A DNA stretch of 64,000 nt from Bacillus pumilus. Lineage in GTDB: Bacteria; Bacillota; Bacilli; Bacillales; Bacillaceae. The position numbers were made by a program, and so were the translations under genes. Below are positions 1 through 64,000 of the stretch, one piece after another; positions within the stretch are counted from its first letter, which is position 1; each line of letters starts with the position of its first letter. The notes below the pieces were generated by a model. That model did not search any database. It was not told the DNA's origin and was given only the letters and a program-made list of their open reading frames with translations. Where the stretch lies: contig NZ_CP101833.1 of NCBI RefSeq assembly GCF_024498355.1, positions 1,283,001-1,347,000 of the forward strand, given 5' to 3'.

Positions 1-1069
1 AATTATTCTGCCATTTTTCTGCAGTAGGTTTTCCTAACACAAGAAACTCACTGACTATTTGGTTAATCCGTTTAATTTCTTCCTCTATGACAGAAAAATA
101 GAGCTGATCTTCTTCTGAATGATACTTCTTTTGCAAAAGCTGTATAAACCCGCTAATCCCTGTTAATGGATTGCGAATTTCGTGTGCTGTACTTGCCGCG
201 AGTGTTCCAATTAATTCAATCTTTTGCGCCTCATTTTGATGACGCTCCTGCTGGGTTTGACGCCTTAAAATGATATATTGGACAAGTGTGAATAAAATAT
301 TTAATAAAATAAACGCACTGGATAGAGGAACCAGCGTAACGGACAGCACTTCACTAGTTGAAGCACGCTGCGGAAAAACCTCTAGCTTCCAGCTGTTTTC
401 ATCTAAATATGTAGATACGGTGCTGCCATTTTCTGATGCTGGCTGCGGCCCACTTGTAAACACAACATGTCCATTTTGATTCAGCATCTTAAAATGAAGA
501 TCTGGGTTCAATACATTCATGATATTTCTTAAATAGTCAATTTGAATGGCGGCGACTAAAACATTGGTGACTTCTTCGTTTTCATTCAAAACAGGGACAC
601 AAATGGAGAGAATCCGCTGTTTTGTAATTCTACTCACATAGTTATCTGTGATCACGGTCTGCTTGGTCACTTGAATGCGCTTAAAATAATCTCTGAATGA
701 AAGGTTGATTTTTTCCTTTAACGGTGTGGTACTTGCTGTTACATTTCCTTTTTTGTCTAAAAGATACAGGCCTGAAAAACGAGGTTCTTGTTTATAGATT
801 TTCTCTAGGATGTTTTGTACTTTTTTCGCCTCAAGCGGCTGGTCAAATCCCATGGCAAGGGAAGTTAATCTCGCTTCTGTTTCACTAATTAAATAATTCA
901 TTTGGTTTTTGTGAATATTTAACATAAGTGTAGCAGTTTGTTTGTTTTTTAAATCGATTTTTTCAGTTTCTTTTTCGTAGATAAAATAACTAATGATTAG
1001 GGTTGGAATCATCACCAAAATAAGGTACAGCCTGATCTTCTTCCAAAACCCTTTCAGTATACTCATCAT
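1..1069 (-). CDS. kinD: Sporulation sensor histidine kinase KinD (3' end beyond window)
   Basis: Membrane sensor kinase feeding phosphate into the Spo0F-Spo0B-Spo0A phosphorelay. I read it on the minus strand from an ATG-ATG pair at 1069/1066 preceded by GGAG. Residues ~10-28 form a membrane helix (LYLILVMIPTLIISYF), followed by ~200 extracellular residues typical of a Cache sensor fold, a second helix (~residues 240-265) and then the DHp H-box with STAHEIRNPLTGISGF near residue 305. The ATPase domain lies outside the window. Identity as KinD rests on overall resemblance and on mhqR being next, as in B. subtilis. Divergent from mhqR. Confidence 0.85.
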   Translation of the reverse strand, partial: MMSILKGFWKKIRLYLILVMIPTLIISYFIYEKETEKIDLKNKQTATLMLNIHKNQMNYLISETEARLTSLAMGFDQPLEAKKVQNILEKIYKQEPRFSGLYLLDKKGNVTASTTPLKEKINLSFRDYFKRIQVTKQTVITDNYVSRITKQRILSICVPVLNENEEVTNVLVAAIQIDYLRNIMNVLNPDLHFKMLNQNGHVVFTSGPQPASENGSTVSTYLDENSWKLEVFPQRASTSEVLSVTLVPLSSAFILLNILFTLVQYIILRRQTQQERHQNEAQKIELIGTLAASTAHEIRNPLTGISGFIQLLQKKYHSEEDQLYFSVIEEEIKRINQIVSEFLVLGKPTAEKWQNN

Positions 1070-1194
1070 TCATCGCTCCAACGTATTACCTAATAAACTT
1101 ATTATAGCATTGAACCTATCTTTATTACGATGACTTGTATGATTTTTAAAAAATTAGGTGATTCGTTCTGGTCTCATTTTCATGCTAAAGATGG

Positions 1195-1208
1195 GTCAAC
1201 ATGTTGAC
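1195..1208. promoter_or_regulatory. Perfect 14-bp palindrome over a candidate -35 of mhqR
   Basis: GTCAACATGTTGAC is a perfect inverted repeat, and its right half supplies TTGACA (1204-1209), a possible -35 for mhqR; a poor -10 (TAATGT, 1227-1232) lies 17 bp on. It could be an operator for autoregulation. It does not resemble the B. subtilis MhqR operator as I remember it, so the bound protein is unknown. Confidence 0.35.
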
Positions 1209-1270
1209 ATTTTACTTATTGTTTATTAATGTCACATTAGTGGGTTGCATTTCATAAAGGATGATAAAAA

Positions 1271-1726
1271 ATGGAAAATCATAATGTTGAGAAATCTTTG
1301 AAATTATTTATTGTATTATCACGTGCTTATCGCTCAATCAATCATCACATGAACAAACATATTGTCAAGCACGGTCTGAATCCGACTGAATTTGCTGTAC
1401 TAGAATTGCTGTATCATAAAGGTGATCAGCCGCTTCAGCAAATCGGTGATAAGATTTTACTCGCAAGCGGAAGCATCACGTATGTGGTCGATAAATTGGA
1501 GAAAAAAGAACTCCTCAGTCGTAAGGCTTGTGCAGAAGACCGCAGGGTGACATTTGCGCATATTACGGAACAAGGACGAGCTTTGCTTGATGACATCTTC
1601 CCAGATCATGCGAAAGAAATTCATGAGATGATCAGTGTGCTGAGTGAAGAAGAGAAGGATGCCTGCATCGATATGCTCAAACATGTGGGGCTGCGTGCAA
1701 AGCATTTATATGATCATAAAGAATAA
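1271..1726 (+). CDS. mhqR: MarR/DUF24-type quinone-sensing repressor MhqR
   Basis: 151-residue winged-helix MarR-family repressor. In B. subtilis MhqR represses azoreductase, dioxygenase and nitroreductase genes that detoxify quinones and catechols. The MarR core is visible: a dimerisation helix at the N-terminus, recognition region around residues 55-75 (QIGDKILLASGSITYVVDKL) and the wing with the conserved DRR (EDRRVTFAHITEQG, residues ~90-105). Start ATG follows AAAGGATG at 1257-1264. It is monocistronic, divergent from kinD and convergent with motB, sharing a hairpin terminator. Confidence 0.88.
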   Translation: MENHNVEKSLKLFIVLSRAYRSINHHMNKHIVKHGLNPTEFAVLELLYHKGDQPLQQIGDKILLASGSITYVVDKLEKKELLSRKACAEDRRVTFAHITEQGRALLDDIFPDHAKEIHEMISVLSEEEKDACIDMLKHVGLRAKHLYDHKE

Positions 1727-1732
1727 ACAAAT

Positions 1733-1767
1733 AAAAAAGGAAGCCGCTGGTGGCTTCCTTTTTTATT
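1733..1767. terminator. Bidirectional terminator mhqR / motB
   Basis: Stem AAGGAAGCC / GGCTTCCTT with A-tract on one side and T-tract on the other, so it can end both mhqR (plus) and motAB (minus), whose stop codons flank or overlap it. Confidence 0.85.
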
Positions 1768-2530
1768 TCGCTTTTCTCTCAATCGGTAAAATAAGTACTT
1801 CTACGCGTCTGTTTTTACTTCTGCCTTCCGCTGTATCGTTTGAGGCAATCGGTTTGAATTCACCGAAGCCTTTTGTGCTAAAGTTCTCTTGGTCTAGGTT
1901 GCTGTTCTCAAGTAGAATACTTAAAAAGTTTACAGCACGAATCGCGCTTAAATACCAGTTTGATTCAAATTCTGAATTTCTAATGGGGACATTATCTGTA
2001 TGTCCGCTAATGACAATGTCACGAGCAGGGTTAATGACAAGCAGTTTTGAAATTTCTCTTGCTAACGGGACATCCTGCGGGCGGATAACCGCTCGGCCAG
2101 AATCAAAGAAGATGCTGTCTTCAATCGTAATGAGCAGACCTTCATCCGTAAGCTTTGTTTCGAGCTTGGAGCCAAGTTTTTTATTTGCAATGAATGAATC
2201 TACTTGTTTTTTGACCTTTGTCAGAACCGCTTGGTCTCGCGCTTTTGCTTTGGCTTCTTCATCATCTTCTTCTTCTGATTTCTTAGTTTGATTGCTGTTT
2301 TCGGTTTCCTCAGTGCTTTGCATGCTGGATTGATCCATGACACCAGTGCCGCCAGTAAAAACAACATTAAAAGACTTGGCCATCTGTTCATATTTCGCAG
2401 CATCAATGGAACTAGATGCAAAGAGCACTATGAAGAGGGCGAGAAGAAGCGTAAGAAGATCGGCATAAGGGATGAGCCAAGATTCATCTACATGTTCATC
2501 GTCATCATGTTTTTTACGTTTCCTAGCCAT
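1763..2530 (-). CDS. motB: Flagellar stator protein MotB
   Basis: Peptidoglycan-anchored half of the H+-driven flagellar stator. From ATG 2530 the protein is 255 residues: a charged N-terminus, a single membrane helix at ~20-40 carrying the proton-binding Asp in SWLIPYADLLTLLLALFIVL, a linker rich in Glu/Lys, and a C-terminal OmpA-like peptidoglycan-binding domain (ISGHTDNVPIRNSEFESNW, ~175-200). A longer reading frame reaches 2629, but GAAGGAG precedes ATG 2530 and that start matches the usual MotB N-terminus. It overlaps the end of motA by 8 bp, so translation is probably coupled. Confidence 0.95.
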   Translation of the reverse strand: MARKRKKHDDDEHVDESWLIPYADLLTLLLALFIVLFASSSIDAAKYEQMAKSFNVVFTGGTGVMDQSSMQSTEETENSNQTKKSEEEDDEEAKAKARDQAVLTKVKKQVDSFIANKKLGSKLETKLTDEGLLITIEDSIFFDSGRAVIRPQDVPLAREISKLLVINPARDIVISGHTDNVPIRNSEFESNWYLSAIRAVNFLSILLENSNLDQENFSTKGFGEFKPIASNDTAEGRSKNRRVEVLILPIERKAK

Positions 2531-3317
2531 TCTGTTTTTCTCCTTCTTCAATGACAAGATTTGCGCGTTCTTTCGCTGGTAAGTACATGAGCAGTTTTTG
2601 TTCAATGACTTTTGGAGATTGACCTTCAAGGACAGAAAGAATGCCTTCGATCATAATGAGACGAAGCTTTACTTCTTCCTTAGATTTACGCTTCAGCTTG
2701 TTCGCAAATGGATGCCATAACACATACCCGGTAAAAATCCCAAGCAGCGTGGCAACGAAGGCCGCACTGATTGCATGTCCAAGTGCTTCAATATCTCCCA
2801 TGTTTGCAAGTGCGGCAATGAGTCCGACAACGGCGCCAAGTACACCAAGCGTCGGAGCGTATGTACCTGCTTGTGTAAAGATTAATGCGCCTGACTGATG
2901 TCTTTCAGACATGGCGTCAACTTCTTCTGTTAAGACGTCGCGAATAAATTCAGCACTTTGACCGTCAACCGCCATGCTTAAGCCGTTCTTTAGAAAATCA
3001 TCATCGACTTCCTCAAGGCTAGCTTCTAATGCCAAAAGACCTTCACGACGAGCAATTTGAGCCCAGTTTGAAAAAAGAGGGATCATTTCTTGAATCGTTG
3101 GAAGCTTGTTATCTTTGAAAATTTTCCCGAACAATTTTGGTGTTTTCTTAATTTCACTAGATGGGAATGCGATGACAACAGCTGCAATCGTTCCAACAAC
3201 AATAATCAATATAGCCGCCGGGTTGATAAGAGCGGTTAGACTCACACCTTTCAAAACCATACCGACACTCAGTGCAATAAATGCTAAAATAATACCAATT
3301 AACGATGTTTTGTCCAT
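2523..3317 (-). CDS. motA: Flagellar stator protein MotA
   Basis: Membrane subunit of the flagellar motor stator, 264 residues, forming the proton channel with MotB. Four membrane helices are visible: two near the N-terminus (~5-50) and two after the cytoplasmic loop (~145-200). The loop holds the charged residues that contact FliG, and PTLGVLGAVVGLIAAL marks helix 3 with its conserved prolines. First gene of motA-motB, under the sigma-D-type promoter at 3357-3383. Start ATG 3317 is preceded by AAAGGATTTGGTGAG. Confidence 0.96.
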   Translation of the reverse strand: MDKTSLIGIILAFIALSVGMVLKGVSLTALINPAAILIIVVGTIAAVVIAFPSSEIKKTPKLFGKIFKDNKLPTIQEMIPLFSNWAQIARREGLLALEASLEEVDDDFLKNGLSMAVDGQSAEFIRDVLTEEVDAMSERHQSGALIFTQAGTYAPTLGVLGAVVGLIAALANMGDIEALGHAISAAFVATLLGIFTGYVLWHPFANKLKRKSKEEVKLRLIMIEGILSVLEGQSPKVIEQKLLMYLPAKERANLVIEEGEKQNG

Positions 3318-3356
3318 TATCTCACCAAATCCTTTAACTATCTTTTTCTATAGTTA

Positions 3357-3383
3357 ATATCGGTGTGTTCTAGAAGGGTTTTA
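3357..3383 (-). promoter_or_regulatory. Sigma-D promoter of motAB
   Basis: On the minus strand, TAAA (3383-3380), a 15-base spacer and ACCGATAT (3364-3357) match the sigma-D consensus TAAA-N15-GCCGATAT with one mismatch. It lies 40 bp upstream of the motA start codon. Confidence 0.85.
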
Positions 3384-3426
3384 GTCAGAATATAAAATTA
3401 AGACAGTTTCTGTGAAGAAATTTTGA

Positions 3427-3440
3427 AGAAAGCGCTTTCT
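3427..3440. promoter_or_regulatory. cre-like palindrome upstream of motA
   Basis: AGAAAGCGCTTTCT is a perfect 14-bp dyad. It fits the CcpA cre consensus WTGNAARCGNWWWCAW at 14 of 16 positions (flanks TG/CA are AG/CT). It lies about 45 bp upstream of the motA sigma-D promoter and just downstream of the terminator at 3451-3490. CcpA control of motAB here is inference. Confidence 0.4.
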
Positions 3441-3450
3441 ATTTGCCGTA

Positions 3451-3490
3451 AAAAAGAAACTCCCTTATAGATGTAGGGAGTTTCTTTTTT
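3451..3490 (-). terminator. Terminator overlapping the end of a small ORF
   Basis: Stem AAAGAAACTCCC / GGGAGTTTCTTT with a minus-strand T-tract. It ends transcription from clpE and the 39-codon ORF; the hairpin includes the last codons of that ORF. Confidence 0.8.
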
Positions 3491-3584
3491 CATTTTGTGG
3501 TGTTTCATGTATAAGCAGCTCTTTTAATTTTTCTTCATATATGATTTTGATCAGATCGTAGTTCCAATTTATCATGTGATCCAT
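3465..3584 (-). CDS. Small protein, 39 aa, unknown function
   Basis: An ORF of 39 residues (MDHMINWNYDLIKIIYEEKL...) reads from ATG 3584 to TAA 3465. It is preceded by a strong ribosome binding site, AGGTGGAGC at 3596-3588. The product is mainly charged and helical with no membrane segment. It lies between clpE and motA on the same strand, and the terminator hairpin overlaps its final codons. No family recognised. The strong RBS is the main evidence that it is translated. Confidence 0.5.
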   Translation of the reverse strand: MDHMINWNYDLIKIIYEEKLKELLIHETPQNEKRNSLHL

Positions 3585-3699
3585 GTGCTCCACCTCTTTT
3601 TCTTTTATCATAAAGGAAAAGAGGCGGGGGAGCGTCAGCGTTCAGTTGGAACTTAGCCACCAGCACATGATGGAGCTGCTCCTCCTTCTTAGGATGTAC

Positions 3700-5802
3700 T
3701 TATCTTTTTTTCACAACGATTTCGTCGTGTTCAACATCGACTGTAAATCCAAAAAGGTGTTCTTCTTCAAGCAAAATCTCCGTCATTTGATCCTCGACGT
3801 GCTCTTGAATGGTTCTTCGTATTGGACGCGCACCAAATGCAGGATGATATCCGAGCTCCGCGATTTTTTCTTTCGCTTCGTTTGTGACGTGGACCGTTAA
3901 ATTTTGCTCTTTTAACTGCTCTGACAGTTCATTGATCAGAAGATCAACAATTTTCACTAGATCGTCTTTGTCTAATGAGTCAAATTGAATGATGCTGTCA
4001 AAACGGTTCAAGAATTCTGGTTTGAAATAGGTGCTGAGTGAATCAATCAGTGATTGTTCCTCAATTGCTTCTTCCTGATCAGACTGAAAGCCGACTTTAA
4101 CCGTTTTATCTGTGCTGCCTGCGTTACTTGTCATAATGATGACCGTGTCTTTAAAGCTGACGGTTCTGCCTTGGCTGTCTGTTAACCGGCCATCTTCCAT
4201 GATTTGAAGGAACATGTGCTGGACATCAGGATGTGCTTTTTCGATTTCATCCAGCAAAATGATGCTATATGGTTTTCTGCGAACCTTTTCAGTAAGCTGG
4301 CCAGCTTCATCATGTCCAACGTAACCAGGAGGAGAACCGATGATTTTGGACACGGAGTGTTTCTCCATATACTCACTCATATCTAAACGAATGATCGCAT
4401 CTTTTGAACCAAATAATTCTTCGGCTAACGTTTTAGACAATTCGGTTTTCCCCACACCTGTTGGCCCAACAAAAAGGAAGGAGCCAGTCGGTCTATGTTT
4501 CGATTTTAAGCCAGCTCTGCTTCTTTTCACGGCTTTCGCTACTTTTTCCACGGCATGTTCTTGACCGATCACTCGTGCTTTTAAGCGAACGTCAATTTCT
4601 TTCATTTTTGTTTGTTCGTCTGCTTGCAGTTTACCAACAGGGATGCCTGTTTTTTGTTCCACAATGCCCTGAATATCCTCTGCTGTGACGACATGTTCTT
4701 TGTGATCTGTTTGGTTTTGGAGTCTTGCTTCAATCGCTTCTTCTTCATCTCGAAGCTTCGCTGCTTTTTCATATTGTTCTACTTTTAAAGCAGCTTGTTT
4801 TTCAGCGGCGATTTGCGCAAGACGGTTTGTCAGTTCATCTTCACTTGCTACATCAAGAGAGAGGTTCGCTTTTGAACCAGCTTCGTCCATTAAATCAATG
4901 GCTTTATCCGGCAATTGACGGTCTTGAATATACCGTGAAGATAATTGAACGCACGCTTTAATGGCTTCATCAGAATAGGTGACACCATGATAGGCTTCAT
5001 ACTTATCTTGAATGCCTTTTAAGATGTCGATCGCTTCATTCTGTGTTGGCTCATCCACGATGACGGGCTGGAAGCGACGTTCAAGTGCTGCGTCTTTTTC
5101 AATTTGGCGATACTCTTTTAATGTGGTCGCACCTACTAGCTGCAGCTCGCCTCTTGCAAGGGCTGGTTTTAAGATGTTCCCAGCATCCATTGATCCTTCG
5201 GCAGACCCTGCGCCTACAAGAAGATGGATTTCATCTACAAATAAGATGATATTTTTACGACTTTGCAATTCTTTGATTAACTGCTTCATTCGTTCCTCAA
5301 ATTGACCACGTACCCCTGTGTTCGCCACAAGTGAGGAAACATCTAATAAATAGATTTGTTTGTTCTTTAATTTATTTGGTACATCGCCACTCGCAATTTT
5401 TAATGCAAGTCCTTCGGCGATCGCTGTTTTACCAACACCTGGTTCACCAATCAGAACAGGGTTGTTTTTATTTCTTCTATTTAAAATCTCAATGACTCTT
5501 GCGACTTCTTCATCACGGCCAATGACTGGATCAATCAAACCAGCATTTGCGCCATCAGTTAAGTTCCGGCCAAGTTCATCGAGTAAGCCCTTTTGTTTAG
5601 GCTGCTCTCCGCTTGGGGCATGTCCTGTTGGCTCGGAGAAGAATGAACTTCCTCCGAACAATTGAGGTCCCATTTTCATTTTTGACTGCTCCATCAAAGA
5701 GGTGTAGCAGTCTTCACATAAAACCATTTGGCTGCGGGACGAATTCACTTGCATATTCAGGCGAATAGTTGCTTCATTTACTTGACAATGTTGACAACGC
5801 AT
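3700..5802 (-). CDS. clpE: ATP-dependent Clp protease ATPase ClpE
   Basis: HSP100/Clp unfoldase, 700 residues, which pairs with ClpP during heat and protein-misfolding stress. The N-terminus has the ClpE zinc finger (MRCQHC ... LCEDC). Two AAA+ modules follow: Walker A GEPGVGKT (~residue 120) and GPTGVGKT (~450), with Walker B LFVDEIH and [12 protein letters not shown]. Between them is a UVR-like coiled segment ([17 protein letters not shown]). The C-terminal D2-small domain contains [11 protein letters not shown]. Start ATG follows a GGAGG at 5815-5811. Preceded by CtsR boxes and a clear sigma-A promoter, so heat-inducible expression is expected. Confidence 0.96.
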
Positions 5803-5826
5803 TTGCCATGACCTCCTTAAATAAAG

Positions 5827-5914
5827 TTTGACTTTATTTGACCAATGAATGTTAAATAAAATGGTCTATTGTTTGACCATCTTTGACTATAGTATACTCT
5901 GACCTATTTTGACT
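5827..5914 (-). promoter_or_regulatory. Three CtsR operators upstream of clpE
   Basis: Three tandem-heptad CtsR boxes, each two heptads 3 bp apart: TTTGACTTTATTTGACC (5827-5843), TTTGACCATCTTTGACT (5872-5888) and TCTGACCTATTTTGACT (5898-5914). The second and third cover the -10 and -35 of the clpE promoter and the first lies in the leader, the classic layout for repression of clp genes by CtsR. Confidence 0.92.
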
Positions 5915-5919
5915 TTCAA
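5891..5919 (-). promoter_or_regulatory. Sigma-A promoter of clpE
   Basis: Minus strand: TTGAAA (5919-5914), 17-base spacer, TATACT (5896-5891). It overlaps CtsR box 3 and abuts box 2. Confidence 0.8.
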
Positions 5920-6046
5920 CTGTTTTGCTCAAAGCCGGATGAAAAATCCTTTTTTGCATTTAATCATGGTTTGTCCTTCTTTTCAAGGAACTTGTCTCAT
6001 AGGATAAAAAAGAGACAATCGAAAGTGATGGGTGCGGAGGGGTCAC

Positions 6047-7090
6047 ATGAAACGTTCAAATGAATCCGCTTTTCAGCTTGCCTTTGTATATGTAGGAACT
6101 GTAGTTGGAGCTGGGTTTGCGACAGGAAAAGAAATCGTAGAATTTTTTGTTCGTTTTGGCTGGATTGGGTTGCTGGGAATTCTGATTAGCGGCGCTATTT
6201 TTACTCTGCTTGGCGCAAAATTGATGCTTATTTCTAAACGAATTGAAGCAGAGTCTTATCAAGATATGAATCGTTTTTTATTTGGAGCAGCTGCGAGTCG
6301 ATATATTAATGTCGTCATGTTTTTTATTTTACTTGGTGTCACCTCAGTGATGCTTTCTGGCGCAGGGGCTATTTTTGAGGAGCAGCTTGGTATATCGAAG
6401 GAATATGGGATTTTTATGACGATCATTCTGAGCGTCATTGTGCTTTTTAAAGGATCAAAAGGATTATTTGGTGTCAACGTACTCGTTGTTCCGATGCTTA
6501 TTTTCTTTTCATTGATCGTGTTTCTTGATTCATTTGTTTTTAGCAGCAGTGAAAGTTATGTTCTTGCGCTGCAAATGGGAGAGGGCGAATGGATGTTGTC
6601 TGCCGTTTCATATGGTGCCTTTAATTTAGCGCTGTCTCAAGCTGTGTTAGTGCCGGTCGCAAATGAAATGACATCAGAAGCTGTGATTAAAAAGGGAGCG
6701 GTCTTTGGGGGCATCATGCTCACACTTATTCTGCTTGCTTGCTTTTTATCTCTTTCTTCATTAGACATGCTGGAGGCGTATGATATTCCAATGGCCCAAG
6801 TGGTGTATCAAGTAGCAAACTCTATTCATCTCATTTATTTATTCGTGATCTTCGGTGAAGTCTTTACATCCGTCATAGGCAATTTATATGGGCTGGAAAG
6901 ACAAGTGAGGGCGTATATCCGAATGAAAAGCATCTATACGATATCTCTTATCCTCCTATGCTGTTATGTGATCAGTAAAATTGGATACGGTACACTGATT
7001 TCAACGGTTTACCCTATTTTCGGTTATGTCAGTATCTTTTTTATCCTCTTTCTTTGTCTGAAAAAAGTGCCTAAATCGTTTAATAGGTAA
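6047..7090 (+). CDS. ykvI: YkvI family membrane transporter
   Basis: Integral membrane protein of 347 residues with about ten hydrophobic helices. The N-terminus FQLAFVYVGTVVGAGFATGKEIVEFFVRFG resembles the first helix of LeuT-fold (APC/NSS-like) transporters, with the unwound GAGFATG segment that usually binds substrate and sodium. The substrate is unknown. An ORF start exists at GTG 6032, but GGAGGGG (6037-6043) lies between it and ATG 6047, so I use ATG 6047. Sits between clpE and the que operon as in B. subtilis. Confidence 0.85.
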   Translation: MKRSNESAFQLAFVYVGTVVGAGFATGKEIVEFFVRFGWIGLLGILISGAIFTLLGAKLMLISKRIEAESYQDMNRFLFGAAASRYINVVMFFILLGVTSVMLSGAGAIFEEQLGISKEYGIFMTIILSVIVLFKGSKGLFGVNVLVVPMLIFFSLIVFLDSFVFSSSESYVLALQMGEGEWMLSAVSYGAFNLALSQAVLVPVANEMTSEAVIKKGAVFGGIMLTLILLACFLSLSSLDMLEAYDIPMAQVVYQVANSIHLIYLFVIFGEVFTSVIGNLYGLERQVRAYIRMKSIYTISLILLCCYVISKIGYGTLISTVYPIFGYVSIFFILFLCLKKVPKSFNR

Positions 7091-7166
7091 AGAAGGGATA
7101 GCCTGCATGAAAAATATGTGGTACACTATCCTCTGTGAAAATTGAACAAAAATCCGTGAAAACGGG

Positions 7167-7200
7167 AGAGGTTCTAGCAAAACCCTCTATAAAAAACTAA
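7167..7200 (+). ncRNA. PreQ1-I riboswitch aptamer
   Basis: The core AGAGGTTCTAGC, an A-rich loop, CCCTCT and ATAAAAAACTAA reproduces the class I preQ1 aptamer: stem AGAGG/CCCTCT plus the downstream ACTAA strand that forms the H-type pseudoknot. It lies ~165 bp upstream of queC, exactly where queCDEF genes of Bacillus carry this switch. The following terminator hairpin indicates control by transcription attenuation. Confidence 0.93.
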
Positions 7201-7206
7201 GGACTT

Positions 7207-7240
7207 GCCGTATCCTTGGATGTGGCACTTTTTATTTTTT
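7207..7240 (+). terminator. Attenuator terminator of the preQ1 riboswitch
   Basis: Stem GCCGTATCC / GGATGTGGC (9 bp with two G-U pairs) followed by CTTTTTATTTTTT. An alternative pairing AAGGA (7199-7203) with TCCTT (7213-7217) would act as antiterminator and overlaps the aptamer 3' end. Ligand binding should therefore favour termination. Confidence 0.8.
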
Positions 7241-7246
7241 ATGGCT

Positions 7247-7284
7247 AGGACACCTCATATACATGTGAAGGTGTCTTTTCTTTT
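7247..7284 (+). terminator. Second terminator-like hairpin in the queC leader
   Basis: Stem GACACCT (7249-7255) / AGGTGTC (7269-7275) followed by TTTTCTTTT. It lies only 7 bp past the attenuator T-tract and still upstream of queC, giving two hairpins with T-tracts in one leader. Confidence 0.6.
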
Positions 7285-7363
7285 GAGAAAATAGGGGGTT
7301 TCATGAGCCTTTCAGATGCAGCTAGTACGGTTGTACTCATCTGCAAAAGGAGGAGAACAGGAA

Positions 7364-8020
7364 TTGAAAAATGAAAAAGCAGTCGTTGTTTTTAGCGGGG
7401 GACAGGACAGTACGACATGTTTATTATGGGCACTTCAACAATTTGAAGAGGTAGAAACCGTAACCTTTCATTATAATCAGCGCCATCAAGAAGAAATTGA
7501 TGTAGCCAAAAGAATCGCTGACAAGTTAGGCGTGAAGAATCATCTATTAGATATGTCTCTTTTGAATCAGCTGGCACCAAATGCTTTAACAAGAGATGAC
7601 ATAGACATTGTGGAAAAAGAAGGAGAGCTGCCTTCCACATTTGTTCCAGGGAGAAACTTAGTCTTCTTATCCTTTGCCTCTATTCTTGCGTATCAAATCG
7701 GAGCAAGACATATTATCACAGGTGTTTGTGAGACAGACTTTAGCGGCTACCCAGATTGCCGAGATGAGTTTGTGAAATCTTGCAACGTCACAGTGAATTT
7801 GGCGATGGAAAAACCATTTGTCATCCATACACCACTAATGTGGCTCAATAAAGCAGAAACATGGAAGCTTGCCGATGAGCTGGATGCGCTAGACTTTGTG
7901 AAAAATGAAACGCTCACTTGCTACAATGGCATCATTTCTGATGGCTGCGGGGAATGTCCCGCTTGTAAGCTTCGGAAAAACGGCTATGACACTTATATGA
8001 AAATGAAGGAGGCGAAATAA
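7364..8020 (+). CDS. queC: 7-cyano-7-deazaguanine synthase QueC
   Basis: ATP-dependent ligase that converts 7-carboxy-7-deazaguanine plus ammonia into preQ0 in queuosine biosynthesis. The PP-loop motif [13 protein letters not shown] is at the N-terminus and the zinc-binding cluster [10 protein letters not shown] near the C-terminus. The chosen start is TTG 7364, which follows AAAGGAGGAG at 7341-7350 and gives 218 residues, the family length; an upstream in-frame ATG at 7316 would run through a hairpin and the RBS. First gene of queC-queD-queE-queF, regulated by the preQ1 riboswitch. Confidence 0.95.
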
Positions 8021-8461
8021 ATGCTTTCTCAAATCTATCCACAAACGAATCACCCATTTTCATTTGAATTGAACAAAGATATGCATCTATCTGCAGCACA
8101 TTTCATCCCAAGAGAAGATGCCGGTGCATGCAGCCGCATACATGGTCATACGTATACGATTAATATCACGATTGCAGGAGACAATCTGGATGAATCAGGT
8201 TTTCTTGTCAATTTCAGTACGCTGAAAAAGCTCATTCATGGGCAGTACGACCACACGCTGCTTAACGACCATGAAGAATTTTCATCAAACGATCCATACG
8301 CCATGCCAACCACTGAGGTTGTCGCAAAGACCGTACATGACAAAGTAGCGGCATACTTATCGACTTTAGCGAACAGACCGACATGTGTTCAGGTCTTTGT
8401 CAGGGAGACACCAACAAGCTATTGCATTTACCGGCCGAAACGAGTTGAGCTCAATGGCTAA
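8021..8461 (+). CDS. queD: 6-carboxy-5,6,7,8-tetrahydropterin synthase QueD
   Basis: PTPS-family zinc enzyme of 146 residues that turns 7,8-dihydroneopterin triphosphate into 6-carboxytetrahydropterin, first committed step of the preQ pathway. Zinc-ligand histidines are visible in LSAAHF (~25-30) and in IHGHTYTINITI (~45), and the catalytic Cys in DAGACSRIHGH. It begins one base after the queC stop and overlaps queE by 8 bp, so the operon is translationally packed. Confidence 0.95.
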   Translation: MLSQIYPQTNHPFSFELNKDMHLSAAHFIPREDAGACSRIHGHTYTINITIAGDNLDESGFLVNFSTLKKLIHGQYDHTLLNDHEEFSSNDPYAMPTTEVVAKTVHDKVAAYLSTLANRPTCVQVFVRETPTSYCIYRPKRVELNG

Positions 8462-9185
8462 AGCGATTCCTGTATTAGAAATCTTTGGTCCAACCATCCA
8501 AGGAGAAGGAATGGTCATTGGACAAAAAACAATGTTTGTCAGAACGGCTGGCTGTGACTACTCTTGCAGCTGGTGTGATTCATCATTTACATGGGATGGG
8601 TCAGCTAAGCAGGATATTCAGTGGCTTCAAGCAGAAGATATTGTGAAAGAGCTGAAAAGAATAGGTGGACAGGCTTTCTCTCATGTCACCATTTCAGGAG
8701 GGAATCCTGCGTTATTAAAACAAATGGAATCACTCATTGATTTGCTGCATGAAGAAGGGATCGATACAGCGCTTGAAACACAAGGAACGATGTATCAGGA
8801 TTGGTTTTTAAAAATTGATGATTTAACCATTTCTCCAAAGCCGCCAAGCTCGAATATGAAAACAGATTTTACGAAACTGACACGTATTATAGATGAATTG
8901 AAAAATGGAAACAGATTGCAGCATGCAAGCCTAAAGGTCGTGATTTTTGATGATCGTGATTTAGCCTATGCGAAGGATGTTCATGCGAAATACCCAGAGC
9001 TTCCTTTTTACTTGCAGGTAGGAAATGATGACACGACGACAGCTGACGACGCTTCCTTATTGACGCATTTATTAAAGAAATATGAAGCGCTTATAGATCA
9101 AGTGGCGCAAGATCCAGAATTGAATCGAGTGAGAGTCTTGCCGCAGCTGCACACGTTATTGTGGGGAAATAAACGAGGCGTATAG
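8454..9185 (+). CDS. queE: 7-carboxy-7-deazaguanine synthase QueE (radical SAM)
   Basis: Radical SAM enzyme that rearranges 6-carboxytetrahydropterin into 7-carboxy-7-deazaguanine. The 4Fe-4S motif CDYSCSWC lies near residue 35 (CX3CX2C) and a SAM-binding GGNP motif is present (TISGGNPALL). Start ATG 8454 lies inside the end of queD (8-bp overlap) and gives 243 residues, the usual length; a longer frame from 8385 runs back into queD and is not needed. Confidence 0.95.
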   Translation: MAKAIPVLEIFGPTIQGEGMVIGQKTMFVRTAGCDYSCSWCDSSFTWDGSAKQDIQWLQAEDIVKELKRIGGQAFSHVTISGGNPALLKQMESLIDLLHEEGIDTALETQGTMYQDWFLKIDDLTISPKPPSSNMKTDFTKLTRIIDELKNGNRLQHASLKVVIFDDRDLAYAKDVHAKYPELPFYLQVGNDDTTTADDASLLTHLLKKYEALIDQVAQDPELNRVRVLPQLHTLLWGNKRGV

Positions 9186-9200
9186 AAAGGAAGAGACAAG

Positions 9201-9698
9201 ATGACGACAAGAAAACCAGAAGAATTAGAAGGTGTCACTTTATTAGGAAACCAAGGGACCAATTATTTGTTTGAATATGCACCACAAGTGCTTGAAACGT
9301 TCCCAAATAAACATCCAAATAGAGACTATTTCGTAAAATTCAATTGCCCGGAGTTTACATCACTTTGTCCGCAAACAGGGCAGCCGGATTTTGCGACGAT
9401 TTATATCAGCTATATTCCAAATGAAATCATGGTTGAGAGTAAATCGCTAAAATTATATTTGTTCAGCTTCCGTAACCATGGTGACTTCCATGAGGATTGT
9501 ATGAATATCATCATGAACGATCTGATTGAATTGATGGACCCAAGGTATATTGAAGTATGGGGCAAATTCACACCAAGAGGCGGTATTTCGATTGACCCGT
9601 ATACAAACTACGGAAAACCTGGAACTAAGTATGAAGAAATGGCATCGTATCGTATGATGAATCATGATATGTATCCAGAAACGATTGATAATCGCTAA
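9201..9698 (+). CDS. queF: NADPH-dependent preQ0 reductase QueF
   Basis: Reduces the nitrile of preQ0 to preQ1, the base inserted into tRNA by Tgt. It is the short (unimodular, 165 aa) QueF of the GTP cyclohydrolase/tunnelling fold. The catalytic Cys and the QueF signature are visible in [20 protein letters not shown] (~50-70) with the substrate-binding [16 protein letters not shown] (~90-105). RBS GGAAGAG precedes ATG 9201. Last gene of the operon; a strong terminator follows. Confidence 0.96.
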
Positions 9699-9706
9699 TA
9701 AATAGG

Positions 9707-9737
9707 AAAAGACATGCCGGATGACATGTCTTTTTTT
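9707..9737 (+). terminator. Terminator of queCDEF
   Basis: AAAAGACATG / CATGTCTTTTTTT hairpin, 8 bp after the queF stop. Confidence 0.85.
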
Positions 9738-9772
9738 ATGGAATCTAGGCGGAAATATAAGGCTGAAACCAT

Positions 9773-9853
9773 AAAAAAAGAGAAGAGTCATGTCACTCTT
9801 CTCATACCAATAGGAATAGAACTTGCTAGGACGGCTGGGGGCTACCAGCTCGT
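9773..9853 (-). ncRNA. Candidate small RNA, minus strand, ~80 nt
   Basis: A promoter and a terminator stand back to back with no ORF between. Minus strand: TTTACA (9889-9884), 18-bp spacer, TATAAT (9865-9860), predicted start near 9853, then a stem-loop GCTGG-TAGCCC-CCAGC with a C-rich loop, a linker, and an intrinsic terminator GAGAAGAGT / ACTCTTCTC (9803-9780) followed by seven T. The C-rich loop resembles the unpaired seeds of Firmicute sRNAs that block Shine-Dalgarno sequences. I do not recognise it as a known B. subtilis RNA. Confidence 0.55.
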
Positions 9854-9859
9854 AAAATC

Positions 9860-9889
9860 ATTATACATGACAGAACGTATGTTTGTAAA
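9860..9889 (-). promoter_or_regulatory. Promoter of the candidate sRNA
   Basis: TTTACA-N18-TATAAT on the minus strand, the only good sigma-A-like promoter in this intergenic stretch, pointing away from the gene at 9966. Confidence 0.55.
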
Positions 9890-9965
9890 GGCGAATCGTG
9901 CTTTTTTGCTTATCGCGTTTGCTTTGAGATAAAATAGGGGCAATGAGTGGAAAACGGAGGCGTTT

Positions 9966-10187
9966 GTGTTGGAAAACAAAGAAGAGCAAACAGAGAAGCT
10001 GCTGATGGAGCTAAGAGAAGAGCTTCAGATGCTTGAACATCAAAACAAAGAACGATATAAATGGAGTGCTTCCACATTGCTTGGGGTGATTGCACTTTTA
10101 ATTGATAAAGGCGTTATGACACCTGAGGAAGTAGAGATGTACAAAACCAAGGCAGAAATGCAAACCTTTCATACGCAAAAAGACTGA
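9966..10187 (+). CDS. Hypothetical protein, 73 aa
   Basis: Small protein with an acidic, coiled-coil-like N-terminal half (KLLMELREELQMLEHQNKERY), a short hydrophobic stretch (ASTLLGVIALLI, ~35-46) and a polar C-terminus. GGAGG at 9956-9960 supports a start at GTG 9966 or TTG 9969. The order coil-then-hydrophobic segment could suit a membrane-edge protein, but I recognise no family. It replaces the ykvN-ykvR stretch found here in B. subtilis. Followed by its own terminator. Confidence 0.65.
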   Translation: MLENKEEQTEKLLMELREELQMLEHQNKERYKWSASTLLGVIALLIDKGVMTPEEVEMYKTKAEMQTFHTQKD

Positions 10188-10215
10188 CCTCCCTTCAAAA
10201 GGTGTCAGTCTTTTT
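10177..10215 (+). terminator. Terminator after the 73-aa gene
   Basis: AAAAAGACTGAC / GTCAGTCTTTTT hairpin directly overlapping the stop codon region. Confidence 0.8.
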
Positions 10216-10237
10216 CATATGTGATTGTCAAAAGAGA

Positions 10238-10260
10238 GCAAAGCTGTCTGACAGCTTTGC
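10238..10260 (-). terminator. Perfect hairpin downstream of ykvS
   Basis: GCAAAGCTGT-CTG-ACAGCTTTGC, a perfect 10-bp stem with a 3-base loop, followed on the minus strand by CTCTCTTTTG. Probably the ykvS terminator though its T-tract is poor. Confidence 0.55.
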
Positions 10261-10305
10261 TTCGTATATATTTATGTAATGATAGTCTGAATTGAGGATT
10301 GCAAA

Positions 10306-10494
10306 TTAATGTACGGAGTCTTTGATGATTTTATAGTTTTTATGATTAACGACTGTTAGTGAATCCAGTTCTAAATCTCTATAGTTGTCCATGATGGTGA
10401 CATCCACAATGACAGAGTTTTCATTCACTTTTTCAACTACACCTGTTAAACCATTTCTAAATTCGATCACATTTCCAATTTTTGCAATCTTCAA
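10306..10494 (-). CDS. ykvS: YkvS family small protein (DUF2187)
   Basis: 62-residue basic protein of the DUF2187/YkvS family: KIGNVIEFRNGLTGVVEKVNENSVIVDV followed by NYRDLELDSLTVVNHKNYKII, a small KOW/SH3-like beta-barrel type sequence. Function unknown. The start is TTG 10494, positioned after GGAGAGG (10507-10501). Same orientation relative to its surroundings as ykvS in B. subtilis. Confidence 0.85.
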   Translation of the reverse strand: MKIAKIGNVIEFRNGLTGVVEKVNENSVIVDVTIMDNYRDLELDSLTVVNHKNYKIIKDSVH

Positions 10495-10661
10495 CCGATC
10501 CCTCTCCTTTAAAAACAGATTTCATTCCCTATTAAAAAGTATTTTGCAATATTTTCATACCAATGTAAAGGATAAAGACGTTTTTGTTTCGTTTTCGTTG
10601 TACGCTTTTCAAACGAATGGTATATTTAATATTTGATCATGGCAGAAAAGGAGCGGTTTTT

Positions 10662-10856
10662 TTGACTGAAGAACAAATCCTCACAATACTTGAATCATTA
10701 CGGAATGGGACGGAGAAGCAAGTGACCATTCAAAAAGATGATTTTTTAACTTTTCGTTCTATTTTGGTAAAGCAAGATGATTTTAAATATTTTCGCGGAA
10801 TGGCCAAACATCGTGGAGATGTTATTTTTGAATATCTTAAAGAAGCAAGAAGCTAA
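10662..10856 (+). CDS. Hypothetical protein, 64 aa
   Basis: Small soluble protein beginning LTEEQILTILESLRNGTEKQ, a helical, mixed-charge sequence ending HRGDVIFEYLKEARS. TTG 10662 lies 8 bp after AAAAGGAG (10646-10653); a longer frame from 10584 lacks an RBS and crosses AT-rich DNA. The pattern of ILxxLRxGxxxxVxIxKxDFLxFRxxLVxxxDFKxFRG is compact and conserved-looking, but I cannot assign a family. Own terminator follows. Confidence 0.65.
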   Translation: MTEEQILTILESLRNGTEKQVTIQKDDFLTFRSILVKQDDFKYFRGMAKHRGDVIFEYLKEARS

Positions 10857-10889
10857 AGCTTTTTCTCACTAATGAGAGAAAGCTTTTTT
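10855..10889 (+). terminator. Terminator after the 64-aa gene
   Basis: AAAGCTTTTTCTCA / TGAGAGAAAGCTTTTTT hairpin at the stop codon. Confidence 0.8.
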
Positions 10890-11163
10890 ATTTTGGCTCT
10901 TTTGTCATACTTCAAATCAGCCTGATACATATGAAAAGAAAATGTAATAACCCATAATCAGGAGCATAAGGATGATTATAGGCTAAAAAGGGGCTTTTTT
11001 AAGCGCTAACATTTCCAGTTCATGCGCATTTCAACTAGGACATGCCATTTAATGACGGAATTTGGACAGGCATGCAAATCTTTGTGCGTGAAAATAGAAG
11101 AAGCTCTTGTTAGAGTGGACAAGTATCTTACGGCCTACTTTGATTAAAGGAGGAATGAGGCGA

Positions 11164-11826
11164 ATGATTAAAATTCATACAGCTCTTTTTGCCATCCTTA
11201 TGCTGGTAGCAGCAATGAAGATGGACAATATACAAGAGCAGCAAGGCACATTAAGTCACGAACTTTCACAAGCACCTGTTAAGCATCAGCTTTCATATAT
11301 AGATCAAGATGATCATCATAAGGTAATCCCAGCATTTTCAGAGGGGAAGCGTCAGCCGAAAGTCAAAATGCTAAGCACGTCAACAGAAGAAAAGGCTTCA
11401 AAACCGAAGCAAAAAAAACAAGTGAAGTCTGAAACGACGAAAGAGGCAAACTCCAAAAAACAAACGCGTTATTCTAATGAAGAAATGGACTTGCTTTCTC
11501 GATTGGTACATGCTGAAGCGAAAGGTGAATCTTACGCAGGGAAAAAAGCTGTAGCAAGCGTCGTCTTAAACAGGGTAGAGCATGGCTCTTTTCCTGACAG
11601 CGTCAGAGCGGTTATTTATCAGCGAAATGCCTTCCAGCCAGTATCGAATGGAAGCATCAATGATAAGGCAGATCAAGATTCCGTTAAGGCTGTGAAGCAG
11701 GTTGTGAAAGAACATGACAGAACGACAAAGGCCATTTATTTTTATAATCCAAAAACGGCGACAGATAACTGGATTCGTTCCCGTAAAATTGTAGAACGAA
11801 TCGGCCGTCACGTATTTGCCGTCTAA
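11164..11826 (+). CDS. ykvT: Spore cell wall hydrolase YkvT (SleB-like)
   Basis: 220-residue exported protein with an N-terminal membrane/signal helix ([16 protein letters not shown]), a Lys-rich linker and a C-terminal Hydrolase_2 (SleB) domain from ~105. The catalytic Glu is in [22 protein letters not shown], and [10 protein letters not shown] and KAIYFYNP are family signatures. SleB-type enzymes are lytic transglycosylases acting on spore cortex. Start ATG 11164 lies 9 bp after AAAGGAGG; upstream frames are not needed. Followed closely by ykvU, as in B. subtilis, where the pair belongs to the sporulation programme. Confidence 0.88.
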
Positions 11827-11834
11827 AGAAAAGC

Positions 11835-11860
11835 AGCGATCAACAGGTCGCTTTTTTTTT
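11835..11860 (+). terminator. Short terminator between ykvT and ykvU
   Basis: AGCGA / TCGCT stem with nine T; weak stem, strong T-tract. Confidence 0.5.
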
Positions 11861-11939
11861 GTCTTCAATTTTAAAAATATTTTCAGGACTTGTCTCATAG
11901 AATGTGAAAAGAATTTGCTTTTAGACAAGGGGAGGCTAC

Positions 11940-13256
11940 ATGAATCGATTTGTAAAAGGGGTCATTCTGCTATCTGTCGCAGCTTTCATTGCGGAGTGTA
12001 TAGAGTTCTTAGTCAATATGATTTTAGCGAGAGAGCTTGGAGAACATGGGATGGGTCTCTACATGAGTATCCTTCCAATCATCATGCTTGTACTTGTGAT
12101 CGCTAGCCTAGAGCTTCCAGTCTCCATTTCTAAATTCATTGCAGAGTCGCATGAGCGGCTTCACAAAAGTATGCTCCGCCATGCCTTTAAAATGACGCTT
12201 GTGGTGACATGTACAACCACGGGAGCAGCAGCGATTGTACTGCCTTTCATTCCTGTGTTTCAGTCGTATCATCCGCTCATGAAAGGCTTAGTGCTGTCTC
12301 TTATTCCGATTATTGCGTTTACCTCTATTGCACGCGGTTATTTTATGGGAAAGCAGCAAATGGGCAGAATCGCCCTAGCAAATATGCTGAAAAAAACGAT
12401 CCAGCTCATCTGCTTGTTTTTATTTTTCCATTGGTATTCCTTTGATATTGAAACAGCGGTGCTCATCGCCATTGGGGTCATTGTTGCGAGTGATCTTGTC
12501 GTCTTTATTTATTTATACTCCCAATACGTCATGGCGAAAAATGCTGTGAATGTGAGGTCTGTTGAACTAAGAGGGAGTGACGTGAGAAAGCGCCTGTTGG
12601 CTGTTTCGATTCCGACAACTGGGATGCGCATCTTTCATGCCATCGCCAATGCCGTTGAACCTTTTTTAATCAAAGGAGCCCTCGTTGCAGCAGGTATCTC
12701 TGGAACACTGGCTGTTGATCATTATGGAATGCTTGCTGGTGTAGCCATGTCGATCGGTTTCTTCCCAGCGTTTATCGCCCATTCGATCATGATTGTGATG
12801 ATTCCGAATGTATCTGAAGCCTATGCTTTAGGGCAGTATGATCTCGTGAAAAAACGTGTCAGGCAAGCGATTCTCATTACGTTTGGGTATGGGGTGCCGG
12901 CAGTGATGGTGATGTATTATTTCGCTTATCCGCTCACGCAGCTCTTTTTTGATTCACCACAAGCTGCCGTCTATCTGCAGCTGCTCTGGCCGTACTTTTT
13001 ATGCCACCTGTTTGTGATGCCATTTCAAGCGTGTTTAATCGGTATGGGGCTGATTAAAGACGTGTTCCTACATAATATATGGGTGCATGTCGTCTCATTT
13101 TCTATGGTATATTTCCTCGGGTCAATTGAAAGCCTGAACATGATGGGCGTTATATTAGGAATGAACACGGGTATGCTGCTGCTGACTGCGCTGCATTATG
13201 CCACCATTTGTAAGGAGCTTGGCGTTTCGATGTTTCTTAGAATGAAAAAAGCTTGA
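11940..13256 (+). CDS. ykvU: Spore membrane protein YkvU (MOP/polysaccharide exporter family)
   Basis: 438-residue integral membrane protein with ~12-14 hydrophobic helices, of the MOP flippase superfamily to which SpoVB and YkvU belong (ILLSVAAFIAECIEFLVNMILARELGEHGMGLYMSILPI is the typical first-helix region). SpoVB-like members move lipid-linked wall precursors; YkvU itself is a forespore-envelope protein of uncertain substrate. ATG 11940 follows GGGGAGG. stoA follows 54 bp later in what looks like one sporulation operon. Confidence 0.88.
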   Translation: MNRFVKGVILLSVAAFIAECIEFLVNMILARELGEHGMGLYMSILPIIMLVLVIASLELPVSISKFIAESHERLHKSMLRHAFKMTLVVTCTTTGAAAIVLPFIPVFQSYHPLMKGLVLSLIPIIAFTSIARGYFMGKQQMGRIALANMLKKTIQLICLFLFFHWYSFDIETAVLIAIGVIVASDLVVFIYLYSQYVMAKNAVNVRSVELRGSDVRKRLLAVSIPTTGMRIFHAIANAVEPFLIKGALVAAGISGTLAVDHYGMLAGVAMSIGFFPAFIAHSIMIVMIPNVSEAYALGQYDLVKKRVRQAILITFGYGVPAVMVMYYFAYPLTQLFFDSPQAAVYLQLLWPYFLCHLFVMPFQACLIGMGLIKDVFLHNIWVHVVSFSMVYFLGSIESLNMMGVILGMNTGMLLLTALHYATICKELGVSMFLRMKKA

Positions 13257-13310
13257 ATGTCATCTTTATCGAGAGGGCAAGCTATAAGAAAACTGGGAAG
13301 GAAGATCTTG

Positions 13311-13799
13311 ATGAAACGTAAATATCTACCCGCCAGTCTTCTGATGATGACCCTTCTTCTATTTCTGATGAATACAGAGACAGAAGCGAAAGAACCTGTT
13401 ATGGCGCCGAGGATAGAGGTTCCTACATTAACTGGTGAAACGCAAATCGTTCCGCCGAAAGGAAAACGAACAATCCTGCATTTTTGGACAACATGGTGCC
13501 CTTCCTGCAAAATAGAGCTGCCAGCCTTTGAACAGATCGTGAAAGAAAATCAAAGTGATGTCGACATTCTGACCGTTAATTTACTAGGTGCTGAACAAAG
13601 TAAAAACGCTGTCGCCCAATTTGTGAAAGACAGAAAGTTTACATTCCCGATCGTTCTTGATGAGCACGGAGAAATGATGAAGAAATATCAAATCATCACG
13701 ATCCCGACCACCTTTTTTATTAATGAAAAAGGAGAAGTGGTGAAAAACCATGTAGGTCCACTGACGAAAAAACAAATCAAAGAGTGGACGAATTCGTAA
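13311..13799 (+). CDS. stoA: Spore cortex thiol-disulfide oxidoreductase StoA
   Basis: Membrane-tethered thioredoxin-fold protein that keeps cortex-synthesis proteins reduced in the forespore intermembrane space. From ATG 13311 (after GGAAGGAAG) it has 162 residues: an N-terminal signal/anchor helix (LLMMTLLLFLMN), then a TlpA/ResA-like thioredoxin domain with the active site FWTTWCPSCK near residue 60 and cis-Pro in IITIPTTFFI. An earlier ATG at 13257 overlaps the ykvU stop and lacks an RBS. Works with ykvU and ykvT in spore envelope assembly. Confidence 0.9.
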   Translation: MKRKYLPASLLMMTLLLFLMNTETEAKEPVMAPRIEVPTLTGETQIVPPKGKRTILHFWTTWCPSCKIELPAFEQIVKENQSDVDILTVNLLGAEQSKNAVAQFVKDRKFTFPIVLDEHGEMMKKYQIITIPTTFFINEKGEVVKNHVGPLTKKQIKEWTNS

Positions 13800-13816
13800 A
13801 ACAAATGTTTTCTGTG

Positions 13817-13849
13817 AAGAACCAATGGTCATTCCGTTGGTTCTTTTTT
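13817..13849 (+). terminator. Terminator of stoA
   Basis: GAACCAA / TTGGTTC stem followed by six T. Confidence 0.8.
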
Positions 13850-13916
13850 AGTGTTCAATTGCTTTTCATCTGAATAAACTGTGCTCAGAAGAGGATGGAA
13901 TGACCTGCATCAATAA

Positions 13917-13931
13917 TGATAATTATTATCA
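13917..13931 (+). promoter_or_regulatory. Perfect Fur box upstream of pfeT
   Basis: TGATAATTATTATCA matches the 7-1-7 Fur consensus at all 15 positions. It lies ~25 bp upstream of the -35 of the pfeT promoter, suiting activation rather than repression, as reported for Fur at B. subtilis pfeT under iron excess. Confidence 0.85.
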
Positions 13932-13939
13932 AAAAGAAA

Positions 13940-13954
13940 TTATAATAATTATTA
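13940..13954 (+). promoter_or_regulatory. PerR box upstream of pfeT
   Basis: TTATAATAATTATTA agrees with the PerR consensus TTATAATnATTATAA except at one position. It ends 1 bp before the -35, where PerR would block RNA polymerase. Confidence 0.82.
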
Positions 13955-13955
13955 A

Positions 13956-13983
13956 TTGAAAATTGATCAGAACCTGTTATAAT
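13956..13983 (+). promoter_or_regulatory. Sigma-A promoter of pfeT
   Basis: TTGAAA (13956-13961), 16-bp spacer, TATAAT (13978-13983); the leader to the ATG is about 105 nt. Confidence 0.75.
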
Positions 13984-14094
13984 GAGTTACAGACCTATAA
14001 AAAGCTTGAAATAGCAGAAATTATAGATGAAAAACGGAACGGGCAACGATTGGTGATGTGAAAACCATTATCAATTAGAGAGGAGAAAACAATC

Positions 14095-16014
14095 ATGAAT
14101 GAGAATACAGCACTTTATCAAACGACAAAACAAAAGGAATCGAAATGGTCCTTTTACAAATGGACACAGCACGGAGAATTAATGGCAGCAGGGATCTCGG
14201 GAATTCTCATCTTGATTGGGTGGGTTCTAAAGGATGAAAGCATGTGGAGTATCCCTCTTTTCATCCTTGCTTTTGTTATTGGAGGTTTTGCAAAGGCGAA
14301 AGAAGGGATCGAAGAAACCATTTCGTCTAATACACTGAATGTAGAACTTTTAATGATTTTCGCAGCGATAGGCTCAGCTATTATTGGATATTGGGCAGAG
14401 GGTGCCATCTTAATTTTTATTTTTTCATTGAGCGGTGCGCTTGAAACGTATACGTCAAATAAAAGCAAGAAAGATTTAACAGCTTTAATGAGTATCGCAC
14501 CAGATGAAGCGACTTTAATTGAAGACGATGGCACAACCATTCAAATCGCTGCTTCATCATTAACACCGGGCGACCGTATTATGATCAAAGCTGGCGAGCG
14601 TATTGCAGCAGATGGTGTGATCCTGAGCGGGAGAACAAGTGTGGACGAATCTGCACTCACTGGTGAATCGGTTCCTCAGGAAAAAGGGCAAGGGGAGGAC
14701 GTGTTTGCAGGAACTGTGAACTTAAATGGTTCTTTAACAGTAGAAGTAACGAAATATAATGAAGAGACGCTTTTTCATAAAATTATTAAGCTTGTTGAAT
14801 CCGCTCAAGAAAGTGTTTCGCCAAGCCAAGCATTCATTGAAAAATTTGAAGGTGCATATGTAAAAGGTGTGTTAATCACCGTCGCTATTTTAATGTTCCT
14901 GCCTCATTTTGTACTCGGCTGGAGCATGAGTGAAACCTTTTACCGGGCAATGGTGTTTATGGTGGTTGCTTCACCTTGTGCGCTTGTTGCATCCATTATG
15001 CCAGCCGCTCTTTCACTTATCTCAAACGGCGCAAGAAACGGGATGCTTGTAAAAGGAAGCGTCTTTTTAGAAAAATTAGGCACAAGCACCATGATCGCTT
15101 TTGATAAAACGGGGACGATTACAAGCGGGAAGCCAGCTGTAGAAAAGGTTGTGCTGGCTGAAGGACAAGAGAAAGCTGCTTTTTATCAGGCGCTTTATCA
15201 AATTGAAAGTCAATCAAACCACCCATTAGCGAAAGCGATCTCTGATATGGCAAAAGAGCACCAAGTAGAAAGATCAGCACACGTCACCATTGAAGAAACC
15301 TCGGGCTTTGGTGTAAAAGCACAATGGAATGGAGCAACGTGGCGCATAGGGAAGAAAGATTTTGCCGGCAAGGCTCCTATGGACCGAGAGATTGAAGAGA
15401 CGGGTGATCTTCTTTCTGAAAAAGGATATACAGTGGTGTATGTTCAAAAGGATGAAGAAGTCGTTGGCTGCCTTGGCCTTAAGGATCAAATTAGACCTGA
15501 AGCTAAAAAAATGATTCAAGAGCTGAATGATTTAGGCATTCAAACGGTCATGCTCACAGGAGATCAACAAAAAACGGCTGAAGCCATTGCGCAGGAAGCT
15601 GGCATCCAAACAGTTGTCGCTGAGTGTCTTCCAGATGAAAAGGTACATGAGGTCAATCAACTTAAAAAACAAGGTAACTCGATCATCATGGTAGGAGACG
15701 GAATAAATGATGCACCGGCACTCGCCACAGCAGATGTTGGCGTTGCGATGGGCGGGGGCACTGACGTTGCCTTAGAAACAGCGGATCTCATTTTAATGAA
15801 GAACAATTTAAATAACCTAACAAAGATGATCCGCCTTTCAAGAAAGATGAATAGAATCATTAAGCAAAACATCATTTTCTCATTAACGGTGATTTGTCTG
15901 TTAATTTGTGCGAATTTCTTACAAGTGCTTGATTTGCCTTTTGGCGTCATCGGGCATGAAGGAAGTACGATTTTGGTCATTTTAAATGGACTGCGACTGC
16001 TTCGTGCATCTTAA
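14095..16014 (+). CDS. pfeT: P1B4-type metal efflux ATPase PfeT (ZosA)
   Basis: 639-residue P-type ATPase; in B. subtilis it exports Fe(II) and was first named ZosA for zinc. Features in order: cytoplasmic N-terminus without a CxxC metal-binding domain, two membrane hairpins, actuator TGES (ALTGESVPQ, ~195), the SPC motif in the metal-binding helix (VVASPCALVAS), phosphorylation site DKTGT (~345), GDGINDAP hinge (~540), and HEGST in the last helix (IGHEGSTILVI), diagnostic of the P1B4 group. ATG follows GAGAGGAG. Upstream Fur and PerR boxes support an iron role. Confidence 0.93.
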   Translation: MNENTALYQTTKQKESKWSFYKWTQHGELMAAGISGILILIGWVLKDESMWSIPLFILAFVIGGFAKAKEGIEETISSNTLNVELLMIFAAIGSAIIGYWAEGAILIFIFSLSGALETYTSNKSKKDLTALMSIAPDEATLIEDDGTTIQIAASSLTPGDRIMIKAGERIAADGVILSGRTSVDESALTGESVPQEKGQGEDVFAGTVNLNGSLTVEVTKYNEETLFHKIIKLVESAQESVSPSQAFIEKFEGAYVKGVLITVAILMFLPHFVLGWSMSETFYRAMVFMVVASPCALVASIMPAALSLISNGARNGMLVKGSVFLEKLGTSTMIAFDKTGTITSGKPAVEKVVLAEGQEKAAFYQALYQIESQSNHPLAKAISDMAKEHQVERSAHVTIEETSGFGVKAQWNGATWRIGKKDFAGKAPMDREIEETGDLLSEKGYTVVYVQKDEEVVGCLGLKDQIRPEAKKMIQELNDLGIQTVMLTGDQQKTAEAIAQEAGIQTVVAECLPDEKVHEVNQLKKQGNSIIMVGDGINDAPALATADVGVAMGGGTDVALETADLILMKNNLNNLTKMIRLSRKMNRIIKQNIIFSLTVICLLICANFLQVLDLPFGVIGHEGSTILVILNGLRLLRAS

Positions 16015-16026
16015 GCAAATGATCAT

Positions 16027-16057
16027 AGCGCACTTGGCTTCATGCCAGTGCGCTTTT
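16027..16057 (+). terminator. Terminator of pfeT
   Basis: AGCGCACTTGGC / GCCAGTGCGCTTTT hairpin. Confidence 0.8.
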
Positions 16058-16119
16058 GTGCGAAATACAGCAAAAACTGATACAATAGATCAGTAGTAAA
16101 ACGTGTGAGGAGGATCACG

Positions 16120-17214
16120 ATGAACCGAATGAAGAGCTTGTCTTCTTGGCTAAAGAAAAAAGATATTCAAGGTGCATTTATACATACAAAGGAAAATGTG
16201 TTTTATCTATCTGGATACTTCACAGAGCCGCACGAAAGAGTGATGGGGCTGTTTGTGTTTCAAGAGGCAGATCCATTTTTTATTTTGCCTAAGATGGAAG
16301 TGGAGCAGGCGAAGAATGCTGGATGGTCAGGCGATATCATTGGTTATGAAGACCATGAGAACCCATTTGATTTCATTCAGTCAGCAGTAGAAAAACGAGG
16401 TGTACGAGCGGCTCGACTTGCGATTGAAAAAGAGTCGATTCCGCTTCAAAGAGCAGAGCAGCTCCAAGCTGCCACTGGGGCGGAAACTTTCGTCAGGGCA
16501 GAAGAAGAGCTCAATCAGTTAAGACTGATTAAAGATGAATCTGAAATTGCTACACTGAAAAAAGCCGCTCAATTGGCAGATGAAGGGGTAAAAATTGGGG
16601 TGAACGCCTTAAAAGAAGGAATCACCGAAACTGAAGTGCTCGCTGTCATTGAATATGAGTTAAAGAAAAAAGGCATTCAAGGCATGTCCTTTTCGACGAT
16701 GGTTCTCTTTGGCGAAAAATCAGGCGAGCCCCACGGAAATCCAGGGCAGGCAGCCTTAAAAAAAGGCGATTTTGTGTTATTTGACCTTGGTGTGATTGTC
16801 GATGGGTATTGTTCAGACATTACAAGAACATTCATCTATCAAGAAGCTTCTGACAAGCAAAAAGACATCTACCAAACCGTCTTGAACGCAGAAATGGCAG
16901 CAATTGAAATGAGCCAGCCAGGCGTGAGAATTGGAGACTTGGACTTAAAAGCACGAGGGCTGATCACAGAAGCGGGATATGGGGAGTACTTCCCGCACCG
17001 TCTTGGGCATGGTCTCGGGGTGTCTGTTCATGAGTTTCCTTCTATGAGCCAGGCAAATGACGACCTTCTCCAAGAAGGCATGGTCTATACGATCGAGCCA
17101 GGTATTTATGTCCCAGGAGTCGGCGGCGTGAGAATTGAAGATGATGTACTGATCACAGCAGATGGTCCAGTCACCTTAACCAATTATCCAAAAGAGCTGA
17201 CGATCATCAAGTAA
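16120..17214 (+). CDS. pepQ: Xaa-Pro dipeptidase (M24 family), YkvY/PepQ
   Basis: Prolidase cleaving X-Pro dipeptides; 364 residues. An N-terminal creatinase-like domain precedes the pita-bread M24 metallopeptidase domain (~135-360). Dinuclear metal ligands are visible: Asp in LFDLGVIVDGYCSDITRTF, His in LGHGLGVSVHE, Glu in TIEPGIYV and Glu in VRIEDDVLI. ATG 16120 lies after GAGGAGG; the longer frame from GTG 16105 starts inside that RBS. Stands alone between two terminators. Confidence 0.9.
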   Translation: MNRMKSLSSWLKKKDIQGAFIHTKENVFYLSGYFTEPHERVMGLFVFQEADPFFILPKMEVEQAKNAGWSGDIIGYEDHENPFDFIQSAVEKRGVRAARLAIEKESIPLQRAEQLQAATGAETFVRAEEELNQLRLIKDESEIATLKKAAQLADEGVKIGVNALKEGITETEVLAVIEYELKKKGIQGMSFSTMVLFGEKSGEPHGNPGQAALKKGDFVLFDLGVIVDGYCSDITRTFIYQEASDKQKDIYQTVLNAEMAAIEMSQPGVRIGDLDLKARGLITEAGYGEYFPHRLGHGLGVSVHEFPSMSQANDDLLQEGMVYTIEPGIYVPGVGGVRIEDDVLITADGPVTLTNYPKELTIIK

Positions 17215-17216
17215 TG

Positions 17217-17267
17217 AAAAAAATCACGATGAACGTCCATGCGTTGGAAGTATCATCGTGATTTTTT
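17217..17267. terminator. Bidirectional terminator pepQ / small membrane gene
   Basis: AAAATCACGATG / CATCGTGATTTTTT with A-tract and T-tract on opposite sides, ending pepQ and the convergent small gene. Confidence 0.8.
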
Positions 17268-17268
17268 G

Positions 17269-17412
17269 TCACTCTTTTCGATCCTTGTCAACAAAAAAAT
17301 CATCAATTGATTGAAACGGTTTGATTTTATGTTCTTTTCCTAAAGGATGTAGTGCAAAGCGAGCAGAAAACAAAACAGCCATACATAATATAATCCATAT
17401 GATAATACCCAT
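17269..17412 (-). CDS. Small membrane protein, 47 aa
   Basis: An ORF of 47 residues read on the minus strand: MGIIIWIILCMAVLFSARFA (one membrane helix) followed by a short polar tail ending FFVDKDRKE. AAAGGGG (17426-17420) sits 7 bp before the ATG, and the shared terminator directly follows the stop. Divergent from ykvZ. No known function; the RBS, membrane helix and terminator together argue it is a real gene. Confidence 0.6.
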   Translation of the reverse strand: MGIIIWIILCMAVLFSARFALHPLGKEHKIKPFQSIDDFFVDKDRKE

Positions 17413-17505
17413 CTTGAATTCCCCTTTCCATCCAGTGATTTGTTCAGCTCACATACATCTTAAAGTATGAAACGCTTACCATATCAAGAGAAAGTAGGAG
17501 AAAAA

Positions 17506-18495
17506 ATGTCAAATATAAGGGAGATTGCGAAAAAAGCGGGCGTATCTGTGACAACCGTATCACGTGTGATGAATGATCATCCTTATGTCAAAGAAGAAAA
17601 ACGAGAGCGTGTGCTGCATGCGATGAAAGAGCTCAAGTATACGAGAAACATTCAGGCTGTGCATTTAGCAAAGGGCTACTCTAATATGTTCGGAATCGTT
17701 CTTCCAACGATTGATCACTCCTATTTCAGCGGACTTGTCACAGGCATTGCCGAGAAAGCACAGGCACGCGGCCTGCACTTTGCCTTGTTTCAAACGGGGT
17801 ATGATCCAATAAAGGAAAAAGAAGCTTTGATGAGCTTAAAGGAGCGGCGTGTGGACGGTTTAATCTTTTGCTCAAATGCGCTAAGTGATCGAGACATCTT
17901 AAAGTGGCAGGAATCCGGCCCCATTATTTTTTGTCATCCTACACCACATGATGACTGTTCAGCGGTGTCGATTGCACATGATCAAGCATTGAAAGAAGGG
18001 CTTCATCATTTAGCGGCATGCGGGCACGAGCGAATTGCGATCGTTCTTGCCAGAACAGAAGGAGCGAATAGCCAAACGCGCCTTCAAGCTTATCAAGATA
18101 TGATGCAATCGCTTGGGCAGGACATTGATGAGGAATGGATCATTGAAGGGAAGTTAACACTTTTTGATGGGAAGCAATTATTTACAGAATGGCAGGGGAT
18201 GAAAAATCGTCCCACAGCATTACTGATCACAAATGACGACGTGTCAGCAGGCTTTTTATTAGAAGCGCAGCGTCACCATATAAAAGTAGGGGAATCACCC
18301 GCCATACTCGGCTTTCAAAACGAACAATTGAGTGAGGCTTTAGGGATTTCCAGCATTGAAATTCCACTCAAACAAATGGGGCAGGAAGCATTTGACTTGT
18401 ACGACCGGGCGTTAAAGGGAGAAGCACCAGAAAAACGAGTGCTGTCATTTCGCCTCATAGAGCGAACAACCACCGTTTTGAAAAACAATCGTTGA
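17506..18495 (+). CDS. ykvZ: LacI-family transcriptional regulator YkvZ
   Basis: Predicted DNA-binding repressor of the LacI/GalR family, 329 residues. The N-terminal HTH and hinge are clear (NIREIAKKAGVSVTTVSRVMNDHPYVKEEKRERVLHA split over residues 2-40), followed by a periplasmic-binding-protein-like sugar-sensing domain. The regulated genes and ligand are unknown; a neighbouring sugar-PTS locus is suggestive only. ATG 17506 follows GTAGGAG; the upstream ATG at 17467 has no RBS and would add residues before the HTH. Confidence 0.88.
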   Translation: MSNIREIAKKAGVSVTTVSRVMNDHPYVKEEKRERVLHAMKELKYTRNIQAVHLAKGYSNMFGIVLPTIDHSYFSGLVTGIAEKAQARGLHFALFQTGYDPIKEKEALMSLKERRVDGLIFCSNALSDRDILKWQESGPIIFCHPTPHDDCSAVSIAHDQALKEGLHHLAACGHERIAIVLARTEGANSQTRLQAYQDMMQSLGQDIDEEWIIEGKLTLFDGKQLFTEWQGMKNRPTALLITNDDVSAGFLLEAQRHHIKVGESPAILGFQNEQLSEALGISSIEIPLKQMGQEAFDLYDRALKGEAPEKRVLSFRLIERTTTVLKNNR

Positions 18496-18550
18496 CGCAC
18501 GTTTCATCTGTTTTGTACGATAAGAGGGATTGAATAAGAAGGAGGTGGGG

Positions 18551-19405
18551 ATGTTCATGGAATCCTTCACCGTTGATAAAGCGTTAAATAATAATGTCAT
18601 CATCGCAAGACACCCTTCTTTGGGCGAAGTGGTTCTGATTGGAAAAGGGATCGGCTTCGGAAAAAAATCGGGTGATGTTCTCGATCAAGCGGCATTTGAA
18701 AAGATGTTTGTGTTAAAAAACACGAAGGAACAAACAGAATATAAACAGCTGCTTCATCACATTGATGAGAACATGATCGAGCTTGCCAATGACGTCATTT
18801 ATCATATACGAGAAAAAATGGGACATCGCTTGAATGAGCATATTCATATTGCACTGACCGATCATATAGCCTTTAGTTTTAAGCGGGTGCAGCAAGGTTA
18901 TGATATTACCAATCCTTTTATGCTTGAGACACAATCGCTGTACCCGAAAGAATACGAGGTCGCAAAGGAAGTCGTTGAACTGATTAACGAGCGGCCAGAT
19001 ATTGAAACAAAGCTGCCAGAAGGAGAGATTGGTTTTATTGCGCTCCATATTCATTCGGCTTTAACGAACCGGCCCTTATCTGAGGTGAACCGTCATTCGC
19101 AGCTCATCACGCAGATGGTCCAAGTCATAGAAGATTCCTTTCATATGAAAGTAGACAGAGAAAGTATTCATTATTTACGCTTATTGCGCCATATTACGTT
19201 TTCGATTGAGCGTATTAAACGGGAAGAATCATTAGAGGAACCAGAAAAGTTGCTTCATCTATTGAAAAATGAATATCCTTTATGCTACAATACTGCTTGG
19301 AAAATGATCAAAATTTTGCAGCATGCATTGAAAAAGCCTGTACATGATGCAGAAGCTGTCTACCTGACGCTTCACCTGTACAGATTGACTAATAAAATTT
19401 CATAG
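18551..19405 (+). CDS. glcT: Transcriptional antiterminator GlcT
   Basis: BglG/SacY-family RNA-binding antiterminator that opens ptsG expression when glucose is present. The N-terminal CAT domain binds the RAT hairpin (TVDKALNNNVIIARH ... GKGIGFGKKSGD), followed by PRD1 (~75-170) with phosphorylatable histidines (HIHIALTDHIAF) and PRD2 (~175-284; RLLRHITFSIER). HPr and EII-Glc phosphorylate the PRDs. ATG 18551 lies 5 bp after AAGGAGG; ATG 18557 is an alternative. Its target RAT lies at 19449-19490. Confidence 0.92.
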   Translation: MFMESFTVDKALNNNVIIARHPSLGEVVLIGKGIGFGKKSGDVLDQAAFEKMFVLKNTKEQTEYKQLLHHIDENMIELANDVIYHIREKMGHRLNEHIHIALTDHIAFSFKRVQQGYDITNPFMLETQSLYPKEYEVAKEVVELINERPDIETKLPEGEIGFIALHIHSALTNRPLSEVNRHSQLITQMVQVIEDSFHMKVDRESIHYLRLLRHITFSIERIKREESLEEPEKLLHLLKNEYPLCYNTAWKMIKILQHALKKPVHDAEAVYLTLHLYRLTNKIS

Positions 19406-19435
19406 TTTCCTTGAAACGTGTAACTGATTCGATCA

Positions 19436-19510
19436 GGCATGAGTGACTTAAGGTAAATACAGGATAAGATCCTGTTATTTGCGCAACCTTATATCACCAT
19501 GCCTTTTTTT
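19436..19510 (+). promoter_or_regulatory. RAT antiterminator and overlapping terminator of ptsG
   Basis: Nested structures: an inner RAT-like hairpin (19449-19490) with arms AAGGT/ACCTT and AACAGGAT-type core (ACAGGAT / ATCCTGT), inside a terminator whose outer arms GGCATG (19436-19441) and CATGCC (19498-19503) are followed by seven T. GlcT bound to the RAT would prevent the terminator, as in B. subtilis ptsG. Confidence 0.85.
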
Positions 19511-19525
19511 GTGTTTGAAAGTGAA

Positions 19526-19541
19526 ATGTAAACGGTTAATT
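19526..19541 (+). promoter_or_regulatory. Weaker cre-like site in the ptsG leader
   Basis: ATGTAAACGGTTAATT matches the cre consensus at 14 of 16 positions. It is 36 bp upstream of the perfect cre site. Confidence 0.4.
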
Positions 19542-19576
19542 ATGAAATGTACGTCAGGGAGCAACCCAAATGTATG

Positions 19577-19592
19577 TTGTAAGCGAAAACAA
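19577..19592 (+). promoter_or_regulatory. cre site (16/16) abutting the ptsG ribosome binding site
   Basis: TTGTAAGCGAAAACAA fits WTGNAARCGNWWWCAW at every position. It lies inside the transcribed leader, downstream of the RAT/terminator, and runs straight into AAAGGAGG of ptsG, so CcpA bound here would act as a roadblock. Confidence 0.6.
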
Positions 19593-19607
19593 AAGGAGGT
19601 TCAACCA

Positions 19608-21707
19608 GTGTTTAAATCACTTTTTGGTGTGTTGCAAAAAATTGGACGAGCACTTATGCTTCCAGTTGCGATCCTTCCTGCTGCTGGTATTTTACTAGCA
19701 CTTGGAAATGCGATGCAAAATCCGCAGCTGATTGATGTAGCTCAATTTTTAAGCAATGATACAATTCAGCTTGTTGCAAGTGTCATGGAAAATGCAGGGA
19801 ACATCGTCTTCTCTAATCTTCCGCTCTTATTTGCTGTAGGGGTTGCGATCGGTCTTGCCAATGGAGACGGAGTGGCAGGAATTGCCGCGATCATCGGTTA
19901 TCTTGTCATGAACGTTACGATGAGTGCCGTCTTAATGGCTAACGGATCGATTCCGTCAGATTCTATCAAATTGGCCCAGTTCTTTAAGGAAAGCCATCCA
20001 GCGTATATTAATATGCTCGGCATTCCGACCTTGTCTACCGGCGTTTTTGGCGGGATCATTGTCGGGGTATTAGCAGCTTATATGTATAATAAATTTTACA
20101 AAATTGAGCTCCCGCAATATCTCGGTTTCTTTGCTGGTAAACGATTTGTTCCAATCGTCACATCCATTTCAGCACTTATTTTAGGGCTTTTGATGCTAGT
20201 CATTTGGCCGCCAATCCAAGGTGCACTGAACTCGTTTTCAACAGGACTGCTTGCAGCGAATGAGCCGCTTGCTGCCTTTGTATTCGGTGTGATTGAACGC
20301 TCACTTATCCCGTTTGGTCTGCACCACATTTTCTACTCGCCATTCTGGTATGAGTTCTTTAGCTATAAGAGCTTATCAGGAGAGCTTGTCCGTGGTGACC
20401 AGCGTATCTTCATGGCACAAATCAAAGATGGTGTTCAGCTGACAGCCGGAACATTCATGACAGGGAAATATCCGTTCATGATGTTTGGACTTCCAGCAGC
20501 AGCACTTGCGATTTACCATGAAGCAAAACCTAAGAATAAAAAGCTTGTAGCTGGAATTATGGGTTCAGCAGCACTGACTTCTTTCTTAACAGGGATTACA
20601 GAACCGCTTGAATTCTCATTCTTGTTCGTTGCACCATTATTATTTGCAATCCACTGTGTATTTGCTGGATTATCCTTTATGATAATGGATATTCTAAACG
20701 TGAAAATCGGTATGACCTTCTCAGGAGGGTTAATCGACTTCTTCTTATTCGGTATTTTGCCAAACAGAACGGCTTGGTGGCTTGTGATTCCAGTAGGTCT
20801 CGTGCTTGCTGTCATTTATTACTTCGGATTTAGATTCGCAATTCGTAAATTTAATCTGAAAACGCCAGGCCGCGAGGATGAAGCAGCAGATGGTGCAAGC
20901 GGGGCTAAGGCTGGAAAAGCCGATGACTTGCCGTATGAAATCCTTGAAGCAATGGGTGACCAAGAAAACATTAAACACCTAGATGCTTGTATTACGCGTT
21001 TGCGTGTCACAGTAAATGATCAGAAGAAAGTGGACAAAGACCGCTTGAAAAAGCTTGGCGCTTCAGGTGTCCTCGAAGTAGGGAACAACATCCAGGCAAT
21101 CTTTGGACCGCGCTCTGATAATTTAAAAACACAAATGCAAGACATCATTGCAGGCCGCACGCCGCGTCCAGCTAAAGACCCTTCTGCAAAAGAAGAAGTC
21201 AGCCAGCAGGTCGAAGAAGTCATTGCAAAACCGCTTCAAAACGAGCAAGGGGAAGAAATCTTTGCTTCACCAATTACAGGGGAGCTTCATCCGATTACAG
21301 ATGTACCAGATCAAGTATTCTCAGGGAAAATGATGGGTGACGGTTTCGCCATCTTGCCAAAAGATGGAACGGTGGTTTCACCGGTGAAAGGGAGAATTCT
21401 AAATGTTTTCCCAACGAAACACGCAATCGGCCTGCAATCTGATGGTGGACTTGAAATTTTGATCCACTTCGGTATTGATACGGTCAGCCTCAAAGGAGAA
21501 GGATTTGAAGCATTTGTACAAGAGGGAGATCAAGTAGAAATCGGTCAAAAACTCTTAGAGGTTGATATTGATAAAATTAAGTCAGAAGTACCATCTTTGA
21601 TGACACCAATTGTATTTACAAACTTAGGTGAAGGACAATTTATTGACCTTCAAGAATCCGGCGAGATCAAAGCTGGTCAAGAAAACATCATGAAAATTTC
21701 AAAATAA
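19608..21707 (+). CDS. ptsG: Glucose-specific PTS permease EIICBA (PtsG)
   Basis: Takes up and phosphorylates glucose. From GTG 19608 (after AAAGGAGG) it is 699 residues, the B. subtilis length. Order: EIIC membrane domain (~1-420, starting [21 protein letters not shown]), EIIB with phospho-Cys in [13 protein letters not shown] (~460), an Ala/Pro-rich linker, and EIIA with phospho-His in [12 protein letters not shown] (~620). A longer ORF frame from 19479 lies in the RNA leader and is not coding. Controlled by GlcT/RAT and probably by CcpA. Confidence 0.97.
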
Positions 21708-21800
21708 TTTTCATAACTGCCGTTCTTGTTAGATGACAAGCTCGGCAGTATGATATAATATTGTGGATGTATTAATTGTATAAAAAGGAGATTGATAAAA

Positions 21801-22067
21801 ATGGCTCAACAAACATTCAAAGTAACTGCAGATTCTGGAATTCACGCACGTCCTGCAACAGTTCTTGTACAAACTGCTAGTAAATATGATGCTGATATCA
21901 ACTTAGAATATAATGGTAAAACAGTGAACCTTAAATCTATTATGGGTGTAATGTCTCTAGGAATTGCGAAAGGTGCTACAATCACAATCTCTGCTTCTGG
22001 TTCTGATGAAAATGATGCACTTGCTGCACTAAAAGACACAATGAAAAGTGAAGGCCTAGGCGAGTAA
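21801..22067 (+). CDS. ptsH: Phosphocarrier protein HPr
   Basis: General PTS phosphocarrier, 88 residues. His15 lies in [12 protein letters not shown] and the regulatory HPr-kinase site Ser46 in [13 protein letters not shown], both conserved. P-Ser-HPr is also the co-repressor of CcpA. ATG 21801 follows AAAAGGAGATT. It overlaps ptsI by one base (TAATG), so translation is coupled. Confidence 0.98.
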
Positions 22068-23785
22068 TGCAACAACTGAAAGGAATCGGTGCTTCAGCAG
22101 GCGTTGCGATTGCAAAAGCATACCGTCTGGAAGAACCAGATTTAACAGTTCACCAAAAAGACATTAACGATCCAGAGACAGAAGTAAAACGTTTTGAAGA
22201 AGCAATTCATGTTTCAAAACAAGAACTTGAAGCAATTAAAGAACATGCGCTAAAAGAGCTTGGCCAAGACAAAGCAGATATCTTTTCTGCGCACCTTCTT
22301 GTGTTAAGTGATCCAGAGCTGCTAAACCCAGTAAAGGACAAAATCAAATCGGATAAAGTAAATGCTGAATTTGCTTTAAAAGAAACAGCGACCATGTTTG
22401 TCACGATGTTCGAAGCAATGGACAATGAATACATGAAGGAACGTGCAGCGGATATTCGCGACGTTACAAAACGTGTTACTGGACATTTGCTAGGCGTTGA
22501 CATTCCAAACCCAAGTATGATTTCTGAAGAAGTCATTATCATTGCAGAAGATTTAACACCTTCTGATACTGCTCAGCTAAACAGACAATTCGTCAAAGGT
22601 TTTGCGACAGATATCGGTGGTCGTACTTCTCACTCAGCGATCATGGCAAGATCAATGGAGATTCCAGCCGTTGTTGGAACAAAAGAAGCAACAAAAACGG
22701 TCAAAAACGATGATCTCATCATTGTTGATGGTATTACTGGAGACGTCATCATTCAGCCTTCTGAAGATGAAGTGAAAGCGTATCAAAAAAAGCATGAAGA
22801 CTTCTTAGCTCAAAAAGCGGAATGGGCGAAACTTGTTGACCAGCCAACGGTCACAAAAGACGGCGTTCACGTAGAGTTAGCTGCAAATATCGGAACACCT
22901 GAAGATGTAAAAGGTGTACTTGAAAATGGCGGCGAAGCGGTCGGATTGTACCGTACAGAATTTTTATACATGGGCAGAGATCAGCTTCCAACAGAAGAAG
23001 AACAGTTCAATGCTTATAAAACAGTGTTAGAGAAGATGGAAGGTAAAGCAGTTGTTGTCCGCACACTTGATATTGGTGGCGATAAAGAACTCCCTTACTT
23101 GCAGCTTCCAAAAGAAATGAACCCGTTCCTTGGCTTTAGAGCGATCCGCCTTTGCCTCGAAGAACAGGAGATTTTCAGAACACAACTACGCGCCTTACTT
23201 CGTGCAAGTACATATGGAAACTTGAAAATCATGTTCCCTATGATCGCGACGTTATCAGAATTTAGAGAAGCAAAAGCCATTTTACTTGAAGAAAAAGAAG
23301 CATTGGTTGCCGCTGGTACAGACGTATCCGATTCCATTGAAATCGGTATTATGGTGGAAATTCCATCAACAGCTGTCATCGCAGACCAATTTGCAAAAGA
23401 AGTGGATTTCTTTAGTATTGGAACAAATGATTTGATTCAATACACAATGGCTGCTGATCGAATGAACGAACGAGTGTCATATCTTTATCAGCCATACAAT
23501 CCAGCCATTTTACGTCTGATTACGCTTGTGATTGAAGCAGCGCATAAAGAAGGTAAGTGGGTTGGCATGTGCGGTGAGATGGCAGGAGATGAAATCGCAA
23601 TCCCGCTTCTACTTGGATTAGGATTAGATGAATTCTCAATGAGTGCAACATCCATTCTTCCAGCAAGAACGCAGCTAAGCAAGCTTTCTAAGGAAGAAGC
23701 TGCATCATTTAAAGAGCATATTTTATCACTTAGCACAACAGAAGAAGTAGTTGATTTCGTCAAGAAAACGTTTCAACATAACTAA
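22067..23785 (+). CDS. ptsI: PTS enzyme I
   Basis: PEP:HPr phosphotransferase, 572 residues, the entry point of the PTS. The phospho-His lies in [21 protein letters not shown] (residues ~185-205), followed by the PEP-binding TIM barrel with [11 protein letters not shown] (~290) and the catalytic Cys/Glu region [19 protein letters not shown] and GMCGEMAGD near the C-terminus. Starts on the ptsH stop codon. A terminator follows. Confidence 0.98.
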
Positions 23786-23792
23786 GTGATTC

Positions 23793-23824
23793 AAACCAGA
23801 CAGGTTCAACTGTCTGGTTTTTTT
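23793..23824 (+). terminator. Terminator of ptsGHI
   Basis: AAACCAGACAG / CTGTCTGGTTTTTTT hairpin. Confidence 0.88.
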
Positions 23825-23899
23825 GTCGAATTTTATCATAATGGGTCATATCGAGCAGAGAGAAGGGCAACCTATAATTAAAAAATGGAGGTGACCAGA

Positions 23900-24127
23900 T
23901 TGCCTTTTTCTGACTATAAGCCGGGTGATCAAGTATATGTGATTTATCGAAATCCACATGCAGCAAACGTAGCACAAATTAAAGAAGCGGAAATCGTTTC
24001 ACATCCATACAACGAAGAGGAGCTTGCGCTATTTTTACTGGAAACGTATCATCCATTAGCACCTGATGATGCCGTATTTTCAACATACGAAGAAGCAGAA
24101 GCCCTTTATCAAGATTTGTTTGAATAA
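23900..24127 (+). CDS. splA: Transcriptional regulator of the spore photoproduct lyase operon SplA
   Basis: Small regulator (75 residues from TTG 23900) that limits splB expression in B. subtilis. The core VYVIYRNPHAANVAQIKEAEIVSHP is the SplA signature. TTG 23900 is 5 bp after GGAGGTGA (23887-23894); an earlier in-frame ATG at 23885 overlaps this RBS. Forms an operon with splB 81 bp downstream. Confidence 0.88.
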   Translation: MPFSDYKPGDQVYVIYRNPHAANVAQIKEAEIVSHPYNEEELALFLLETYHPLAPDDAVFSTYEEAEALYQDLFE

Positions 24128-24208
24128 GGGAGATTTTAGAAAGGATAAAAGCCATCCTGAGCGGTTAAAGTAACGGTATGAAACCTTAAAGGTAAGGATG
24201 TGCTAAAT

Positions 24209-25237
24209 ATGATCAAACCTTTCGTCCCCCAGCTTGTTTATATTGAACCTCGAGCGCTAGAGTACCCGTTAGGACAAGAGCTGAAGGAAAAGTTCGAGGG
24301 TATGGGAATTGAAATAAGAGAAACGACTTCACATAACCAGGTGAGAAATATCCCAGGGAAAAATGACTTGCAAAAGTATCGCAATGCGAAATCAACGCTT
24401 GTCATTGGTGTGCGGAAAACATTGAAGTTCGACTCGTCTAAACCATCTGCAGAGTATGCGATCCCATTTGCGACGGGATGTATGGGGCATTGTCATTATT
24501 GCTACCTGCAAACGACAATGGGAAGTAAGCCGTACATTCGCACGTACGTTAATGTAGAAGAAATATTAGATCAGGCTGAGCAGTACATGAACGAGCGTGC
24601 GCCGGACATCACAAGATTTGAAGCCTCTTGTACCTCTGACATCGTAGGGATTGACCATTTGACACATACACTGAAGCGAGCGATTGAATATTTTGGGCAA
24701 ACCGATCTTGGCAAGCTTCGCTTCGTCACTAAATTTCATCATGTCGATCATCTATTAGATGCAAAGCACAACGGTCGAACAAGATTCCGCTTTAGTATCA
24801 ACGCTGATTATGTCATTAAATATTTCGAACCCGGAACATCACCGCTCGATCAACGAATTGAAGCGGCTGTCAAAGTGGCAAAAGCAGGCTATCCTCTTGG
24901 CTTTATTATTGCCCCGATTTACATTCACGAAGGCTGGCAGGAAGGGTATAAAGTTCTTTTTGAAAAACTCGATGCCGCCCTTTCAGAAGATGTGAGACAC
25001 GATATCACCTTTGAAATGATTCAGCACCGCTTTACAAAACCAGCGAAGCGTGTGATCCAAAAAAACTACCCGAAATCAAAATTAGAATTAGATGAAGAAA
25101 AAAGAAGATACAAATGGGGTAGATATGGAATTGGAAAATATATCTATCAAAAAGATGAAGAACAAGAACTAAGACAGACGTTAGAATCATATATCGATCA
25201 GTACTTTCCGTCTGCAAAAATTGAATATTTTACTTAA
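24209..25237 (+). CDS. splB: Spore photoproduct lyase SplB
   Basis: Radical SAM DNA-repair enzyme that reverses the spore photoproduct (5-thyminyl-5,6-dihydrothymine) made by UV in dormant spores. The 4Fe-4S motif is CMGHCHYC (~90-97) and the H-donor cysteine is conserved in EASCTSDIVGID (~140). ATG 24209 gives 342 residues, the usual length; GTG 24200 is in frame but would sit too near AAGG. A perfectly ordinary, intact copy. Confidence 0.96.
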   Translation: MIKPFVPQLVYIEPRALEYPLGQELKEKFEGMGIEIRETTSHNQVRNIPGKNDLQKYRNAKSTLVIGVRKTLKFDSSKPSAEYAIPFATGCMGHCHYCYLQTTMGSKPYIRTYVNVEEILDQAEQYMNERAPDITRFEASCTSDIVGIDHLTHTLKRAIEYFGQTDLGKLRFVTKFHHVDHLLDAKHNGRTRFRFSINADYVIKYFEPGTSPLDQRIEAAVKVAKAGYPLGFIIAPIYIHEGWQEGYKVLFEKLDAALSEDVRHDITFEMIQHRFTKPAKRVIQKNYPKSKLELDEEKRRYKWGRYGIGKYIYQKDEEQELRQTLESYIDQYFPSAKIEYFT

Positions 25238-25263
25238 AGCAAGCCTTTATGGCTTGTTTTTTT
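25238..25263 (+). terminator. Terminator of splAB
   Basis: AGCAAGCC / GGCTTGTTTTTTT hairpin just after the splB stop. Confidence 0.8.
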
Positions 25264-25287
25264 CTATTTAAATTTTCTTACAACTAT

Positions 25288-25314
25288 TGAATGCGGTACC
25301 AATTTTGCCGATAT
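25288..25314 (+). promoter_or_regulatory. Sigma-D promoter of mcpC
   Basis: TGAA (25288-25291), 15-bp spacer, GCCGATAT (25307-25314): perfect -10, one mismatch in the -35. Lies 39 bp upstream of the mcpC ATG. Confidence 0.85.
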
Positions 25315-25353
25315 ACAAAATAAGATACGAAAGTAGGATGTAGGGGTGATGAG

Positions 25354-27315
25354 ATGTTTAAGAAACTTCAAATAAGGATAGCTGTTTTTATCTCAGTTAT
25401 TTTAATTTTAACCGTTGTGGCAGTTCAAGTGGGTTCCAACATAGTATTAAGACCACTCATTGAACGTGATGCAAAAACCACCACAGCAGCAACGGCAGAA
25501 AGCATGAGAGACATCATTGCATTAAGACTTAATGGTTACAGTGATACAATTAACAAACTGGCAACAAGTACACTGACTGAAGATTTTGCACAAAAACAAA
25601 CAAAACAAACATTGGCATTTGAAAGCGATGAACTAAAAGGCTTACAGGAGCAGGATGAACTCATCTCGCTTGCCTATATTGGAACAAATGATGGCAAAAT
25701 GTTCGCTTTCCCAGAGTCCGATTTTGGCGAAGGATATGATCCTTCTAAACGAGATTGGTTTATTCAAGCGGCTGAAAAGCCTGATGAGGTCCTGTGGACA
25801 GACCCATATATTGATAAAGCAACCAATGAAATGGTCGTCTCAGCCACTAAGGCGATTGTGCGAAATGGAAAAGTCGTTGGAGTTGCTGGACTTGATTTGA
25901 AGCTGTCCTCCATTCAATCCTATATAAAGGAACAAAAGATTCCTTATATGGGAACCGCTTTCTTAGTTGACGGCACAGGCACCATTTTGGCGCATCCAAC
26001 AGAGCAAGGAAAAAACATATCAAAAGTCGCTTCTGTGAAAAAAGCGATCGACAATTCTGGTATTGATGATAACAAACAGCTGACAGTCATATCTAAAATT
26101 AAAGAAGCCGATTGGACGATAGGGGTCAGCTTCGAGAAAAAGAAACTGCTTTGGATCACAGAACAAATGAATCAAACAAGTATCATCATATCTGTGATTG
26201 CGATTATTCTTGCTATGATCCTAAGCTACTTATTAGCAAGAAGCATTACAACGCCAATCAAGCGTCTGATAGAGCATGTTCGTAAAGTGTCTGAAGGCGA
26301 TTTAACCAGCTCACTTGAAACAAAGTCCCAGGATGAAATAGGTTTCCTCACGAAAAGCTTTAATCAAATGACAGAGGGCATTAGGGAGTTAATTGTAAAA
26401 GTGAAAGGGGCTTCAGACCAGGTTGTGAAATCAACGGATGAAGTGACGCAAATTTCAAATGAGACCTTACTATCAAGCGAACAGATTGCAACTGCCATTC
26501 AAGAGGTGGCAACAGGGGCGTCTAAACAAGCAATAGATGCTGAAACAATTAATGAGAAATCAGAGCATTTGTATGAAAAAGTACGTCATATGGGTGAGCT
26601 TGCCACGCAAATGCAAGCCAACTCAAAATCATCTGAAGATGCAGGCTATAGAGGGCTCGATGCTCTTGGCCAGCTCGTCCAAAAATCAACACAAGCGAAT
26701 GAAGAATCGAAGAAGGTAGAGCAAATGCTGCTGGATCTTGAGCATAAAACGAAAAATATTGAAAACGTCGTGACGGCGATCTCTGAAATCTCTGATCAAA
26801 CGAATTTACTTGCACTGAATGCAAGCATTGAAGCAGCGCGAGCAGGAGAAAGCGGACGAGGGTTTGCTGTCGTCGCAGAAGAAGTAAGAAAGCTTGCTGA
26901 ACAATCTGCACAATCAACAAAACACATTAGTGAAACTGTGAAACTCATTCAAGATGAATCGAAGAAGGCGGCTGAAGCAATGACAGCAGCAAGTAAAATG
27001 AATGAGGAACAAGGTGATGCCATCAATGCAACAGGTGAGGCACTCAGCAGCATCACAATGGAAATGCAGGCACTTGTCGGCTCCATTGACAGCATTCATA
27101 CACAGATCAATGAAATGACAGAAGAACAGCAGAAAATGAATGATTCCATTCAAAGCATTGCTGCAATTTCAGAAGAATCTGCGGCTTCAGCAGAGGAAGT
27201 GCATGCTTCTACCGATGAACAAGTACAAGCTTTAGAAAGAACGAAAACCTCGACCGAAATGCTGAACGAATCAAGCCAGGCATTACGTCAGGCGGTTGAC
27301 CGGTTTAAGGTGTAA
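25354..27315 (+). CDS. mcpC: Methyl-accepting chemotaxis protein McpC
   Basis: Transmembrane chemoreceptor, 653 residues; in B. subtilis McpC senses amino acids. Order: membrane helix ~8-30, extracellular double-Cache ligand domain (~35-275, with [22 protein letters not shown] split in it), membrane helix ~280-302 ([18 protein letters not shown]), HAMP (~303-355), and the long coiled-coil signalling domain whose hairpin tip is [21 protein letters not shown] and [18 protein letters not shown]. Regulated by the sigma-D promoter upstream. Confidence 0.93.
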
Positions 27316-27326
27316 TAGAATGGAAA

Positions 27327-27357
27327 GGAGCCTTGCGACGTGAGCAAGGTTCTTTTT
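27327..27357 (+). terminator. Terminator of mcpC
   Basis: GAGCCTTGC / GCAAGGTTC stem with five T. Confidence 0.75.
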
Positions 27358-27390
27358 GTATGATAAAATAAGTGCAGAGGGGGTGTTGAC

Positions 27391-28176
27391 ATGGATGTCA
27401 ATCTATTTGGAAAAAAAGCATTGGTAGCTGCAAGCAGTCAAGGTATCGGAAAAGCAATAGTCTTTGCTCTAGCAAAAGAGGGCGCAGATGTAATGCTCTC
27501 AGGAAGACATGAGCAGACGCTGAAAGAAACGGTCAAAGAATTGTCCCCGCTTGTAAAAGGGCAGCTGACTTATCAAGTATGTGATGTATCTGACGCCGAG
27601 CAAATCAAGGCGCTTGCCCAAGCAGCAGCTGGTGATGAAAAGCGTCTCGACATTCTTGTGAACAATACAGGCGGTCCTCAAACAGGGACGCTCGAGACCT
27701 TAACGGATCAAGATTGGATGGACTCATTTCAGCTTCATTTACTCAGCTATATCCGGTTATTAAAAGAGGCCTTGCCTTATTTAAAAAAACGCGGCGCACG
27801 CGTGTTAAATATTGCGTCTATGTCGGTGAAAGAACCGATTCCAGGCTTGATGCTGTCGAATACATTTAGACCGGCGATTGCTGGATGGACAAAAACAGCT
27901 GCCCAAGAGCTTGCACAAGATGGCATTTTGATCAATACGTTAGCCCCGGGAAAAATTGAAACAGAGCGCGTCAAACAGTTGGACAAGCACCGCGCGCAAA
28001 CAGAGCATCAATCAGTTGAAGAGATTAAAGCACAAGCAGAACGAGCGATCCCGCTTGGCCGGTACGGACAGCCAGAGGAATTTGCGGCATATGCGGCTTT
28101 CCTTTTATCTGAAGCGAATACATATATGACAGGTCAAACACTGATCATTGATGGTGGATTGACAAAGTCTCTTTAA
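27391..28176 (+). CDS. Short-chain dehydrogenase-like protein with altered active site
   Basis: 261-residue Rossmann-fold SDR resembling FabG. The glycine motif is AASSQGIGKA instead of TGxxxGIG, and NNTGGPQTG replaces NNAG. Aligned with FabG, the catalytic Tyr and Lys of YxxxK are Ser and Arg (LSNTFRPAIAGWTK), while the C-terminal GLTKSL region is intact. This fits the atypical BKR-like SDR subgroup that lacks the standard tetrad. Substrate unknown. RBS AGAGGGGG precedes ATG 27391; ykwC follows 10 bp downstream, so the two form an operon. Confidence 0.8.
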   Translation: MDVNLFGKKALVAASSQGIGKAIVFALAKEGADVMLSGRHEQTLKETVKELSPLVKGQLTYQVCDVSDAEQIKALAQAAAGDEKRLDILVNNTGGPQTGTLETLTDQDWMDSFQLHLLSYIRLLKEALPYLKKRGARVLNIASMSVKEPIPGLMLSNTFRPAIAGWTKTAAQELAQDGILINTLAPGKIETERVKQLDKHRAQTEHQSVEEIKAQAERAIPLGRYGQPEEFAAYAAFLLSEANTYMTGQTLIIDGGLTKSL

Positions 28177-28186
28177 GGAGGAACAC

Positions 28187-29062
28187 GTGATGGCACAAAT
28201 CAAAACAGTTGGTTTCATTGGAATCGGTGTAATGGGACATAGTATGGCAGGACATTTAATGGATGCAGGATATGAGGTTCTCGTGTATACAAGAACGAAA
28301 ACGAAGGCAGACGCATTGATTCAAAAAGGCGCTTCATGGAAGTCAACAGTGAAGGAAATCGCAGCAAGTGCGGATGCTGTCATCACTATGGTCGGGTATC
28401 CATCAGATGTGGAAGAGATCTATTTAGGGGAAGAAGGGCTCGTGACATATGCTGCTCCTGGTACTTATCTCATTGATATGACCACATCGAAGCCTCAGCT
28501 TGCAAAAGAAATTGAAATGAAAGCGAAGGAAAGAGGCCTATTTGCGTTAGATGCACCGGTATCAGGTGGTGACGTAGGGGCGAAGAATGGTACGCTGGCC
28601 ATTATGATTGGCGGAGAAAGGTCAGCCTATGAAGCTTGTCTGCCTCTATTTGAGCACATGGGTGAGAACATTCAATATCAAGGACCGGCTGGAAGCGGCC
28701 AGCATACAAAAATGTGTAACCAAATTGCCATTGCAGCAGGCATGGTAGGTGTCGCAGAGGCAATGGCCTATGCCGAAAAATCAGGTCTTGATCCAGAGCA
28801 GGTGCTCAAAAGCATCACAACAGGAGCTGCAGGAAGCTGGTCCTTGTCAAACCTTGCGCCAAGAATGCTGAAAGGTGATTTCGAGCCAGGATTTTATGTG
28901 AAGCATTTTATCAAGGATATGGGCATTGCACTTGAAGAAGCAGAGCTGATGGAAGAAGAGATGCCAGGCCTCTCACTTGCGAAGTCACTTTATGAAAAGC
29001 TCAGCGAACAGGGCGAAGAAAACAGTGGAACGCAGAGTATTTATAAATTATGGGTAAAATAA
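28187..29062 (+). CDS. ykwC: 3-hydroxyisobutyrate dehydrogenase-family oxidoreductase YkwC
   Basis: Beta-hydroxyacid dehydrogenase (HIBADH/6PGDH family), 291 residues. The N-terminal Rossmann motif is FIGIGVMGHSMAGHLM (~10-25), the substrate signature DAPVSGGDVGAKNGTLAIM (~122-140) and the catalytic Lys in GSGQHTKMCNQIAI (~172). Natural substrate not established. GGAGG precedes ATG 28187 or 28190. Cotranscribed with the atypical SDR upstream. The stop codon runs into a hairpin which is duplicated around a repeat element. Confidence 0.88.
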   Translation: MMAQIKTVGFIGIGVMGHSMAGHLMDAGYEVLVYTRTKTKADALIQKGASWKSTVKEIAASADAVITMVGYPSDVEEIYLGEEGLVTYAAPGTYLIDMTTSKPQLAKEIEMKAKERGLFALDAPVSGGDVGAKNGTLAIMIGGERSAYEACLPLFEHMGENIQYQGPAGSGQHTKMCNQIAIAAGMVGVAEAMAYAEKSGLDPEQVLKSITTGAAGSWSLSNLAPRMLKGDFEPGFYVKHFIKDMGIALEEAELMEEEMPGLSLAKSLYEKLSEQGEENSGTQSIYKLWVK

Positions 29063-29088
29063 AAGCCTGTCCCACGGTTGGACAGGCT
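29061..29088. repeat. Left copy of a duplicated terminator hairpin
   Basis: 28-bp hairpin (AAAAGCCTGTCC / GGACAGGCT arms) overlapping the ykwC stop codon. A near-identical 28-bp copy lies at 29258-29285 on the other side of the repeat element; they differ at a few bases around the loop. This left copy lacks a T-tract. Confidence 0.85.
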
Positions 29089-29257
29089 CAGCGTGTAGAC
29101 AAACCCTCGCATTCGTTGTCAGTCCTGCGTGCCGGTGCTCACGAATGTCAAATTCGCTCCAGTACTCGTCCTTCCTAGACTGCAAAGGTTTTCTATCACG
29201 CTGAAAAGAAGACAAAGGGCTAAAATAAAGTTCATTTTAGCCCTTTGTCAACAATCT
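29089..29257 (+). repeat. MITE-like intergenic repeat, copy 1 (169 bp)
   Basis: First of three copies in the window (also 43133-43295 and, inverted, 59078-59252). It begins CAGCGTGTAGACAAACCC and ends GCCCTTTGTCAACAATCT. The ends form imperfect terminal inverted repeats: CAGCGTGTAGACAAA against CAGATTGTTGACAAA in the best-preserved copy, 12 of 15 positions. Near the right end is an internal palindrome AGGGCTAAAAT / ATTTTAGCCCT. It has no coding capacity. It lies between ykwC and ykwD, flanked by duplicated hairpins. Confidence 0.85.
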
Positions 29258-29289
29258 AAAAGCCTGTCCCTCGGTGGGACAGGCTTTTT
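29258..29289. terminator. Right copy of the duplicated hairpin; terminator ykwC / ykwD
   Basis: AAAAGCCTGTCCC-TCGG-type loop-GGGACAGGCTTTTT: a strong intrinsic terminator facing both ways, between the repeat and the ykwD stop codon. Confidence 0.82.
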
Positions 29290-29293
29290 CATA

Positions 29294-30094
29294 TTATTTT
29301 CCGATGAATTGCTGCGTCCAGTAGTTGCCATCTTTCACATAACCAACACCAATATGTGTATAGTTTTTGTTTAAAATGTTCGCTCTGTGACCTTCACTGT
29401 TCATCCAAGCCGTTACAACTTCTTGAGGTGATCTTTGACCTTGGGCAATGTTTTCACCTGCTGTTTTGTAAGTGATACCGAATTGCTTCATTTGATCAAA
29501 TGGAGATCCGTAAGTTGGGCTTGTATGAGAGAAATAGTTTTTATCTTTCATATCTTGAGATTTTGCGCGCGCCGATTTGCTTAATTTTGAATCAACAGAA
29601 AGTGCCTTTAATCCTTGTTTTGCACGCTCTTTATTTGTCAGCTCAACTACTTCTTTTTCAAATGCATTTAAGCTGCTGTCTGCTTTTGCTGCAGTTGTGT
29701 CTTTTTGGTCAGCTTTTGTGCTGTTATTGTTGTTTGTGTTTTGTTTCGCTGGAGTGCTTGGTTTAGAAGCAGTTGGTTTTTTCACTGATTTTTGTTTTTG
29801 TTCATTTTTTGCTTTGTTTACTTCTTTCACCACTTTTGTACCAGTAACAGGTTGACCGCTTTTGATCAGCTTGTTTAATAGAGCTTCGATCTCTTTTTGG
29901 TTAGACTTGCTTAGCTTGTTCACATCTGAAGAGATATGTAATTTTGCAGCTAATGTATGAAGATCAATGGCTTGATGCTGTACGTGTATGACTTGTTTCA
30001 GGTTAAGCTCCTTTGCATCAGCTGAATGTCCTCCAGTGAACGTAATCAATGCAGCAGCTGTTAGCGCTGAAAAAAAGAATGATTTCTTCTTCAT
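29294..30094 (-). CDS. ykwD: Secreted CAP/SCP-domain protein YkwD
   Basis: 266-residue extracellular protein. Signal peptide MKKKSFFFSALTAAALITFTGGHSADA precedes a ~90-residue Lys/Gln/Ala-rich linker and a C-terminal CAP domain (~150-266) with NKERAKQGLKALSVDSKLSKSA, GENIAQGQRSPQEVVTAWMNSEGHRANIL and HIGVGYVKDGNYWTQQF. CAP-domain proteins of Bacillus resemble SafA/YkwD types with unknown enzymatic role. ATG 30094 follows TAGGAGGAG; the frame continues to 30133 without an RBS. Confidence 0.9.
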   Translation of the reverse strand: MKKKSFFFSALTAAALITFTGGHSADAKELNLKQVIHVQHQAIDLHTLAAKLHISSDVNKLSKSNQKEIEALLNKLIKSGQPVTGTKVVKEVNKAKNEQKQKSVKKPTASKPSTPAKQNTNNNNSTKADQKDTTAAKADSSLNAFEKEVVELTNKERAKQGLKALSVDSKLSKSARAKSQDMKDKNYFSHTSPTYGSPFDQMKQFGITYKTAGENIAQGQRSPQEVVTAWMNSEGHRANILNKNYTHIGVGYVKDGNYWTQQFIGK

Positions 30095-30430
30095 TTTGTA
30101 ACTCCTCCTAAAATCTTTGTTTTGTTTTCTCACAGAAAATCATAACATAGACTTTTTGTTATAAATGTACCAGCATCCTCCATTGACAAAGCGTGTTTGT
30201 CATTTTTGTTAAAGTCATAGAAAGAGCCTCTTCATATCAAAGGATAGGGAATTCTTCCACTTAATGAAAACGACATAAACATACCAATATTTTAAAGTGT
30301 TAGTATATTTTTTTGCAGAATAGGGATTGACAGCTTTTTTTCACTTGTTTCGCTGTAACAACTATTACAAAAGTGTTACAATAATGAGTGGTAATTGTAA
30401 AAGATTGAAAGGATGAGAGGAGCTACATAA

Positions 30431-32557
30431 GTGGGAGAGAAACAGCATCAAGGTGCTGCCGAGCAGAAAAAAATCAAGCGCCGGAACGCCTGGAGGATTA
30501 ATCTCTTTTTCTTCGCTGTATTTAGTTTATTTGCTGTACTTGTGATCAAGCTCGGTGTGCTGCAAATCGTCAATGGTGAGGATTATAAAAAGCAAGCAAA
30601 CCGAACAGAGGTCAAAACAGCATCATACCCGTCTCCAAGAGGAAAAATGTATGACGCGAGAGGAAGAGTCGTCGTTGATAACGAAAGTGTACCTGCGATC
30701 GTTTATACATCAGAAAGCGGTGTGAAAGCGGAGGATAAGATTAAGGTAGCAAGAAAACTTGCGACTTATATAAAAATGGATACTGATTTTTTGAGAGAGC
30801 GAGACATTCGAGATTTCTGGCTGGCCAGCCACCCGGAAGAAGCCGATAAGCTTATTTCAAAAGCAGAGAAAAAGGATATCAATGCGAAAGATGTCTATCC
30901 GCTTCAAGTGAAGCGTGTGCCAAAGAAAGAAGTAAAGGCCATTGAAAACGATGCAAACGAAAAAGCAGTTGCAGCGATCTACCGAAGATTTACAGGCGGC
31001 TATGCCTTTGAGCCTCAAATTGTGAAAGCAATGGACCCAAACGAAGAGAAAAAAGGGGACGAAAAAGTTGCTTTACTCGATGAAACAAAAGAATCAAAAC
31101 AGACATCATCAGAGAGTTTGACATACGAAGAAATTTCACTTGTATCAGAGCACCTTGATGAACTGCCTGGCGTGAATGTCATCAATGACTGGACAAGAAA
31201 ATATCCGTATGAAAAGACCCTTTATAATGTACTTGGCGGTGTGACCACACCAGAGCAAGGAATCATGAAAGAGCGTGAAGATTACTATATGGCAAGAGGC
31301 TACTCGCGAAATGACCGGGTAGGGAAGAGTTATTTAGAATATCAATACGAGGATTTCTTAAATCCAGAAAAAGCAACCGTTCAATATACACAAGTCGGCG
31401 GGAAGCTGCTTGATGAAATCAAGCGGACAGAGGGACGAAGAGGACTTGACCTTGCGCTGACATTTGATATGGAGCTGCAAAAGGAAGTCGACAAGATCGT
31501 CGAATCAGAGCTTAGATCCGCTAGTGCAAGAAACTATATGATGGACCGGGCATTTGTTGTCATGATGGATCCTAACACAGGCGACATTCTCGCCATGTCA
31601 GGAAAGAAAATGGACGGCAGAGATGTCACAGATTATGCCATTGGAAACTTTACAACGCAATATGAGATGGGCTCTGTCGTAAAAGGAGCCACTGTCCTCT
31701 CTGGTTATCAAGACGGGATGTCACACAATCAATCCTATATGGATACACCGCTCTACTTTGCAGGGAGTGGGGGGAAACCGAAAAGGTCTTACAAAGTTCT
31801 TGGGTGGGTTAATGACCTTCAGGCGCTTCAAAAAAGCTCAAACGTCTATATGTTCCAAGTAGCGATGAGGATGGCAGGCATCACCTATCAAAAGGATGGT
31901 CCTCTGCCAGCAAGACCTGAGCATTTACAAAAAATGAGAAATTATTATGCGCAATTCGGTCTTGGCGTGAAAACAGGGATCGACCTGCCGCAGGAATCAA
32001 GCGGAATGCAGACGCATCCTAAGACGGTCGGCGGGCTCTTACTTGATGAAGCAATTGGACAGTATGACACGTACACACCGCTTCAAGTCGCACAATACAT
32101 GTCGACAATCGCCAATGGAGGCAACCGTGTTCAGCCAAGAGTGGTGAAAAGTGTTCACCTTCCAACGAATAAGGAAGAAGTAGGCCCGGTTGTGAAAAAA
32201 TATGAGCCGAAGGTGCTGAATACCATTAACAACTCGAAAGCTGATATTGACCGCGTGAAAATGGGCCTGAAAATGGTCACATCAACAGGTGGGACTGCCG
32301 CTGGCCGGTTCGGTCAGCATGATGTAGCGGGGAAAACAGGCACAGCCCAAACCTTTTACTATGGCGCCAACCGCAGCTGGTGGGGAAATGCCACGTACAA
32401 TTTAACCTTTGGCGGATATTATCCTTCTTCTAATCCAAAGGTGGCTTTTAGTGTCGTGACCCCTTATGTCACAGATAAAGATCCTGTCATTAAAACCATC
32501 CCGAGTAAAATTGTTGATAAGTACGTTGAATTACAAAAAAAATACGAAAAGCAATAA
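30431..32557 (+). CDS. pbpH: Class B penicillin-binding protein PbpH
   Basis: Monofunctional transpeptidase of the elongation machinery, partly redundant with PBP2a in B. subtilis rod-shape maintenance. 708 residues: cytoplasmic tail, membrane helix at ~23-45 (NLFFFAVFSLFAVLVIKLGVL), PBP dimerisation domain (~60-330) with an insertion, then the transpeptidase domain with SVVK (EMGSVVKGAT, ~418), SSN (QKSSNVYMF, ~475) and KTGT (AGKTGTAQTF, ~635). Start GTG 30431 follows GAGGAG. A terminator separates it from kinA. Confidence 0.93.
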   Translation: MGEKQHQGAAEQKKIKRRNAWRINLFFFAVFSLFAVLVIKLGVLQIVNGEDYKKQANRTEVKTASYPSPRGKMYDARGRVVVDNESVPAIVYTSESGVKAEDKIKVARKLATYIKMDTDFLRERDIRDFWLASHPEEADKLISKAEKKDINAKDVYPLQVKRVPKKEVKAIENDANEKAVAAIYRRFTGGYAFEPQIVKAMDPNEEKKGDEKVALLDETKESKQTSSESLTYEEISLVSEHLDELPGVNVINDWTRKYPYEKTLYNVLGGVTTPEQGIMKEREDYYMARGYSRNDRVGKSYLEYQYEDFLNPEKATVQYTQVGGKLLDEIKRTEGRRGLDLALTFDMELQKEVDKIVESELRSASARNYMMDRAFVVMMDPNTGDILAMSGKKMDGRDVTDYAIGNFTTQYEMGSVVKGATVLSGYQDGMSHNQSYMDTPLYFAGSGGKPKRSYKVLGWVNDLQALQKSSNVYMFQVAMRMAGITYQKDGPLPARPEHLQKMRNYYAQFGLGVKTGIDLPQESSGMQTHPKTVGGLLLDEAIGQYDTYTPLQVAQYMSTIANGGNRVQPRVVKSVHLPTNKEEVGPVVKKYEPKVLNTINNSKADIDRVKMGLKMVTSTGGTAAGRFGQHDVAGKTGTAQTFYYGANRSWWGNATYNLTFGGYYPSSNPKVAFSVVTPYVTDKDPVIKTIPSKIVDKYVELQKKYEKQ

Positions 32558-32564
32558 ACAGCAG

Positions 32565-32594
32565 AGAGCACAGCAAGAGAATGTGCTCTTTTTT
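32565..32594 (+). terminator. Terminator of pbpH
   Basis: AGAGCACA / TGTGCTCT stem followed by TTTTT. Confidence 0.78.
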
Positions 32595-32625
32595 GCTGAA
32601 AATATGGACGTTTCACTCGATTATG

Positions 32626-32655
32626 GAAGGAAAATACGGGTTTTCTAGCGAATCT
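32626..32655 (+). promoter_or_regulatory. Sigma-H promoter of kinA
   Basis: GAAGGAAAA (32626-32634), 12-bp spacer, AGCGAATCT (32647-32655): fits RnAGGAwWW - 11/12 - RnnGAATww with a single weak position. kinA is a known sigma-H gene in B. subtilis. Confidence 0.85.
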
Positions 32656-32712
32656 TTTTTATACATCAATCTAAGGACAACCCTAAAAAAATAAAAGGAG
32701 GGTCGGACGACG

Positions 32713-34542
32713 ATGGAACAAAAAATGAAAGATTCGAATCAGTTGTATTCGAATATTGATTTACATGCCGTTCTTTCTTCTAATGGCCGCTTTCTCTACA
32801 TTTCTTCCAACTGTAAACAGCTTTTGCTCTATGAACAAAAGGATGTACTAGGGTGTTTTTTGAAGGACTTTGTTCATAACGAAGATCAATTTCTCGTCGA
32901 AAGCTATTTCTACAATCAGCACATGCTAGAGATTTGCCACTTTAGACTGCTAAGAAGTGATCTTACAGCTGTTTGGATTGAAGCAAGCATTGATTTTGTT
33001 GCTTGTGATGGTTTAGACAACGAATTAGGTAGAGAAATGATCCTGAAAATGAGGGTGCTGGACTCTGAGCCTCAAAAAGCAGCATTTCAAACAACATCAG
33101 ACGTGTCAGAACAGTCGTTATGCAGTCTACCGGCTTTCCAAAATGTCAGTGAAGCTGAAAAGTTAATTGCTATGCTGCCAAATCCGTTATGTATTACGGC
33201 GCTTGGGAAAATTGTGTATGCGAACGATGCGATGCTGCAATTAATGGGGGTATGCACAAGAGATGACATGATCGGCAAGTCCACGTTTGATTTTATTGCC
33301 GAGGATTATCACGACATAGTGAGAAACCGAATTACAAGACTGCAGCAAGGCCTTCCAGTCGGAATGATTGAACAAGAATGGAAGAGGAAAGACGGGAGCA
33401 GCATTCACATTGAAGTAAAGTCATCGCCTACGATCTATCAAAATCAGCGGGCAGAGCTTTTGCTCTTAGTGGACATCTCATCTCGTAAAAAATTCCAAAC
33501 CGTCCTTCAAAAAAGCCGAGAGCGGTATCAGCTGCTTATCCAAAATTCAATTGATACGATTGCGGTCATCCATGATCATAAATGGGTGTTTATGAATGAA
33601 TCGGGCATTAAATTATTTGAAGCCGAACATTACGATAAATTAATAGGAAAGGATATCTTTCATCAAATCCATTCTTGTGATCAGCCAAAAGTCAAAAAAA
33701 GCTTGTCGCGTATTATTGAAAGAGCATCAGATTCTGAGATTGTCACGATGAGCTGCCATACGTTTAAGCATAAGCTGATTTATACAGAAATGGTTTGTAT
33801 CCCAACAACATTCTTTGGAGAAACAGCCGTTCAAATTATTTTAAGAGATATATCCGAGCGAAAGCAGACAGAAGAACTGATGCTGCGCTCTGAAAAATTA
33901 TCGATTGCAGGCCAATTGGCAGCGGGCATTGCACATGAAATAAGGAATCCATTGACGGCCATTAAAGGCTTTTTGCAGCTCATTAAACCGAAAACAAAAG
34001 ATCGTGATCAATATTTCGACATTGTTTTCTCTGAGCTGAGCCGGATTGAGGTTATATTAAGTGAGTTGTTAATGCTCGCGAAGCCGCAGCAAACTGCATC
34101 GATGCAGACGCTTGATTTGAAAAAAATCATCAGCGAAGTCACGGCTTTGTTAGAAACACAGGCCAACTTAAATGGAATTTTAATGAACACAAGTGACATT
34201 GAGGAGGATCTCCTAATGAACGGGGATCAAAATCAGCTCAAGCAGGTGTTTATCAATTTAATCAAAAATGCTGTAGAATCCATGCCGGACGGAGGAAAGG
34301 TAGACATTACGGCCAAAGCAGAAAGAGATGGGATACTCGTCACCATTAGAGACGAAGGGGTCGGCATTCCTGAATCAGTCATGAAGCGAATAGGAGAGCC
34401 CTTTTTAACCACAAAAGAAAAGGGCACTGGACTCGGCCTCATGGTGACATTTAATATTTTAGAAAATCACAACGGGACGATCCGTGTCGATAGTCAGCCT
34501 GAGAAGGGCACCGTGTTTCACATCATGTTTCCTGCAAAATAA
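32713..34542 (+). CDS. kinA: Sporulation sensor histidine kinase KinA
   Basis: Major kinase starting the phosphorelay by phosphorylating Spo0F. 609 residues, no membrane helix, three PAS domains in tandem (~10-120, ~150-260, ~270-385) with PAC-type ends, then DHp H-box GIAHEIRNPLTAIKGFLQL (~407-427) and HATPase with N-box FINLIKNAVESM, G1 DEGVGIPE and G2 GTGLGLMVT. ATG 32713 follows AAAGGAGGG. Monocistronic, sigma-H driven; convergent with patA. Confidence 0.95.
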   Translation: MEQKMKDSNQLYSNIDLHAVLSSNGRFLYISSNCKQLLLYEQKDVLGCFLKDFVHNEDQFLVESYFYNQHMLEICHFRLLRSDLTAVWIEASIDFVACDGLDNELGREMILKMRVLDSEPQKAAFQTTSDVSEQSLCSLPAFQNVSEAEKLIAMLPNPLCITALGKIVYANDAMLQLMGVCTRDDMIGKSTFDFIAEDYHDIVRNRITRLQQGLPVGMIEQEWKRKDGSSIHIEVKSSPTIYQNQRAELLLLVDISSRKKFQTVLQKSRERYQLLIQNSIDTIAVIHDHKWVFMNESGIKLFEAEHYDKLIGKDIFHQIHSCDQPKVKKSLSRIIERASDSEIVTMSCHTFKHKLIYTEMVCIPTTFFGETAVQIILRDISERKQTEELMLRSEKLSIAGQLAAGIAHEIRNPLTAIKGFLQLIKPKTKDRDQYFDIVFSELSRIEVILSELLMLAKPQQTASMQTLDLKKIISEVTALLETQANLNGILMNTSDIEEDLLMNGDQNQLKQVFINLIKNAVESMPDGGKVDITAKAERDGILVTIRDEGVGIPESVMKRIGEPFLTTKEKGTGLGLMVTFNILENHNGTIRVDSQPEKGTVFHIMFPAK

Positions 34543-34568
34543 AAACAACGGCAAGAGAGCCGTTGTTT
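34541..34568. terminator. Bidirectional terminator kinA / patA
   Basis: AAACAACGGC / GCCGTTGTTT hairpin touching the patA stop codon. Confidence 0.8.
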
Positions 34569-35740
34569 CATTCGTCTGTTGAATGTATGGAACGTTTTTC
34601 AAGTATAAATTGTTCTAGCCGGTCAAGTCCTTCTTTCAGCGTTTCAAGTGAGTATGCATAGGAAAGGCGCACATACCCCTCGCCTAATGGAGAGAAAGCA
34701 GAGCCAGGTACGACAGCAAGTCTTGTACTTTCTAACAGCTCCATGCAAAAATCAAATGAACTCATTCCAAACGATTCAATGGATGGAAAAATATAAAAAG
34801 CGCCAGAAGGTTTAATGACCGGAAGCCCCATAGAAATGAGCCGATCATATACATAATCGAGTCTCTTCTTATATTGCTCTCTCATGATGAGTGCATCATC
34901 TACACCATTTGTCACGGCTTCAAGTGCCGCCTTTTGTGAGACAGCCGAGGCACAAGACACGTTATATTGATGTACTTTTAATACATGTTTAGCAATTGGA
35001 GCTGAAGCAAATAAAAAGCCAATTCTCCATCCGGTCATGCTATGAGATTTTGACAGTCCGTTGACCACAATGGTCTGTTCCTTTAGGAAAGAGGCAATTG
35101 AATGATGGGGCCGATCAAATGTCAGCTCACTATAAATTTCGTCGGATAAAATAAAGATGTCCTTTCCTTCAAGCAGCTGGGCAATTTCTTTCAATTCTTC
35201 TTCAGAAAGTGTGACACCTGTTGGGTTTGAAGGGTAAGGAAGGACAACACACTTTGTCTTTTCCGTTAATGCATCCTCAATCAGCTTGGCATTTAATTTA
35301 AAGCCAGCATTCGTTGTGTCGATATGTACGGGCGCCGCGCCGCACATTCGAATGATCGGTTCATAGCCAGGGTAAACAGGTCCAGGTAAAATGACCTCAT
35401 CACCCTCAGTCAAAATGGTTCGAAACGCAGCATCAATTGCTTGACTTGCACCTGTTGTGACAATGATTTCTGACTCTGCATCATAATCAAGATTCACTTT
35501 CTTCTTGATGTAATGCTGGATCGCTTGTCTTAGCTCTAGGAAACCAGCATTATGAGTATATGAGGTGAAATTCTCGTCAATGGCTGCTTTAGCAGCTGTT
35601 TTAACATGATGCGGCGTATAAAAATCGGGCTGACCTATAGTCAATGAAACGACATCCTCATATGACGATACGAGATTTGAAAATGTTCGAATGCCTGAAA
35701 TTTCAATATCCTTTACTCTTGGATTCAGCAAATGCTCCAT
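34568..35740 (-). CDS. patA: N-acetyl-L,L-diaminopimelate aminotransferase PatA
   Basis: PLP-dependent class I/II aminotransferase, 390 residues, acting between DapH and DapL in the acetylated lysine pathway. Lys-aldimine site in VVNGLSKSHSMTGWRIGF (~235), PLP contacts in TGASQAIDAAFRTIL (~95), YPSNPTGVTLS (~170) and FILSDEIYSEL (~200). dapH and dapL lie at 55-57 kb in the same window. ATG 35740 follows AAGGTGATGAG. In B. subtilis it also follows kinA. Confidence 0.92.
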   Translation of the reverse strand: MEHLLNPRVKDIEISGIRTFSNLVSSYEDVVSLTIGQPDFYTPHHVKTAAKAAIDENFTSYTHNAGFLELRQAIQHYIKKKVNLDYDAESEIIVTTGASQAIDAAFRTILTEGDEVILPGPVYPGYEPIIRMCGAAPVHIDTTNAGFKLNAKLIEDALTEKTKCVVLPYPSNPTGVTLSEEELKEIAQLLEGKDIFILSDEIYSELTFDRPHHSIASFLKEQTIVVNGLSKSHSMTGWRIGFLFASAPIAKHVLKVHQYNVSCASAVSQKAALEAVTNGVDDALIMREQYKKRLDYVYDRLISMGLPVIKPSGAFYIFPSIESFGMSSFDFCMELLESTRLAVVPGSAFSPLGEGYVRLSYAYSLETLKEGLDRLEQFILEKRSIHSTDE

Positions 35741-36031
35741 TTCTCATCACCTTAAAATATTTATGTTTTTATCCTATTTTACCATTCACTGCATAAATGT
35801 CACCTGCGGAAGGGCATCGGATATCATTATATGTAGTCTATTCTCCTATCCATCACAGCATGAGTGATATATTGAAGAAAGAGCAACATTTATTATAGCG
35901 TAACCAGCTCGGAAAATACAGGCTGTGATGATGATTAGAAAACGGCAAAACTGCGTAAAATGAAAGAACGTGAGAATGAAGTCATGGGAATGGCTTTCAT
36001 AGACATACGATCTCCTGAAGGAGGACGATAG

Positions 36032-36916
36032 ATGGAACAATCAGCGAAGACATCGAAAATAGCATTTCTATCCGTGATGAGTAACACATTTGTTGTGATC
36101 TTAAAAATCATTGTGGGGCTGTTAACTGGATCTGTTGCTGTTTTATCAGAAGCCATTCATTCCTTTCTCGATTTAATGGCATCTTTTATTGCATTTATCT
36201 CTGTTCGTATTTCAAGAAAGCCAGCAGATTCAAAACATCCTTATGGACATGGAAAAGTCGAAAATATTTCTGGAACCATTGAGACCCTGTTGATCTTTGT
36301 TGCTGGCATTTGGATCATATACGAATGTGTTCACAAATTAATGCATCCAGAGCCCGTCAAGCTGCCTATACTTGGCATTGTGGTCATGCTGTTAGGCGCG
36401 CTCATCAATTTTGTTGTATCGAGGGTTGTGAACAAAGAGGCAGAGAGAGTACATTCTGTCGCCATGAAATCGAATGCGCTGCATCTTTTAACAGATGTTT
36501 ATACGTCATTAGGGGTGGCATTTAGTTTATTGCTTGTTGCATTAACAGATTGGTATTTCCTAGATCCGATCATTGGTATGATTCTGGCCCTTTTTATTAT
36601 GCGTGAAGCGTTTAAACTCATGAAGGAAGCCTTCCCGCCGCTTGTAGACGCCCGGTTAACACCGGAGGAAGAACAATCGATAGAAGCTATCATTCAAGCA
36701 TTCAGCCAAGAATTCATTGAATACCATGACTTTCGAACAAGACGGTCTGGTGCAGAAGAATATATTGATTTCCATTTGATTGTGGATGGAAAAACTACCA
36801 TTAAAGATGTTCACCAATTATGTGATCGAATCGAAGAGAAGATTCAGCATGAATTTCCGCATGCACAAATCTTTATTCATGTGGAACCTGAAAGTGAAAG
36901 AAGTTCACAAACGTAA
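36032..36916 (+). CDS. Cation diffusion facilitator transporter
   Basis: 294-residue CDF metal/proton antiporter. About six membrane helices (~10-215), then a cytoplasmic ferredoxin-like domain ending HIFIHVEPE-type. Metal-site motifs are HxxxD twice: EAIHSFLDLMAS in helix 2 and NALHLLTDVYTS in helix 5. The metal cannot be told from sequence; members near FieF/MamM/YeaB move Zn, Fe or Mn. GGAGG precedes ATG 36032. It is not between patA and cheV in B. subtilis. Own terminator downstream. Confidence 0.85.
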   Translation: MEQSAKTSKIAFLSVMSNTFVVILKIIVGLLTGSVAVLSEAIHSFLDLMASFIAFISVRISRKPADSKHPYGHGKVENISGTIETLLIFVAGIWIIYECVHKLMHPEPVKLPILGIVVMLLGALINFVVSRVVNKEAERVHSVAMKSNALHLLTDVYTSLGVAFSLLLVALTDWYFLDPIIGMILALFIMREAFKLMKEAFPPLVDARLTPEEEQSIEAIIQAFSQEFIEYHDFRTRRSGAEEYIDFHLIVDGKTTIKDVHQLCDRIEEKIQHEFPHAQIFIHVEPESERSSQT

Positions 36917-36957
36917 AAAGGCGATCAACCTGCCTACAGGTTGTATCGCCTTTTTTT
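36914..36957 (+). terminator. Terminator of the CDF gene
   Basis: AAGGCGAT-ACCTG / CAGGT-ATCGCCTTTTTTT two-part stem. Confidence 0.85.
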
Positions 36958-36979
36958 ACGCTTCATCTATGAAATGAAA

Positions 36980-37135
36980 TCAATAGCCATAAGCAGTATC
37001 GTAATCTTCATACCAAGAGATATAAGCTGTGTCATCATTTGACAAACCATGCTTCATGTCTAAAAAATCAGCTTCGCAAATATCTTCAATCACAGTCATT
37101 TCGTTGTTCTTTAATAGTACGACAGTTCCCATCAT
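36980..37135 (-). CDS. Small acidic protein, 51 aa
   Basis: An ORF of 51 residues from ATG 37135 (or 37132) to TGA 36980: MMGTVVLLKNNEMTVIEDIC... ending AYISWYEDYDTAYGY, acidic and aromatic at its C-terminus. AAAGGTG precedes the start and a promoter TTGACA-N16-TACAAT (37192-37165) stands ~30 bp upstream, so it has the full signals of a gene. No known family. Confidence 0.62.
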   Translation of the reverse strand: MMGTVVLLKNNEMTVIEDICEADFLDMKHGLSNDDTAYISWYEDYDTAYGY

Positions 37136-37164
37136 GAACACCTTTCTTTAAAAAATCCTTGAAT

Positions 37165-37192
37165 ATTGTACCATGTGAAGCGCGATTGTCAA
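37165..37192 (-). promoter_or_regulatory. Sigma-A promoter of the 51-aa gene
   Basis: TTGACA (37192-37187), 16-bp spacer, TACAAT (37170-37165) on the minus strand. It is a near-consensus promoter. Confidence 0.7.
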
Positions 37193-37433
37193 CAGAAGAA
37201 TCGAAATAAGACGAAAATATCACAAAATGTTAAAAGGACAGGAGATAAAAGAACTAGAAGTGCCATGATTTTCACAAATTTTCAGTATTTATTCACATAA
37301 ATCATTCATGACACGCTGATCTAAAATATATGTAAAAGTGTAAAGCTCCATTGATCTTGCTATATCCATAAGATATAATAACGAATGATTATAAGAAATT
37401 TATAGAAAACATACATAATAAAGGAGAAATAGG

Positions 37434-37973
37434 ATGGAAACAAACATAGCAGAACCACACATTCAAGAAAAGAAGCATCCTGAGCTAGCAGGCGTGGGCT
37501 ATCGTTTTCTTGCTCACCTTTTGGACGGTGTCATTATCGGTGTTCCGTATGCCTTCATCATGTTTATTTTGGCGACACTCTTGTTTGTCTCAAGCCCAGA
37601 GGCAGCATTGATGCTAGAGGATGACAGCTATTACTACTCTACAACCGTCATAACGGATGAAGAATGGGCTGTCATTATGGGACTTATCTTTTTCTACGTA
37701 GGAGCGATTTTGATCGGTATCGTGGTGACATGGCTTTATTACGCCATCATGGAATCATCAAAACTGCAAGGAACTCTTGGCAAAATGGCTCTTGGGATCA
37801 AAGTCACAAAAGTAACGGGCGAAAAAGTGACATTCGGAAGAGCAACAGGCCGCTTTTTTGCAAAAGGCTTTTTGTCTCCAATCTTATGTATTGGCTACAT
37901 CATTGCTTTTTTCACAGAGAAAAAACAAGCACTTCACGATTTGATTGCAAGTACCATTGTAGTGAAGAAATAA
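37434..37973 (+). CDS. RDD family membrane protein
   Basis: 179-residue membrane protein with the RDD domain: the signature Arg and two Asp appear in GVGYRFLAHLLDGVIIGVP (~22-40), with hydrophobic helices at ~35-58, ~85-110 and ~145-165, and LGIKVTKVTGEKVTFGRATGRFFAK as the conserved loop. Some RDD proteins are Na+/H+ antiporters or solute exporters; no specific role is known here. RBS AAAGGAGAAATAGG. Followed by a terminator; not at this place in B. subtilis. Confidence 0.82.
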   Translation: METNIAEPHIQEKKHPELAGVGYRFLAHLLDGVIIGVPYAFIMFILATLLFVSSPEAALMLEDDSYYYSTTVITDEEWAVIMGLIFFYVGAILIGIVVTWLYYAIMESSKLQGTLGKMALGIKVTKVTGEKVTFGRATGRFFAKGFLSPILCIGYIIAFFTEKKQALHDLIASTIVVKK

Positions 37974-37980
37974 TGAAAAG

Positions 37981-38015
37981 AAGCACCTCTGCTAGTATAG
38001 TAAGGGGTGCTTTTT
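37981..38015 (+). terminator. Terminator of the RDD gene
   Basis: AGCACC / GGTGCTTTTT stem with a long AT-rich loop. Confidence 0.6.
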
Positions 38016-38099
38016 GCATAGATCGCTTGTATGGAAGAGGGCAACGTCACATAAAGTAGAATGATAGTGAAAATCCAGGCAGGGAAGGGAGACAATATA

Positions 38100-39410
38100 T
38101 TGAGAACAGGAAAAAAGACCGTACAGAAAAAAGGGGCAGGCTTCGGGCTGTTTTTGACAGCACCTGTTTTGGCCTGGGCACTATATGATTTTGCAAATAC
38201 GATATTTTCATCAAATATGATCACCATTTTCTTTCCATTCTACTTGCAGGAAACGATAGGGGACAGCGCGAGAATGGATCAGATCGCCAGTACCTTTATT
38301 TCTTATGCAAACGCACTAGCCAGCTTTTTCCTCGTGATTTTTACACCTTTATACGGTGTGCTAATCGATCGTACAGGAAAGAAGAAGCGCTACATCACGG
38401 TGTTTACCCTGATTTGTATTGCTTGTACATTTTTGATGGGGATCTTTGCTGGAATTGATTTCTCAAACGAATGGTTTGGGCTGCCTGTCTCCTTATTAGT
38501 GGTGGTCACCTTGTTTGTGATTGCAAAATTTTTCTATCATTCTAGTCTTGTTTTTTATGACACCATGTTGCCCGATCTTGGGACAAAGGATGAAATACCT
38601 CTTATTTCTGGATTTGGCATCGCCGTTGGCTATTTAGGAACACTTGTCGGCCTCTCTGTTTATTTACTTGTCGGCAATGACCAGTTTCATGAAGCGTTTA
38701 TCCCAACAGCACTTTTATTCTTTCTCTTTTTTCTGCCCTTTCTCTTTTTTGTAAAAGATCCTTATCCGCTGCCACAGCAAGTGAAAAAAGCGTCTTTTTT
38801 CAGCGGGTATAAAGAGATTATTGGCACGTTCAAAGATATGAAGCAATACAAGCCAGCTTTTATGTTTATGATCGCTTTCTTTTTTATGAATGATGCTTTA
38901 CAGACAGCAATTGCGATGATGGCCGTTTATGCCAAAATCATCATTGGCTTTACCGCTGGGCAATTTATTTTACTTTATCTTGTATCAACCATTTCAAGTA
39001 TCATTGGATCCTTTCTATTTGGATATATCACAAAAGCCATCGGGGCAAAGCGCTCGATTACAGTCGTTTATGTCATTTTAATCGTTGCGCTGATTCTGGC
39101 TGTGACAGCTTCAACAGAATGGGTATTCTGGGTAGCGGGCAGTTTATTTGGGATCTCACTTGGCGCGAGCTGGGGGGCATCACGCATATTGATTATTGAG
39201 CTGACACCGAAAGAAAAACGCGGACAGTTTTTTGGTCTCTTTGCCTTCTCAGGGAAGGTGTCTTCAATTGTCGGACCGATCATTTATGGCTCAGTCACAC
39301 TGCTATTTGCAGAGCACGGAAATCTCGCAAGCCGCCTTGCACTAGGGTCTTTACTCATCCTTGCAGCGATAGGACTTGTGATTCATCAATTCGTACGAGA
39401 GAAAGCGTAA
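38100..39410 (+). CDS. MFS transporter of the YxiO/Atg22-like type
   Basis: 436-residue membrane protein with ~12 helices. The N-terminal WALYDFANTIFSSNMITIFF is the hallmark of the UMF1/Atg22-like MFS group to which B. subtilis YxiO belongs. Atg22 relatives export amino acids from the yeast vacuole; the bacterial substrate is unknown. I choose TTG 38100, 8 bp after AAGGGAG; an in-frame ATG at 38061 has no RBS. Stands directly upstream of cheV's sigma-D promoter. Confidence 0.82.
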   Translation: MRTGKKTVQKKGAGFGLFLTAPVLAWALYDFANTIFSSNMITIFFPFYLQETIGDSARMDQIASTFISYANALASFFLVIFTPLYGVLIDRTGKKKRYITVFTLICIACTFLMGIFAGIDFSNEWFGLPVSLLVVVTLFVIAKFFYHSSLVFYDTMLPDLGTKDEIPLISGFGIAVGYLGTLVGLSVYLLVGNDQFHEAFIPTALLFFLFFLPFLFFVKDPYPLPQQVKKASFFSGYKEIIGTFKDMKQYKPAFMFMIAFFFMNDALQTAIAMMAVYAKIIIGFTAGQFILLYLVSTISSIIGSFLFGYITKAIGAKRSITVVYVILIVALILAVTASTEWVFWVAGSLFGISLGASWGASRILIIELTPKEKRGQFFGLFAFSGKVSSIVGPIIYGSVTLLFAEHGNLASRLALGSLLILAAIGLVIHQFVREKA

Positions 39411-39417
39411 AGAAACG

Positions 39418-39444
39418 TCAACTTTTTACCCATGCTGCCGATAT
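39418..39444 (+). promoter_or_regulatory. Sigma-D promoter of cheV
   Basis: TCAA (39418-39421), 15-bp spacer, GCCGATAT (39437-39444): perfect -10, one mismatch in the -35; 39 bp before the cheV GTG. Confidence 0.82.
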
Positions 39445-39483
39445 AAAAAGTACAATCTTATATAGAAGAATAGAGGGATTTCC

Positions 39484-40392
39484 GTGGCTTTAAACAAACA
39501 AGAAATTTTACTTGACTCTGGTACAAATGAATTGGAAATTGTGAAGTTTGAAATTGGTTCAAATCAATACGGCATTAACGTGATGAAAGTAAGAGAAATC
39601 ATTCAGCCAGTTGAGTTGACGGTTGTACCGCACTCTCACCAAGACGTAGAAGGTATGATTAGTTTACGAGGCGAGATTTTACCAGTCATCAATCTATTTT
39701 CCTTTTTTAATGTCGAGTCAGATCGGTCCGAACAAGAGAAGTATATCGTGACTGAATTCAACCAACGGAAATTTGTGTTCCATACAGGAACGGTTTCACA
39801 AATTCACCGCGTCAGCTGGGAAGAGATTGAAAAGCCGACTGCACTCAATCAAGGCATGGACCGTCATTTAACAGGCATTATTAAGCTTGATGGGAAAATG
39901 ATTTTCCTTCCAGATTACGAAAAAATCATTTATGATATTGAATCCGCTTCTGGAGTAGAAACGTATCATATGTTTGACGGTGAGAAAGACGAGAGAAGAA
40001 CAGGGAAGAAGCTGTATGTTGTTGAAGATTCTCCGCTGCTCATGCGTCTATTAACGAATGAATTAACTGAAGCAGGCTATAAAAACATTGTGACCTTTGA
40101 AGATGGCAAACAAGCATATGATCATGTCATGGATCTTGTCAGCAAAGGAATCAGTGTGACAGAAGAAATTGATATGATGATTACAGATATCGAAATGCCC
40201 AAAATGGATGGTCATCGATTAACAAAACTGCTAAAGGAAAACCCTTTAACGAGCTCCATTCCGATTCTAATCTTCTCTTCGTTAATCACTGAAGATTTGC
40301 GGCATAAAGGGGAAACGATCGGAGCAGATGATCAAATTAGTAAACCAGAAATTCATCAGCTCATTGAAAAGGTCGATCACTTTATTATCTAA
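39484..40392 (+). CDS. cheV: Chemotaxis coupling/response-regulator protein CheV
   Basis: Couples chemoreceptors to CheA and takes part in adaptation. 302 residues: CheW-like beta-barrel domain (~15-155) and a C-terminal receiver domain (~170-302), with acidic pocket in [13 protein letters not shown], phospho-Asp in [13 protein letters not shown] (~235) and Lys in DQISKPE. Start GTG 39484 follows AGAGGGA. Sigma-D driven, as are motAB and mcpC here. Confidence 0.95.
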
Positions 40393-40394
40393 AG

Positions 40395-40423
40395 AAAAAA
40401 CCACTCGGCCTGAGTGGTTTTTT
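40395..40423. terminator. Terminator cheV / ykyB
   Basis: AAAAAACCACTC / GAGTGGTTTTTT symmetric hairpin between convergent genes. Confidence 0.85.
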
Positions 40424-40427
40424 CTGT

Positions 40428-40889
40428 TTAAAAATAACTTTCCCCGAGTCGTTTGAAGACGGGTTTCGTATAATGTGATTTTTGTTTTGTGGCGGCAGGT
40501 TTTTCTTTTAAACCAACATACGTTTGAAGGATTTGTTTTGCTCGGTTTAATGACATATTCGCCTTCGGATTGCGATATGATTGATTTAAATTTCCTAAGT
40601 GTGGCAAAAATTCGAAGTCTTCTTTAGTTGGTGGCAGATGAAAATAATAATCTCCAATTTCAATCAGCACGTCGGACTGTTGTTGACTATATTTGGGATT
40701 GTTAGAGAAATGTAGGCCCACTTTTCTTCCTTTACCTTCTTGTAATAGTTTTTGCAGCGCACGTTTTTTCAAAAGATAAAGAAACTTGGGATTTGGTGCG
40801 GTTTTAGCATGGCGGTTAACAGTATAAATGGCTTTTGCGATGTTTTCTGCTGTAGGTTCTATGTCTTTAGTATGAGCATAATCGTCCAT
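40428..40889 (-). CDS. ykyB: YkyB family protein
   Basis: 153-residue soluble protein, conserved at this site next to cheV in Bacillus. The body KTAPNPKFLYLLKKRALQK, GLHFSNNPKYSQQQSDVLIE and KPVFKRLGESYF is characteristic. Function unknown in B. subtilis. AAAGGAGAG precedes ATG 40889. Confidence 0.88.
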   Translation of the reverse strand: MDDYAHTKDIEPTAENIAKAIYTVNRHAKTAPNPKFLYLLKKRALQKLLQEGKGRKVGLHFSNNPKYSQQQSDVLIEIGDYYFHLPPTKEDFEFLPHLGNLNQSYRNPKANMSLNRAKQILQTYVGLKEKPAATKQKSHYTKPVFKRLGESYF

Positions 40890-41099
40890 TTTTTCTCTCC
40901 TTTGTCTTTCGTCTTCCTGTGCTTAGTATAAATTATACGTTTTTATTGGTAAATTGCAAATGGAGTTATTGTAAAAAGAAAACCTTTGGTATAAAGGGAT
41001 TAGGGAGGATTAAAAATTTAATGTTTTAGAATCAACCCCCAATACTTCCCCAAAATTATAAATTCATAGCCTCTTCAAAAACTTCCACTGAAACTATTT

Positions 41100-41686
41100 C
41101 TAATTATTAGAAAGTATGGATATATATATGTCATCGATCATTGGAGGGTTATTTCCAAGTCAGCAATTACTTTGTCTGGTATTCTTTTGCTTATCAGTAT
41201 AGTCGCATGAGTATGTCTTAAACCATAAACGGTAATTTTCTTTAGATTTTGATTATCGGCAACTATATTGACAGCATAATTAAGTGAGTTAGGTGATATA
41301 GGTTTTCCATTCGTCCGACTAATTAATATGAAATCTTCTTCTTTTAAAGGATGACCAAAGGAAATATTTAACTCTTTACACCATTTTTGGTACAATTTTA
41401 ATTGGTTTATTACTTTCCCCCTGACTTTATAGTGCGGTAACTATTATTAGTTTTGGGGGGCCAAGTATGAGAAGCGCAGTATAGTGCGAAATACTTTTTG
41501 AGCGCCTTCAAGAAAAATGCTTAATTGTTCAGCAGTAAAAAAATTATCGACAATCATTGTGCTTGGGTTGTCTTTTTTTATTTTAATCTTTTTAAAGCGG
41601 TTCTTCTTTATTATTTCGTTTTCGACAGCCGCATTAATACCAATTTTGAAGATTGTATGGTACGCATTAACTGTACATGGAGTCAA
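41100..41686 (-). pseudogene. Tyrosine recombinase (integrase) remnant
   Basis: Decayed integrase on the minus strand. The fragment at 41447-41686 holds the core-binding region (TVNAYHTIFKIGINAAVENEIIKKN) and breaks off in RTILRFSYLAPQN. After a gap lacking the GxRxGE catalytic-Arg segment, a second fragment (41138-41428) shows YQKWCKELN and the active-site box VYGLRHTHATILISKR. A frameshift near 41150 then moves the RLGNNPPMIDDIY tail (with the catalytic Tyr) to another frame, ending ~41100. The N-terminal DNA-binding domain is absent. ORF start TTG 41686 has a stop codon just upstream. Confidence 0.85.
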
Positions 41687-41892
41687 TTTGTCTAATAATT
41701 AAATGGTGGAATGGTTTTAACAATTGTTTATCTTCAAAAGGAGTTAGTTGGGCGATGATTACATTAGCAGGAAGCATCTGTGGCGGAGCTTGTAGTGTAA
41801 CAATGGGAACAGCTTGTGCGCCTTGCTTTTATGGCTTAACATTCTTATCAGGGTTTAACATAGGCGAATGCTTTGAAAAAAATATTAGTTAG
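41677..41892 (+). CDS. Cys-rich bacteriocin-like C-terminal domain, probably 5'-truncated
   Basis: 71-codon ORF. From about residue 10 it reads WWNGFNNCLSSKGVSW, then ICGGACSVTMGTACAPC and a hydrophobic run to the stop: six or more cysteines and Gly/Ala-rich segments. This resembles, from memory, the C-terminal domain of halocin C8-like Cys-rich bacteriocins. ATG 41677 lies inside the inverted integrase remnant, with no RBS, so the natural 5' part seems lost. ATG 41755 after AAAAGGAG would give a 45-residue peptide. A two-helix membrane protein follows 11 bp on. Confidence 0.5.
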   Translation: MESICLIIKWWNGFNNCLSSKGVSWAMITLAGSICGGACSVTMGTACAPCFYGLTFLSGFNIGECFEKNIS

Positions 41893-41903
41893 GTGGTATA
41901 TAA

Positions 41904-42092
41904 ATGAATCTAGTTCGTGTATTGTGTATTCTGATTTTTATAATATCATTAACGGGATTTATACAAATCATTATAAATAAACAATTTATTTATAATGGGA
42001 TTATATATATATTAATATTCCTATTATCCTTAGCTCTTTCAATCACTATCCCTATACAAAATAAGAATAATAATTCGTCTACACAAAAGTGA
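41904..42092 (+). CDS. Small two-helix membrane protein, possible immunity factor
   Basis: 62 residues, two hydrophobic helices (VRVLCILIFIISLTGFIQII and NGIIYILIFLLSLALSITI) and a polar Asn/Lys tail. AGGTGG precedes ATG 41904, and the gene starts 11 bp after the Cys-rich ORF. Size, topology and context fit a bacteriocin immunity protein, but no motif proves this. Unusually AT-rich compared with the backbone. Confidence 0.55.
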   Translation: MNLVRVLCILIFIISLTGFIQIIINKQFIYNGIIYILIFLLSLALSITIPIQNKNNNSSTQK

Positions 42093-42122
42093 AAACACAA
42101 TGTAAAAAATGCATCCCTGTTA

Positions 42123-42257
42123 TTGACATATCATCATACAGTCAAAGGTGCAGTTTATCAGGAGCATACCATCTTCATAGCAAAAACACCCCCATACATC
42201 CGTCTTCATGTCTCATCTAGCCGTGTCAGCTGGAAAGAATGCGACTCTTTTCATTGA
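42123..42257 (+). pseudogene. Remnant ORF, 44 codons
   Basis: From TTG 42123 the frame reads HHTVKGAVYQEHTIFIAKTP and PYIRLHVSSSRVSWKECDSFH to TGA 42257. It reads like the tail of a real protein (balanced composition, high-quality codons) but has no RBS and no upstream start; the frame is closed upstream at ~42090. Probably debris of the integrated element. Family not recognised. Confidence 0.35.
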
Positions 42258-42476
42258 AGGAGCAAAAGAGAGACTTTGAGGCAATAGGGAGTTCTTATAA
42301 GAACTGATGGAAATGAAATATATATAAAGTGAACTATTAGATCTTGATAACCACCTATTTAAATAAATGGGTAGTTTCTCAATTTGTATTTCTTTCTTAT
42401 GTTGAGTCATGATTCCGTCTGAAAGCTTATACCATATGCCAGACAACAGGGTCGAACATATGGCTTAAAAAATGGA

Positions 42477-42692
42477 CTATTTTGTATGACTAGAATAAGC
42501 GCAATAAAAACAACCATTAAAATCAGTGTCATTCGTCATTTTTTTGGCTTCTTCAATGGCGCTTTCACCATTCATGTGTAGACCAATTAATGTACGGCTT
42601 GAAGCATCTCCTAGAAACGCACAATCTTCTGTATGTACAACATACTGTCCGTGATCATCTTTTGAATGAATAAAGTAATAACTTTTTAGCAT
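42477..42692 (-). CDS. Hypothetical protein with Cys/His motif, 71 aa
   Basis: Reads LKSYYFIHSKDDHGQYVVHT, EDCAFL, LIGLHMNGESAIEEAKKM and DFNGCFYCAYSSHTK. The pattern HTxDC near the middle and GCxxC at the end resembles small Bacillus proteins with a single possible metal site. ATG 42692 follows GGAGGTGAGG, a strong RBS; the frame's earlier start at 42707 lies before this RBS. No assigned function. It sits at the right border of the AT-rich accessory patch. Confidence 0.65.
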   Translation of the reverse strand: MLKSYYFIHSKDDHGQYVVHTEDCAFLGDASSRTLIGLHMNGESAIEEAKKMTNDTDFNGCFYCAYSSHTK

Positions 42693-42893
42693 ACCCCTCA
42701 CCTCCAACTTGACTATCCTACTATAAAACTTCCAATAATGTAAAGAATTTTTATTAAAATTGTTACATTTTTATACATATATCTGTTATTTAAAAAAACA
42801 AAAAAAGAAAGGATGATCATCTAAAAGAACCTTTATAATGAATATGAGATTAAGTTCAATGGGTGTATATGATAAAAGAAAGGAATGTGTCTA

Positions 42894-43070
42894 TTGAAAG
42901 ACATTTTAGCTCCTTTATTCATCGCTTTGGTCGTTGGAGGGATTGTGTATGTGATAGACGATCAACCAATTCATCCTTTACTTCTCTTTCTCATTTTGTT
43001 TATTAGCATTTATGCAGTCGAAAGAATCATTGATTTTGCTTCAAATCGGTTCAATCAACAGAAAAAATAA
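42894..43070 (+). CDS. Small membrane protein, 58 aa
   Basis: Two hydrophobic helices (LAPLFIALVVGGIVYVI and PLLLFLILFISIYAVERII) and a polar tail. TTG 42894 lies 10 bp after AAAGGA; ATG 42885 is in frame but immediately abuts that RBS. Divergent from the 71-aa gene. No family recognised; followed by a hairpin AACGTCCT / AGGACGTT and then repeat copy 2. Confidence 0.55.
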   Translation: MKDILAPLFIALVVGGIVYVIDDQPIHPLLLFLILFISIYAVERIIDFASNRFNQQKK

Positions 43071-43132
43071 ACGTCCTAGGACATGAAGGACGTTGAAGCC
43101 ATGAAAAAAAGACTTTCTCAAAAAGAAAGCCC

Positions 43133-43295
43133 CAGCGTGTAGACAAACCCTCGCATTCGGTGTCAGTCCTGCGCTCCGGTGCTCACGAATCTCAAATTCG
43201 CTCCGCTCCGCTACTCGTCCTTCCTAGACTGCAAAGGTTTTCTATCACGCTGAAAAGAAGACAAAGGGCTAAAATGAAGATCATTTTAGCCCTTT
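43133..43295 (+). repeat. MITE-like intergenic repeat, copy 2 (right end truncated)
   Basis: Same element as at 29089, same orientation, beginning CAGCGTGTAGACAAACCC. The right end stops after GCCCTTT, without the GTCAACAATCT terminus. It has an extra CTCCG-type duplication in the middle. A small hairpin CTTTCT/AGAAAG lies at its left, but there is no duplicate at the right. It lies between the 58-aa gene and the ykuC stop. Confidence 0.85.
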
Positions 43296-43306
43296 TAGAT
43301 GTTCAT

Positions 43307-44584
43307 TTATTGAACTCCCTGACCTTTTAATTCACGCTGTACATCTAACTCGGCAGCTTCTCTGCTGAACTTTGGCAGTGTAATGAAGTAAAAAAGGAAG
43401 ACGAGTAAAATAATCATGCCCATTCCGTAATAAATATATGAAATATTCGTCACGAGCTTTGGAAATAGTACCGCAATCAAACCTAACGTCATTGATTGGG
43501 CAAACATAGTGAGCGGATCAACCCATCCTGACACACGTCCCATCAGACGAGGGTGGACGATTCTTGGCAACCAGCCGCCAATAACAATGTTGATTGGACC
43601 GATGCATGTTCCAATGACAAATGATGTGACATAAAATAACCACAATGTATGGGTAGAACCAAGTACAAAAATGAGAATGCCTGCAATAAGAATCGGAATC
43701 GACATGAGATATTGCATTTTCACCTTTTTAGCGAGAACAGAGCCCATTACGCTTCCAACAAGAAGCCCTGCACCGATCGCGATCGTAAAGAAAGATGTAT
43801 GCAATTCAAAGTGTTCTGGTGAAAGACCATATTTCATTGTAAACATTGGAAGGACTGCAAATGCGCCATTGACAAGACCGAAAACGAAGAAGCCAAAAAT
43901 TAAGGAAGCCAGTAATTTATTTTTTAAAATATAAATAATGCCTTCTTTAAAATCCTTAAGAGACGTTTTAATGGTCATACTTTTCCAGCCTGCTTGTCCA
44001 TTTGGCTGACGCGCTTCCATTGGAATGTTACATGAACGAATCAGGATGCCGGAAATAATAAAACTGATCAAATCGATCGTAATGGCACCATGAAGCCCAA
44101 TGGTTTTATACATAATAGCACCGATTCCAACACCAAACACCATAAATAAACTAAACAGCATTTGATTTAAGCCAGCGGCTTTTGCATATTGATCTTTATT
44201 TAAAATCGCCTGTACGAGAGATGCTTCAGCTGGATAGAAGAACTTCGTAATGGCACTTCGTATAAACAAGATCAAGAAAATAAGTGGAAGTGAATTAAAA
44301 TAAATGACGACAAATAAAACAATCGTCAGCCCAGCTCGTATCCAATCACAATTCTCCGCGACTTTTTTACGATCAAAACGGTCTGCGACCACACCGACCA
44401 TAAAAAAGACAAAGATGGTAGGGAGTGAATACATTAGCTCTGCCAATGTGGCGTAGGCGGGCTGATGACTAAAATGGTCAAGTAAATAAAAGGCAAACGC
44501 CATATTGCCTACTGTTGTCCCCATTTGCGAGGCAAGTGCTGCAAAAAAGAGACGAACAAAATTTCTGTTTTTAAAAATATCCAT
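43307..44584 (-). CDS. ykuC: MFS transporter YkuC
   Basis: 425-residue MFS efflux-type protein with ~12 helices. The N-terminal FKNRNFVRLFFAALASQMGT and GVVADRFDRKKV (loop 2-3 motif) place it with MFS drug/macrolide exporters of the YfiS/YkuC kind; the substrate is unknown. AAGGAGCG precedes ATG 44584. It starts the yku block that follows the accessory patch. Confidence 0.85.
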   Translation of the reverse strand: MDIFKNRNFVRLFFAALASQMGTTVGNMAFAFYLLDHFSHQPAYATLAELMYSLPTIFVFFMVGVVADRFDRKKVAENCDWIRAGLTIVLFVVIYFNSLPLIFLILFIRSAITKFFYPAEASLVQAILNKDQYAKAAGLNQMLFSLFMVFGVGIGAIMYKTIGLHGAITIDLISFIISGILIRSCNIPMEARQPNGQAGWKSMTIKTSLKDFKEGIIYILKNKLLASLIFGFFVFGLVNGAFAVLPMFTMKYGLSPEHFELHTSFFTIAIGAGLLVGSVMGSVLAKKVKMQYLMSIPILIAGILIFVLGSTHTLWLFYVTSFVIGTCIGPINIVIGGWLPRIVHPRLMGRVSGWVDPLTMFAQSMTLGLIAVLFPKLVTNISYIYYGMGMIILLVFLFYFITLPKFSREAAELDVQRELKGQGVQ

Positions 44585-44657
44585 AAATACGCTCCTTAAC
44601 CTGAAGATCCCACTTTATATCATATAAAATTTTAACCATTCATACAATTGATTTCTC

Positions 44658-45155
44658 TTACTGGCTAATGGTCACAGGTGTTCCGTTGGGAACGAGTGAA
44701 GCAAGTTCGATGACATCCTGATTATACATGCGAATGCATCCTCTAGAAACAGCTTTACCAATTGAAGACGGGTTATTCGTACCGTGGATGCCGTAATGAA
44801 TTTTCGAAAGGCTCAGCCAATAGGCGCCAAAGGGACCTCCTGGGTTGGGCTGTCTGTTGACAATATAATAAGAACCTGTCGGTGTCATATTTAATATCTT
44901 TCCTGTTGCAATCGGGTACGAACGAATGAGCTGTGATCCAGAAAACAAAACGAGACGTTTCGTTGAAATCGAAACAGAGATGCGGTAAGGGATCGTGCTA
45001 GGATCCGGCAACCCAGGAATGATGATGACCTCATTTTGTTCTGGCTCGCGAGCCTGAAGTGACGGATTTGCAGCCTTTAAGGCATCTGTCGTTGTTCGAA
45101 AATCAAGCGCTATAGAAGCAAGTGTTTCTCCACTTTTCACCGTGTATCGCAGCAT
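44658..45155 (-). CDS. ykuD: L,D-transpeptidase YkuD
   Basis: Exported/spore-associated L,D-transpeptidase that crosslinks peptidoglycan; 165 residues from ATG 45155. An N-terminal LysM domain (LRYTVKSGETLASIALDF ... NEVIIIPGL) binds the wall; the YkuD catalytic domain ends with HGTNNPSSIGKAVSRGCIRM, whose Cys is the nucleophile. AAAAGGAG upstream. The reference member of its family is the B. subtilis protein of this locus. Confidence 0.96.
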   Translation of the reverse strand: MLRYTVKSGETLASIALDFRTTTDALKAANPSLQAREPEQNEVIIIPGLPDPSTIPYRISVSISTKRLVLFSGSQLIRSYPIATGKILNMTPTGSYYIVNRQPNPGGPFGAYWLSLSKIHYGIHGTNNPSSIGKAVSRGCIRMYNQDVIELASLVPNGTPVTISQ

Positions 45156-45312
45156 CAAAGGACACTCCTTTTACTCAAATAAAAGAAGCCATAATGTCCG
45201 TCACCAGATATACTATATGGACGGAATCAGGCCAACTAAGGTTTCTCCTAACATTTGTCATGAGAAATATCTTTAATTATACATATGCAAGATAGGGCGG
45301 TTTGGCTTCTGT

Positions 45313-46170
45313 TTATACGCGAGATGTGAAAGTGAAAAAGGTTAATTCAGGTTTGGCTAAAAATCGAAGCGGCAGTCTTGTTGTCCCGAGCCCGCGGTTG
45401 ACATAGATGCGGTGCTGATAGCTGCCGTATAAACCTTCTACATATGTATGGCCATAAGGTGCTGTGAGAATTGGTCCATAAAAAGGAAGCTGTATTTGAC
45501 CGCCATGCGTATGCCCAGAGAGCTGTAAGTTAATGGGCGCTTGTTTCAGCTCCAGTGCAGCATCAGGCTCATGTACGAGCAGTAAAGTAAATAAATCAGA
45601 GGATACTTCCCGTTTGATGAGGTCGTAATCTGGCACGCTCATCATGAGGTCATCCAGTGTAGCGATCTGAATGTGCGCCCCTTCTTTTTCTAAAAGAAAC
45701 ACATCATTTTTACATAATGTAAATCCACAAGCTTCCATCGTTTTCTCATAAAGCTCCACGCCAAATGGTCCGTAGTCATGGTTTCCGCATATCGCCAGCT
45801 TACCAAACGGAGCATTCAGCTTAGTCAAATAAGCTTTTGCTTTTTCATGTTCTTCAATAGATGCCTGAAAATCAACTAGGTCACCTGTGAACACAATGAG
45901 GTCTGGAGATTCAGCATTGATTTTCTGGACGACGGCTTCTAGATCCTTAGCAGGAAATGTATCGCTTAAATGAACATCACTAAATTGGGCAATTTTAAAC
46001 TGGTCAAATGAAGCTGGAAGCTGAGCATCTTGAATGGTCAGTGACACGGCATCGAGCATGTGCGGCTCGATGTATCTGGCATAGCCATATCCACATGTTG
46101 TAGCCAAAAAGCCGAGAATACTCGCACCAGCTGCTCCTTTTAAAAACTGTCTGCGGGTAAGTTGCTTCAT
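45313..46170 (-). CDS. ykuE: Tat-exported metallophosphoesterase YkuE
   Basis: 285-residue calcineurin-like phosphodiesterase bound to the cell wall. The N-terminus KQLTRRQFLKGAAGASILGF is a twin-arginine signal. Metal-binding motifs: FSDVHLSD (~60), VFTGDLVDF (~95), CGNHDYG (~125) and SGHTHGGQIQLP (~225). B. subtilis YkuE is a substrate of TatAyCy. ATG 46170 follows AAAGGAG; the frame runs further upstream to 46335 without signals. Divergent from fadH. Confidence 0.92.
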   Translation of the reverse strand: MKQLTRRQFLKGAAGASILGFLATTCGYGYARYIEPHMLDAVSLTIQDAQLPASFDQFKIAQFSDVHLSDTFPAKDLEAVVQKINAESPDLIVFTGDLVDFQASIEEHEKAKAYLTKLNAPFGKLAICGNHDYGPFGVELYEKTMEACGFTLCKNDVFLLEKEGAHIQIATLDDLMMSVPDYDLIKREVSSDLFTLLLVHEPDAALELKQAPINLQLSGHTHGGQIQLPFYGPILTAPYGHTYVEGLYGSYQHRIYVNRGLGTTRLPLRFLAKPELTFFTFTSRV

Positions 46171-46268
46171 ATAAGACTCCTTTAAAAATAAAATTAAGTA
46201 TAGCATGATATTTGTTAAATCTCCCATATGGTGCACGGAGGGGGAATCATGATATGATAGAAAAATAA

Positions 46269-46286
46269 TGAATGAATAGTCATTCA
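46269..46286 (+). promoter_or_regulatory. FadR operator of fadH
   Basis: TGAATGAATAGTCATTCA is a perfect match to the Bacillus FadR (YsiA) consensus TGAATGAnTAnTCATTCA. It lies 24 bp before the fadH ATG and just after a possible -10 TATGAT (46253-46258), so it should block transcription until acyl-CoA releases FadR. Confidence 0.9.
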
Positions 46287-46309
46287 AAGTGTACAAAGGG
46301 GGAGAACAA

Positions 46310-47074
46310 ATGACGAAACAAACAGTGATTGTCACAGGAGGATCAAGCGGAATGGGGAAGGCGATGGCTACCCATTTGGCACTCGGAGGCTGGAATGTTG
46401 TGATTACTGGAAGAACAGAAGAAACGCTGGAAAAGACTGCAAGTGATATTAAGCAGGAAGGAGGATCGGTTGCTTACTTCCAAATGGATGTGCGAAAACC
46501 AGAGGATGCCGATCAGATGGTGAAGTTTGCGGTGGATACATTTGGCGATGTTGATGCACTCATCAACAACGCAGCAGGGAACTTTTTGGTCCCAGCAGAA
46601 AAACTGTCTCCAAACGGCTGGAAAGCGGTCATTGATATTGTGTTAAATGGCACATTTTTTTGCAGTCATGCAGTGGGTAATTACTGGATTCGTCAAAAGA
46701 AAAGGGGAAGTATGATCAACATGGTGGCCACTTATGCATGGGGTGCTGGTGTAGGTGTGGCGCATTCAGCAGCAGCAAAGGCAGGAGTTCTGTCTCTTAC
46801 TCGAACGCTTGCAGTAGAATGGGGAAAGCAGTATCGAATTCGCGTCAATGCCATCGCACCAGGACCAATCGAGAGAACAGGCGGGGCTGATAAACTGTGG
46901 GAATCTGAAGAGGCAGCGCAAAAAACTTTAGATAGTGTCCCTCTTGGCAGACTGGGCACACCAGAGGAAATTGCAGAGCTTGCGGCCTTTTTACTATCTG
47001 AACATGCGTCTTATATTAATGGAGATTGTATCACGATGGATGGGGGTCAATGGCTCAACCAATCACCATTTTGA
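46310..47074 (+). CDS. fadH: 2,4-dienoyl-CoA reductase FadH (YkuF)
   Basis: SDR enzyme for beta-oxidation of unsaturated fatty acids, 254 residues. NADP motif VTGGSSGMGKAM, NNAAGNFL, and the DECR-type active site AHSAAAKAGVLSLTRTLAVEWG, which has Ser in place of the usual SDR Tyr. C-terminus SYINGDCITMDGGQWL. ATG 46310 follows AAGGGGGAG. The FadR box upstream supports the fatty-acid role. YkuF name from synteny. Confidence 0.9.
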   Translation: MTKQTVIVTGGSSGMGKAMATHLALGGWNVVITGRTEETLEKTASDIKQEGGSVAYFQMDVRKPEDADQMVKFAVDTFGDVDALINNAAGNFLVPAEKLSPNGWKAVIDIVLNGTFFCSHAVGNYWIRQKKRGSMINMVATYAWGAGVGVAHSAAAKAGVLSLTRTLAVEWGKQYRIRVNAIAPGPIERTGGADKLWESEEAAQKTLDSVPLGRLGTPEEIAELAAFLLSEHASYINGDCITMDGGQWLNQSPF

Positions 47075-47138
47075 ATGACCGTGTAAGACCTGCTTTTGAT
47101 GTGGTATAATCACACAAAGAGAGAAGCAGGTGATGAAA

Positions 47139-48359
47139 ATGGTCGATCCATTAGATATTTTAACGAATATTGAAGATGTTTTCCCGCACTATCAAGCGAT
47201 CTTCAGTGCGGAAGAGCAAAAAGTGATAGGCTATGAAATTCTAGGAAGAATGAAGCTTGAGTCTGAAACGGTTAGCCTAGGCTCCTTCTTTACGGATTCA
47301 TCTATTCCTGACGAATATAAACTGGAAGTAGATCAAAAAGTACTTAGTCAAGCACTTGATCTCTTCACAACAGCTGATGAAGATTTGCTCATTTTTATTA
47401 ATCATGATGCCAATATTCTCATGCTTGATCATGGCGAAAGCTTTTTAGAGCTTTTAAAGGAATATGAAGCAAGAGGCATTCAGCTTAATCGGTTTGTCAT
47501 TGAATTTACTGAACATACGTTTAGCGGCGACATTGAACAGCTTTACCATACGTTAACGTATTATCGTACATATGGGATCAAAATCGCCGTATCTAATATA
47601 GGAAAAGAAAGCAGTAACCTTGACCGGATTGGCCTGCTTTCACCCGATCTATTAAAAATAGATTTACACGCATTAAGGGCGTCCGCTCCTTCCCCTTCCT
47701 ATGAGTATGTCTTGTACAGCATTTCATTGCTTGCGAGAAAAATAGGGGCGGCTTTAATTTATGAGGACATTGAAGCGAATTTTCAGCTGCAGTATGCATG
47801 GAGAAATGGCGGGAGATATTTTCAAGGGTTCTATCTGCATGAGCCTACGGCGGAATTAATCGACCGCAACAAACGAAAAGATCAGCTTAGAGAAGAATTT
47901 CAACAATTTATTGCCCATGAGAAAAAGAAGCTTCAAGCTGTTTACGAACATTCTGAAACATTTTATAAACGAATTCACCAAGCTGTTACGACCTTGAAAA
48001 AATCATGCCGCACAAATGATGAACTCATACAAAAACTGGCACTCGAACTAACAGATTGCAGCTTTCGAATTTATATGTGTAATGAGGAAGGATTTCAAAT
48101 CACTGGAAATGTGTTTAAAAAAGAAAAAGAATGGCTGTTTCAGCCGGAGTATATAGAGAAAAACTGGAGCTGGCGCCCTTATTTCCTGGCGAATATTCTC
48201 CAAATGAGAATAAGCGGGAAAGGATTTTTCAGCGATATTTACAGTGATTTAGAAACAGGGGAGCGGATACGAACGTTTTCTTATCCGTTAGAGGGAGACA
48301 TGTATTTGTTTATAGATCTTCCATATGCCTATCTATATGAGCAAGATGGATTAATTTAA
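47139..48359 (+). CDS. ykuI: EAL-domain c-di-GMP-binding protein YkuI (degenerate)
   Basis: 406 residues: EAL-type domain (~1-245) and a C-terminal PAS-like domain (~275-406). In B. subtilis YkuI binds c-di-GMP but shows no clear hydrolysis. Here EAL is replaced by EILGR (YEILGRMKLE), IEFTEH is kept, and the metal-binding segment that canonically reads DDFG is SNIG (IKIAVSNIGKESSNLDR) instead of the DNIG of B. subtilis, so catalysis is even less likely. Start ATG 47139, after AGCAGGTGAT; two upstream in-frame starts are less well placed. Confidence 0.9.
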   Translation: MVDPLDILTNIEDVFPHYQAIFSAEEQKVIGYEILGRMKLESETVSLGSFFTDSSIPDEYKLEVDQKVLSQALDLFTTADEDLLIFINHDANILMLDHGESFLELLKEYEARGIQLNRFVIEFTEHTFSGDIEQLYHTLTYYRTYGIKIAVSNIGKESSNLDRIGLLSPDLLKIDLHALRASAPSPSYEYVLYSISLLARKIGAALIYEDIEANFQLQYAWRNGGRYFQGFYLHEPTAELIDRNKRKDQLREEFQQFIAHEKKKLQAVYEHSETFYKRIHQAVTTLKKSCRTNDELIQKLALELTDCSFRIYMCNEEGFQITGNVFKKEKEWLFQPEYIEKNWSWRPYFLANILQMRISGKGFFSDIYSDLETGERIRTFSYPLEGDMYLFIDLPYAYLYEQDGLI

Positions 48360-48385
48360 AAGCAGCCGCTCTGGCTGCTTTTTTT
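48359..48385 (+). terminator. Terminator of ykuI
   Basis: AAGCAGCC / GGCTGCTTTTTTT hairpin over the stop codon. Confidence 0.82.
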
Positions 48386-48411
48386 GATAGAAAAAAGAAA
48401 TAAAAAAATGG

Positions 48412-48440
48412 TTGACAATGAAACTGATAATCATTATCAT
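48412..48440 (+). promoter_or_regulatory. fsrA promoter with overlapping perfect Fur box
   Basis: TTGACA (48412-48417), 17-bp spacer, TATCAT (48435-48440). The spacer and -10 hold TGATAATCATTATCA (48425-48439), a 15/15 match to the Fur 7-1-7 box. Confidence 0.9.
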
Positions 48441-48446
48441 TTAGTT

Positions 48447-48532
48447 ATAGAGAGAAGCTACTCTCTGTTCCCCAACCCCTCTATCAGATCAAGATCCAAA
48501 AAACTTGGCGCTACCCCCGCCAAGTTTTTTTT
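48447..48532 (+). ncRNA. fsrA: Iron-sparing small RNA FsrA
   Basis: About 86 nt, with the predicted start 7 bp after the -10. A C-rich unpaired segment CCCCAACCCCTCT is followed by a terminator AACTTGGCG / CGCCAAGTTTTTTTT. FsrA represses iron-rich enzymes (succinate dehydrogenase, aconitase and others) under iron starvation by pairing with Shine-Dalgarno regions. The position after ykuI and before ykuJ is that of B. subtilis fsrA, and the Fur box is perfect. Confidence 0.9.
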
Positions 48533-48621
48533 GTGCTTCAATCTTTTCCTTTATGCATAGGACATCCCAAATCCTCCATACATCTTAAATGATGATAGTT
48601 AGACGGTAGGAGGGAAAAGTC

Positions 48622-49518
48622 ATGATCAAACGTGACAAGCGGCTGCTGATTGATTTGCCAAGACCAGATCACCCAGATGCAAATGGGGCCGCTGCTGTGC
48701 AAGAATTACTCGGCGGGAAATTTGGTGAAATGTCCACATTAAATAATTATATGTTTCAATCCTTTAACTTTAGAGGGAAACGAAAACTCAAACCGTTTTA
48801 TGACCTCGTATCAAGTATTACAGCTGAAGAATTCGGTCATGTAGAGCTTGTGACAACGGCTGTGAATCTCATGATTACGGGGACCACTCATGGCGGAGAT
48901 CCAGATACGACACCGATGAAAGCGGCTGTCGATAAACGAAATACACAGCATTTTATTCAAACGGCACAAACAGGCTATCCGTTTGATTCAATGGCAAAAC
49001 CTTGGACAGGAGAGAATGTGTTCTCAAGTGGTAACCTGATTCTTGATCTTCTTCATAATTTCTTTCTTGAATGCGGGGCTCGTACGCATAAAATGCGTGT
49101 GTATGAAATGACGGACCATCCTACGGCAAGAGAGATGATCGGATATTTACTTGTAAGGGGCGGTGTGCATGTTGTGGCATATGCAAAAGCGCTTGAGGTA
49201 GCCACAGGAGTAGATGTAGGAAAGATGCTGCCGATTCCAAACCTCGACAACAAATACTTTGACTCTGCGAGGAAATTTGAAGATCAAAACATGCATACGA
49301 AGCTGTACACATTTAGTGATACGGATTACAAGGATATCAATAAAATTTGGAAAGGCAGCCACCCGATTGATGGAAAGCCGCTGACAGTCATTGAGGGTAC
49401 CCCGCAAGGTGCGCCTGTACCAGATTATAGAGAATTACCGGAAGAGTTTGCCCCGGGTATTTCAAAAGAGGATTTTGACGAAATTGCCAAACGGCTCATG
49501 AGATCTGCCGGTTTATAA
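48622..49518 (+). CDS. Manganese catalase
   Basis: Non-haem, dimanganese catalase of the ferritin-like four-helix fold, 298 residues. Ligand motifs: Glu in FGEMSTLNNYMFQ (~35), EEFGHVE (~66-72), Glu of NFFLECGARTH (~150) and His in RGGVHVVAYAKAL (~183). It disproportionates H2O2 without iron. Strong RBS GTAGGAGGG. It occupies the fsrA-ykuJ gap, where B. subtilis has no such gene; B. pumilus relatives are known for manganese catalases. Confidence 0.93.
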   Translation: MIKRDKRLLIDLPRPDHPDANGAAAVQELLGGKFGEMSTLNNYMFQSFNFRGKRKLKPFYDLVSSITAEEFGHVELVTTAVNLMITGTTHGGDPDTTPMKAAVDKRNTQHFIQTAQTGYPFDSMAKPWTGENVFSSGNLILDLLHNFFLECGARTHKMRVYEMTDHPTAREMIGYLLVRGGVHVVAYAKALEVATGVDVGKMLPIPNLDNKYFDSARKFEDQNMHTKLYTFSDTDYKDINKIWKGSHPIDGKPLTVIEGTPQGAPVPDYRELPEEFAPGISKEDFDEIAKRLMRSAGL

Positions 49519-49702
49519 AAAACATCGTGTATGAGATGAGAGAAAAGACTCAAAATAAAAAAACAGATTCTTTTTCTTTTTTTGAATTCAAGAGGAAAAA
49601 TATCATCTGAGAACACTTTATGGTATGATGCTTTGTAGGACTTGTGTATAATCAATACGGGTTCATCTTGAGTTGTTTTTTTGAAAGGAGTCTTTTTTTA
49701 GA

Positions 49703-49945
49703 ATGTCACAATTAATGGGTATCATTACAAGGCTGCAAAGTCTTCAAGAGACAGCAGAAGCTGCAAACGAGCCGGCACAGCGTTATTTTGAAGTGAACGG
49801 TGAGAAAATCTGTAGTGTTAAGTATTTCGAAAAGAATCAAACGTTTGAATTGACTGTTTTTCAACAAGGGGATAAGCCAAACACTTTCCCATTTGACAAC
49901 ATTGATATGATTTCGATTGAAATTTTTGAGCTTCTACAATCCTAA
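49703..49945 (+). CDS. ykuJ: YkuJ family protein
   Basis: 80-residue DUF1797 protein: MSQLMGIITRLQSLQETAEAAN ... FEVNGEKICSVKYFEKNQTFELTVF ... PFDNIDMISIEIFELL. Small alpha/beta fold, function unknown. AAAGGAG stands 13 bp before the ATG, a long spacing. First of the ykuJ-ykuK-ykzF-cbpB-ccpC run. Confidence 0.85.
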   Translation: MSQLMGIITRLQSLQETAEAANEPAQRYFEVNGEKICSVKYFEKNQTFELTVFQQGDKPNTFPFDNIDMISIEIFELLQS

Positions 49946-50089
49946 GCTGAATCGTATGAAATGTTTTTTCTGAGGATTCCTTCGCTTATTGCGGCAATAT
50001 ACACTTGTCATCATAGGTGATGTACAAATGGAAGATGATCAATCAGCGCATTTTTCGGAAAAGAGACCATTAAAAAGGAGTTCCTTTCT

Positions 50090-50602
50090 GTGAGTTCTTT
50101 TTTCTACAATCTTTCTGAAGATTATTTAGCGTTTTCTGATGTCGTCATGAGAATGAAAGACTTTATTCGAAAAGACCCTAGATCCGTCTATGTGTTATCA
50201 ATCGGCACGGATTCTCAAGTCAATCAGAATATCACAACATTTATGACTGCAATTCATCTTCACCGGATTGGCAAAGGAGCTTGGGGCTGTCTCACACAAC
50301 AAGTGATCAGCAGGCCTGTGCAAAGTCTTAGAGAAAAAATTTCATTAGAGACAGCGTTTACCCAAAAGGTATGTGCAGACATCCTGGAGGGTCCTTTAAC
50401 AGAACTGATGGATTTGCTTCTTCCGTTTGCTGAGGAAGGGGCAGACCTTCGTTTTGAAGCCCATCTAGATATTGGCAAAAAAGGAAGTACGAAAGAGCTG
50501 ATCCAGGAAATGACCGGAATGATCACAGCTATGGGAATTGAAGCAAAAATAAAACCCGACTCATATGCAGCATTTTGCTATGCCAATCGATACACAAAAT
50601 AA
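50090..50602 (+). CDS. ykuK: YkuK family protein (DUF458)
   Basis: 170 residues, DUF458/RNase H-like fold: YVLSIGTDSQVNQNITTFMTAI (~35-57), and the C-terminal FEAHLDIGKKGSTKELIQEM with acidic and Lys residues in RNase H-like positions. Function unknown. GTG 50090 follows AAAAAGGAG. Confidence 0.85.
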   Translation: MSSFFYNLSEDYLAFSDVVMRMKDFIRKDPRSVYVLSIGTDSQVNQNITTFMTAIHLHRIGKGAWGCLTQQVISRPVQSLREKISLETAFTQKVCADILEGPLTELMDLLLPFAEEGADLRFEAHLDIGKKGSTKELIQEMTGMITAMGIEAKIKPDSYAAFCYANRYTK

Positions 50603-50751
50603 ATTCCGTCATTTTTCTCCAAACCTTGTCGAAACGTGCGGTTGACGATTCGATTCTAGTTCCTTATTCTAGCTGTATAGAGAGGAAGCAGACATTCAAA
50701 AGCCTGCTAATCAATATAAAAGCATATATGAAACAGGGGGCCTGATGTTGA

Positions 50752-50943
50752 ATGAGCGTCATCGAAAATCGTTTTAATGAAGAAGAGAAAAAGCTATTAT
50801 TAAACGTATTGCTGAATCAGGAATATGCTGTCGAATTACTAAGCAGTGAGATCAATGATATAGAATGTGGGACAAAAAATGTCGACGACAATACGTATAA
50901 GCAATTGATCACATTGTATGACAGAGTAAGGTTTGAGAATTAA
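50752..50943 (+). CDS. ykzF: YkzF family small protein
   Basis: 63-residue helical, acidic protein (NRFNEEEKKLLLNVLLNQEY). Position between ykuK and ykuL matches ykzF of B. subtilis; function unknown. RBS weak (GGGGGCC). Followed by a hairpin terminator. Confidence 0.8.
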   Translation: MSVIENRFNEEEKKLLLNVLLNQEYAVELLSSEINDIECGTKNVDDNTYKQLITLYDRVRFEN

Positions 50944-50963
50944 TATTGGTTTAACATTCTATT

Positions 50964-50991
50964 AGATACTCGAGGGCTGAGTATCTTTTTT
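50964..50991 (+). terminator. Terminator of ykzF
   Basis: AGATACTC / GAGTATCTTTTTT hairpin. Confidence 0.75.
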
Positions 50992-51089
50992 ATGCAGAAA
51001 AAATCTTTCGACAAATTTCGTTTTAGTTTATGCTTAATATTATAGGGGAATGTATGATTGATGATCGAGAGAAAAGGGGTCGAAGAAAC

Positions 51090-51533
51090 ATGATAGAGAT
51101 AGAACCGACTCAATTGCTTGAGTCAACAGTAGCGGAGCATATGATTGATGCAGATAAAGTGGCACATGTTCAAATTGGAAATAATCTTGAGCATGCCCTA
51201 TTGGTCTTGACAAAAACAGGATATACAGCCATACCAGTATTAGATGCTTCTTATCATCTACACGGGTTAATCGGAACGAATATGATCATGGATAAAATTT
51301 TTGGTTTAGAACGAATTGAATTCGAGAAACTGGACCAGTTGAAGGTAGAAGAGGTCATGTTAACGGATATTCCAAGACTCAAAACAACTGATCCTGTGCT
51401 AAAAGGCGTTCACGCTGTGACGAATAATGGATTTGTTTGTGTAGAAAATGAGGAGCAAGTATTTGAAGGGATTTTTACTCGACGTGTTGTATTAAAGCGC
51501 TTAAATGAGGTCATTCATTCCGCGAAAAAATGA
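51090..51533 (+). CDS. cbpB: c-di-AMP-binding CBS protein CbpB (DarB, YkuL)
   Basis: 147 residues, two CBS motifs forming one Bateman module: VAEHMIDADKVAHVQIGNNLEHALLVLTKTGYTAIPVLD (CBS1) and VEEVMLTDIPRLKTTDPVLKGV (CBS2). In B. subtilis the apo-protein activates Rel and pyruvate carboxylase and is inhibited by c-di-AMP. ATG 51090 gives the reference length; the longer frame from 51030 adds residues without an RBS. Upstream AAAGGGG. Confidence 0.92.
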   Translation: MIEIEPTQLLESTVAEHMIDADKVAHVQIGNNLEHALLVLTKTGYTAIPVLDASYHLHGLIGTNMIMDKIFGLERIEFEKLDQLKVEEVMLTDIPRLKTTDPVLKGVHAVTNNGFVCVENEEQVFEGIFTRRVVLKRLNEVIHSAKK

Positions 51534-51558
51534 GCTGCAGCCCAGCTTATTTTTTTTG
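51528..51558 (+). terminator. Terminator of cbpB
   Basis: AGCTG / CAGCT stem with TTATTTTTTTT; short stem. Confidence 0.55.
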
Positions 51559-51629
51559 CCTTCATAAGTTAAAATTTATATAATGATCATATGGAATAAG
51601 AAAAACTTATAGAGGGAGAGGGGACGCCC

Positions 51630-52511
51630 ATGCAGCTTCAAGAGTTACATATGCTTGTTGTGCTAAGTGAAGAATTGAATATGAGAAAGGCTTCGGAGCG
51701 GCTCTTTGTCTCTCAACCTGCATTATCTCAAAGGTTGCAAACGATCGAAAAGGAATGGGGAACTAAAATCTTTTTTCGTTCACAAAAAGGGCTGACCGTG
51801 ACTTCAGCAGGTGAACAGATTATCCAGTTTGCAAAAGAGGTCACGACGGAGCAAGATCGAGTGAGAGAGAGAATCGATGAGCTTGAAGGAGAAATTCATG
51901 GCACACTCAAGCTTGCAGTTGCGTCCATTATTGGACAGCACTGGCTGCCAAAGGTGTTAAAGCGGTATGTCGAAAAGTATCCAAATGCCAAAGTATCACT
52001 TGTTACCGGCTGGAGTAGTGAAATGCTCAAAAGCTTGTATGAAGACCATGTGCACATTGGCATTATTCGCGGAAACCCTGATTGGAAGGGGACAAAGGAA
52101 TATTTGATGACTGATCATTTATATTTAGTTGATTCCGTGATCAAGGACGTGGATGAGTTAATTGAGACAGAACGGCCGTTTATTCAATTTAAAAGCGACA
52201 GCACCTATTATCAGGAAATCCAGCACTGGTGGCACCAAAAATTTAAAGTTTCCCCAAAGCAGACGATTCTTGTGGACCAAATTGAGACATGTAAACAAAT
52301 GGCTTATCATGGCATCGGCTATGCCATTTTGCCTTCTGTCACCTTATATGACCACGAAAAAAGTGTTCATAAAACCCCGCTCGTTGATGTAAATGGAGAA
52401 CAAATTGGACGTGACACATGGCTTTTAGGCTATGAAGCATCTTTTCAGTTAAAACAGGTTCAAGCATTTGTTGGTGTAGTGAAAGAAATGCTTGAAAGTG
52501 ATGCAGTGTAA
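51630..52511 (+). CDS. ccpC: Catabolite control protein CcpC (LysR family)
   Basis: LysR-type regulator, 293 residues, that represses citB (aconitase) and citZ in response to citrate. HTH region HMLVVLSEELNMRKASERLFVSQPALSQRLQTIEK split over residues ~6-40, then the periplasmic-binding-like effector domain (~90-290). AGGGAGAGGGG before ATG 51630. A hairpin terminator follows. Iron-sulfur aconitase is also a target of FsrA, encoded 3 kb upstream. Confidence 0.92.
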   Translation: MQLQELHMLVVLSEELNMRKASERLFVSQPALSQRLQTIEKEWGTKIFFRSQKGLTVTSAGEQIIQFAKEVTTEQDRVRERIDELEGEIHGTLKLAVASIIGQHWLPKVLKRYVEKYPNAKVSLVTGWSSEMLKSLYEDHVHIGIIRGNPDWKGTKEYLMTDHLYLVDSVIKDVDELIETERPFIQFKSDSTYYQEIQHWWHQKFKVSPKQTILVDQIETCKQMAYHGIGYAILPSVTLYDHEKSVHKTPLVDVNGEQIGRDTWLLGYEASFQLKQVQAFVGVVKEMLESDAV

Positions 52512-52540
52512 GTACCTTCTGGAAGAGGAGGTGCTTTTTT
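52511..52540 (+). terminator. Terminator of ccpC
   Basis: GTACCTTCT / AGGAGGTGC stem of 9 bp including G-U pairs, six T after it. The AGAGGAGG in its right arm mimics an RBS. Confidence 0.65.
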
Positions 52541-52561
52541 AGGATAAGTGAACGTTCTTGG

Positions 52562-53044
52562 TTGAATTCAATTCTCGCCTATTTATCATACTACGAAAAA
52601 AGCAGAAAGCTGGATCAAATGATGAGAAATAAACAAAGAAGAAAGATTGACATACCGAAGTGGGGAAAATATTTACGAGGGAGATGGCGTGAACGTTTTG
52701 CAAGCCATCTTTCATTAGAAGAACAAAAAGAGATCGGGATAGATGGTTTTCTATGGCACTTATGCAGCTGGAGAAAGGTTGCATGCCTTGAAAAAGAGGA
52801 AGCGATAAACGCATTTCTTCAAACAAAGCATAAATGTACAATTTTTTATCAATTTGTGGACGAAGCATATCTTCTTGAAAACGCTAGTGCACTCTCAATG
52901 AATGAATGACCATATAAAGATGGTGATATGGATTACAGCGATATGTATGTCATGGATTGGGAGGAAAATTGGACATTTGTGATGACGCACGAAACCGATT
53001 GCGGTCCATATTTTATTCAGAAACATAAAACGAGTGAATCATAA
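52562..53044 (+). pseudogene. DUF4275 family protein with an in-frame stop
   Basis: The frame reads LWHLCSWRKVACLEKEEAI, CTIFYQFVDEAYLLENASAL and, after TGA 52907, continues in the same frame with KDGDMDYSDMYVMDWEENW, TFVMTHETDCGPYFIQKH to TAA 53044. Both halves belong to DUF4275, in which CGPYF ends the domain. The TGA codon splits it, and there is no good start or RBS at the 5' end (TTG 52562 is the first start; the nearest AGGAGG lies in the ccpC terminator). Likely dead, though a frame with just one stop is recent damage. Confidence 0.75.
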
Positions 53045-53153
53045 AGCTATGATATCCTGATCATTTTAGAACCGCCTTCCAATTGGAATGAGCGGTTTTT
53101 TATGTGGGTTCTTTTTATCTTGAACAACGCTTATTCATAAAAACATTTGACAA

Positions 53154-53205
53154 TGAAAATCATTATCATTTAAAGTGTACATATAATAATTGAAAATGAT
53201 TATCA
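53154..53205 (+). promoter_or_regulatory. Two Fur boxes upstream of ykuN
   Basis: TGAAAATCATTATCA (53154-53168) and TGAAAATGATTATCA (53191-53205), each with one mismatch to TGATAATnATTATCA. They bracket the promoter region (TTGACA at 53147-53152), giving tight iron repression as in B. subtilis ykuNOP. Confidence 0.88.
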
Positions 53206-53226
53206 TTTAGATGAGGTGACCAATAG

Positions 53227-53703
53227 ATGAAAGCACTAATTGCATTTGCGAGTATGTCTGGCAATACGGAAGATATGGCAGCAATCTTAAAGCAAACATT
53301 TCAAGGAAAAGGGATAGATACAGAGATGATGGAATTTGATGATACGAGTGCAGAGGATCTTTCTTCATACGATTATGTATTGATCGGTTCCTATACTTGG
53401 GGTGATGGAGATTTACCTTATGAAGCAGAGGATTTTTATGAAGAGGTCTCTACTCTTGAACTTAGTGACATCAAAGCGGCTGTATTCGGATCTGGTGATT
53501 ACAGTTATCCGAAGTTTTGCGAGGCTGTTCATACATTCCATGACATGCTGAAATCAACAGGTGCATCCGTATTTCCTGAAACATTGAAAATGGAGCTTGC
53601 GCCAGATACAGATGAGGATGTGGCGTGCTGTCAGGAATTTGCCACCAGCTTTTTAACGTGGGCCTCTTTGTCTGAGAAACGAGTTGAAAATCATGTTTCA
53701 TAA
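53227..53703 (+). CDS. ykuN: Flavodoxin YkuN
   Basis: Short-chain flavodoxin, 158 residues, an FMN electron carrier that replaces ferredoxin when iron is low. FMN phosphate loop SMSGNTEDMA (~10), loop [10 protein letters not shown] (~57) and FGSGDYSY (~88). GAGGTGACC precedes ATG 53227. Heads the Fur-regulated ykuN-ykuO-ykuP operon; overlaps ykuO by 11 bp. Confidence 0.95.
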   Translation: MKALIAFASMSGNTEDMAAILKQTFQGKGIDTEMMEFDDTSAEDLSSYDYVLIGSYTWGDGDLPYEAEDFYEEVSTLELSDIKAAVFGSGDYSYPKFCEAVHTFHDMLKSTGASVFPETLKMELAPDTDEDVACCQEFATSFLTWASLSEKRVENHVS

Positions 53704-54586
53704 AGGTGCAACGGCCGTTGCTGCATCTAAAAGTGGTGGATACTTTGTCGCGGTAAAACGAGAAGGTATTTTCCACTACAGTGTTGAGAGCGGGTGGCAG
53801 CAGCTGTTTAAGCTCAAGCATAAAATTCATGCCATCAGCTATATTGGGCCTTATTTATTTGGTGTTGGTGAAAATGGAACAGTGATCAGGTCAGGGGATG
53901 AGGGCAATACGTGGGCGCTATCGTCATTTCCAACAAATGCAGTTGTTTGGTCTATTACAGGGCGCAAAGATGGTTTTGTGTGCGCACATGGAAAACACAG
54001 TATTTATGTGTCAACCGATTTCGGGATTTCCTGGGAAATTATGAAGCCGTTTGCTCACGTGAATCATCCTCCAGTGATTCGTTCGTTATGTGTTGCAGGT
54101 GATCACCTTTATATTGGAACACAGATTCATGAGGTTCATGGAGGAATATGGGTGTATGACTTGCAGAGTGAACAGATTTTTCTACTAAACAGAGAAGAGC
54201 ATCGAATGACAGCTTCTATGCTGTTCTATGAGGAACATCTTCTTGTCTGTGCGTTAGGCTCAAAAAAAGGCAAGAAAGGATCAGTTCAAATTCTAGACTT
54301 ACATACAAATATTCTACATGATATTCAATCACAGGCCTTCGCTAGAGAAGAATCGTTTTTGGATGTGTCAGAGGATAATGGCATTGTGTATGTGACCACC
54401 TCGCAAGACGAACACGGGTTTTCTAAAGTGTATCAGCTTGATATAGAGCAAAAAGAGCTCAAATGGTTTGATACGATCAAAGGACACGGTTTTCGTGTAG
54501 CCAATCAAAACGAAAATTTTTTCTGCGCGGGTTTATATGAAAGCAAGTTTGTCAGGCCTTATGAGGAGCCTGCGCTGATTCATTGA
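53693..54586 (+). CDS. ykuO: YkuO protein, BNR/beta-propeller-like
   Basis: 297 residues from ATG 53693 (TTG 53684 is an alternative), overlapping ykuN. Asp-box (BNR) type motifs recur: SGDEGNTWALSSFP (~65), STDFGISWEIMKPF (~102), GTQIHEVHGGIWVYD (~138), suggesting a beta-propeller. Its role beside two flavodoxins in a Fur operon is unknown; it could partner the flavodoxins, which is inference. Confidence 0.85.
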   Translation: MFHKGATAVAASKSGGYFVAVKREGIFHYSVESGWQQLFKLKHKIHAISYIGPYLFGVGENGTVIRSGDEGNTWALSSFPTNAVVWSITGRKDGFVCAHGKHSIYVSTDFGISWEIMKPFAHVNHPPVIRSLCVAGDHLYIGTQIHEVHGGIWVYDLQSEQIFLLNREEHRMTASMLFYEEHLLVCALGSKKGKKGSVQILDLHTNILHDIQSQAFAREESFLDVSEDNGIVYVTTSQDEHGFSKVYQLDIEQKELKWFDTIKGHGFRVANQNENFFCAGLYESKFVRPYEEPALIH

Positions 54587-54602
54587 TAAGGAGGAAGAAA
54601 AA

Positions 54603-55061
54603 GTGACAGAAAAGGTTTTATTGGTGTATGCCACGATGTCTGGGAACACAGAAGCAATGGCAGATTTAATTGAAAAAGGATTAAAGGATGCAGGAGCTAG
54701 CGTCGACCGGCATGAAGCGATGGATATTGATGCCGAGCTTCTGAATGATTACTCGCACATTATGTTAGGTGCGTATACATGGGGAGATGGTGATCTTCCA
54801 GATGACTTTATTGATTTATATGAAGAAATGGAAGAGCTTGATTTAACCGGAAAAGCGTTTGCTGTATTCGGTTCCGGAGATACATCTTATGAGCATTTTT
54901 GCGGAGCTGTTGACTTAATCGAAGAAAAAGTGAAGGATCTCGGCGGTGATATTGTCCTGCCATCAGTCAAAATTGAGCTGAATCCAGAAGGAGACGAAGA
55001 AGAGGAATTGATTTCTTTTGGCAAACAATTTATTCAACTTCACCAGCAAGAAGTGGGATAA
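54603..55061 (+). CDS. ykuP: Flavodoxin YkuP
   Basis: Second short-chain flavodoxin, 152 residues, closely paralogous to Yku[13 protein letters not shown] (~10), [13 protein letters not shown] (~57), [12 protein letters not shown] (~90). Very acidic, as flavodoxins are. GTG 54603 follows AAGGAGGAAG. Third gene of the Fur operon. Confidence 0.95.
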
Positions 55062-55106
55062 TGGGGCCCGCTTGTTTTATTTTCCATTGAAGAGTCAACT
55101 CTTTCA

Positions 55107-55135
55107 CTTGTCATTAAAACTCTCCTTTGATACAG
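55107..55135 (+). promoter_or_regulatory. Candidate sigma-A promoter of dapH
   Basis: TTGTCA (55107-55112), 17-bp spacer, TACAGT (55130-55135), 35 bp before the dapH ATG. Confidence 0.6.
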
Positions 55136-55170
55136 TAATGAAGTATAAATTAAGAGGAGGACATACATAC

Positions 55171-55881
55171 ATGAAACAAATGGACGCTAATGAAATTATT
55201 TCATTTATTCAAAATAGTACAAAATCAACACCTGTTAAAGTCTATATCAAAGGTGACTTAAAAGATATTGAATTTGGTGAACAGGCAAAAACGTTCATCA
55301 CGGGCAACACAGGTGTTGTCTTCGGTGAGTGGAGTGAAATCCAAGAAGCTCTAGCATCAAACAAAGACAAAATTGAAGATGTTGTTGTGGAAAATGACCG
55401 CCGCAACTCTGCGATTCCTATGTTAGACTTGAAAAACATTAAAGCACGTATTGAACCGGGTGCAATCATTCGTGATCAAGTTGAAATCGGTGATAATGCA
55501 GTCATCATGATGGGTGCTTCTATTAATATCGGTTCTGTGATCGGTGAAGGTACGATGATTGACATGAACGTGGTGCTTGGCGGCCGCGCGACAGTAGGTA
55601 AGAACTGTCATATCGGTGCTGGATCTGTTCTTGCGGGTGTTATTGAGCCGCCATCTGCTAAACCAGTCGTCGTAGAAGATGATGTTGTCATCGGCGCGAA
55701 CGCTGTTGTTTTAGAAGGCGTGACAATTGGTAAAGGAGCGGTTGTAGCAGCTGGTGCGATCGTTGTCAACGATGTTGAGCCTTACACAGTTGTAGCAGGT
55801 ACACCTGCTAAGAAAATCAAAGACATTGATGAAAAAACAAAAGGTAAGACTGAAATTAAACAAGAACTGCGTCAGCTTTAA
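55171..55881 (+). CDS. dapH: Tetrahydrodipicolinate N-acetyltransferase DapH
   Basis: Left-handed beta-helix acetyltransferase of the lysine/diaminopimelate pathway, 236 residues. Hexapeptide repeats run from ~90 to ~210 ([60 protein letters not shown]). ATG 55171 follows AGAGGAGG; the longer frame from 55018 overlaps ykuP. dapL follows; patA is elsewhere in the window. Confidence 0.96.
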
Positions 55882-55907
55882 TTCATACAATTCGCAGCAG
55901 AAGACAT

Positions 55908-55936
55908 AGACGTGGATGATATATCCACGTCTTATT
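55908..55936 (+). terminator. Hairpin between dapH and dapL
   Basis: AGACGTGGAT / ATCCACGTCTTATT; strong stem with poor T-tract, so it may only partly stop dapH transcription before dapL. Confidence 0.5.
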
Positions 55937-55963
55937 CGTATAGTGGAAAGGAAGCGAGTTCAC

Positions 55964-57094
55964 TTGTTAAATCGTGAGCAATTAATATCCATTCGAAGAG
56001 ATTTACACCAAATTCCCGAGCTTGGTTTCCAAGAATTTAAAACACAAGCGTATCTCATCAAGCATCTCGACACGTATTCAAAGGATCGAGTAGAGATTGA
56101 AACATGGCGGACTGGACTTTTTGTGAAAGTGAAGGGAACAAATGCCGCGCGCGTATTTGCTTATCGTGCAGATATGGACGGTTTATCTATTCCTGAGGAA
56201 ACTGGGTATCCATTTCAATCTGTGCATGAAGGGAAAATGCATGCATGTGGACATGACCTTCATATGACCATTGCCCTTGGTATCATTGATTATTTCGTTC
56301 ACCAGCCAATCAAAGAAGATATCCTATTTATTTTTCAACCAGCAGAAGAAGGGCCAGGCGGAGCTGAACCGATGCTTGCAAGTGATGTTTTGAAAAAGTG
56401 GACGCCAGACTTTATTACAGCGCTGCATATTGCACCTGAGTATCCAGTCGGAACGATTGCAACAAAGCCTGGGCTATTATTTGCCAATACGAGTGAACTT
56501 GTGATCGATCTTGAAGGAAAAGGCGGACATGCCGCTTACCCTCATTTAGCGAATGATATGGTTGTCGCTGCAAGTGCACTTGTAGGTCAGCTGCAATCTG
56601 TCATTTCTCGTAATGTCGATCCACTTGATAGTGCAGTGATTACAGTCGGAACGATTACGGGAGGAACTGCTCAAAATATCATTGCTCAACATGCCAAACT
56701 TGACGGAACCATTCGCACGCTCTCACCAGAGTCTATGGAAAAGGTGAGAAAGCGAATTGAAGCGCTAGCAAAAGGAATTGAAATTGGCTACGAATGCAAG
56801 GCAACAGTTCGATACCCTTCATCTTATTACGAAGTGGATAATTCAAAGGACCTGACAGAAGAATTTATGTCATATGTAGCCAAAGAAGGGCTTGCGAATG
56901 TAATTGAATGTAGAGAAGCCATGACAGGAGAAGATTTTGGCTACATGCTGAAAAAATATCCTGGCTTCATGTTTTGGTTAGGGGTAGATTCAGAATATGG
57001 TCTGCACCATGCAAAACTCATGCCTGATGAAAAGGCCATCGAAACGGCTGTAAATGTCATGACGGCTTATTTTAAAAAGCAAGCGGGTGAATGA
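55964..57094 (+). CDS. dapL: N-acetyldiaminopimelate deacetylase DapL (YkuR)
   Basis: M20-family metallopeptidase-type deacetylase, 376 residues from TTG 55964 (9 bp after AAGGAAG). Metal ligands: [14 protein letters not shown] (~75), ACGHDLHMT (~100), [14 protein letters not shown] (~135) and the final His in GLHHAKLMP. Last step making meso/LL-DAP in the acetyl branch. ykuS begins just downstream. Confidence 0.92.
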
Positions 57095-57144
57095 ATAATC
57101 GTGCTGCCTCCTGTACACCTTATGACCAGGAGGTGTTCTTGATT

Positions 57145-57387
57145 ATGACAAGAATTGGTGTAGAACCATCTTTATCCGATGTAGAAGAACTTTTGAAGCA
57201 AAAAGGGTATGACGTCGTACGTATTCAAAATGAACAACAAATGGATCAGTGTGACTGCTATGTGGTGACAGGACTAGATTCAAATGTTCTTGGCATTTCA
57301 GACACAACGACAAAGGCATCCGTCATTACAGCGTCAGGTATGACGGCTGATGAAATTTGTCAAGAAGTAGAACAGCGTGTTCAATAA
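57145..57387 (+). CDS. ykuS: UPF0180 family protein YkuS
   Basis: 80 residues from ATG 57145: MTRIGVEPSLSDVEELLKQKG, CDCYVVTGLDSNVLGISDTT and a Thr/Ser-rich end. AGGAGGTG upstream; TTG 57139 is a possible alternative start. Function unknown. Convergent with ykuT. Confidence 0.85.
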   Translation: MTRIGVEPSLSDVEELLKQKGYDVVRIQNEQQMDQCDCYVVTGLDSNVLGISDTTTKASVITASGMTADEICQEVEQRVQ

Positions 57388-57410
57388 AACAAGCAAAAAG
57401 AACCGGTAGA

Positions 57411-58228
57411 TTATGAACCCGGTTCTTTTTGCTTTTTCTCTATATCGAGTACTTCTTTCATTTTTTTGCGCAAGATTCGTTCTACCCGCCACTGCTCCAT
57501 TGTTTCGGTTTTCGCAATGATACGCAGCACGAGGGAAGACGAACCGAACGCCTCCACTCCGACCACTTGCGGTCCTTCAATAATCTGAGGTGTTTCTGCC
57601 CGTACCTCATCACAGGCTGCTTGTAAGGCTGTAATCATCTGATCCACATTTTCATTTGGAGATAATTCAATATCAACCAGTGCCTGCATGGTCCCTCTTG
57701 AATGGTTACTAACATTCAGTATGCTTCGATTTGGAATGAAATGAAGGGTGCCATCAAAGCTTCGAAGCTGTGTAGTTCTAAGTCCGATTTGTTCTACGAT
57801 GCCATCAAAGCCTGCAACCGTGATATACTCACCTACATCAAATTGTTTTTCTAATAGAATAAAAAATCCTGTCACAATATCACTCACTAGTCCCTGTGCG
57901 CCAAAACCGATTGCAAGCCCAACAACACCTGCGCCAGCTAGCAAAGCAGTCGGATTATAATGAAATAAGTCGAGGATCATGACAACTAGAATAAAAATCA
58001 ATAAGTAGGCGAAGATATTTAACGTAAGACTTTGCAGCGTCTGAGCTCTTGATGAAGGACTTCATGCTTCTCAGAGAATGTTGAATAGGCACGCTTAATC
58101 ATCTTGTTTCCTATAGCTCTGATGATAAAATAAATCAAAAAAATAGCGATTAATTTTAGCAAAATTATACTGCTATTGAGGATGATGGAAACCCAATCTA
58201 CTTGTTCAAATGCTGTTATGATCTTCAA
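57411..58228 (-). pseudogene. ykuT: Mechanosensitive channel YkuT (MscS family), frameshifted
   Basis: N-terminal part (58228-58019: first helix ILLKLIAIFLIYFIIRAIG) and the main part (58001-57411: pore helix [20 protein letters not shown], beta domain, C-term) are in different frames. Near 58055, the first frame reads [11 protein letters not shown] and stops; the other continues [20 protein letters not shown] into the second part, fitting YkuT. A one-base indel explains this. Either a pseudogene or a sequencing error. Full YkuT is ~267 residues. Confidence 0.85.
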
Positions 58229-58365
58229 AATCTTTCTATGTATGCTCTAAAAGAGAAGCTAATCATTTGTTCCCTCATGCAAGTCATGTTAAACTTTTGT
58301 TAGTTGGAGCGAGAGATTGTGACGAATCGTTAATTAAATTTATTATTAATTAATATTGACTAAAA

Positions 58366-58394
58366 ATCGCTTAAGTATTATAATTATATTTGTG
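58366..58394 (+). promoter_or_regulatory. Sigma-A promoter of ykuU
   Basis: TTGACT (58366-58371), 17-bp spacer, TATAAT (58389-58394), near consensus. Confidence 0.75.
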
Positions 58395-58406
58395 AAGTTA
58401 TTAACT

Positions 58407-58462
58407 AAATGAGAATTTCATCTTTTGATTCTCATTTTATATACAGCTAAGAAGTCTGTATA
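58407..58462 (+). promoter_or_regulatory. Two hairpins in the ykuU leader
   Basis: AAATGAGAAT / ATTCTCATTT (58407-58437) and TATACAG / CTGTATA (58440-58462) directly downstream of the promoter and before the RBS TGGAGGG. The first has perfect 10-bp pairing and a short T-run, the second 7 bp. They may stabilise or attenuate the mRNA. Confidence 0.45.
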
Positions 58463-58491
58463 AAGATATTATTTTATGGAGGGATTTACAT

Positions 58492-59034
58492 ATGGCAGAG
58501 CGTTTTGTAGGAAAACAAGCTCCACGTTTTGAAATGGAAGCAGTACTTGCTAACAAGGAATTTGGTAAAGTAAGTTTAGAGGAAAACATGAAGAATGACA
58601 AATGGACAGTTCTTTTCTTCTATCCAATGGATTTCACATTTGTTTGCCCAACTGAAATTACAGCAATGAGCGATCGTTATGATGAGTTTGAAGACTTAGA
58701 TGCAGAAATCATTGGTGTATCTACTGATACAATCCATACCCATCTTGCTTGGATCAACACAGATCGTAAAGACAATGGTCTAGGTGAATTAAAATACCCG
58801 CTAGCTGCTGACACAAACCACACAGTATCTAGAGAATACGGCGTTTTAATTGAAGAAGAAGGAATTGCACTTCGCGGTCTATTCATCATTAACCCAGAAG
58901 GCGAACTTCAATATCAAACAGTATTCCACAACAATATCGGTCGTGATGTAGATGAGACATTACGTGTTCTTCAAGCATTACAAACTGGTGGACTTTGCCC
59001 AGCGAACTGGAAGCCTGGTCAAAAAACACTTTAA
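58492..59034 (+). CDS. ykuU: 2-Cys peroxiredoxin YkuU
   Basis: AhpC/Prx1-type peroxiredoxin, 180 residues. Peroxidatic Cys in FYPMDFTFVCPTEITA (~52), resolving Cys in GGLCPANW (~169). Reduces hydrogen peroxide and organic peroxides. GGAGG upstream. Followed in B. subtilis directly by ykuV; here the repeat copy 3 separates them. Confidence 0.93.
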   Translation: MAERFVGKQAPRFEMEAVLANKEFGKVSLEENMKNDKWTVLFFYPMDFTFVCPTEITAMSDRYDEFEDLDAEIIGVSTDTIHTHLAWINTDRKDNGLGELKYPLAADTNHTVSREYGVLIEEEGIALRGLFIINPEGELQYQTVFHNNIGRDVDETLRVLQALQTGGLCPANWKPGQKTL

Positions 59035-59056
59035 TTGATAGCTGAAGAAGCAGGAG

Positions 59057-59077
59057 GGTCTAACTGATGTTAGACCT
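59057..59077. repeat. Left copy of a duplicated ykuU terminator hairpin
   Basis: 21-bp palindrome (GGTCTAAC / GTTAGACC arms). An identical 21-bp copy lies at 59254-59274 on the far side of repeat copy 3. The left copy has lost the T-tract; the right copy keeps TTTTT. Confidence 0.85.
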
Positions 59078-59252
59078 CAGATTGTTGACAAAGGGCTAAA
59101 ATGAACTTTATTTTAGCCCTTTGTCTTCTTTTCAGCGTGATAGAAAACCTTTGCAGTCTAGGAAGGACGAGTACCGGAGCAGAGCGAATGTGACATTCGT
59201 GAGCACCGGCACGCAGTACTGACACCGAATGCGAGGGTTTGTCTACACGCTG
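59078..59252 (-). repeat. MITE-like intergenic repeat, copy 3 (175 bp, inverted)
   Basis: Same element as at 29089, reverse orientation, both ends complete: CAGATTGTTGACAAA at the left and TTTGTCTACACGCTG at the right (imperfect inverted repeats, 12 of 15). It splits the ykuU-ykuV pair and is flanked by an identical 21-bp hairpin on each side. Confidence 0.88.
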
Positions 59253-59253
59253 G

Positions 59254-59278
59254 GGTCTAACTGATGTTAGACCTTTTT
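59254..59278 (+). terminator. Right copy of the ykuU terminator hairpin
   Basis: GGTCTAAC / GTTAGACC with TTTTT, an intrinsic terminator immediately upstream of ykuV. Read with 59057-59077. Confidence 0.75.
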
Positions 59279-59313
59279 GTTTCGACACATACAATGGATG
59301 GAGGCGCTTCATA

Positions 59314-59772
59314 ATGAAATTACGTCAAGCAATGCCAGAACTAACTGGTGCAAAAGAGTGGTTAAATGGAGAAGTAACAAAAGAAGATCTAATTGGTGAT
59401 AAACCAACATTGATTCATTTCTGGTCAGTTAGCTGTCATCTTTGTAAAGAGGCAATGCCTCAAGTCAATCAATTCCGTGATGAATACAAGGATCAACTAA
59501 ACGTTGTGGCTGTGCATATGCCGCGTTCAGAGGATGATCTCGATCTAGAAAAAATCAAAGAGGTTGCAAAAGAGCATGAAATCACTCAGCCAATCTTTGT
59601 GGACAGTGATCATCAATTAACAGAAGCCTTTGAAAACGAATATGTACCTGCGTATTATGTATTTGATAAAACAGGTGCTTTACGTCACTTCCAAGCTGGC
59701 GGAAGCGGTATGAAAATGCTTGAAAAACGTGTCAATCGAGTTCTTTCTGAGTCTGAAAAGACTGCAGAATAG
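59314..59772 (+). CDS. ykuV: Thiol-disulfide oxidoreductase YkuV
   Basis: 152-residue thioredoxin-fold, ResA/TlpA-like protein with active site WSVSCHLCKEAM (CxxC, ~40-45) and cis-Pro in VPAYYVFDK. No signal peptide, so cytoplasmic. ATG 59314 follows TGGAGGCG; the longer frame from 59239 starts inside the repeat and is not used. Its promoter may be lost or taken over by the repeat, as it must be transcribed past a terminator. Confidence 0.88.
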   Translation: MKLRQAMPELTGAKEWLNGEVTKEDLIGDKPTLIHFWSVSCHLCKEAMPQVNQFRDEYKDQLNVVAVHMPRSEDDLDLEKIKEVAKEHEITQPIFVDSDHQLTEAFENEYVPAYYVFDKTGALRHFQAGGSGMKMLEKRVNRVLSESEKTAE

Positions 59773-59776
59773 GCTT

Positions 59777-59800
59777 TCCCCCCATGAATGGGGGTTTTTT
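59777..59800 (+). terminator. Terminator of ykuV
   Basis: CCCCCAT / ATGGGGG hairpin with six T. Confidence 0.78.
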
Positions 59801-59802
59801 CA

Positions 59803-60254
59803 TGGGCAAAAATAGGCGACAGATTGCACAGGATGGACTGTTCATGTAGGTGTTATTCCTAAGAAAAGAGAAAATGAGGGAGTTTATTAAAAAATATCCC
59901 TGAAACAAAAAGGTATTACGACCTATTTACATTTTTATTTTGAAATGAAAATGTAAAGATTTTAACTTTTTACTATTCAGAACGTTTTTGCACAAAAGAA
60001 ATTTCAGTTTGGTAAATAACTATATAAATCAAGTAGTATAAGCATTTATTCAAATTTTTTACAATATTTTAAAGTTTGTCAAAAGCCTATAGTGGCAGTG
60101 AAATGGGTGCCGATTTTTCCTCTTTGGCAAAATTTTAGTTGAAAATACCTACCTGATAGCAAATTGTAAAATGATAAAAAAATAGTTGATAAAATTAGTT
60201 TTCTAATCTAATATTTACTATAGAATATTTTTTATATGATGAGGGGGAAATCCA
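59803..60254. other. Long AT-rich leader region of rok, no gene
   Basis: About 450 bp without an ORF of note. A candidate promoter TTGATA-N17-TAATAT (60186-60114 reading 60186-60191 and 60109 relative to block; TTGATA 60186-60191, TAATAT 60209-60214) stands near its end. Rok binds AT-rich DNA and represses its own gene in B. subtilis, so the A+T tracts (60000-60240) are possible operator. Confidence 0.5.
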
Positions 60255-60836
60255 TTGTTTAATGAGAGGGAAGCGTTACGTTTACGATTGGAACAACTAA
60301 ATGAAGCAGAAGTGAAGGTCATTCGTGAATATCAAATTGAACGAGATGCGATTTATGCAAAATTAAGAGAATTAGACCGTCAAGGAACAGGTCTAGTGGC
60401 AGATACAAAAAAAGAAGTGCGTACAGAGAGAAAGACGGATTCATTGCCTGTATTAGCTGAGCTAGCTGCACAAGAAATGAGAAGCTACCAGCAGCCGGCA
60501 CAATCACAATCAAACGCTACATCACCTTTAGGAACAGGTCAGCTAAACGGTGCACCTGTAGGTATTCCTGAAGGATCTACAAGACGCAGAAGAGGCACAG
60601 CTCGACCTGGTTCAAAGGCAGCTAAGCTTCGTGAAGCTGCGATCAAAACGTTAAAGCGTCATAATGCGGCAATTAAAAGCTCAGAGCTTCAAAAAGAGAT
60701 TGAAAAAGAGAGCGGTCTTGAAATCCCAAATATGACCACGTTTATGCAAAGCTTAATTAAAATGTACCCTGAAGTGAAGAAGCCTTATCGCGGACAGTAT
60801 ATTTTAGAAGGCGATATTCAAACAGAAGACGAATAA
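60255..60836 (+). CDS. rok: Repressor of comK, Rok
   Basis: 193-residue nucleoid protein that silences horizontally acquired AT-rich genes and represses comK. N-terminal coiled-coil oligomerisation (LRLRLEQLNEAEVKVIREYQIE), a neutral Gln/Ala/Pro linker, and a C-terminal winged helix with the basic RRRRGTARPGSKAAKLRE and MTTFMQSLIKMYPEVKKPYRG. TTG 60255 follows GAGGGGG. Downstream terminator. Confidence 0.92.
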   Translation: MFNEREALRLRLEQLNEAEVKVIREYQIERDAIYAKLRELDRQGTGLVADTKKEVRTERKTDSLPVLAELAAQEMRSYQQPAQSQSNATSPLGTGQLNGAPVGIPEGSTRRRRGTARPGSKAAKLREAAIKTLKRHNAAIKSSELQKEIEKESGLEIPNMTTFMQSLIKMYPEVKKPYRGQYILEGDIQTEDE

Positions 60837-60840
60837 ATAA

Positions 60841-60880
60841 AAAAGAAACTGCTGGGCGTAAAAGCCGGCAGTTTTTTTAT
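60841..60880. terminator. Terminator rok / yknT
   Basis: AAACTGCTGGGC / GCCGGCAGTTTTTTT hairpin between convergent genes. Confidence 0.8.
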
Positions 60881-60899
60881 TTCTTACATCATGAGCTGA

Positions 60900-61817
60900 T
60901 CACTTCTTTTGATCAACTGTATAGACAACCTTTCGTTCTTTAGGCATGTGATCATGCTGTTTCTTGAATCCGTCGATCTTCACTGTCATGACTTCTCCAT
61001 TACGCTGCACCGCATCGACTTGTGCCTGGAGTGTTTGAACTTGTTCATTTAGTTTTTTCAAAATAGGTTCAATTTCTTCCGTTGTTTGCAGGATGGTGTC
61101 TCGTGAGAATGGCTGTGGATTTGTTTGAGCTGACTGGTCAATATCAGCAAAATGAGATGCGATCCATTCCTCACTTTCTGCTAACTGTTTTTGATAGCTT
61201 GTGAGCGCTTCATAAAAAATCGCTTCCTTTGCCTTTTCAATTTGCAGTAATTTTTCTTGTGTTTCATAAAAACGCTCCTGAAGATGCCTGACGCCTTCCT
61301 GTAATAAATGGAGCTCTGCGTTTTTATCGTTTAGTGTTTGCTGCAGCTTTTCAATCACAGCTGATAATGTATTCCCTTTTTTCTCCTCTTTTGAAAGCAG
61401 CTGATCTTGATCCTGTAACCGTTCATTTAATTGTTGAGAGATTTCCTTATATTTTACAACTTTCAAATGCAGCCGGTGCTTTTCTTCTGTTTCTTTTCTT
61501 CTATGATAGGTTTCCTTTTGCAGCATCTCATGGAGAAGGACCATTTTATGTAATAATTCCGATTTACTATAGGAGAGATCCTGTATTTTAGATGCAGCAT
61601 CGTCTTGATCAATGGTCATTTCATCCAATTGTTGTTTTAATTCAGTGAAATCCTTTTTCATCTCATGATATTCTTGAGTTAACTTCTTATTTTTAGAATA
61701 CGTATATGTGGACTGTAAATCAGAAATCATTTGTTGATATTTGGCAGTTTCAGCTTTTAAATATAAATTCTCTTGAGACAGATCATGGAATAGGGGAGAA
61801 GCATGGCGCCGGTTCAT
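60900..61817 (-). CDS. yknT: Sporulation protein YknT (Cse15), coiled coil
   Basis: 305 residues, almost wholly coiled coil: heptad-rich segments TYSKNKKLTQEYHEMKKDF ... KLNEQVQTLQAQVDAV. In B. subtilis it is a sigma-E-controlled mother-cell protein. ATG 61817 follows AAGGAGGG; seven codons upstream are dispensable. Function at the molecular level unknown. Confidence 0.85.
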   Translation of the reverse strand: MNRRHASPLFHDLSQENLYLKAETAKYQQMISDLQSTYTYSKNKKLTQEYHEMKKDFTELKQQLDEMTIDQDDAASKIQDLSYSKSELLHKMVLLHEMLQKETYHRRKETEEKHRLHLKVVKYKEISQQLNERLQDQDQLLSKEEKKGNTLSAVIEKLQQTLNDKNAELHLLQEGVRHLQERFYETQEKLLQIEKAKEAIFYEALTSYQKQLAESEEWIASHFADIDQSAQTNPQPFSRDTILQTTEEIEPILKKLNEQVQTLQAQVDAVQRNGEVMTVKIDGFKKQHDHMPKERKVVYTVDQKK

Positions 61818-61897
61818 AGGTAGACCCTCCTTATTCATGTTACCAATAAAGTATGCGAAATGAGTGTAATTAGAACAACCATATCAAAGGGGATGAG

Positions 61898-62482
61898 ATG
61901 ATGAGCGTAGTGAATGTGATATTAGCTGGAGGAGCTTCCAGACGTTTTGGAGAACCAAAGGCAAGTCATATGTATCAAGGGAAACCACTGTATGAGCATG
62001 TTAAAAAGCAGCTATTGGATGGACAAACCATCATCATCAGTCATCCAGTGCTTCTGCCTTTTTTCGAAGCAAGAGGTGAACAAGCTGTCTGGTTAGATGA
62101 TGAACAGATGCGCGGGTGCGGGCCGCTTGCCGGCATATATACCGCTATGCAAAAGCAAGATGCAGACTGGTATTTGGTGACTGCATGTGATATGCCTTTC
62201 ATACGAAAAGAGACAGCCGAGGCATTATCGTCCTATTGCAACGAGCATACAGATGCCGTTGTCCCGCTTGTGCAGGGCAGGTTACAACCTTTGTTTGCGC
62301 TTTATCACCGCCGCTGTCTTCCGTTTATTCACGCGTGTTTAAAAGAGAAACAATTAGCGATTAAAGACTTGCTTCATAAGCTTAAGGTGCGCGTTGTTCC
62401 AGAGGACGAACTAAACGTGACATCAAACGAATTTCACAATATCAATAAAAGAAGCGATTTACCTGAAAACGGTATGATATGA
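61898..62482 (+). CDS. mobA: Molybdenum cofactor guanylyltransferase MobA
   Basis: Adds GMP to molybdopterin. 194 residues, nucleotidyltransferase fold. Nucleotide loop [15 protein letters not shown] (~8-22), [14 protein letters not shown] and TACDMPFI (metal Asp). AAAGGGG precedes ATG 61898; a second ATG at 61901 is equally possible. Overlaps moeB's frame by four bases, so an operon. Confidence 0.92.
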
Positions 62483-62511
62483 TACATAAAAACGGTGAGG
62501 AGAGAACAGCA

Positions 62512-63528
62512 TTGAAGGAGCGATATTCAAGACAAATTTTGTTCCCTCCGGTAGGGGAAAAAGGCCAGCAGGCATTGGCTGAAAGTCATGTCCTGATCGT
62601 TGGAGCTGGTGCACTTGGAACGGCATCTGCTGAAGGGCTTGTCCGGTCTGGAATCGGCACTTTGACAATGATAGATCGTGATTATGTAGAGTTCTCAAAT
62701 TTACAGCGTCAGCAGCTCTATACAGAACATGATGCAAAGGCGCATGTGCCAAAAGCGATTGCGTCAAAAAAACGTCTCCAAGAGATCAATCATGAAGTGA
62801 CCATACACGCCCTTATTGAAGATGCTGGGGCCGAGCTGTTAAGACCATTATTTCAGAGAGCGGATATCGTCATTGATGCGACAGATAATTTTGAGACAAG
62901 AATGGTGATGAATGATTTATCACTAGAAACGAAGACGCCGTGGATATATGGCGCCTGTGTGAGCAGTCAAGGGATGTATATGACCATACTGCCGAATAAA
63001 ACGCCTTGTTTATCATGTGTTTTCACAGCGATGCCTGTTGGTGGTCTGACGTGTGATACAGCGGGGATTATTTCACCTGCTGTTCAAATGGTCTCTGCTT
63101 ATCAGCAAACAGAAGCACTAAAATATTTAACTGGGCATGAAGATCAAATCGAGCGGAAGTTTGTCACATTTGATCTATGGCAGTCCACATCGTTTAAAAT
63201 GGATTTATCTCGTACTAAGCAGCAGGACTGTCCATCTTGCGGCACGAAAAGAACCTACCCATATTTACACGATCAGCGTAAAAAAGCGACGGTCCTTTGC
63301 GGGCGGGACACAGTTCAAATCGTGTCAAAGGATTTAACGAATCTATCATTTGAGCATTTAAAAGAACGTCTGTCCTCTATTTGTGAGGTGGAAGTGAATG
63401 ATTTTTTAATCCATGTACGCTATGAAACATACCGTATTGTCTGTTTCAAAGGAGGACGTGCATTAATCCATGGGACAAATGATGAAAAAGTAGCAAATTC
63501 ATTACTAGCAAGACTGCTAGGCGTATAG
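62512..63528 (+). CDS. moeB: Molybdopterin-synthase adenylyltransferase MoeB
   Basis: E1-like ATP-dependent enzyme that adenylates MoaD. 338 residues from TTG 62512, after GTGAGGAG. ATP-binding [17 protein letters not shown] (~27-43), catalytic Asp/Arg in [12 protein letters not shown], and zinc/catalytic Cys in CLSCVF, TCDTAG and CPSCGTK. A MoeZ-like C-terminal stretch (~240-338) resembles a ThiS/rhodanese-less tail. ATG 62479 in frame overlaps mobA. Confidence 0.9.
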
Positions 63529-63540
63529 GAGTGAGACGTG

Positions 63541-64000
63541 ATGGAAAGACGACAGCCAATTCCAGTAGAAGAGGCCATGAAAAAAATCAACCAATATCAA
63601 AAGCATGGAGAAGTAGAATGGGTCCCTTTAAAGAATAGCCTTGGGAGGTTCATTGCAGAGGATATTGTGGCAGACCATGATGTTCCTGCCTTTGATCGAT
63701 CTCCGTATGATGGCTTTGCACTTCGGGCAGAAGATACAAAAGAAGCATCAAGCGAGCATCCGATTGAATTTGAGGTCATTGATCATATTGGGGCAGGAAT
63801 GGTCTCACCAAAAACCATTGGCCCATTTCAAGCCATTCGTATCATGACAGGTGCAAAGATTCCAGATGGAGCAAATGTCGTCATCATGATCGAACTCACA
63901 AAGACCTTCGAAAAAGACAGGAAACCTTTTATGTCGTTAAAAAGGCCGCTTCAAAAGGGACATAATATTTCTCGTCAAGGAGAAGAGACGCTCAAAGGGA
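63541..64000 (+). CDS. moeA: Molybdopterin molybdenumtransferase MoeA (3' end beyond window)
   Basis: First ~153 residues of MoeA, which inserts molybdate into adenylated molybdopterin. ATG 63541 follows AGGAGTGAGACGTG. Recognisable: VPLKNSLGRFIAEDIVADHDVPAFDRSPYDGFALRAED (~28-65, split), and IRIMTGAKIPDGANVVIMIE (~102-121). Frame is open to the window end. Follows moeB by 12 bp, same operon. Confidence 0.9.
   Translation, partial: MERRQPIPVEEAMKKINQYQKHGEVEWVPLKNSLGRFIAEDIVADHDVPAFDRSPYDGFALRAEDTKEASSEHPIEFEVIDHIGAGMVSPKTIGPFQAIRIMTGAKIPDGANVVIMIELTKTFEKDRKPFMSLKRPLQKGHNISRQGEETLKG

Follow-up and report, generated by a model that had tools for sequence, protein, structure and literature searches.

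What is a repeat of about 170 bp doing at three gene ends of one short stretch of a Bacillus pumilus genome, and how did it get there? The window, by which we mean the whole stretch of 64,000 nucleotides analysed here, carries three copies that an initial annotation had located at 29089-29257 (+), 43133-43295 (+) and 59078-59252 (-), and the sequence is indeed present at all of these positions. As had been described, the end motifs share 12 of 15 positions and the spurious open reading frames in copies 1 and 3 have peptide stretches in common. The terminal base is A in copy 1 and G in copy 3, and the palindrome near one end is part of a stem of 16 to 18 pairs. The annotation was silent on the duplicated terminator-like hairpin that brackets copies 1 and 3, and the terminator-hairpin target, the hairpin-sized target duplication and the IS1182-family partner described below go beyond it. 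The features of the three sites are as follows.

29062..29088, no strand: proximal copy of the duplicated terminator hairpin of site 1, 27 bp, a direct repeat of 29259-29285 (25/27 identical)
29089..29258, + strand: MITE copy 1, about 170 bp, placed by the sequence, the genome search and profile matches
29211..29249, no strand: 3' hairpin of MITE copy 1, stem of 18 pairs, terminator-like on the - strand
29259..29285, no strand: distal copy of the duplicated terminator hairpin of site 1, followed by a T-run, terminator-like on the + strand
43109..43132, no strand: proximal hairpin of site 2, terminator-like on the - strand, distal copy missing
43133..43295, + strand: MITE copy 2, 3' end cut at model position 163 of 175
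59056..59077, no strand: hairpin copy adjoining the MITE 3' end at site 3, 22 bp, identical to 59253-59274
59078..59252, - strand: MITE copy 3, full length, 175 bp
59087..59125, no strand: 3' hairpin of MITE copy 3, stem of 18 pairs
59253..59274, no strand: hairpin copy adjoining the MITE 5' end at site 3, then a T-run on the + strand

The proximal hairpin of site 1 (29062..29088) is still terminator-like on the - strand and its distal counterpart on the + strand, a pattern consistent with preserved termination. Copy 2 is without its last 12 model positions and without a distal hairpin, and both in the window (43109-43295) and at the same site of the relative G001 (L254) the hairpin at the 3' end of the MITE itself has come to lie next to the former T-run and may now act as the terminator there; the terminator scan of the window flags it only on the - strand. 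A promoter-like TTGACA-18-TATTTT that points inward and overlaps the terminal repeat is seen at the MITE 3' end (59085-59114 on the + strand, 29251-29222 on the - strand). Elsewhere in the window Rfam places an FsrA sRNA (48447-48529, +) and a PreQ1 riboswitch (7162-7206, +) above gathering score.

When the genome (3.74 Mb, two contigs) was searched with copy 1, 117 candidates were obtained at first look, of which 40 were scored. Using a profile made from 64 near-complete copies and run on the stretches around pattern matches, we found at least 90 non-overlapping matches, a lower bound that refers to these stretches only. Near full length is reached by 68 of the 90, which start at model position 1-3, end at 170-175 and are about 175 bp long, and the median pairwise identity over 75 aligned rows is 93%. 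This is a repeat family far beyond chance, and it has the properties of a MITE, being short, with terminal inverted repeats (12/15) and only short spurious open reading frames, and showing many copies, polymorphic presence and target duplication. The claim that it is seen only at gene ends stands up to a rough test based on the longest flanking open reading frame, as 42 of the 90 copies lie between convergent, 47 between co-directional and one between divergent frames. Within the genus, 38 of 44 genomes were matched at E <= 0.001, four of them (G002, G003, G025 and G040) by one or two weak matches only, and in 14 more distant congeners full-length matches of about 77-86% identity show a distinct version of the ends and of the 3' hairpin. 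No match was found in 36 genomes from five other genera of the family, with up to 10 candidates scored per genome, or in phage records, and only 4 of 72,556 plasmid records had one. The plasmid records NZ_CP078511.1 and NZ_CP078512.1, labelled as Stutzerimonas stutzeri and derived from a mixed culture, contain the MITE at 94-96% identity and may be mislabelled Bacillus sequence.

Looking at the flanks, we found a hairpin directly before CAGCGTG and usually the same hairpin directly after CAATCTG. For a strict test of duplication the 60-base flanks were aligned locally and a score of at least 27 was demanded, the maximum of 2000 mismatched flank pairs being 26. An adjacent direct repeat passing this test borders 55 of the 68 near-full copies; it is 16-30 bp long (median 24) and identical on both sides in 25 of the 55. 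Among the 13 failures, five (797857, 879926, 1656925, 3015908 and 3205467) have adjacent similar hairpins below the threshold and eight have none. At two places (G000 C1:797857 and C1:879926) part of the stem-loop of one flanking hairpin looks like the reverse of the other, which would fit a flip of one of them. In relatives, 41 of 46 distinct full-length MITE sites passed the strict test, one more site having been dropped for a short flank and two as repeats of the same site.

The duplicated sequence is nearly always a hairpin, with a stem of at least 7 pairs in 52 of the 55 duplications compared to 156 of 1650 nearby sequences and 126 of 1650 shuffles. It is also centred: for the 46 flush duplications the offset between the dyad and the centre of the repeat is at most 0.5 bp in 40 and at most 1 bp in 44, and a stem of at least 8 pairs together with an offset of at most 1 bp occurs in 42 of 46 as opposed to 35 of 920 control placements. 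The first base of the flush repeats is A in 38/46 and the last base T in 39/46. A T-run (5 of 8 bases) follows the distal hairpin in 38 of 55 cases and an A-run precedes the proximal hairpin in 34; both are present in 22, the T-run alone in 16, the A-run alone in 12 and neither in 5, which shows no strong orientation preference.

Comparison with relatives supported the view of a non-autonomous MITE-like element, since copies share their ends and their presence varies between genomes. The comparison between strains proposed in the initial annotation has now been made, and clean empty sites were found for sites 1, 2 and 3. At site 1, analysed in 16 relatives, one hairpin and no element is present in seven (G004, G013, G018, G019, G020, G024, G034) and the element is in one piece in four (G021, G028, G030, G043), with the distal hairpin gone in G030 and mostly gone in G043. 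The element sequence lies at a contig or rearrangement break in three further genomes (G022, G041, G042) and a remnant is left in two (G001, G023). Site 3 is empty with a single hairpin, the counterpart of 59056..59077, in seven of 10 relatives and filled in three. At site 2, where three of 10 relatives could be resolved, G018 and G030 are empty with one hairpin and G001 is filled and has lost the distal hairpin as in the window; in G013 only one side could be aligned, and six relatives gave no resolution.

The statement that no transposase gene is present in the window holds for PF01609, as none of its five places in the genome lies inside it. PF01609 places lie beside ends similar to those of the MITE. 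Four have an open frame and belong to an IS of 1547-1549 bp with the ends CAGGCTGTCGAGAAA and CAGATTGTAGAGAAA, flanked by repeated hairpins (one of them incomplete at L148), the 5' ends being less similar to that of the MITE (10/15). The fifth place is a decayed remnant ending in a hairpin and TTTGTCTACGGTCTG, and its open stretch finds open-frame relatives with 82-85% identity in G021 and G022. Four of the latter (L161, L162, L186, L187) start with CAGCTTGTAGACAAAGTCTACAAGCTTTTTT and end in a hairpin plus TTTGTCTACGGTCTG; duplicated hairpins flank L161, L162 and L186, and the hairpins on the two sides of L187 (G021) differ. In this group 14 of 15 positions of the 5' end and 12 of 15 of the 3' end are identical to the MITE, and a hairpin is located just inside the 3' end. 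The transposases of both IS groups match the IS1182 model NF033551 with 487 and 480 bits (cut-off 270); the domains DUF772, DDE_Tnp_1_6 and DDE_Tnp_1 were also identified. Other IS families were considered as partner and rejected, the IS5-type models staying below their cut-offs. Judged from these similarities, the likely partner of the MITE is an IS1182-family IS with matching end architecture that is open in two relatives and decayed in this genome. In the IS1182 elements L145-L148, L161, L162 and L169-L172 the terminal repeat forms a palindrome with an inverted copy of itself at the 5' end, and a T-rich stretch comes next; this palindrome could protect the transposase gene against transcription entering from outside.

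A single terminator in G022 bears a MITE and an IS together with three hairpin copies. In the same genome the two sides of site 1 are 0.8 Mb apart and in opposite orientation, the break lying inside an IS1182 copy (L214 at C1:2877388, L226 at C1:3691188), which is probably the result of an inversion between two IS copies. A composite MITE and IS event at this split site was considered and dropped, as L214 and L226 show MITE and IS on one terminator and the break inside the IS.

In order to see how broad the hairpin duplication is, we scanned named genomes and took the best 80 IS1182-relative loci of a longer list, of which nine were dropped for short flanks and 71 were examined; several of the 71 share one genome and are thus not independent. 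Under a lenient rule (repeat score at least 34, stem at least 7 pairs) a hairpin duplication is present at 64 of the 71 loci and absent at 7. Under an exact rule (repeat of up to 40 bp) it is present at 52 of the 71, all with a stem of at least 7 pairs and 48 centred within 0.5 bp. According to their record titles the passing loci come from Bacillus, Cytobacillus, Peribacillus, Domibacillus, Compostibacillus, Fictibacillus, Pseudoneobacillus, Metabacillus, Sporosarcina, Ureibacillus, Lederbergia, Priestia, Robertmurraya, Thermoflavimicrobium and others. The targeting of palindromes by some members of the IS1182 family, cited in the part of PMC5678879 considered here, is thus also found for these relatives. 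In 36 of 46 MITE and 38 of 52 IS cases both edges of the duplication fall 0-4 bases beyond the outermost G-C pair, and in the other 10 and 14, respectively, an edge is outside this band. Duplication length correlates moderately with the fully extended stem span (r 0.46) and with the G-C core (r 0.43 for the MITE, 0.38 for the IS), and these values weaken a strict reading in which the duplication is as long as the hairpin. Centring on the dyad is firmly shown, but exact length matching is not.

Based on the shared ends, the targets and the transposase family we consider it very probable that the MITE is a relative of an IS1182-family IS whose transposase targets intrinsic-terminator hairpins, and that this IS most likely mobilises it in trans. 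The fold of the element was analysed in an alignment (A1) of 56 copies, 13 out of the 68 from this genome, 13 from close relatives and 30 from more distant congeners. Its consensus has two domains, one on the 5' side, where the terminal repeat and its internal copy form the closing stem, and a 16-pair hairpin on the 3' side. Changes on both sides were observed in 13 of 41 consensus pairs and, with 55 distinct copies, in 9 of the 16 pairs of the 3' hairpin, and 98.2% of the pairing cells are compatible with pairing compared to 92.5% in shuffles and 33-42% in slid controls. Copy 3, the only copy folded singly, folds better than all 200 shuffles (z -8.15 as DNA, -7.81 as RNA). Within this genome the 132 changed pair cells divide into 68 broken, 35 one-sided and 29 two-sided ones, and singletons per column amount to 0.38 and 0.44 in the stems versus 0.65 in unpaired columns of the 5' domain. 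This may point to a structure that is kept by copies still moving and decays after landing.

Such a fold could also mean that the repeat is a family of structured RNAs or 3' UTRs which has a function for the host and was spread by duplication beside terminators, its mobility being incidental. The initial annotation had named a conserved structured RNA with compensatory changes as the alternative to a mobile repeat. Such a fold does exist, but it accompanies mobility and does not replace it. The two-domain structure with its both-sided changes, the location at gene 3' ends and the somewhat lower number of singletons in stems would all fit an RNA with a function. Against it, presence at the same terminator differs between genomes, hairpins are duplicated at both ends, the ends match those of an IS and the 68 broken pair cells suggest decay after landing. 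Moreover, Rfam 15 gave no match at gathering score over the repeat in the window, where FsrA and PreQ1 were the only hits, and at lax thresholds two MITE copies gave sub-threshold matches only, none of them near the gathering score. We thus regard a host RNA as unlikely.

IS1272 and TnSha1, two IS1182-family elements of staphylococci, are described to target hairpins without a common sequence in both orientations, and several of these hairpins were confirmed as terminators; in the parts of these reports considered here the hairpin is partly or wholly deleted without target duplication (PMC4923244, PMC5678879). The transposase family and the kind of target are the same as in our case, which would speak for a similar stem-loop replacing transposition in Bacillus with the target hairpin lost on insertion, but the hairpin deleted there is kept on both sides here. 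The two hairpins at 55 of 68 near-full copies and the one hairpin in empty sites contradict it for most copies, and those with one hairpin, like window copy 2 and site 1 of G030, have shortened element ends, which points to later deletion. We consider replacement highly improbable. The outcome seen here is predicted by pathway b in the model of PMC5678879, where joining at the 5' feet of the stem-loop duplicates the whole stem-loop; in the part of that paper considered, it is a possible pathway in a model figure, whereas here there are many natural cases. That the element inserted between the members of an older tandem terminator pair might be concluded from hairpin pairs differing by several bases, but is contradicted at sites 1 and 3 by the relatives' empty sites with one hairpin, also conflicts with the 25 of 55 identical pairs and deserves next to no credence.

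For movement by an IS1182 transposase we propose that the enzyme would recognise the palindrome as hairpin or cruciform and join the ends of the element to each strand close to the hairpin's 5' foot, and that gap repair would then duplicate the hairpin. A hairpin with its own A-run or T-run would be left on either flank of the element, so that the neighbouring genes should still have a terminator, and this would explain the tolerance of so many copies. The two-domain fold of the MITE parallels the hairpins at both ends of the IS and is probably part of transposase binding. In a more general form, transposases of the IS1182 group in Bacillaceae would read the structure of the target and join symmetrically about the dyad just outside the G-C core, the stagger being set by the hairpin rather than by the enzyme alone, and each insertion would rebuild terminators and create a renewable safe harbour that is exploited by a structured MITE across one genus. 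We lean towards this general form with some reserve, as the moderate length correlations lower the probability that structure sets the stagger; the idea of a renewable harbour that can be hit again is drawn from the G022 site with three hairpins.

Short dispersed repeats of Bacillus include the bcr1 repeats and the 190-bp repeat of B. subtilis. As diverged MITE copies occur in many congeners, the MITE may be related to the latter, with which it is compared by description only and on which our literature search found no paper. Bacterial MITEs in general, as far as covered by the part of PMC10969869 considered, are likewise short and non-coding with terminal inverted repeats, IS-related ends, many copies and target duplication; the difference here is the terminator hairpin as target and the hairpin-sized duplication. 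The pneumococcal SPRITE, RUP and BOX (PMC3049150, considered in part and compared by description) are also short dispersed repeats, and SPRITE is terminator-like itself and enriched near gene 3' ends, whereas the present MITE inserts at existing terminators. Thus, hairpin targeting by IS1182 elements and MITEs as such are already known. In the open-access literature nothing was found on the present repeat or on natural whole-hairpin duplication by IS1182 elements, and as far as searched, two points are new: that in a broad Bacillaceae group hairpins are, as a rule, duplicated in natural insertions, and that a structured MITE occurs at terminators throughout one genus.

Most DDE transposases produce a duplication of near-fixed length. 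The dozens of natural insertions described here, with a variable duplication centred on the target palindrome, can be used directly to ask how DNA structure is perceived by IS1182 enzymes and to compare duplication with the deletion mode described in the literature, and they possibly offer a way to study the recognition of DNA shape by transposases. They also offer a reason why one element can be present in a single genome at gene 3' ends in 90 copies or more. In such genomes transposition has turned dozens of terminators into hairpin-element-hairpin arrays, and these arrays matter for the annotation of 3' UTRs and for the evolution of terminators.
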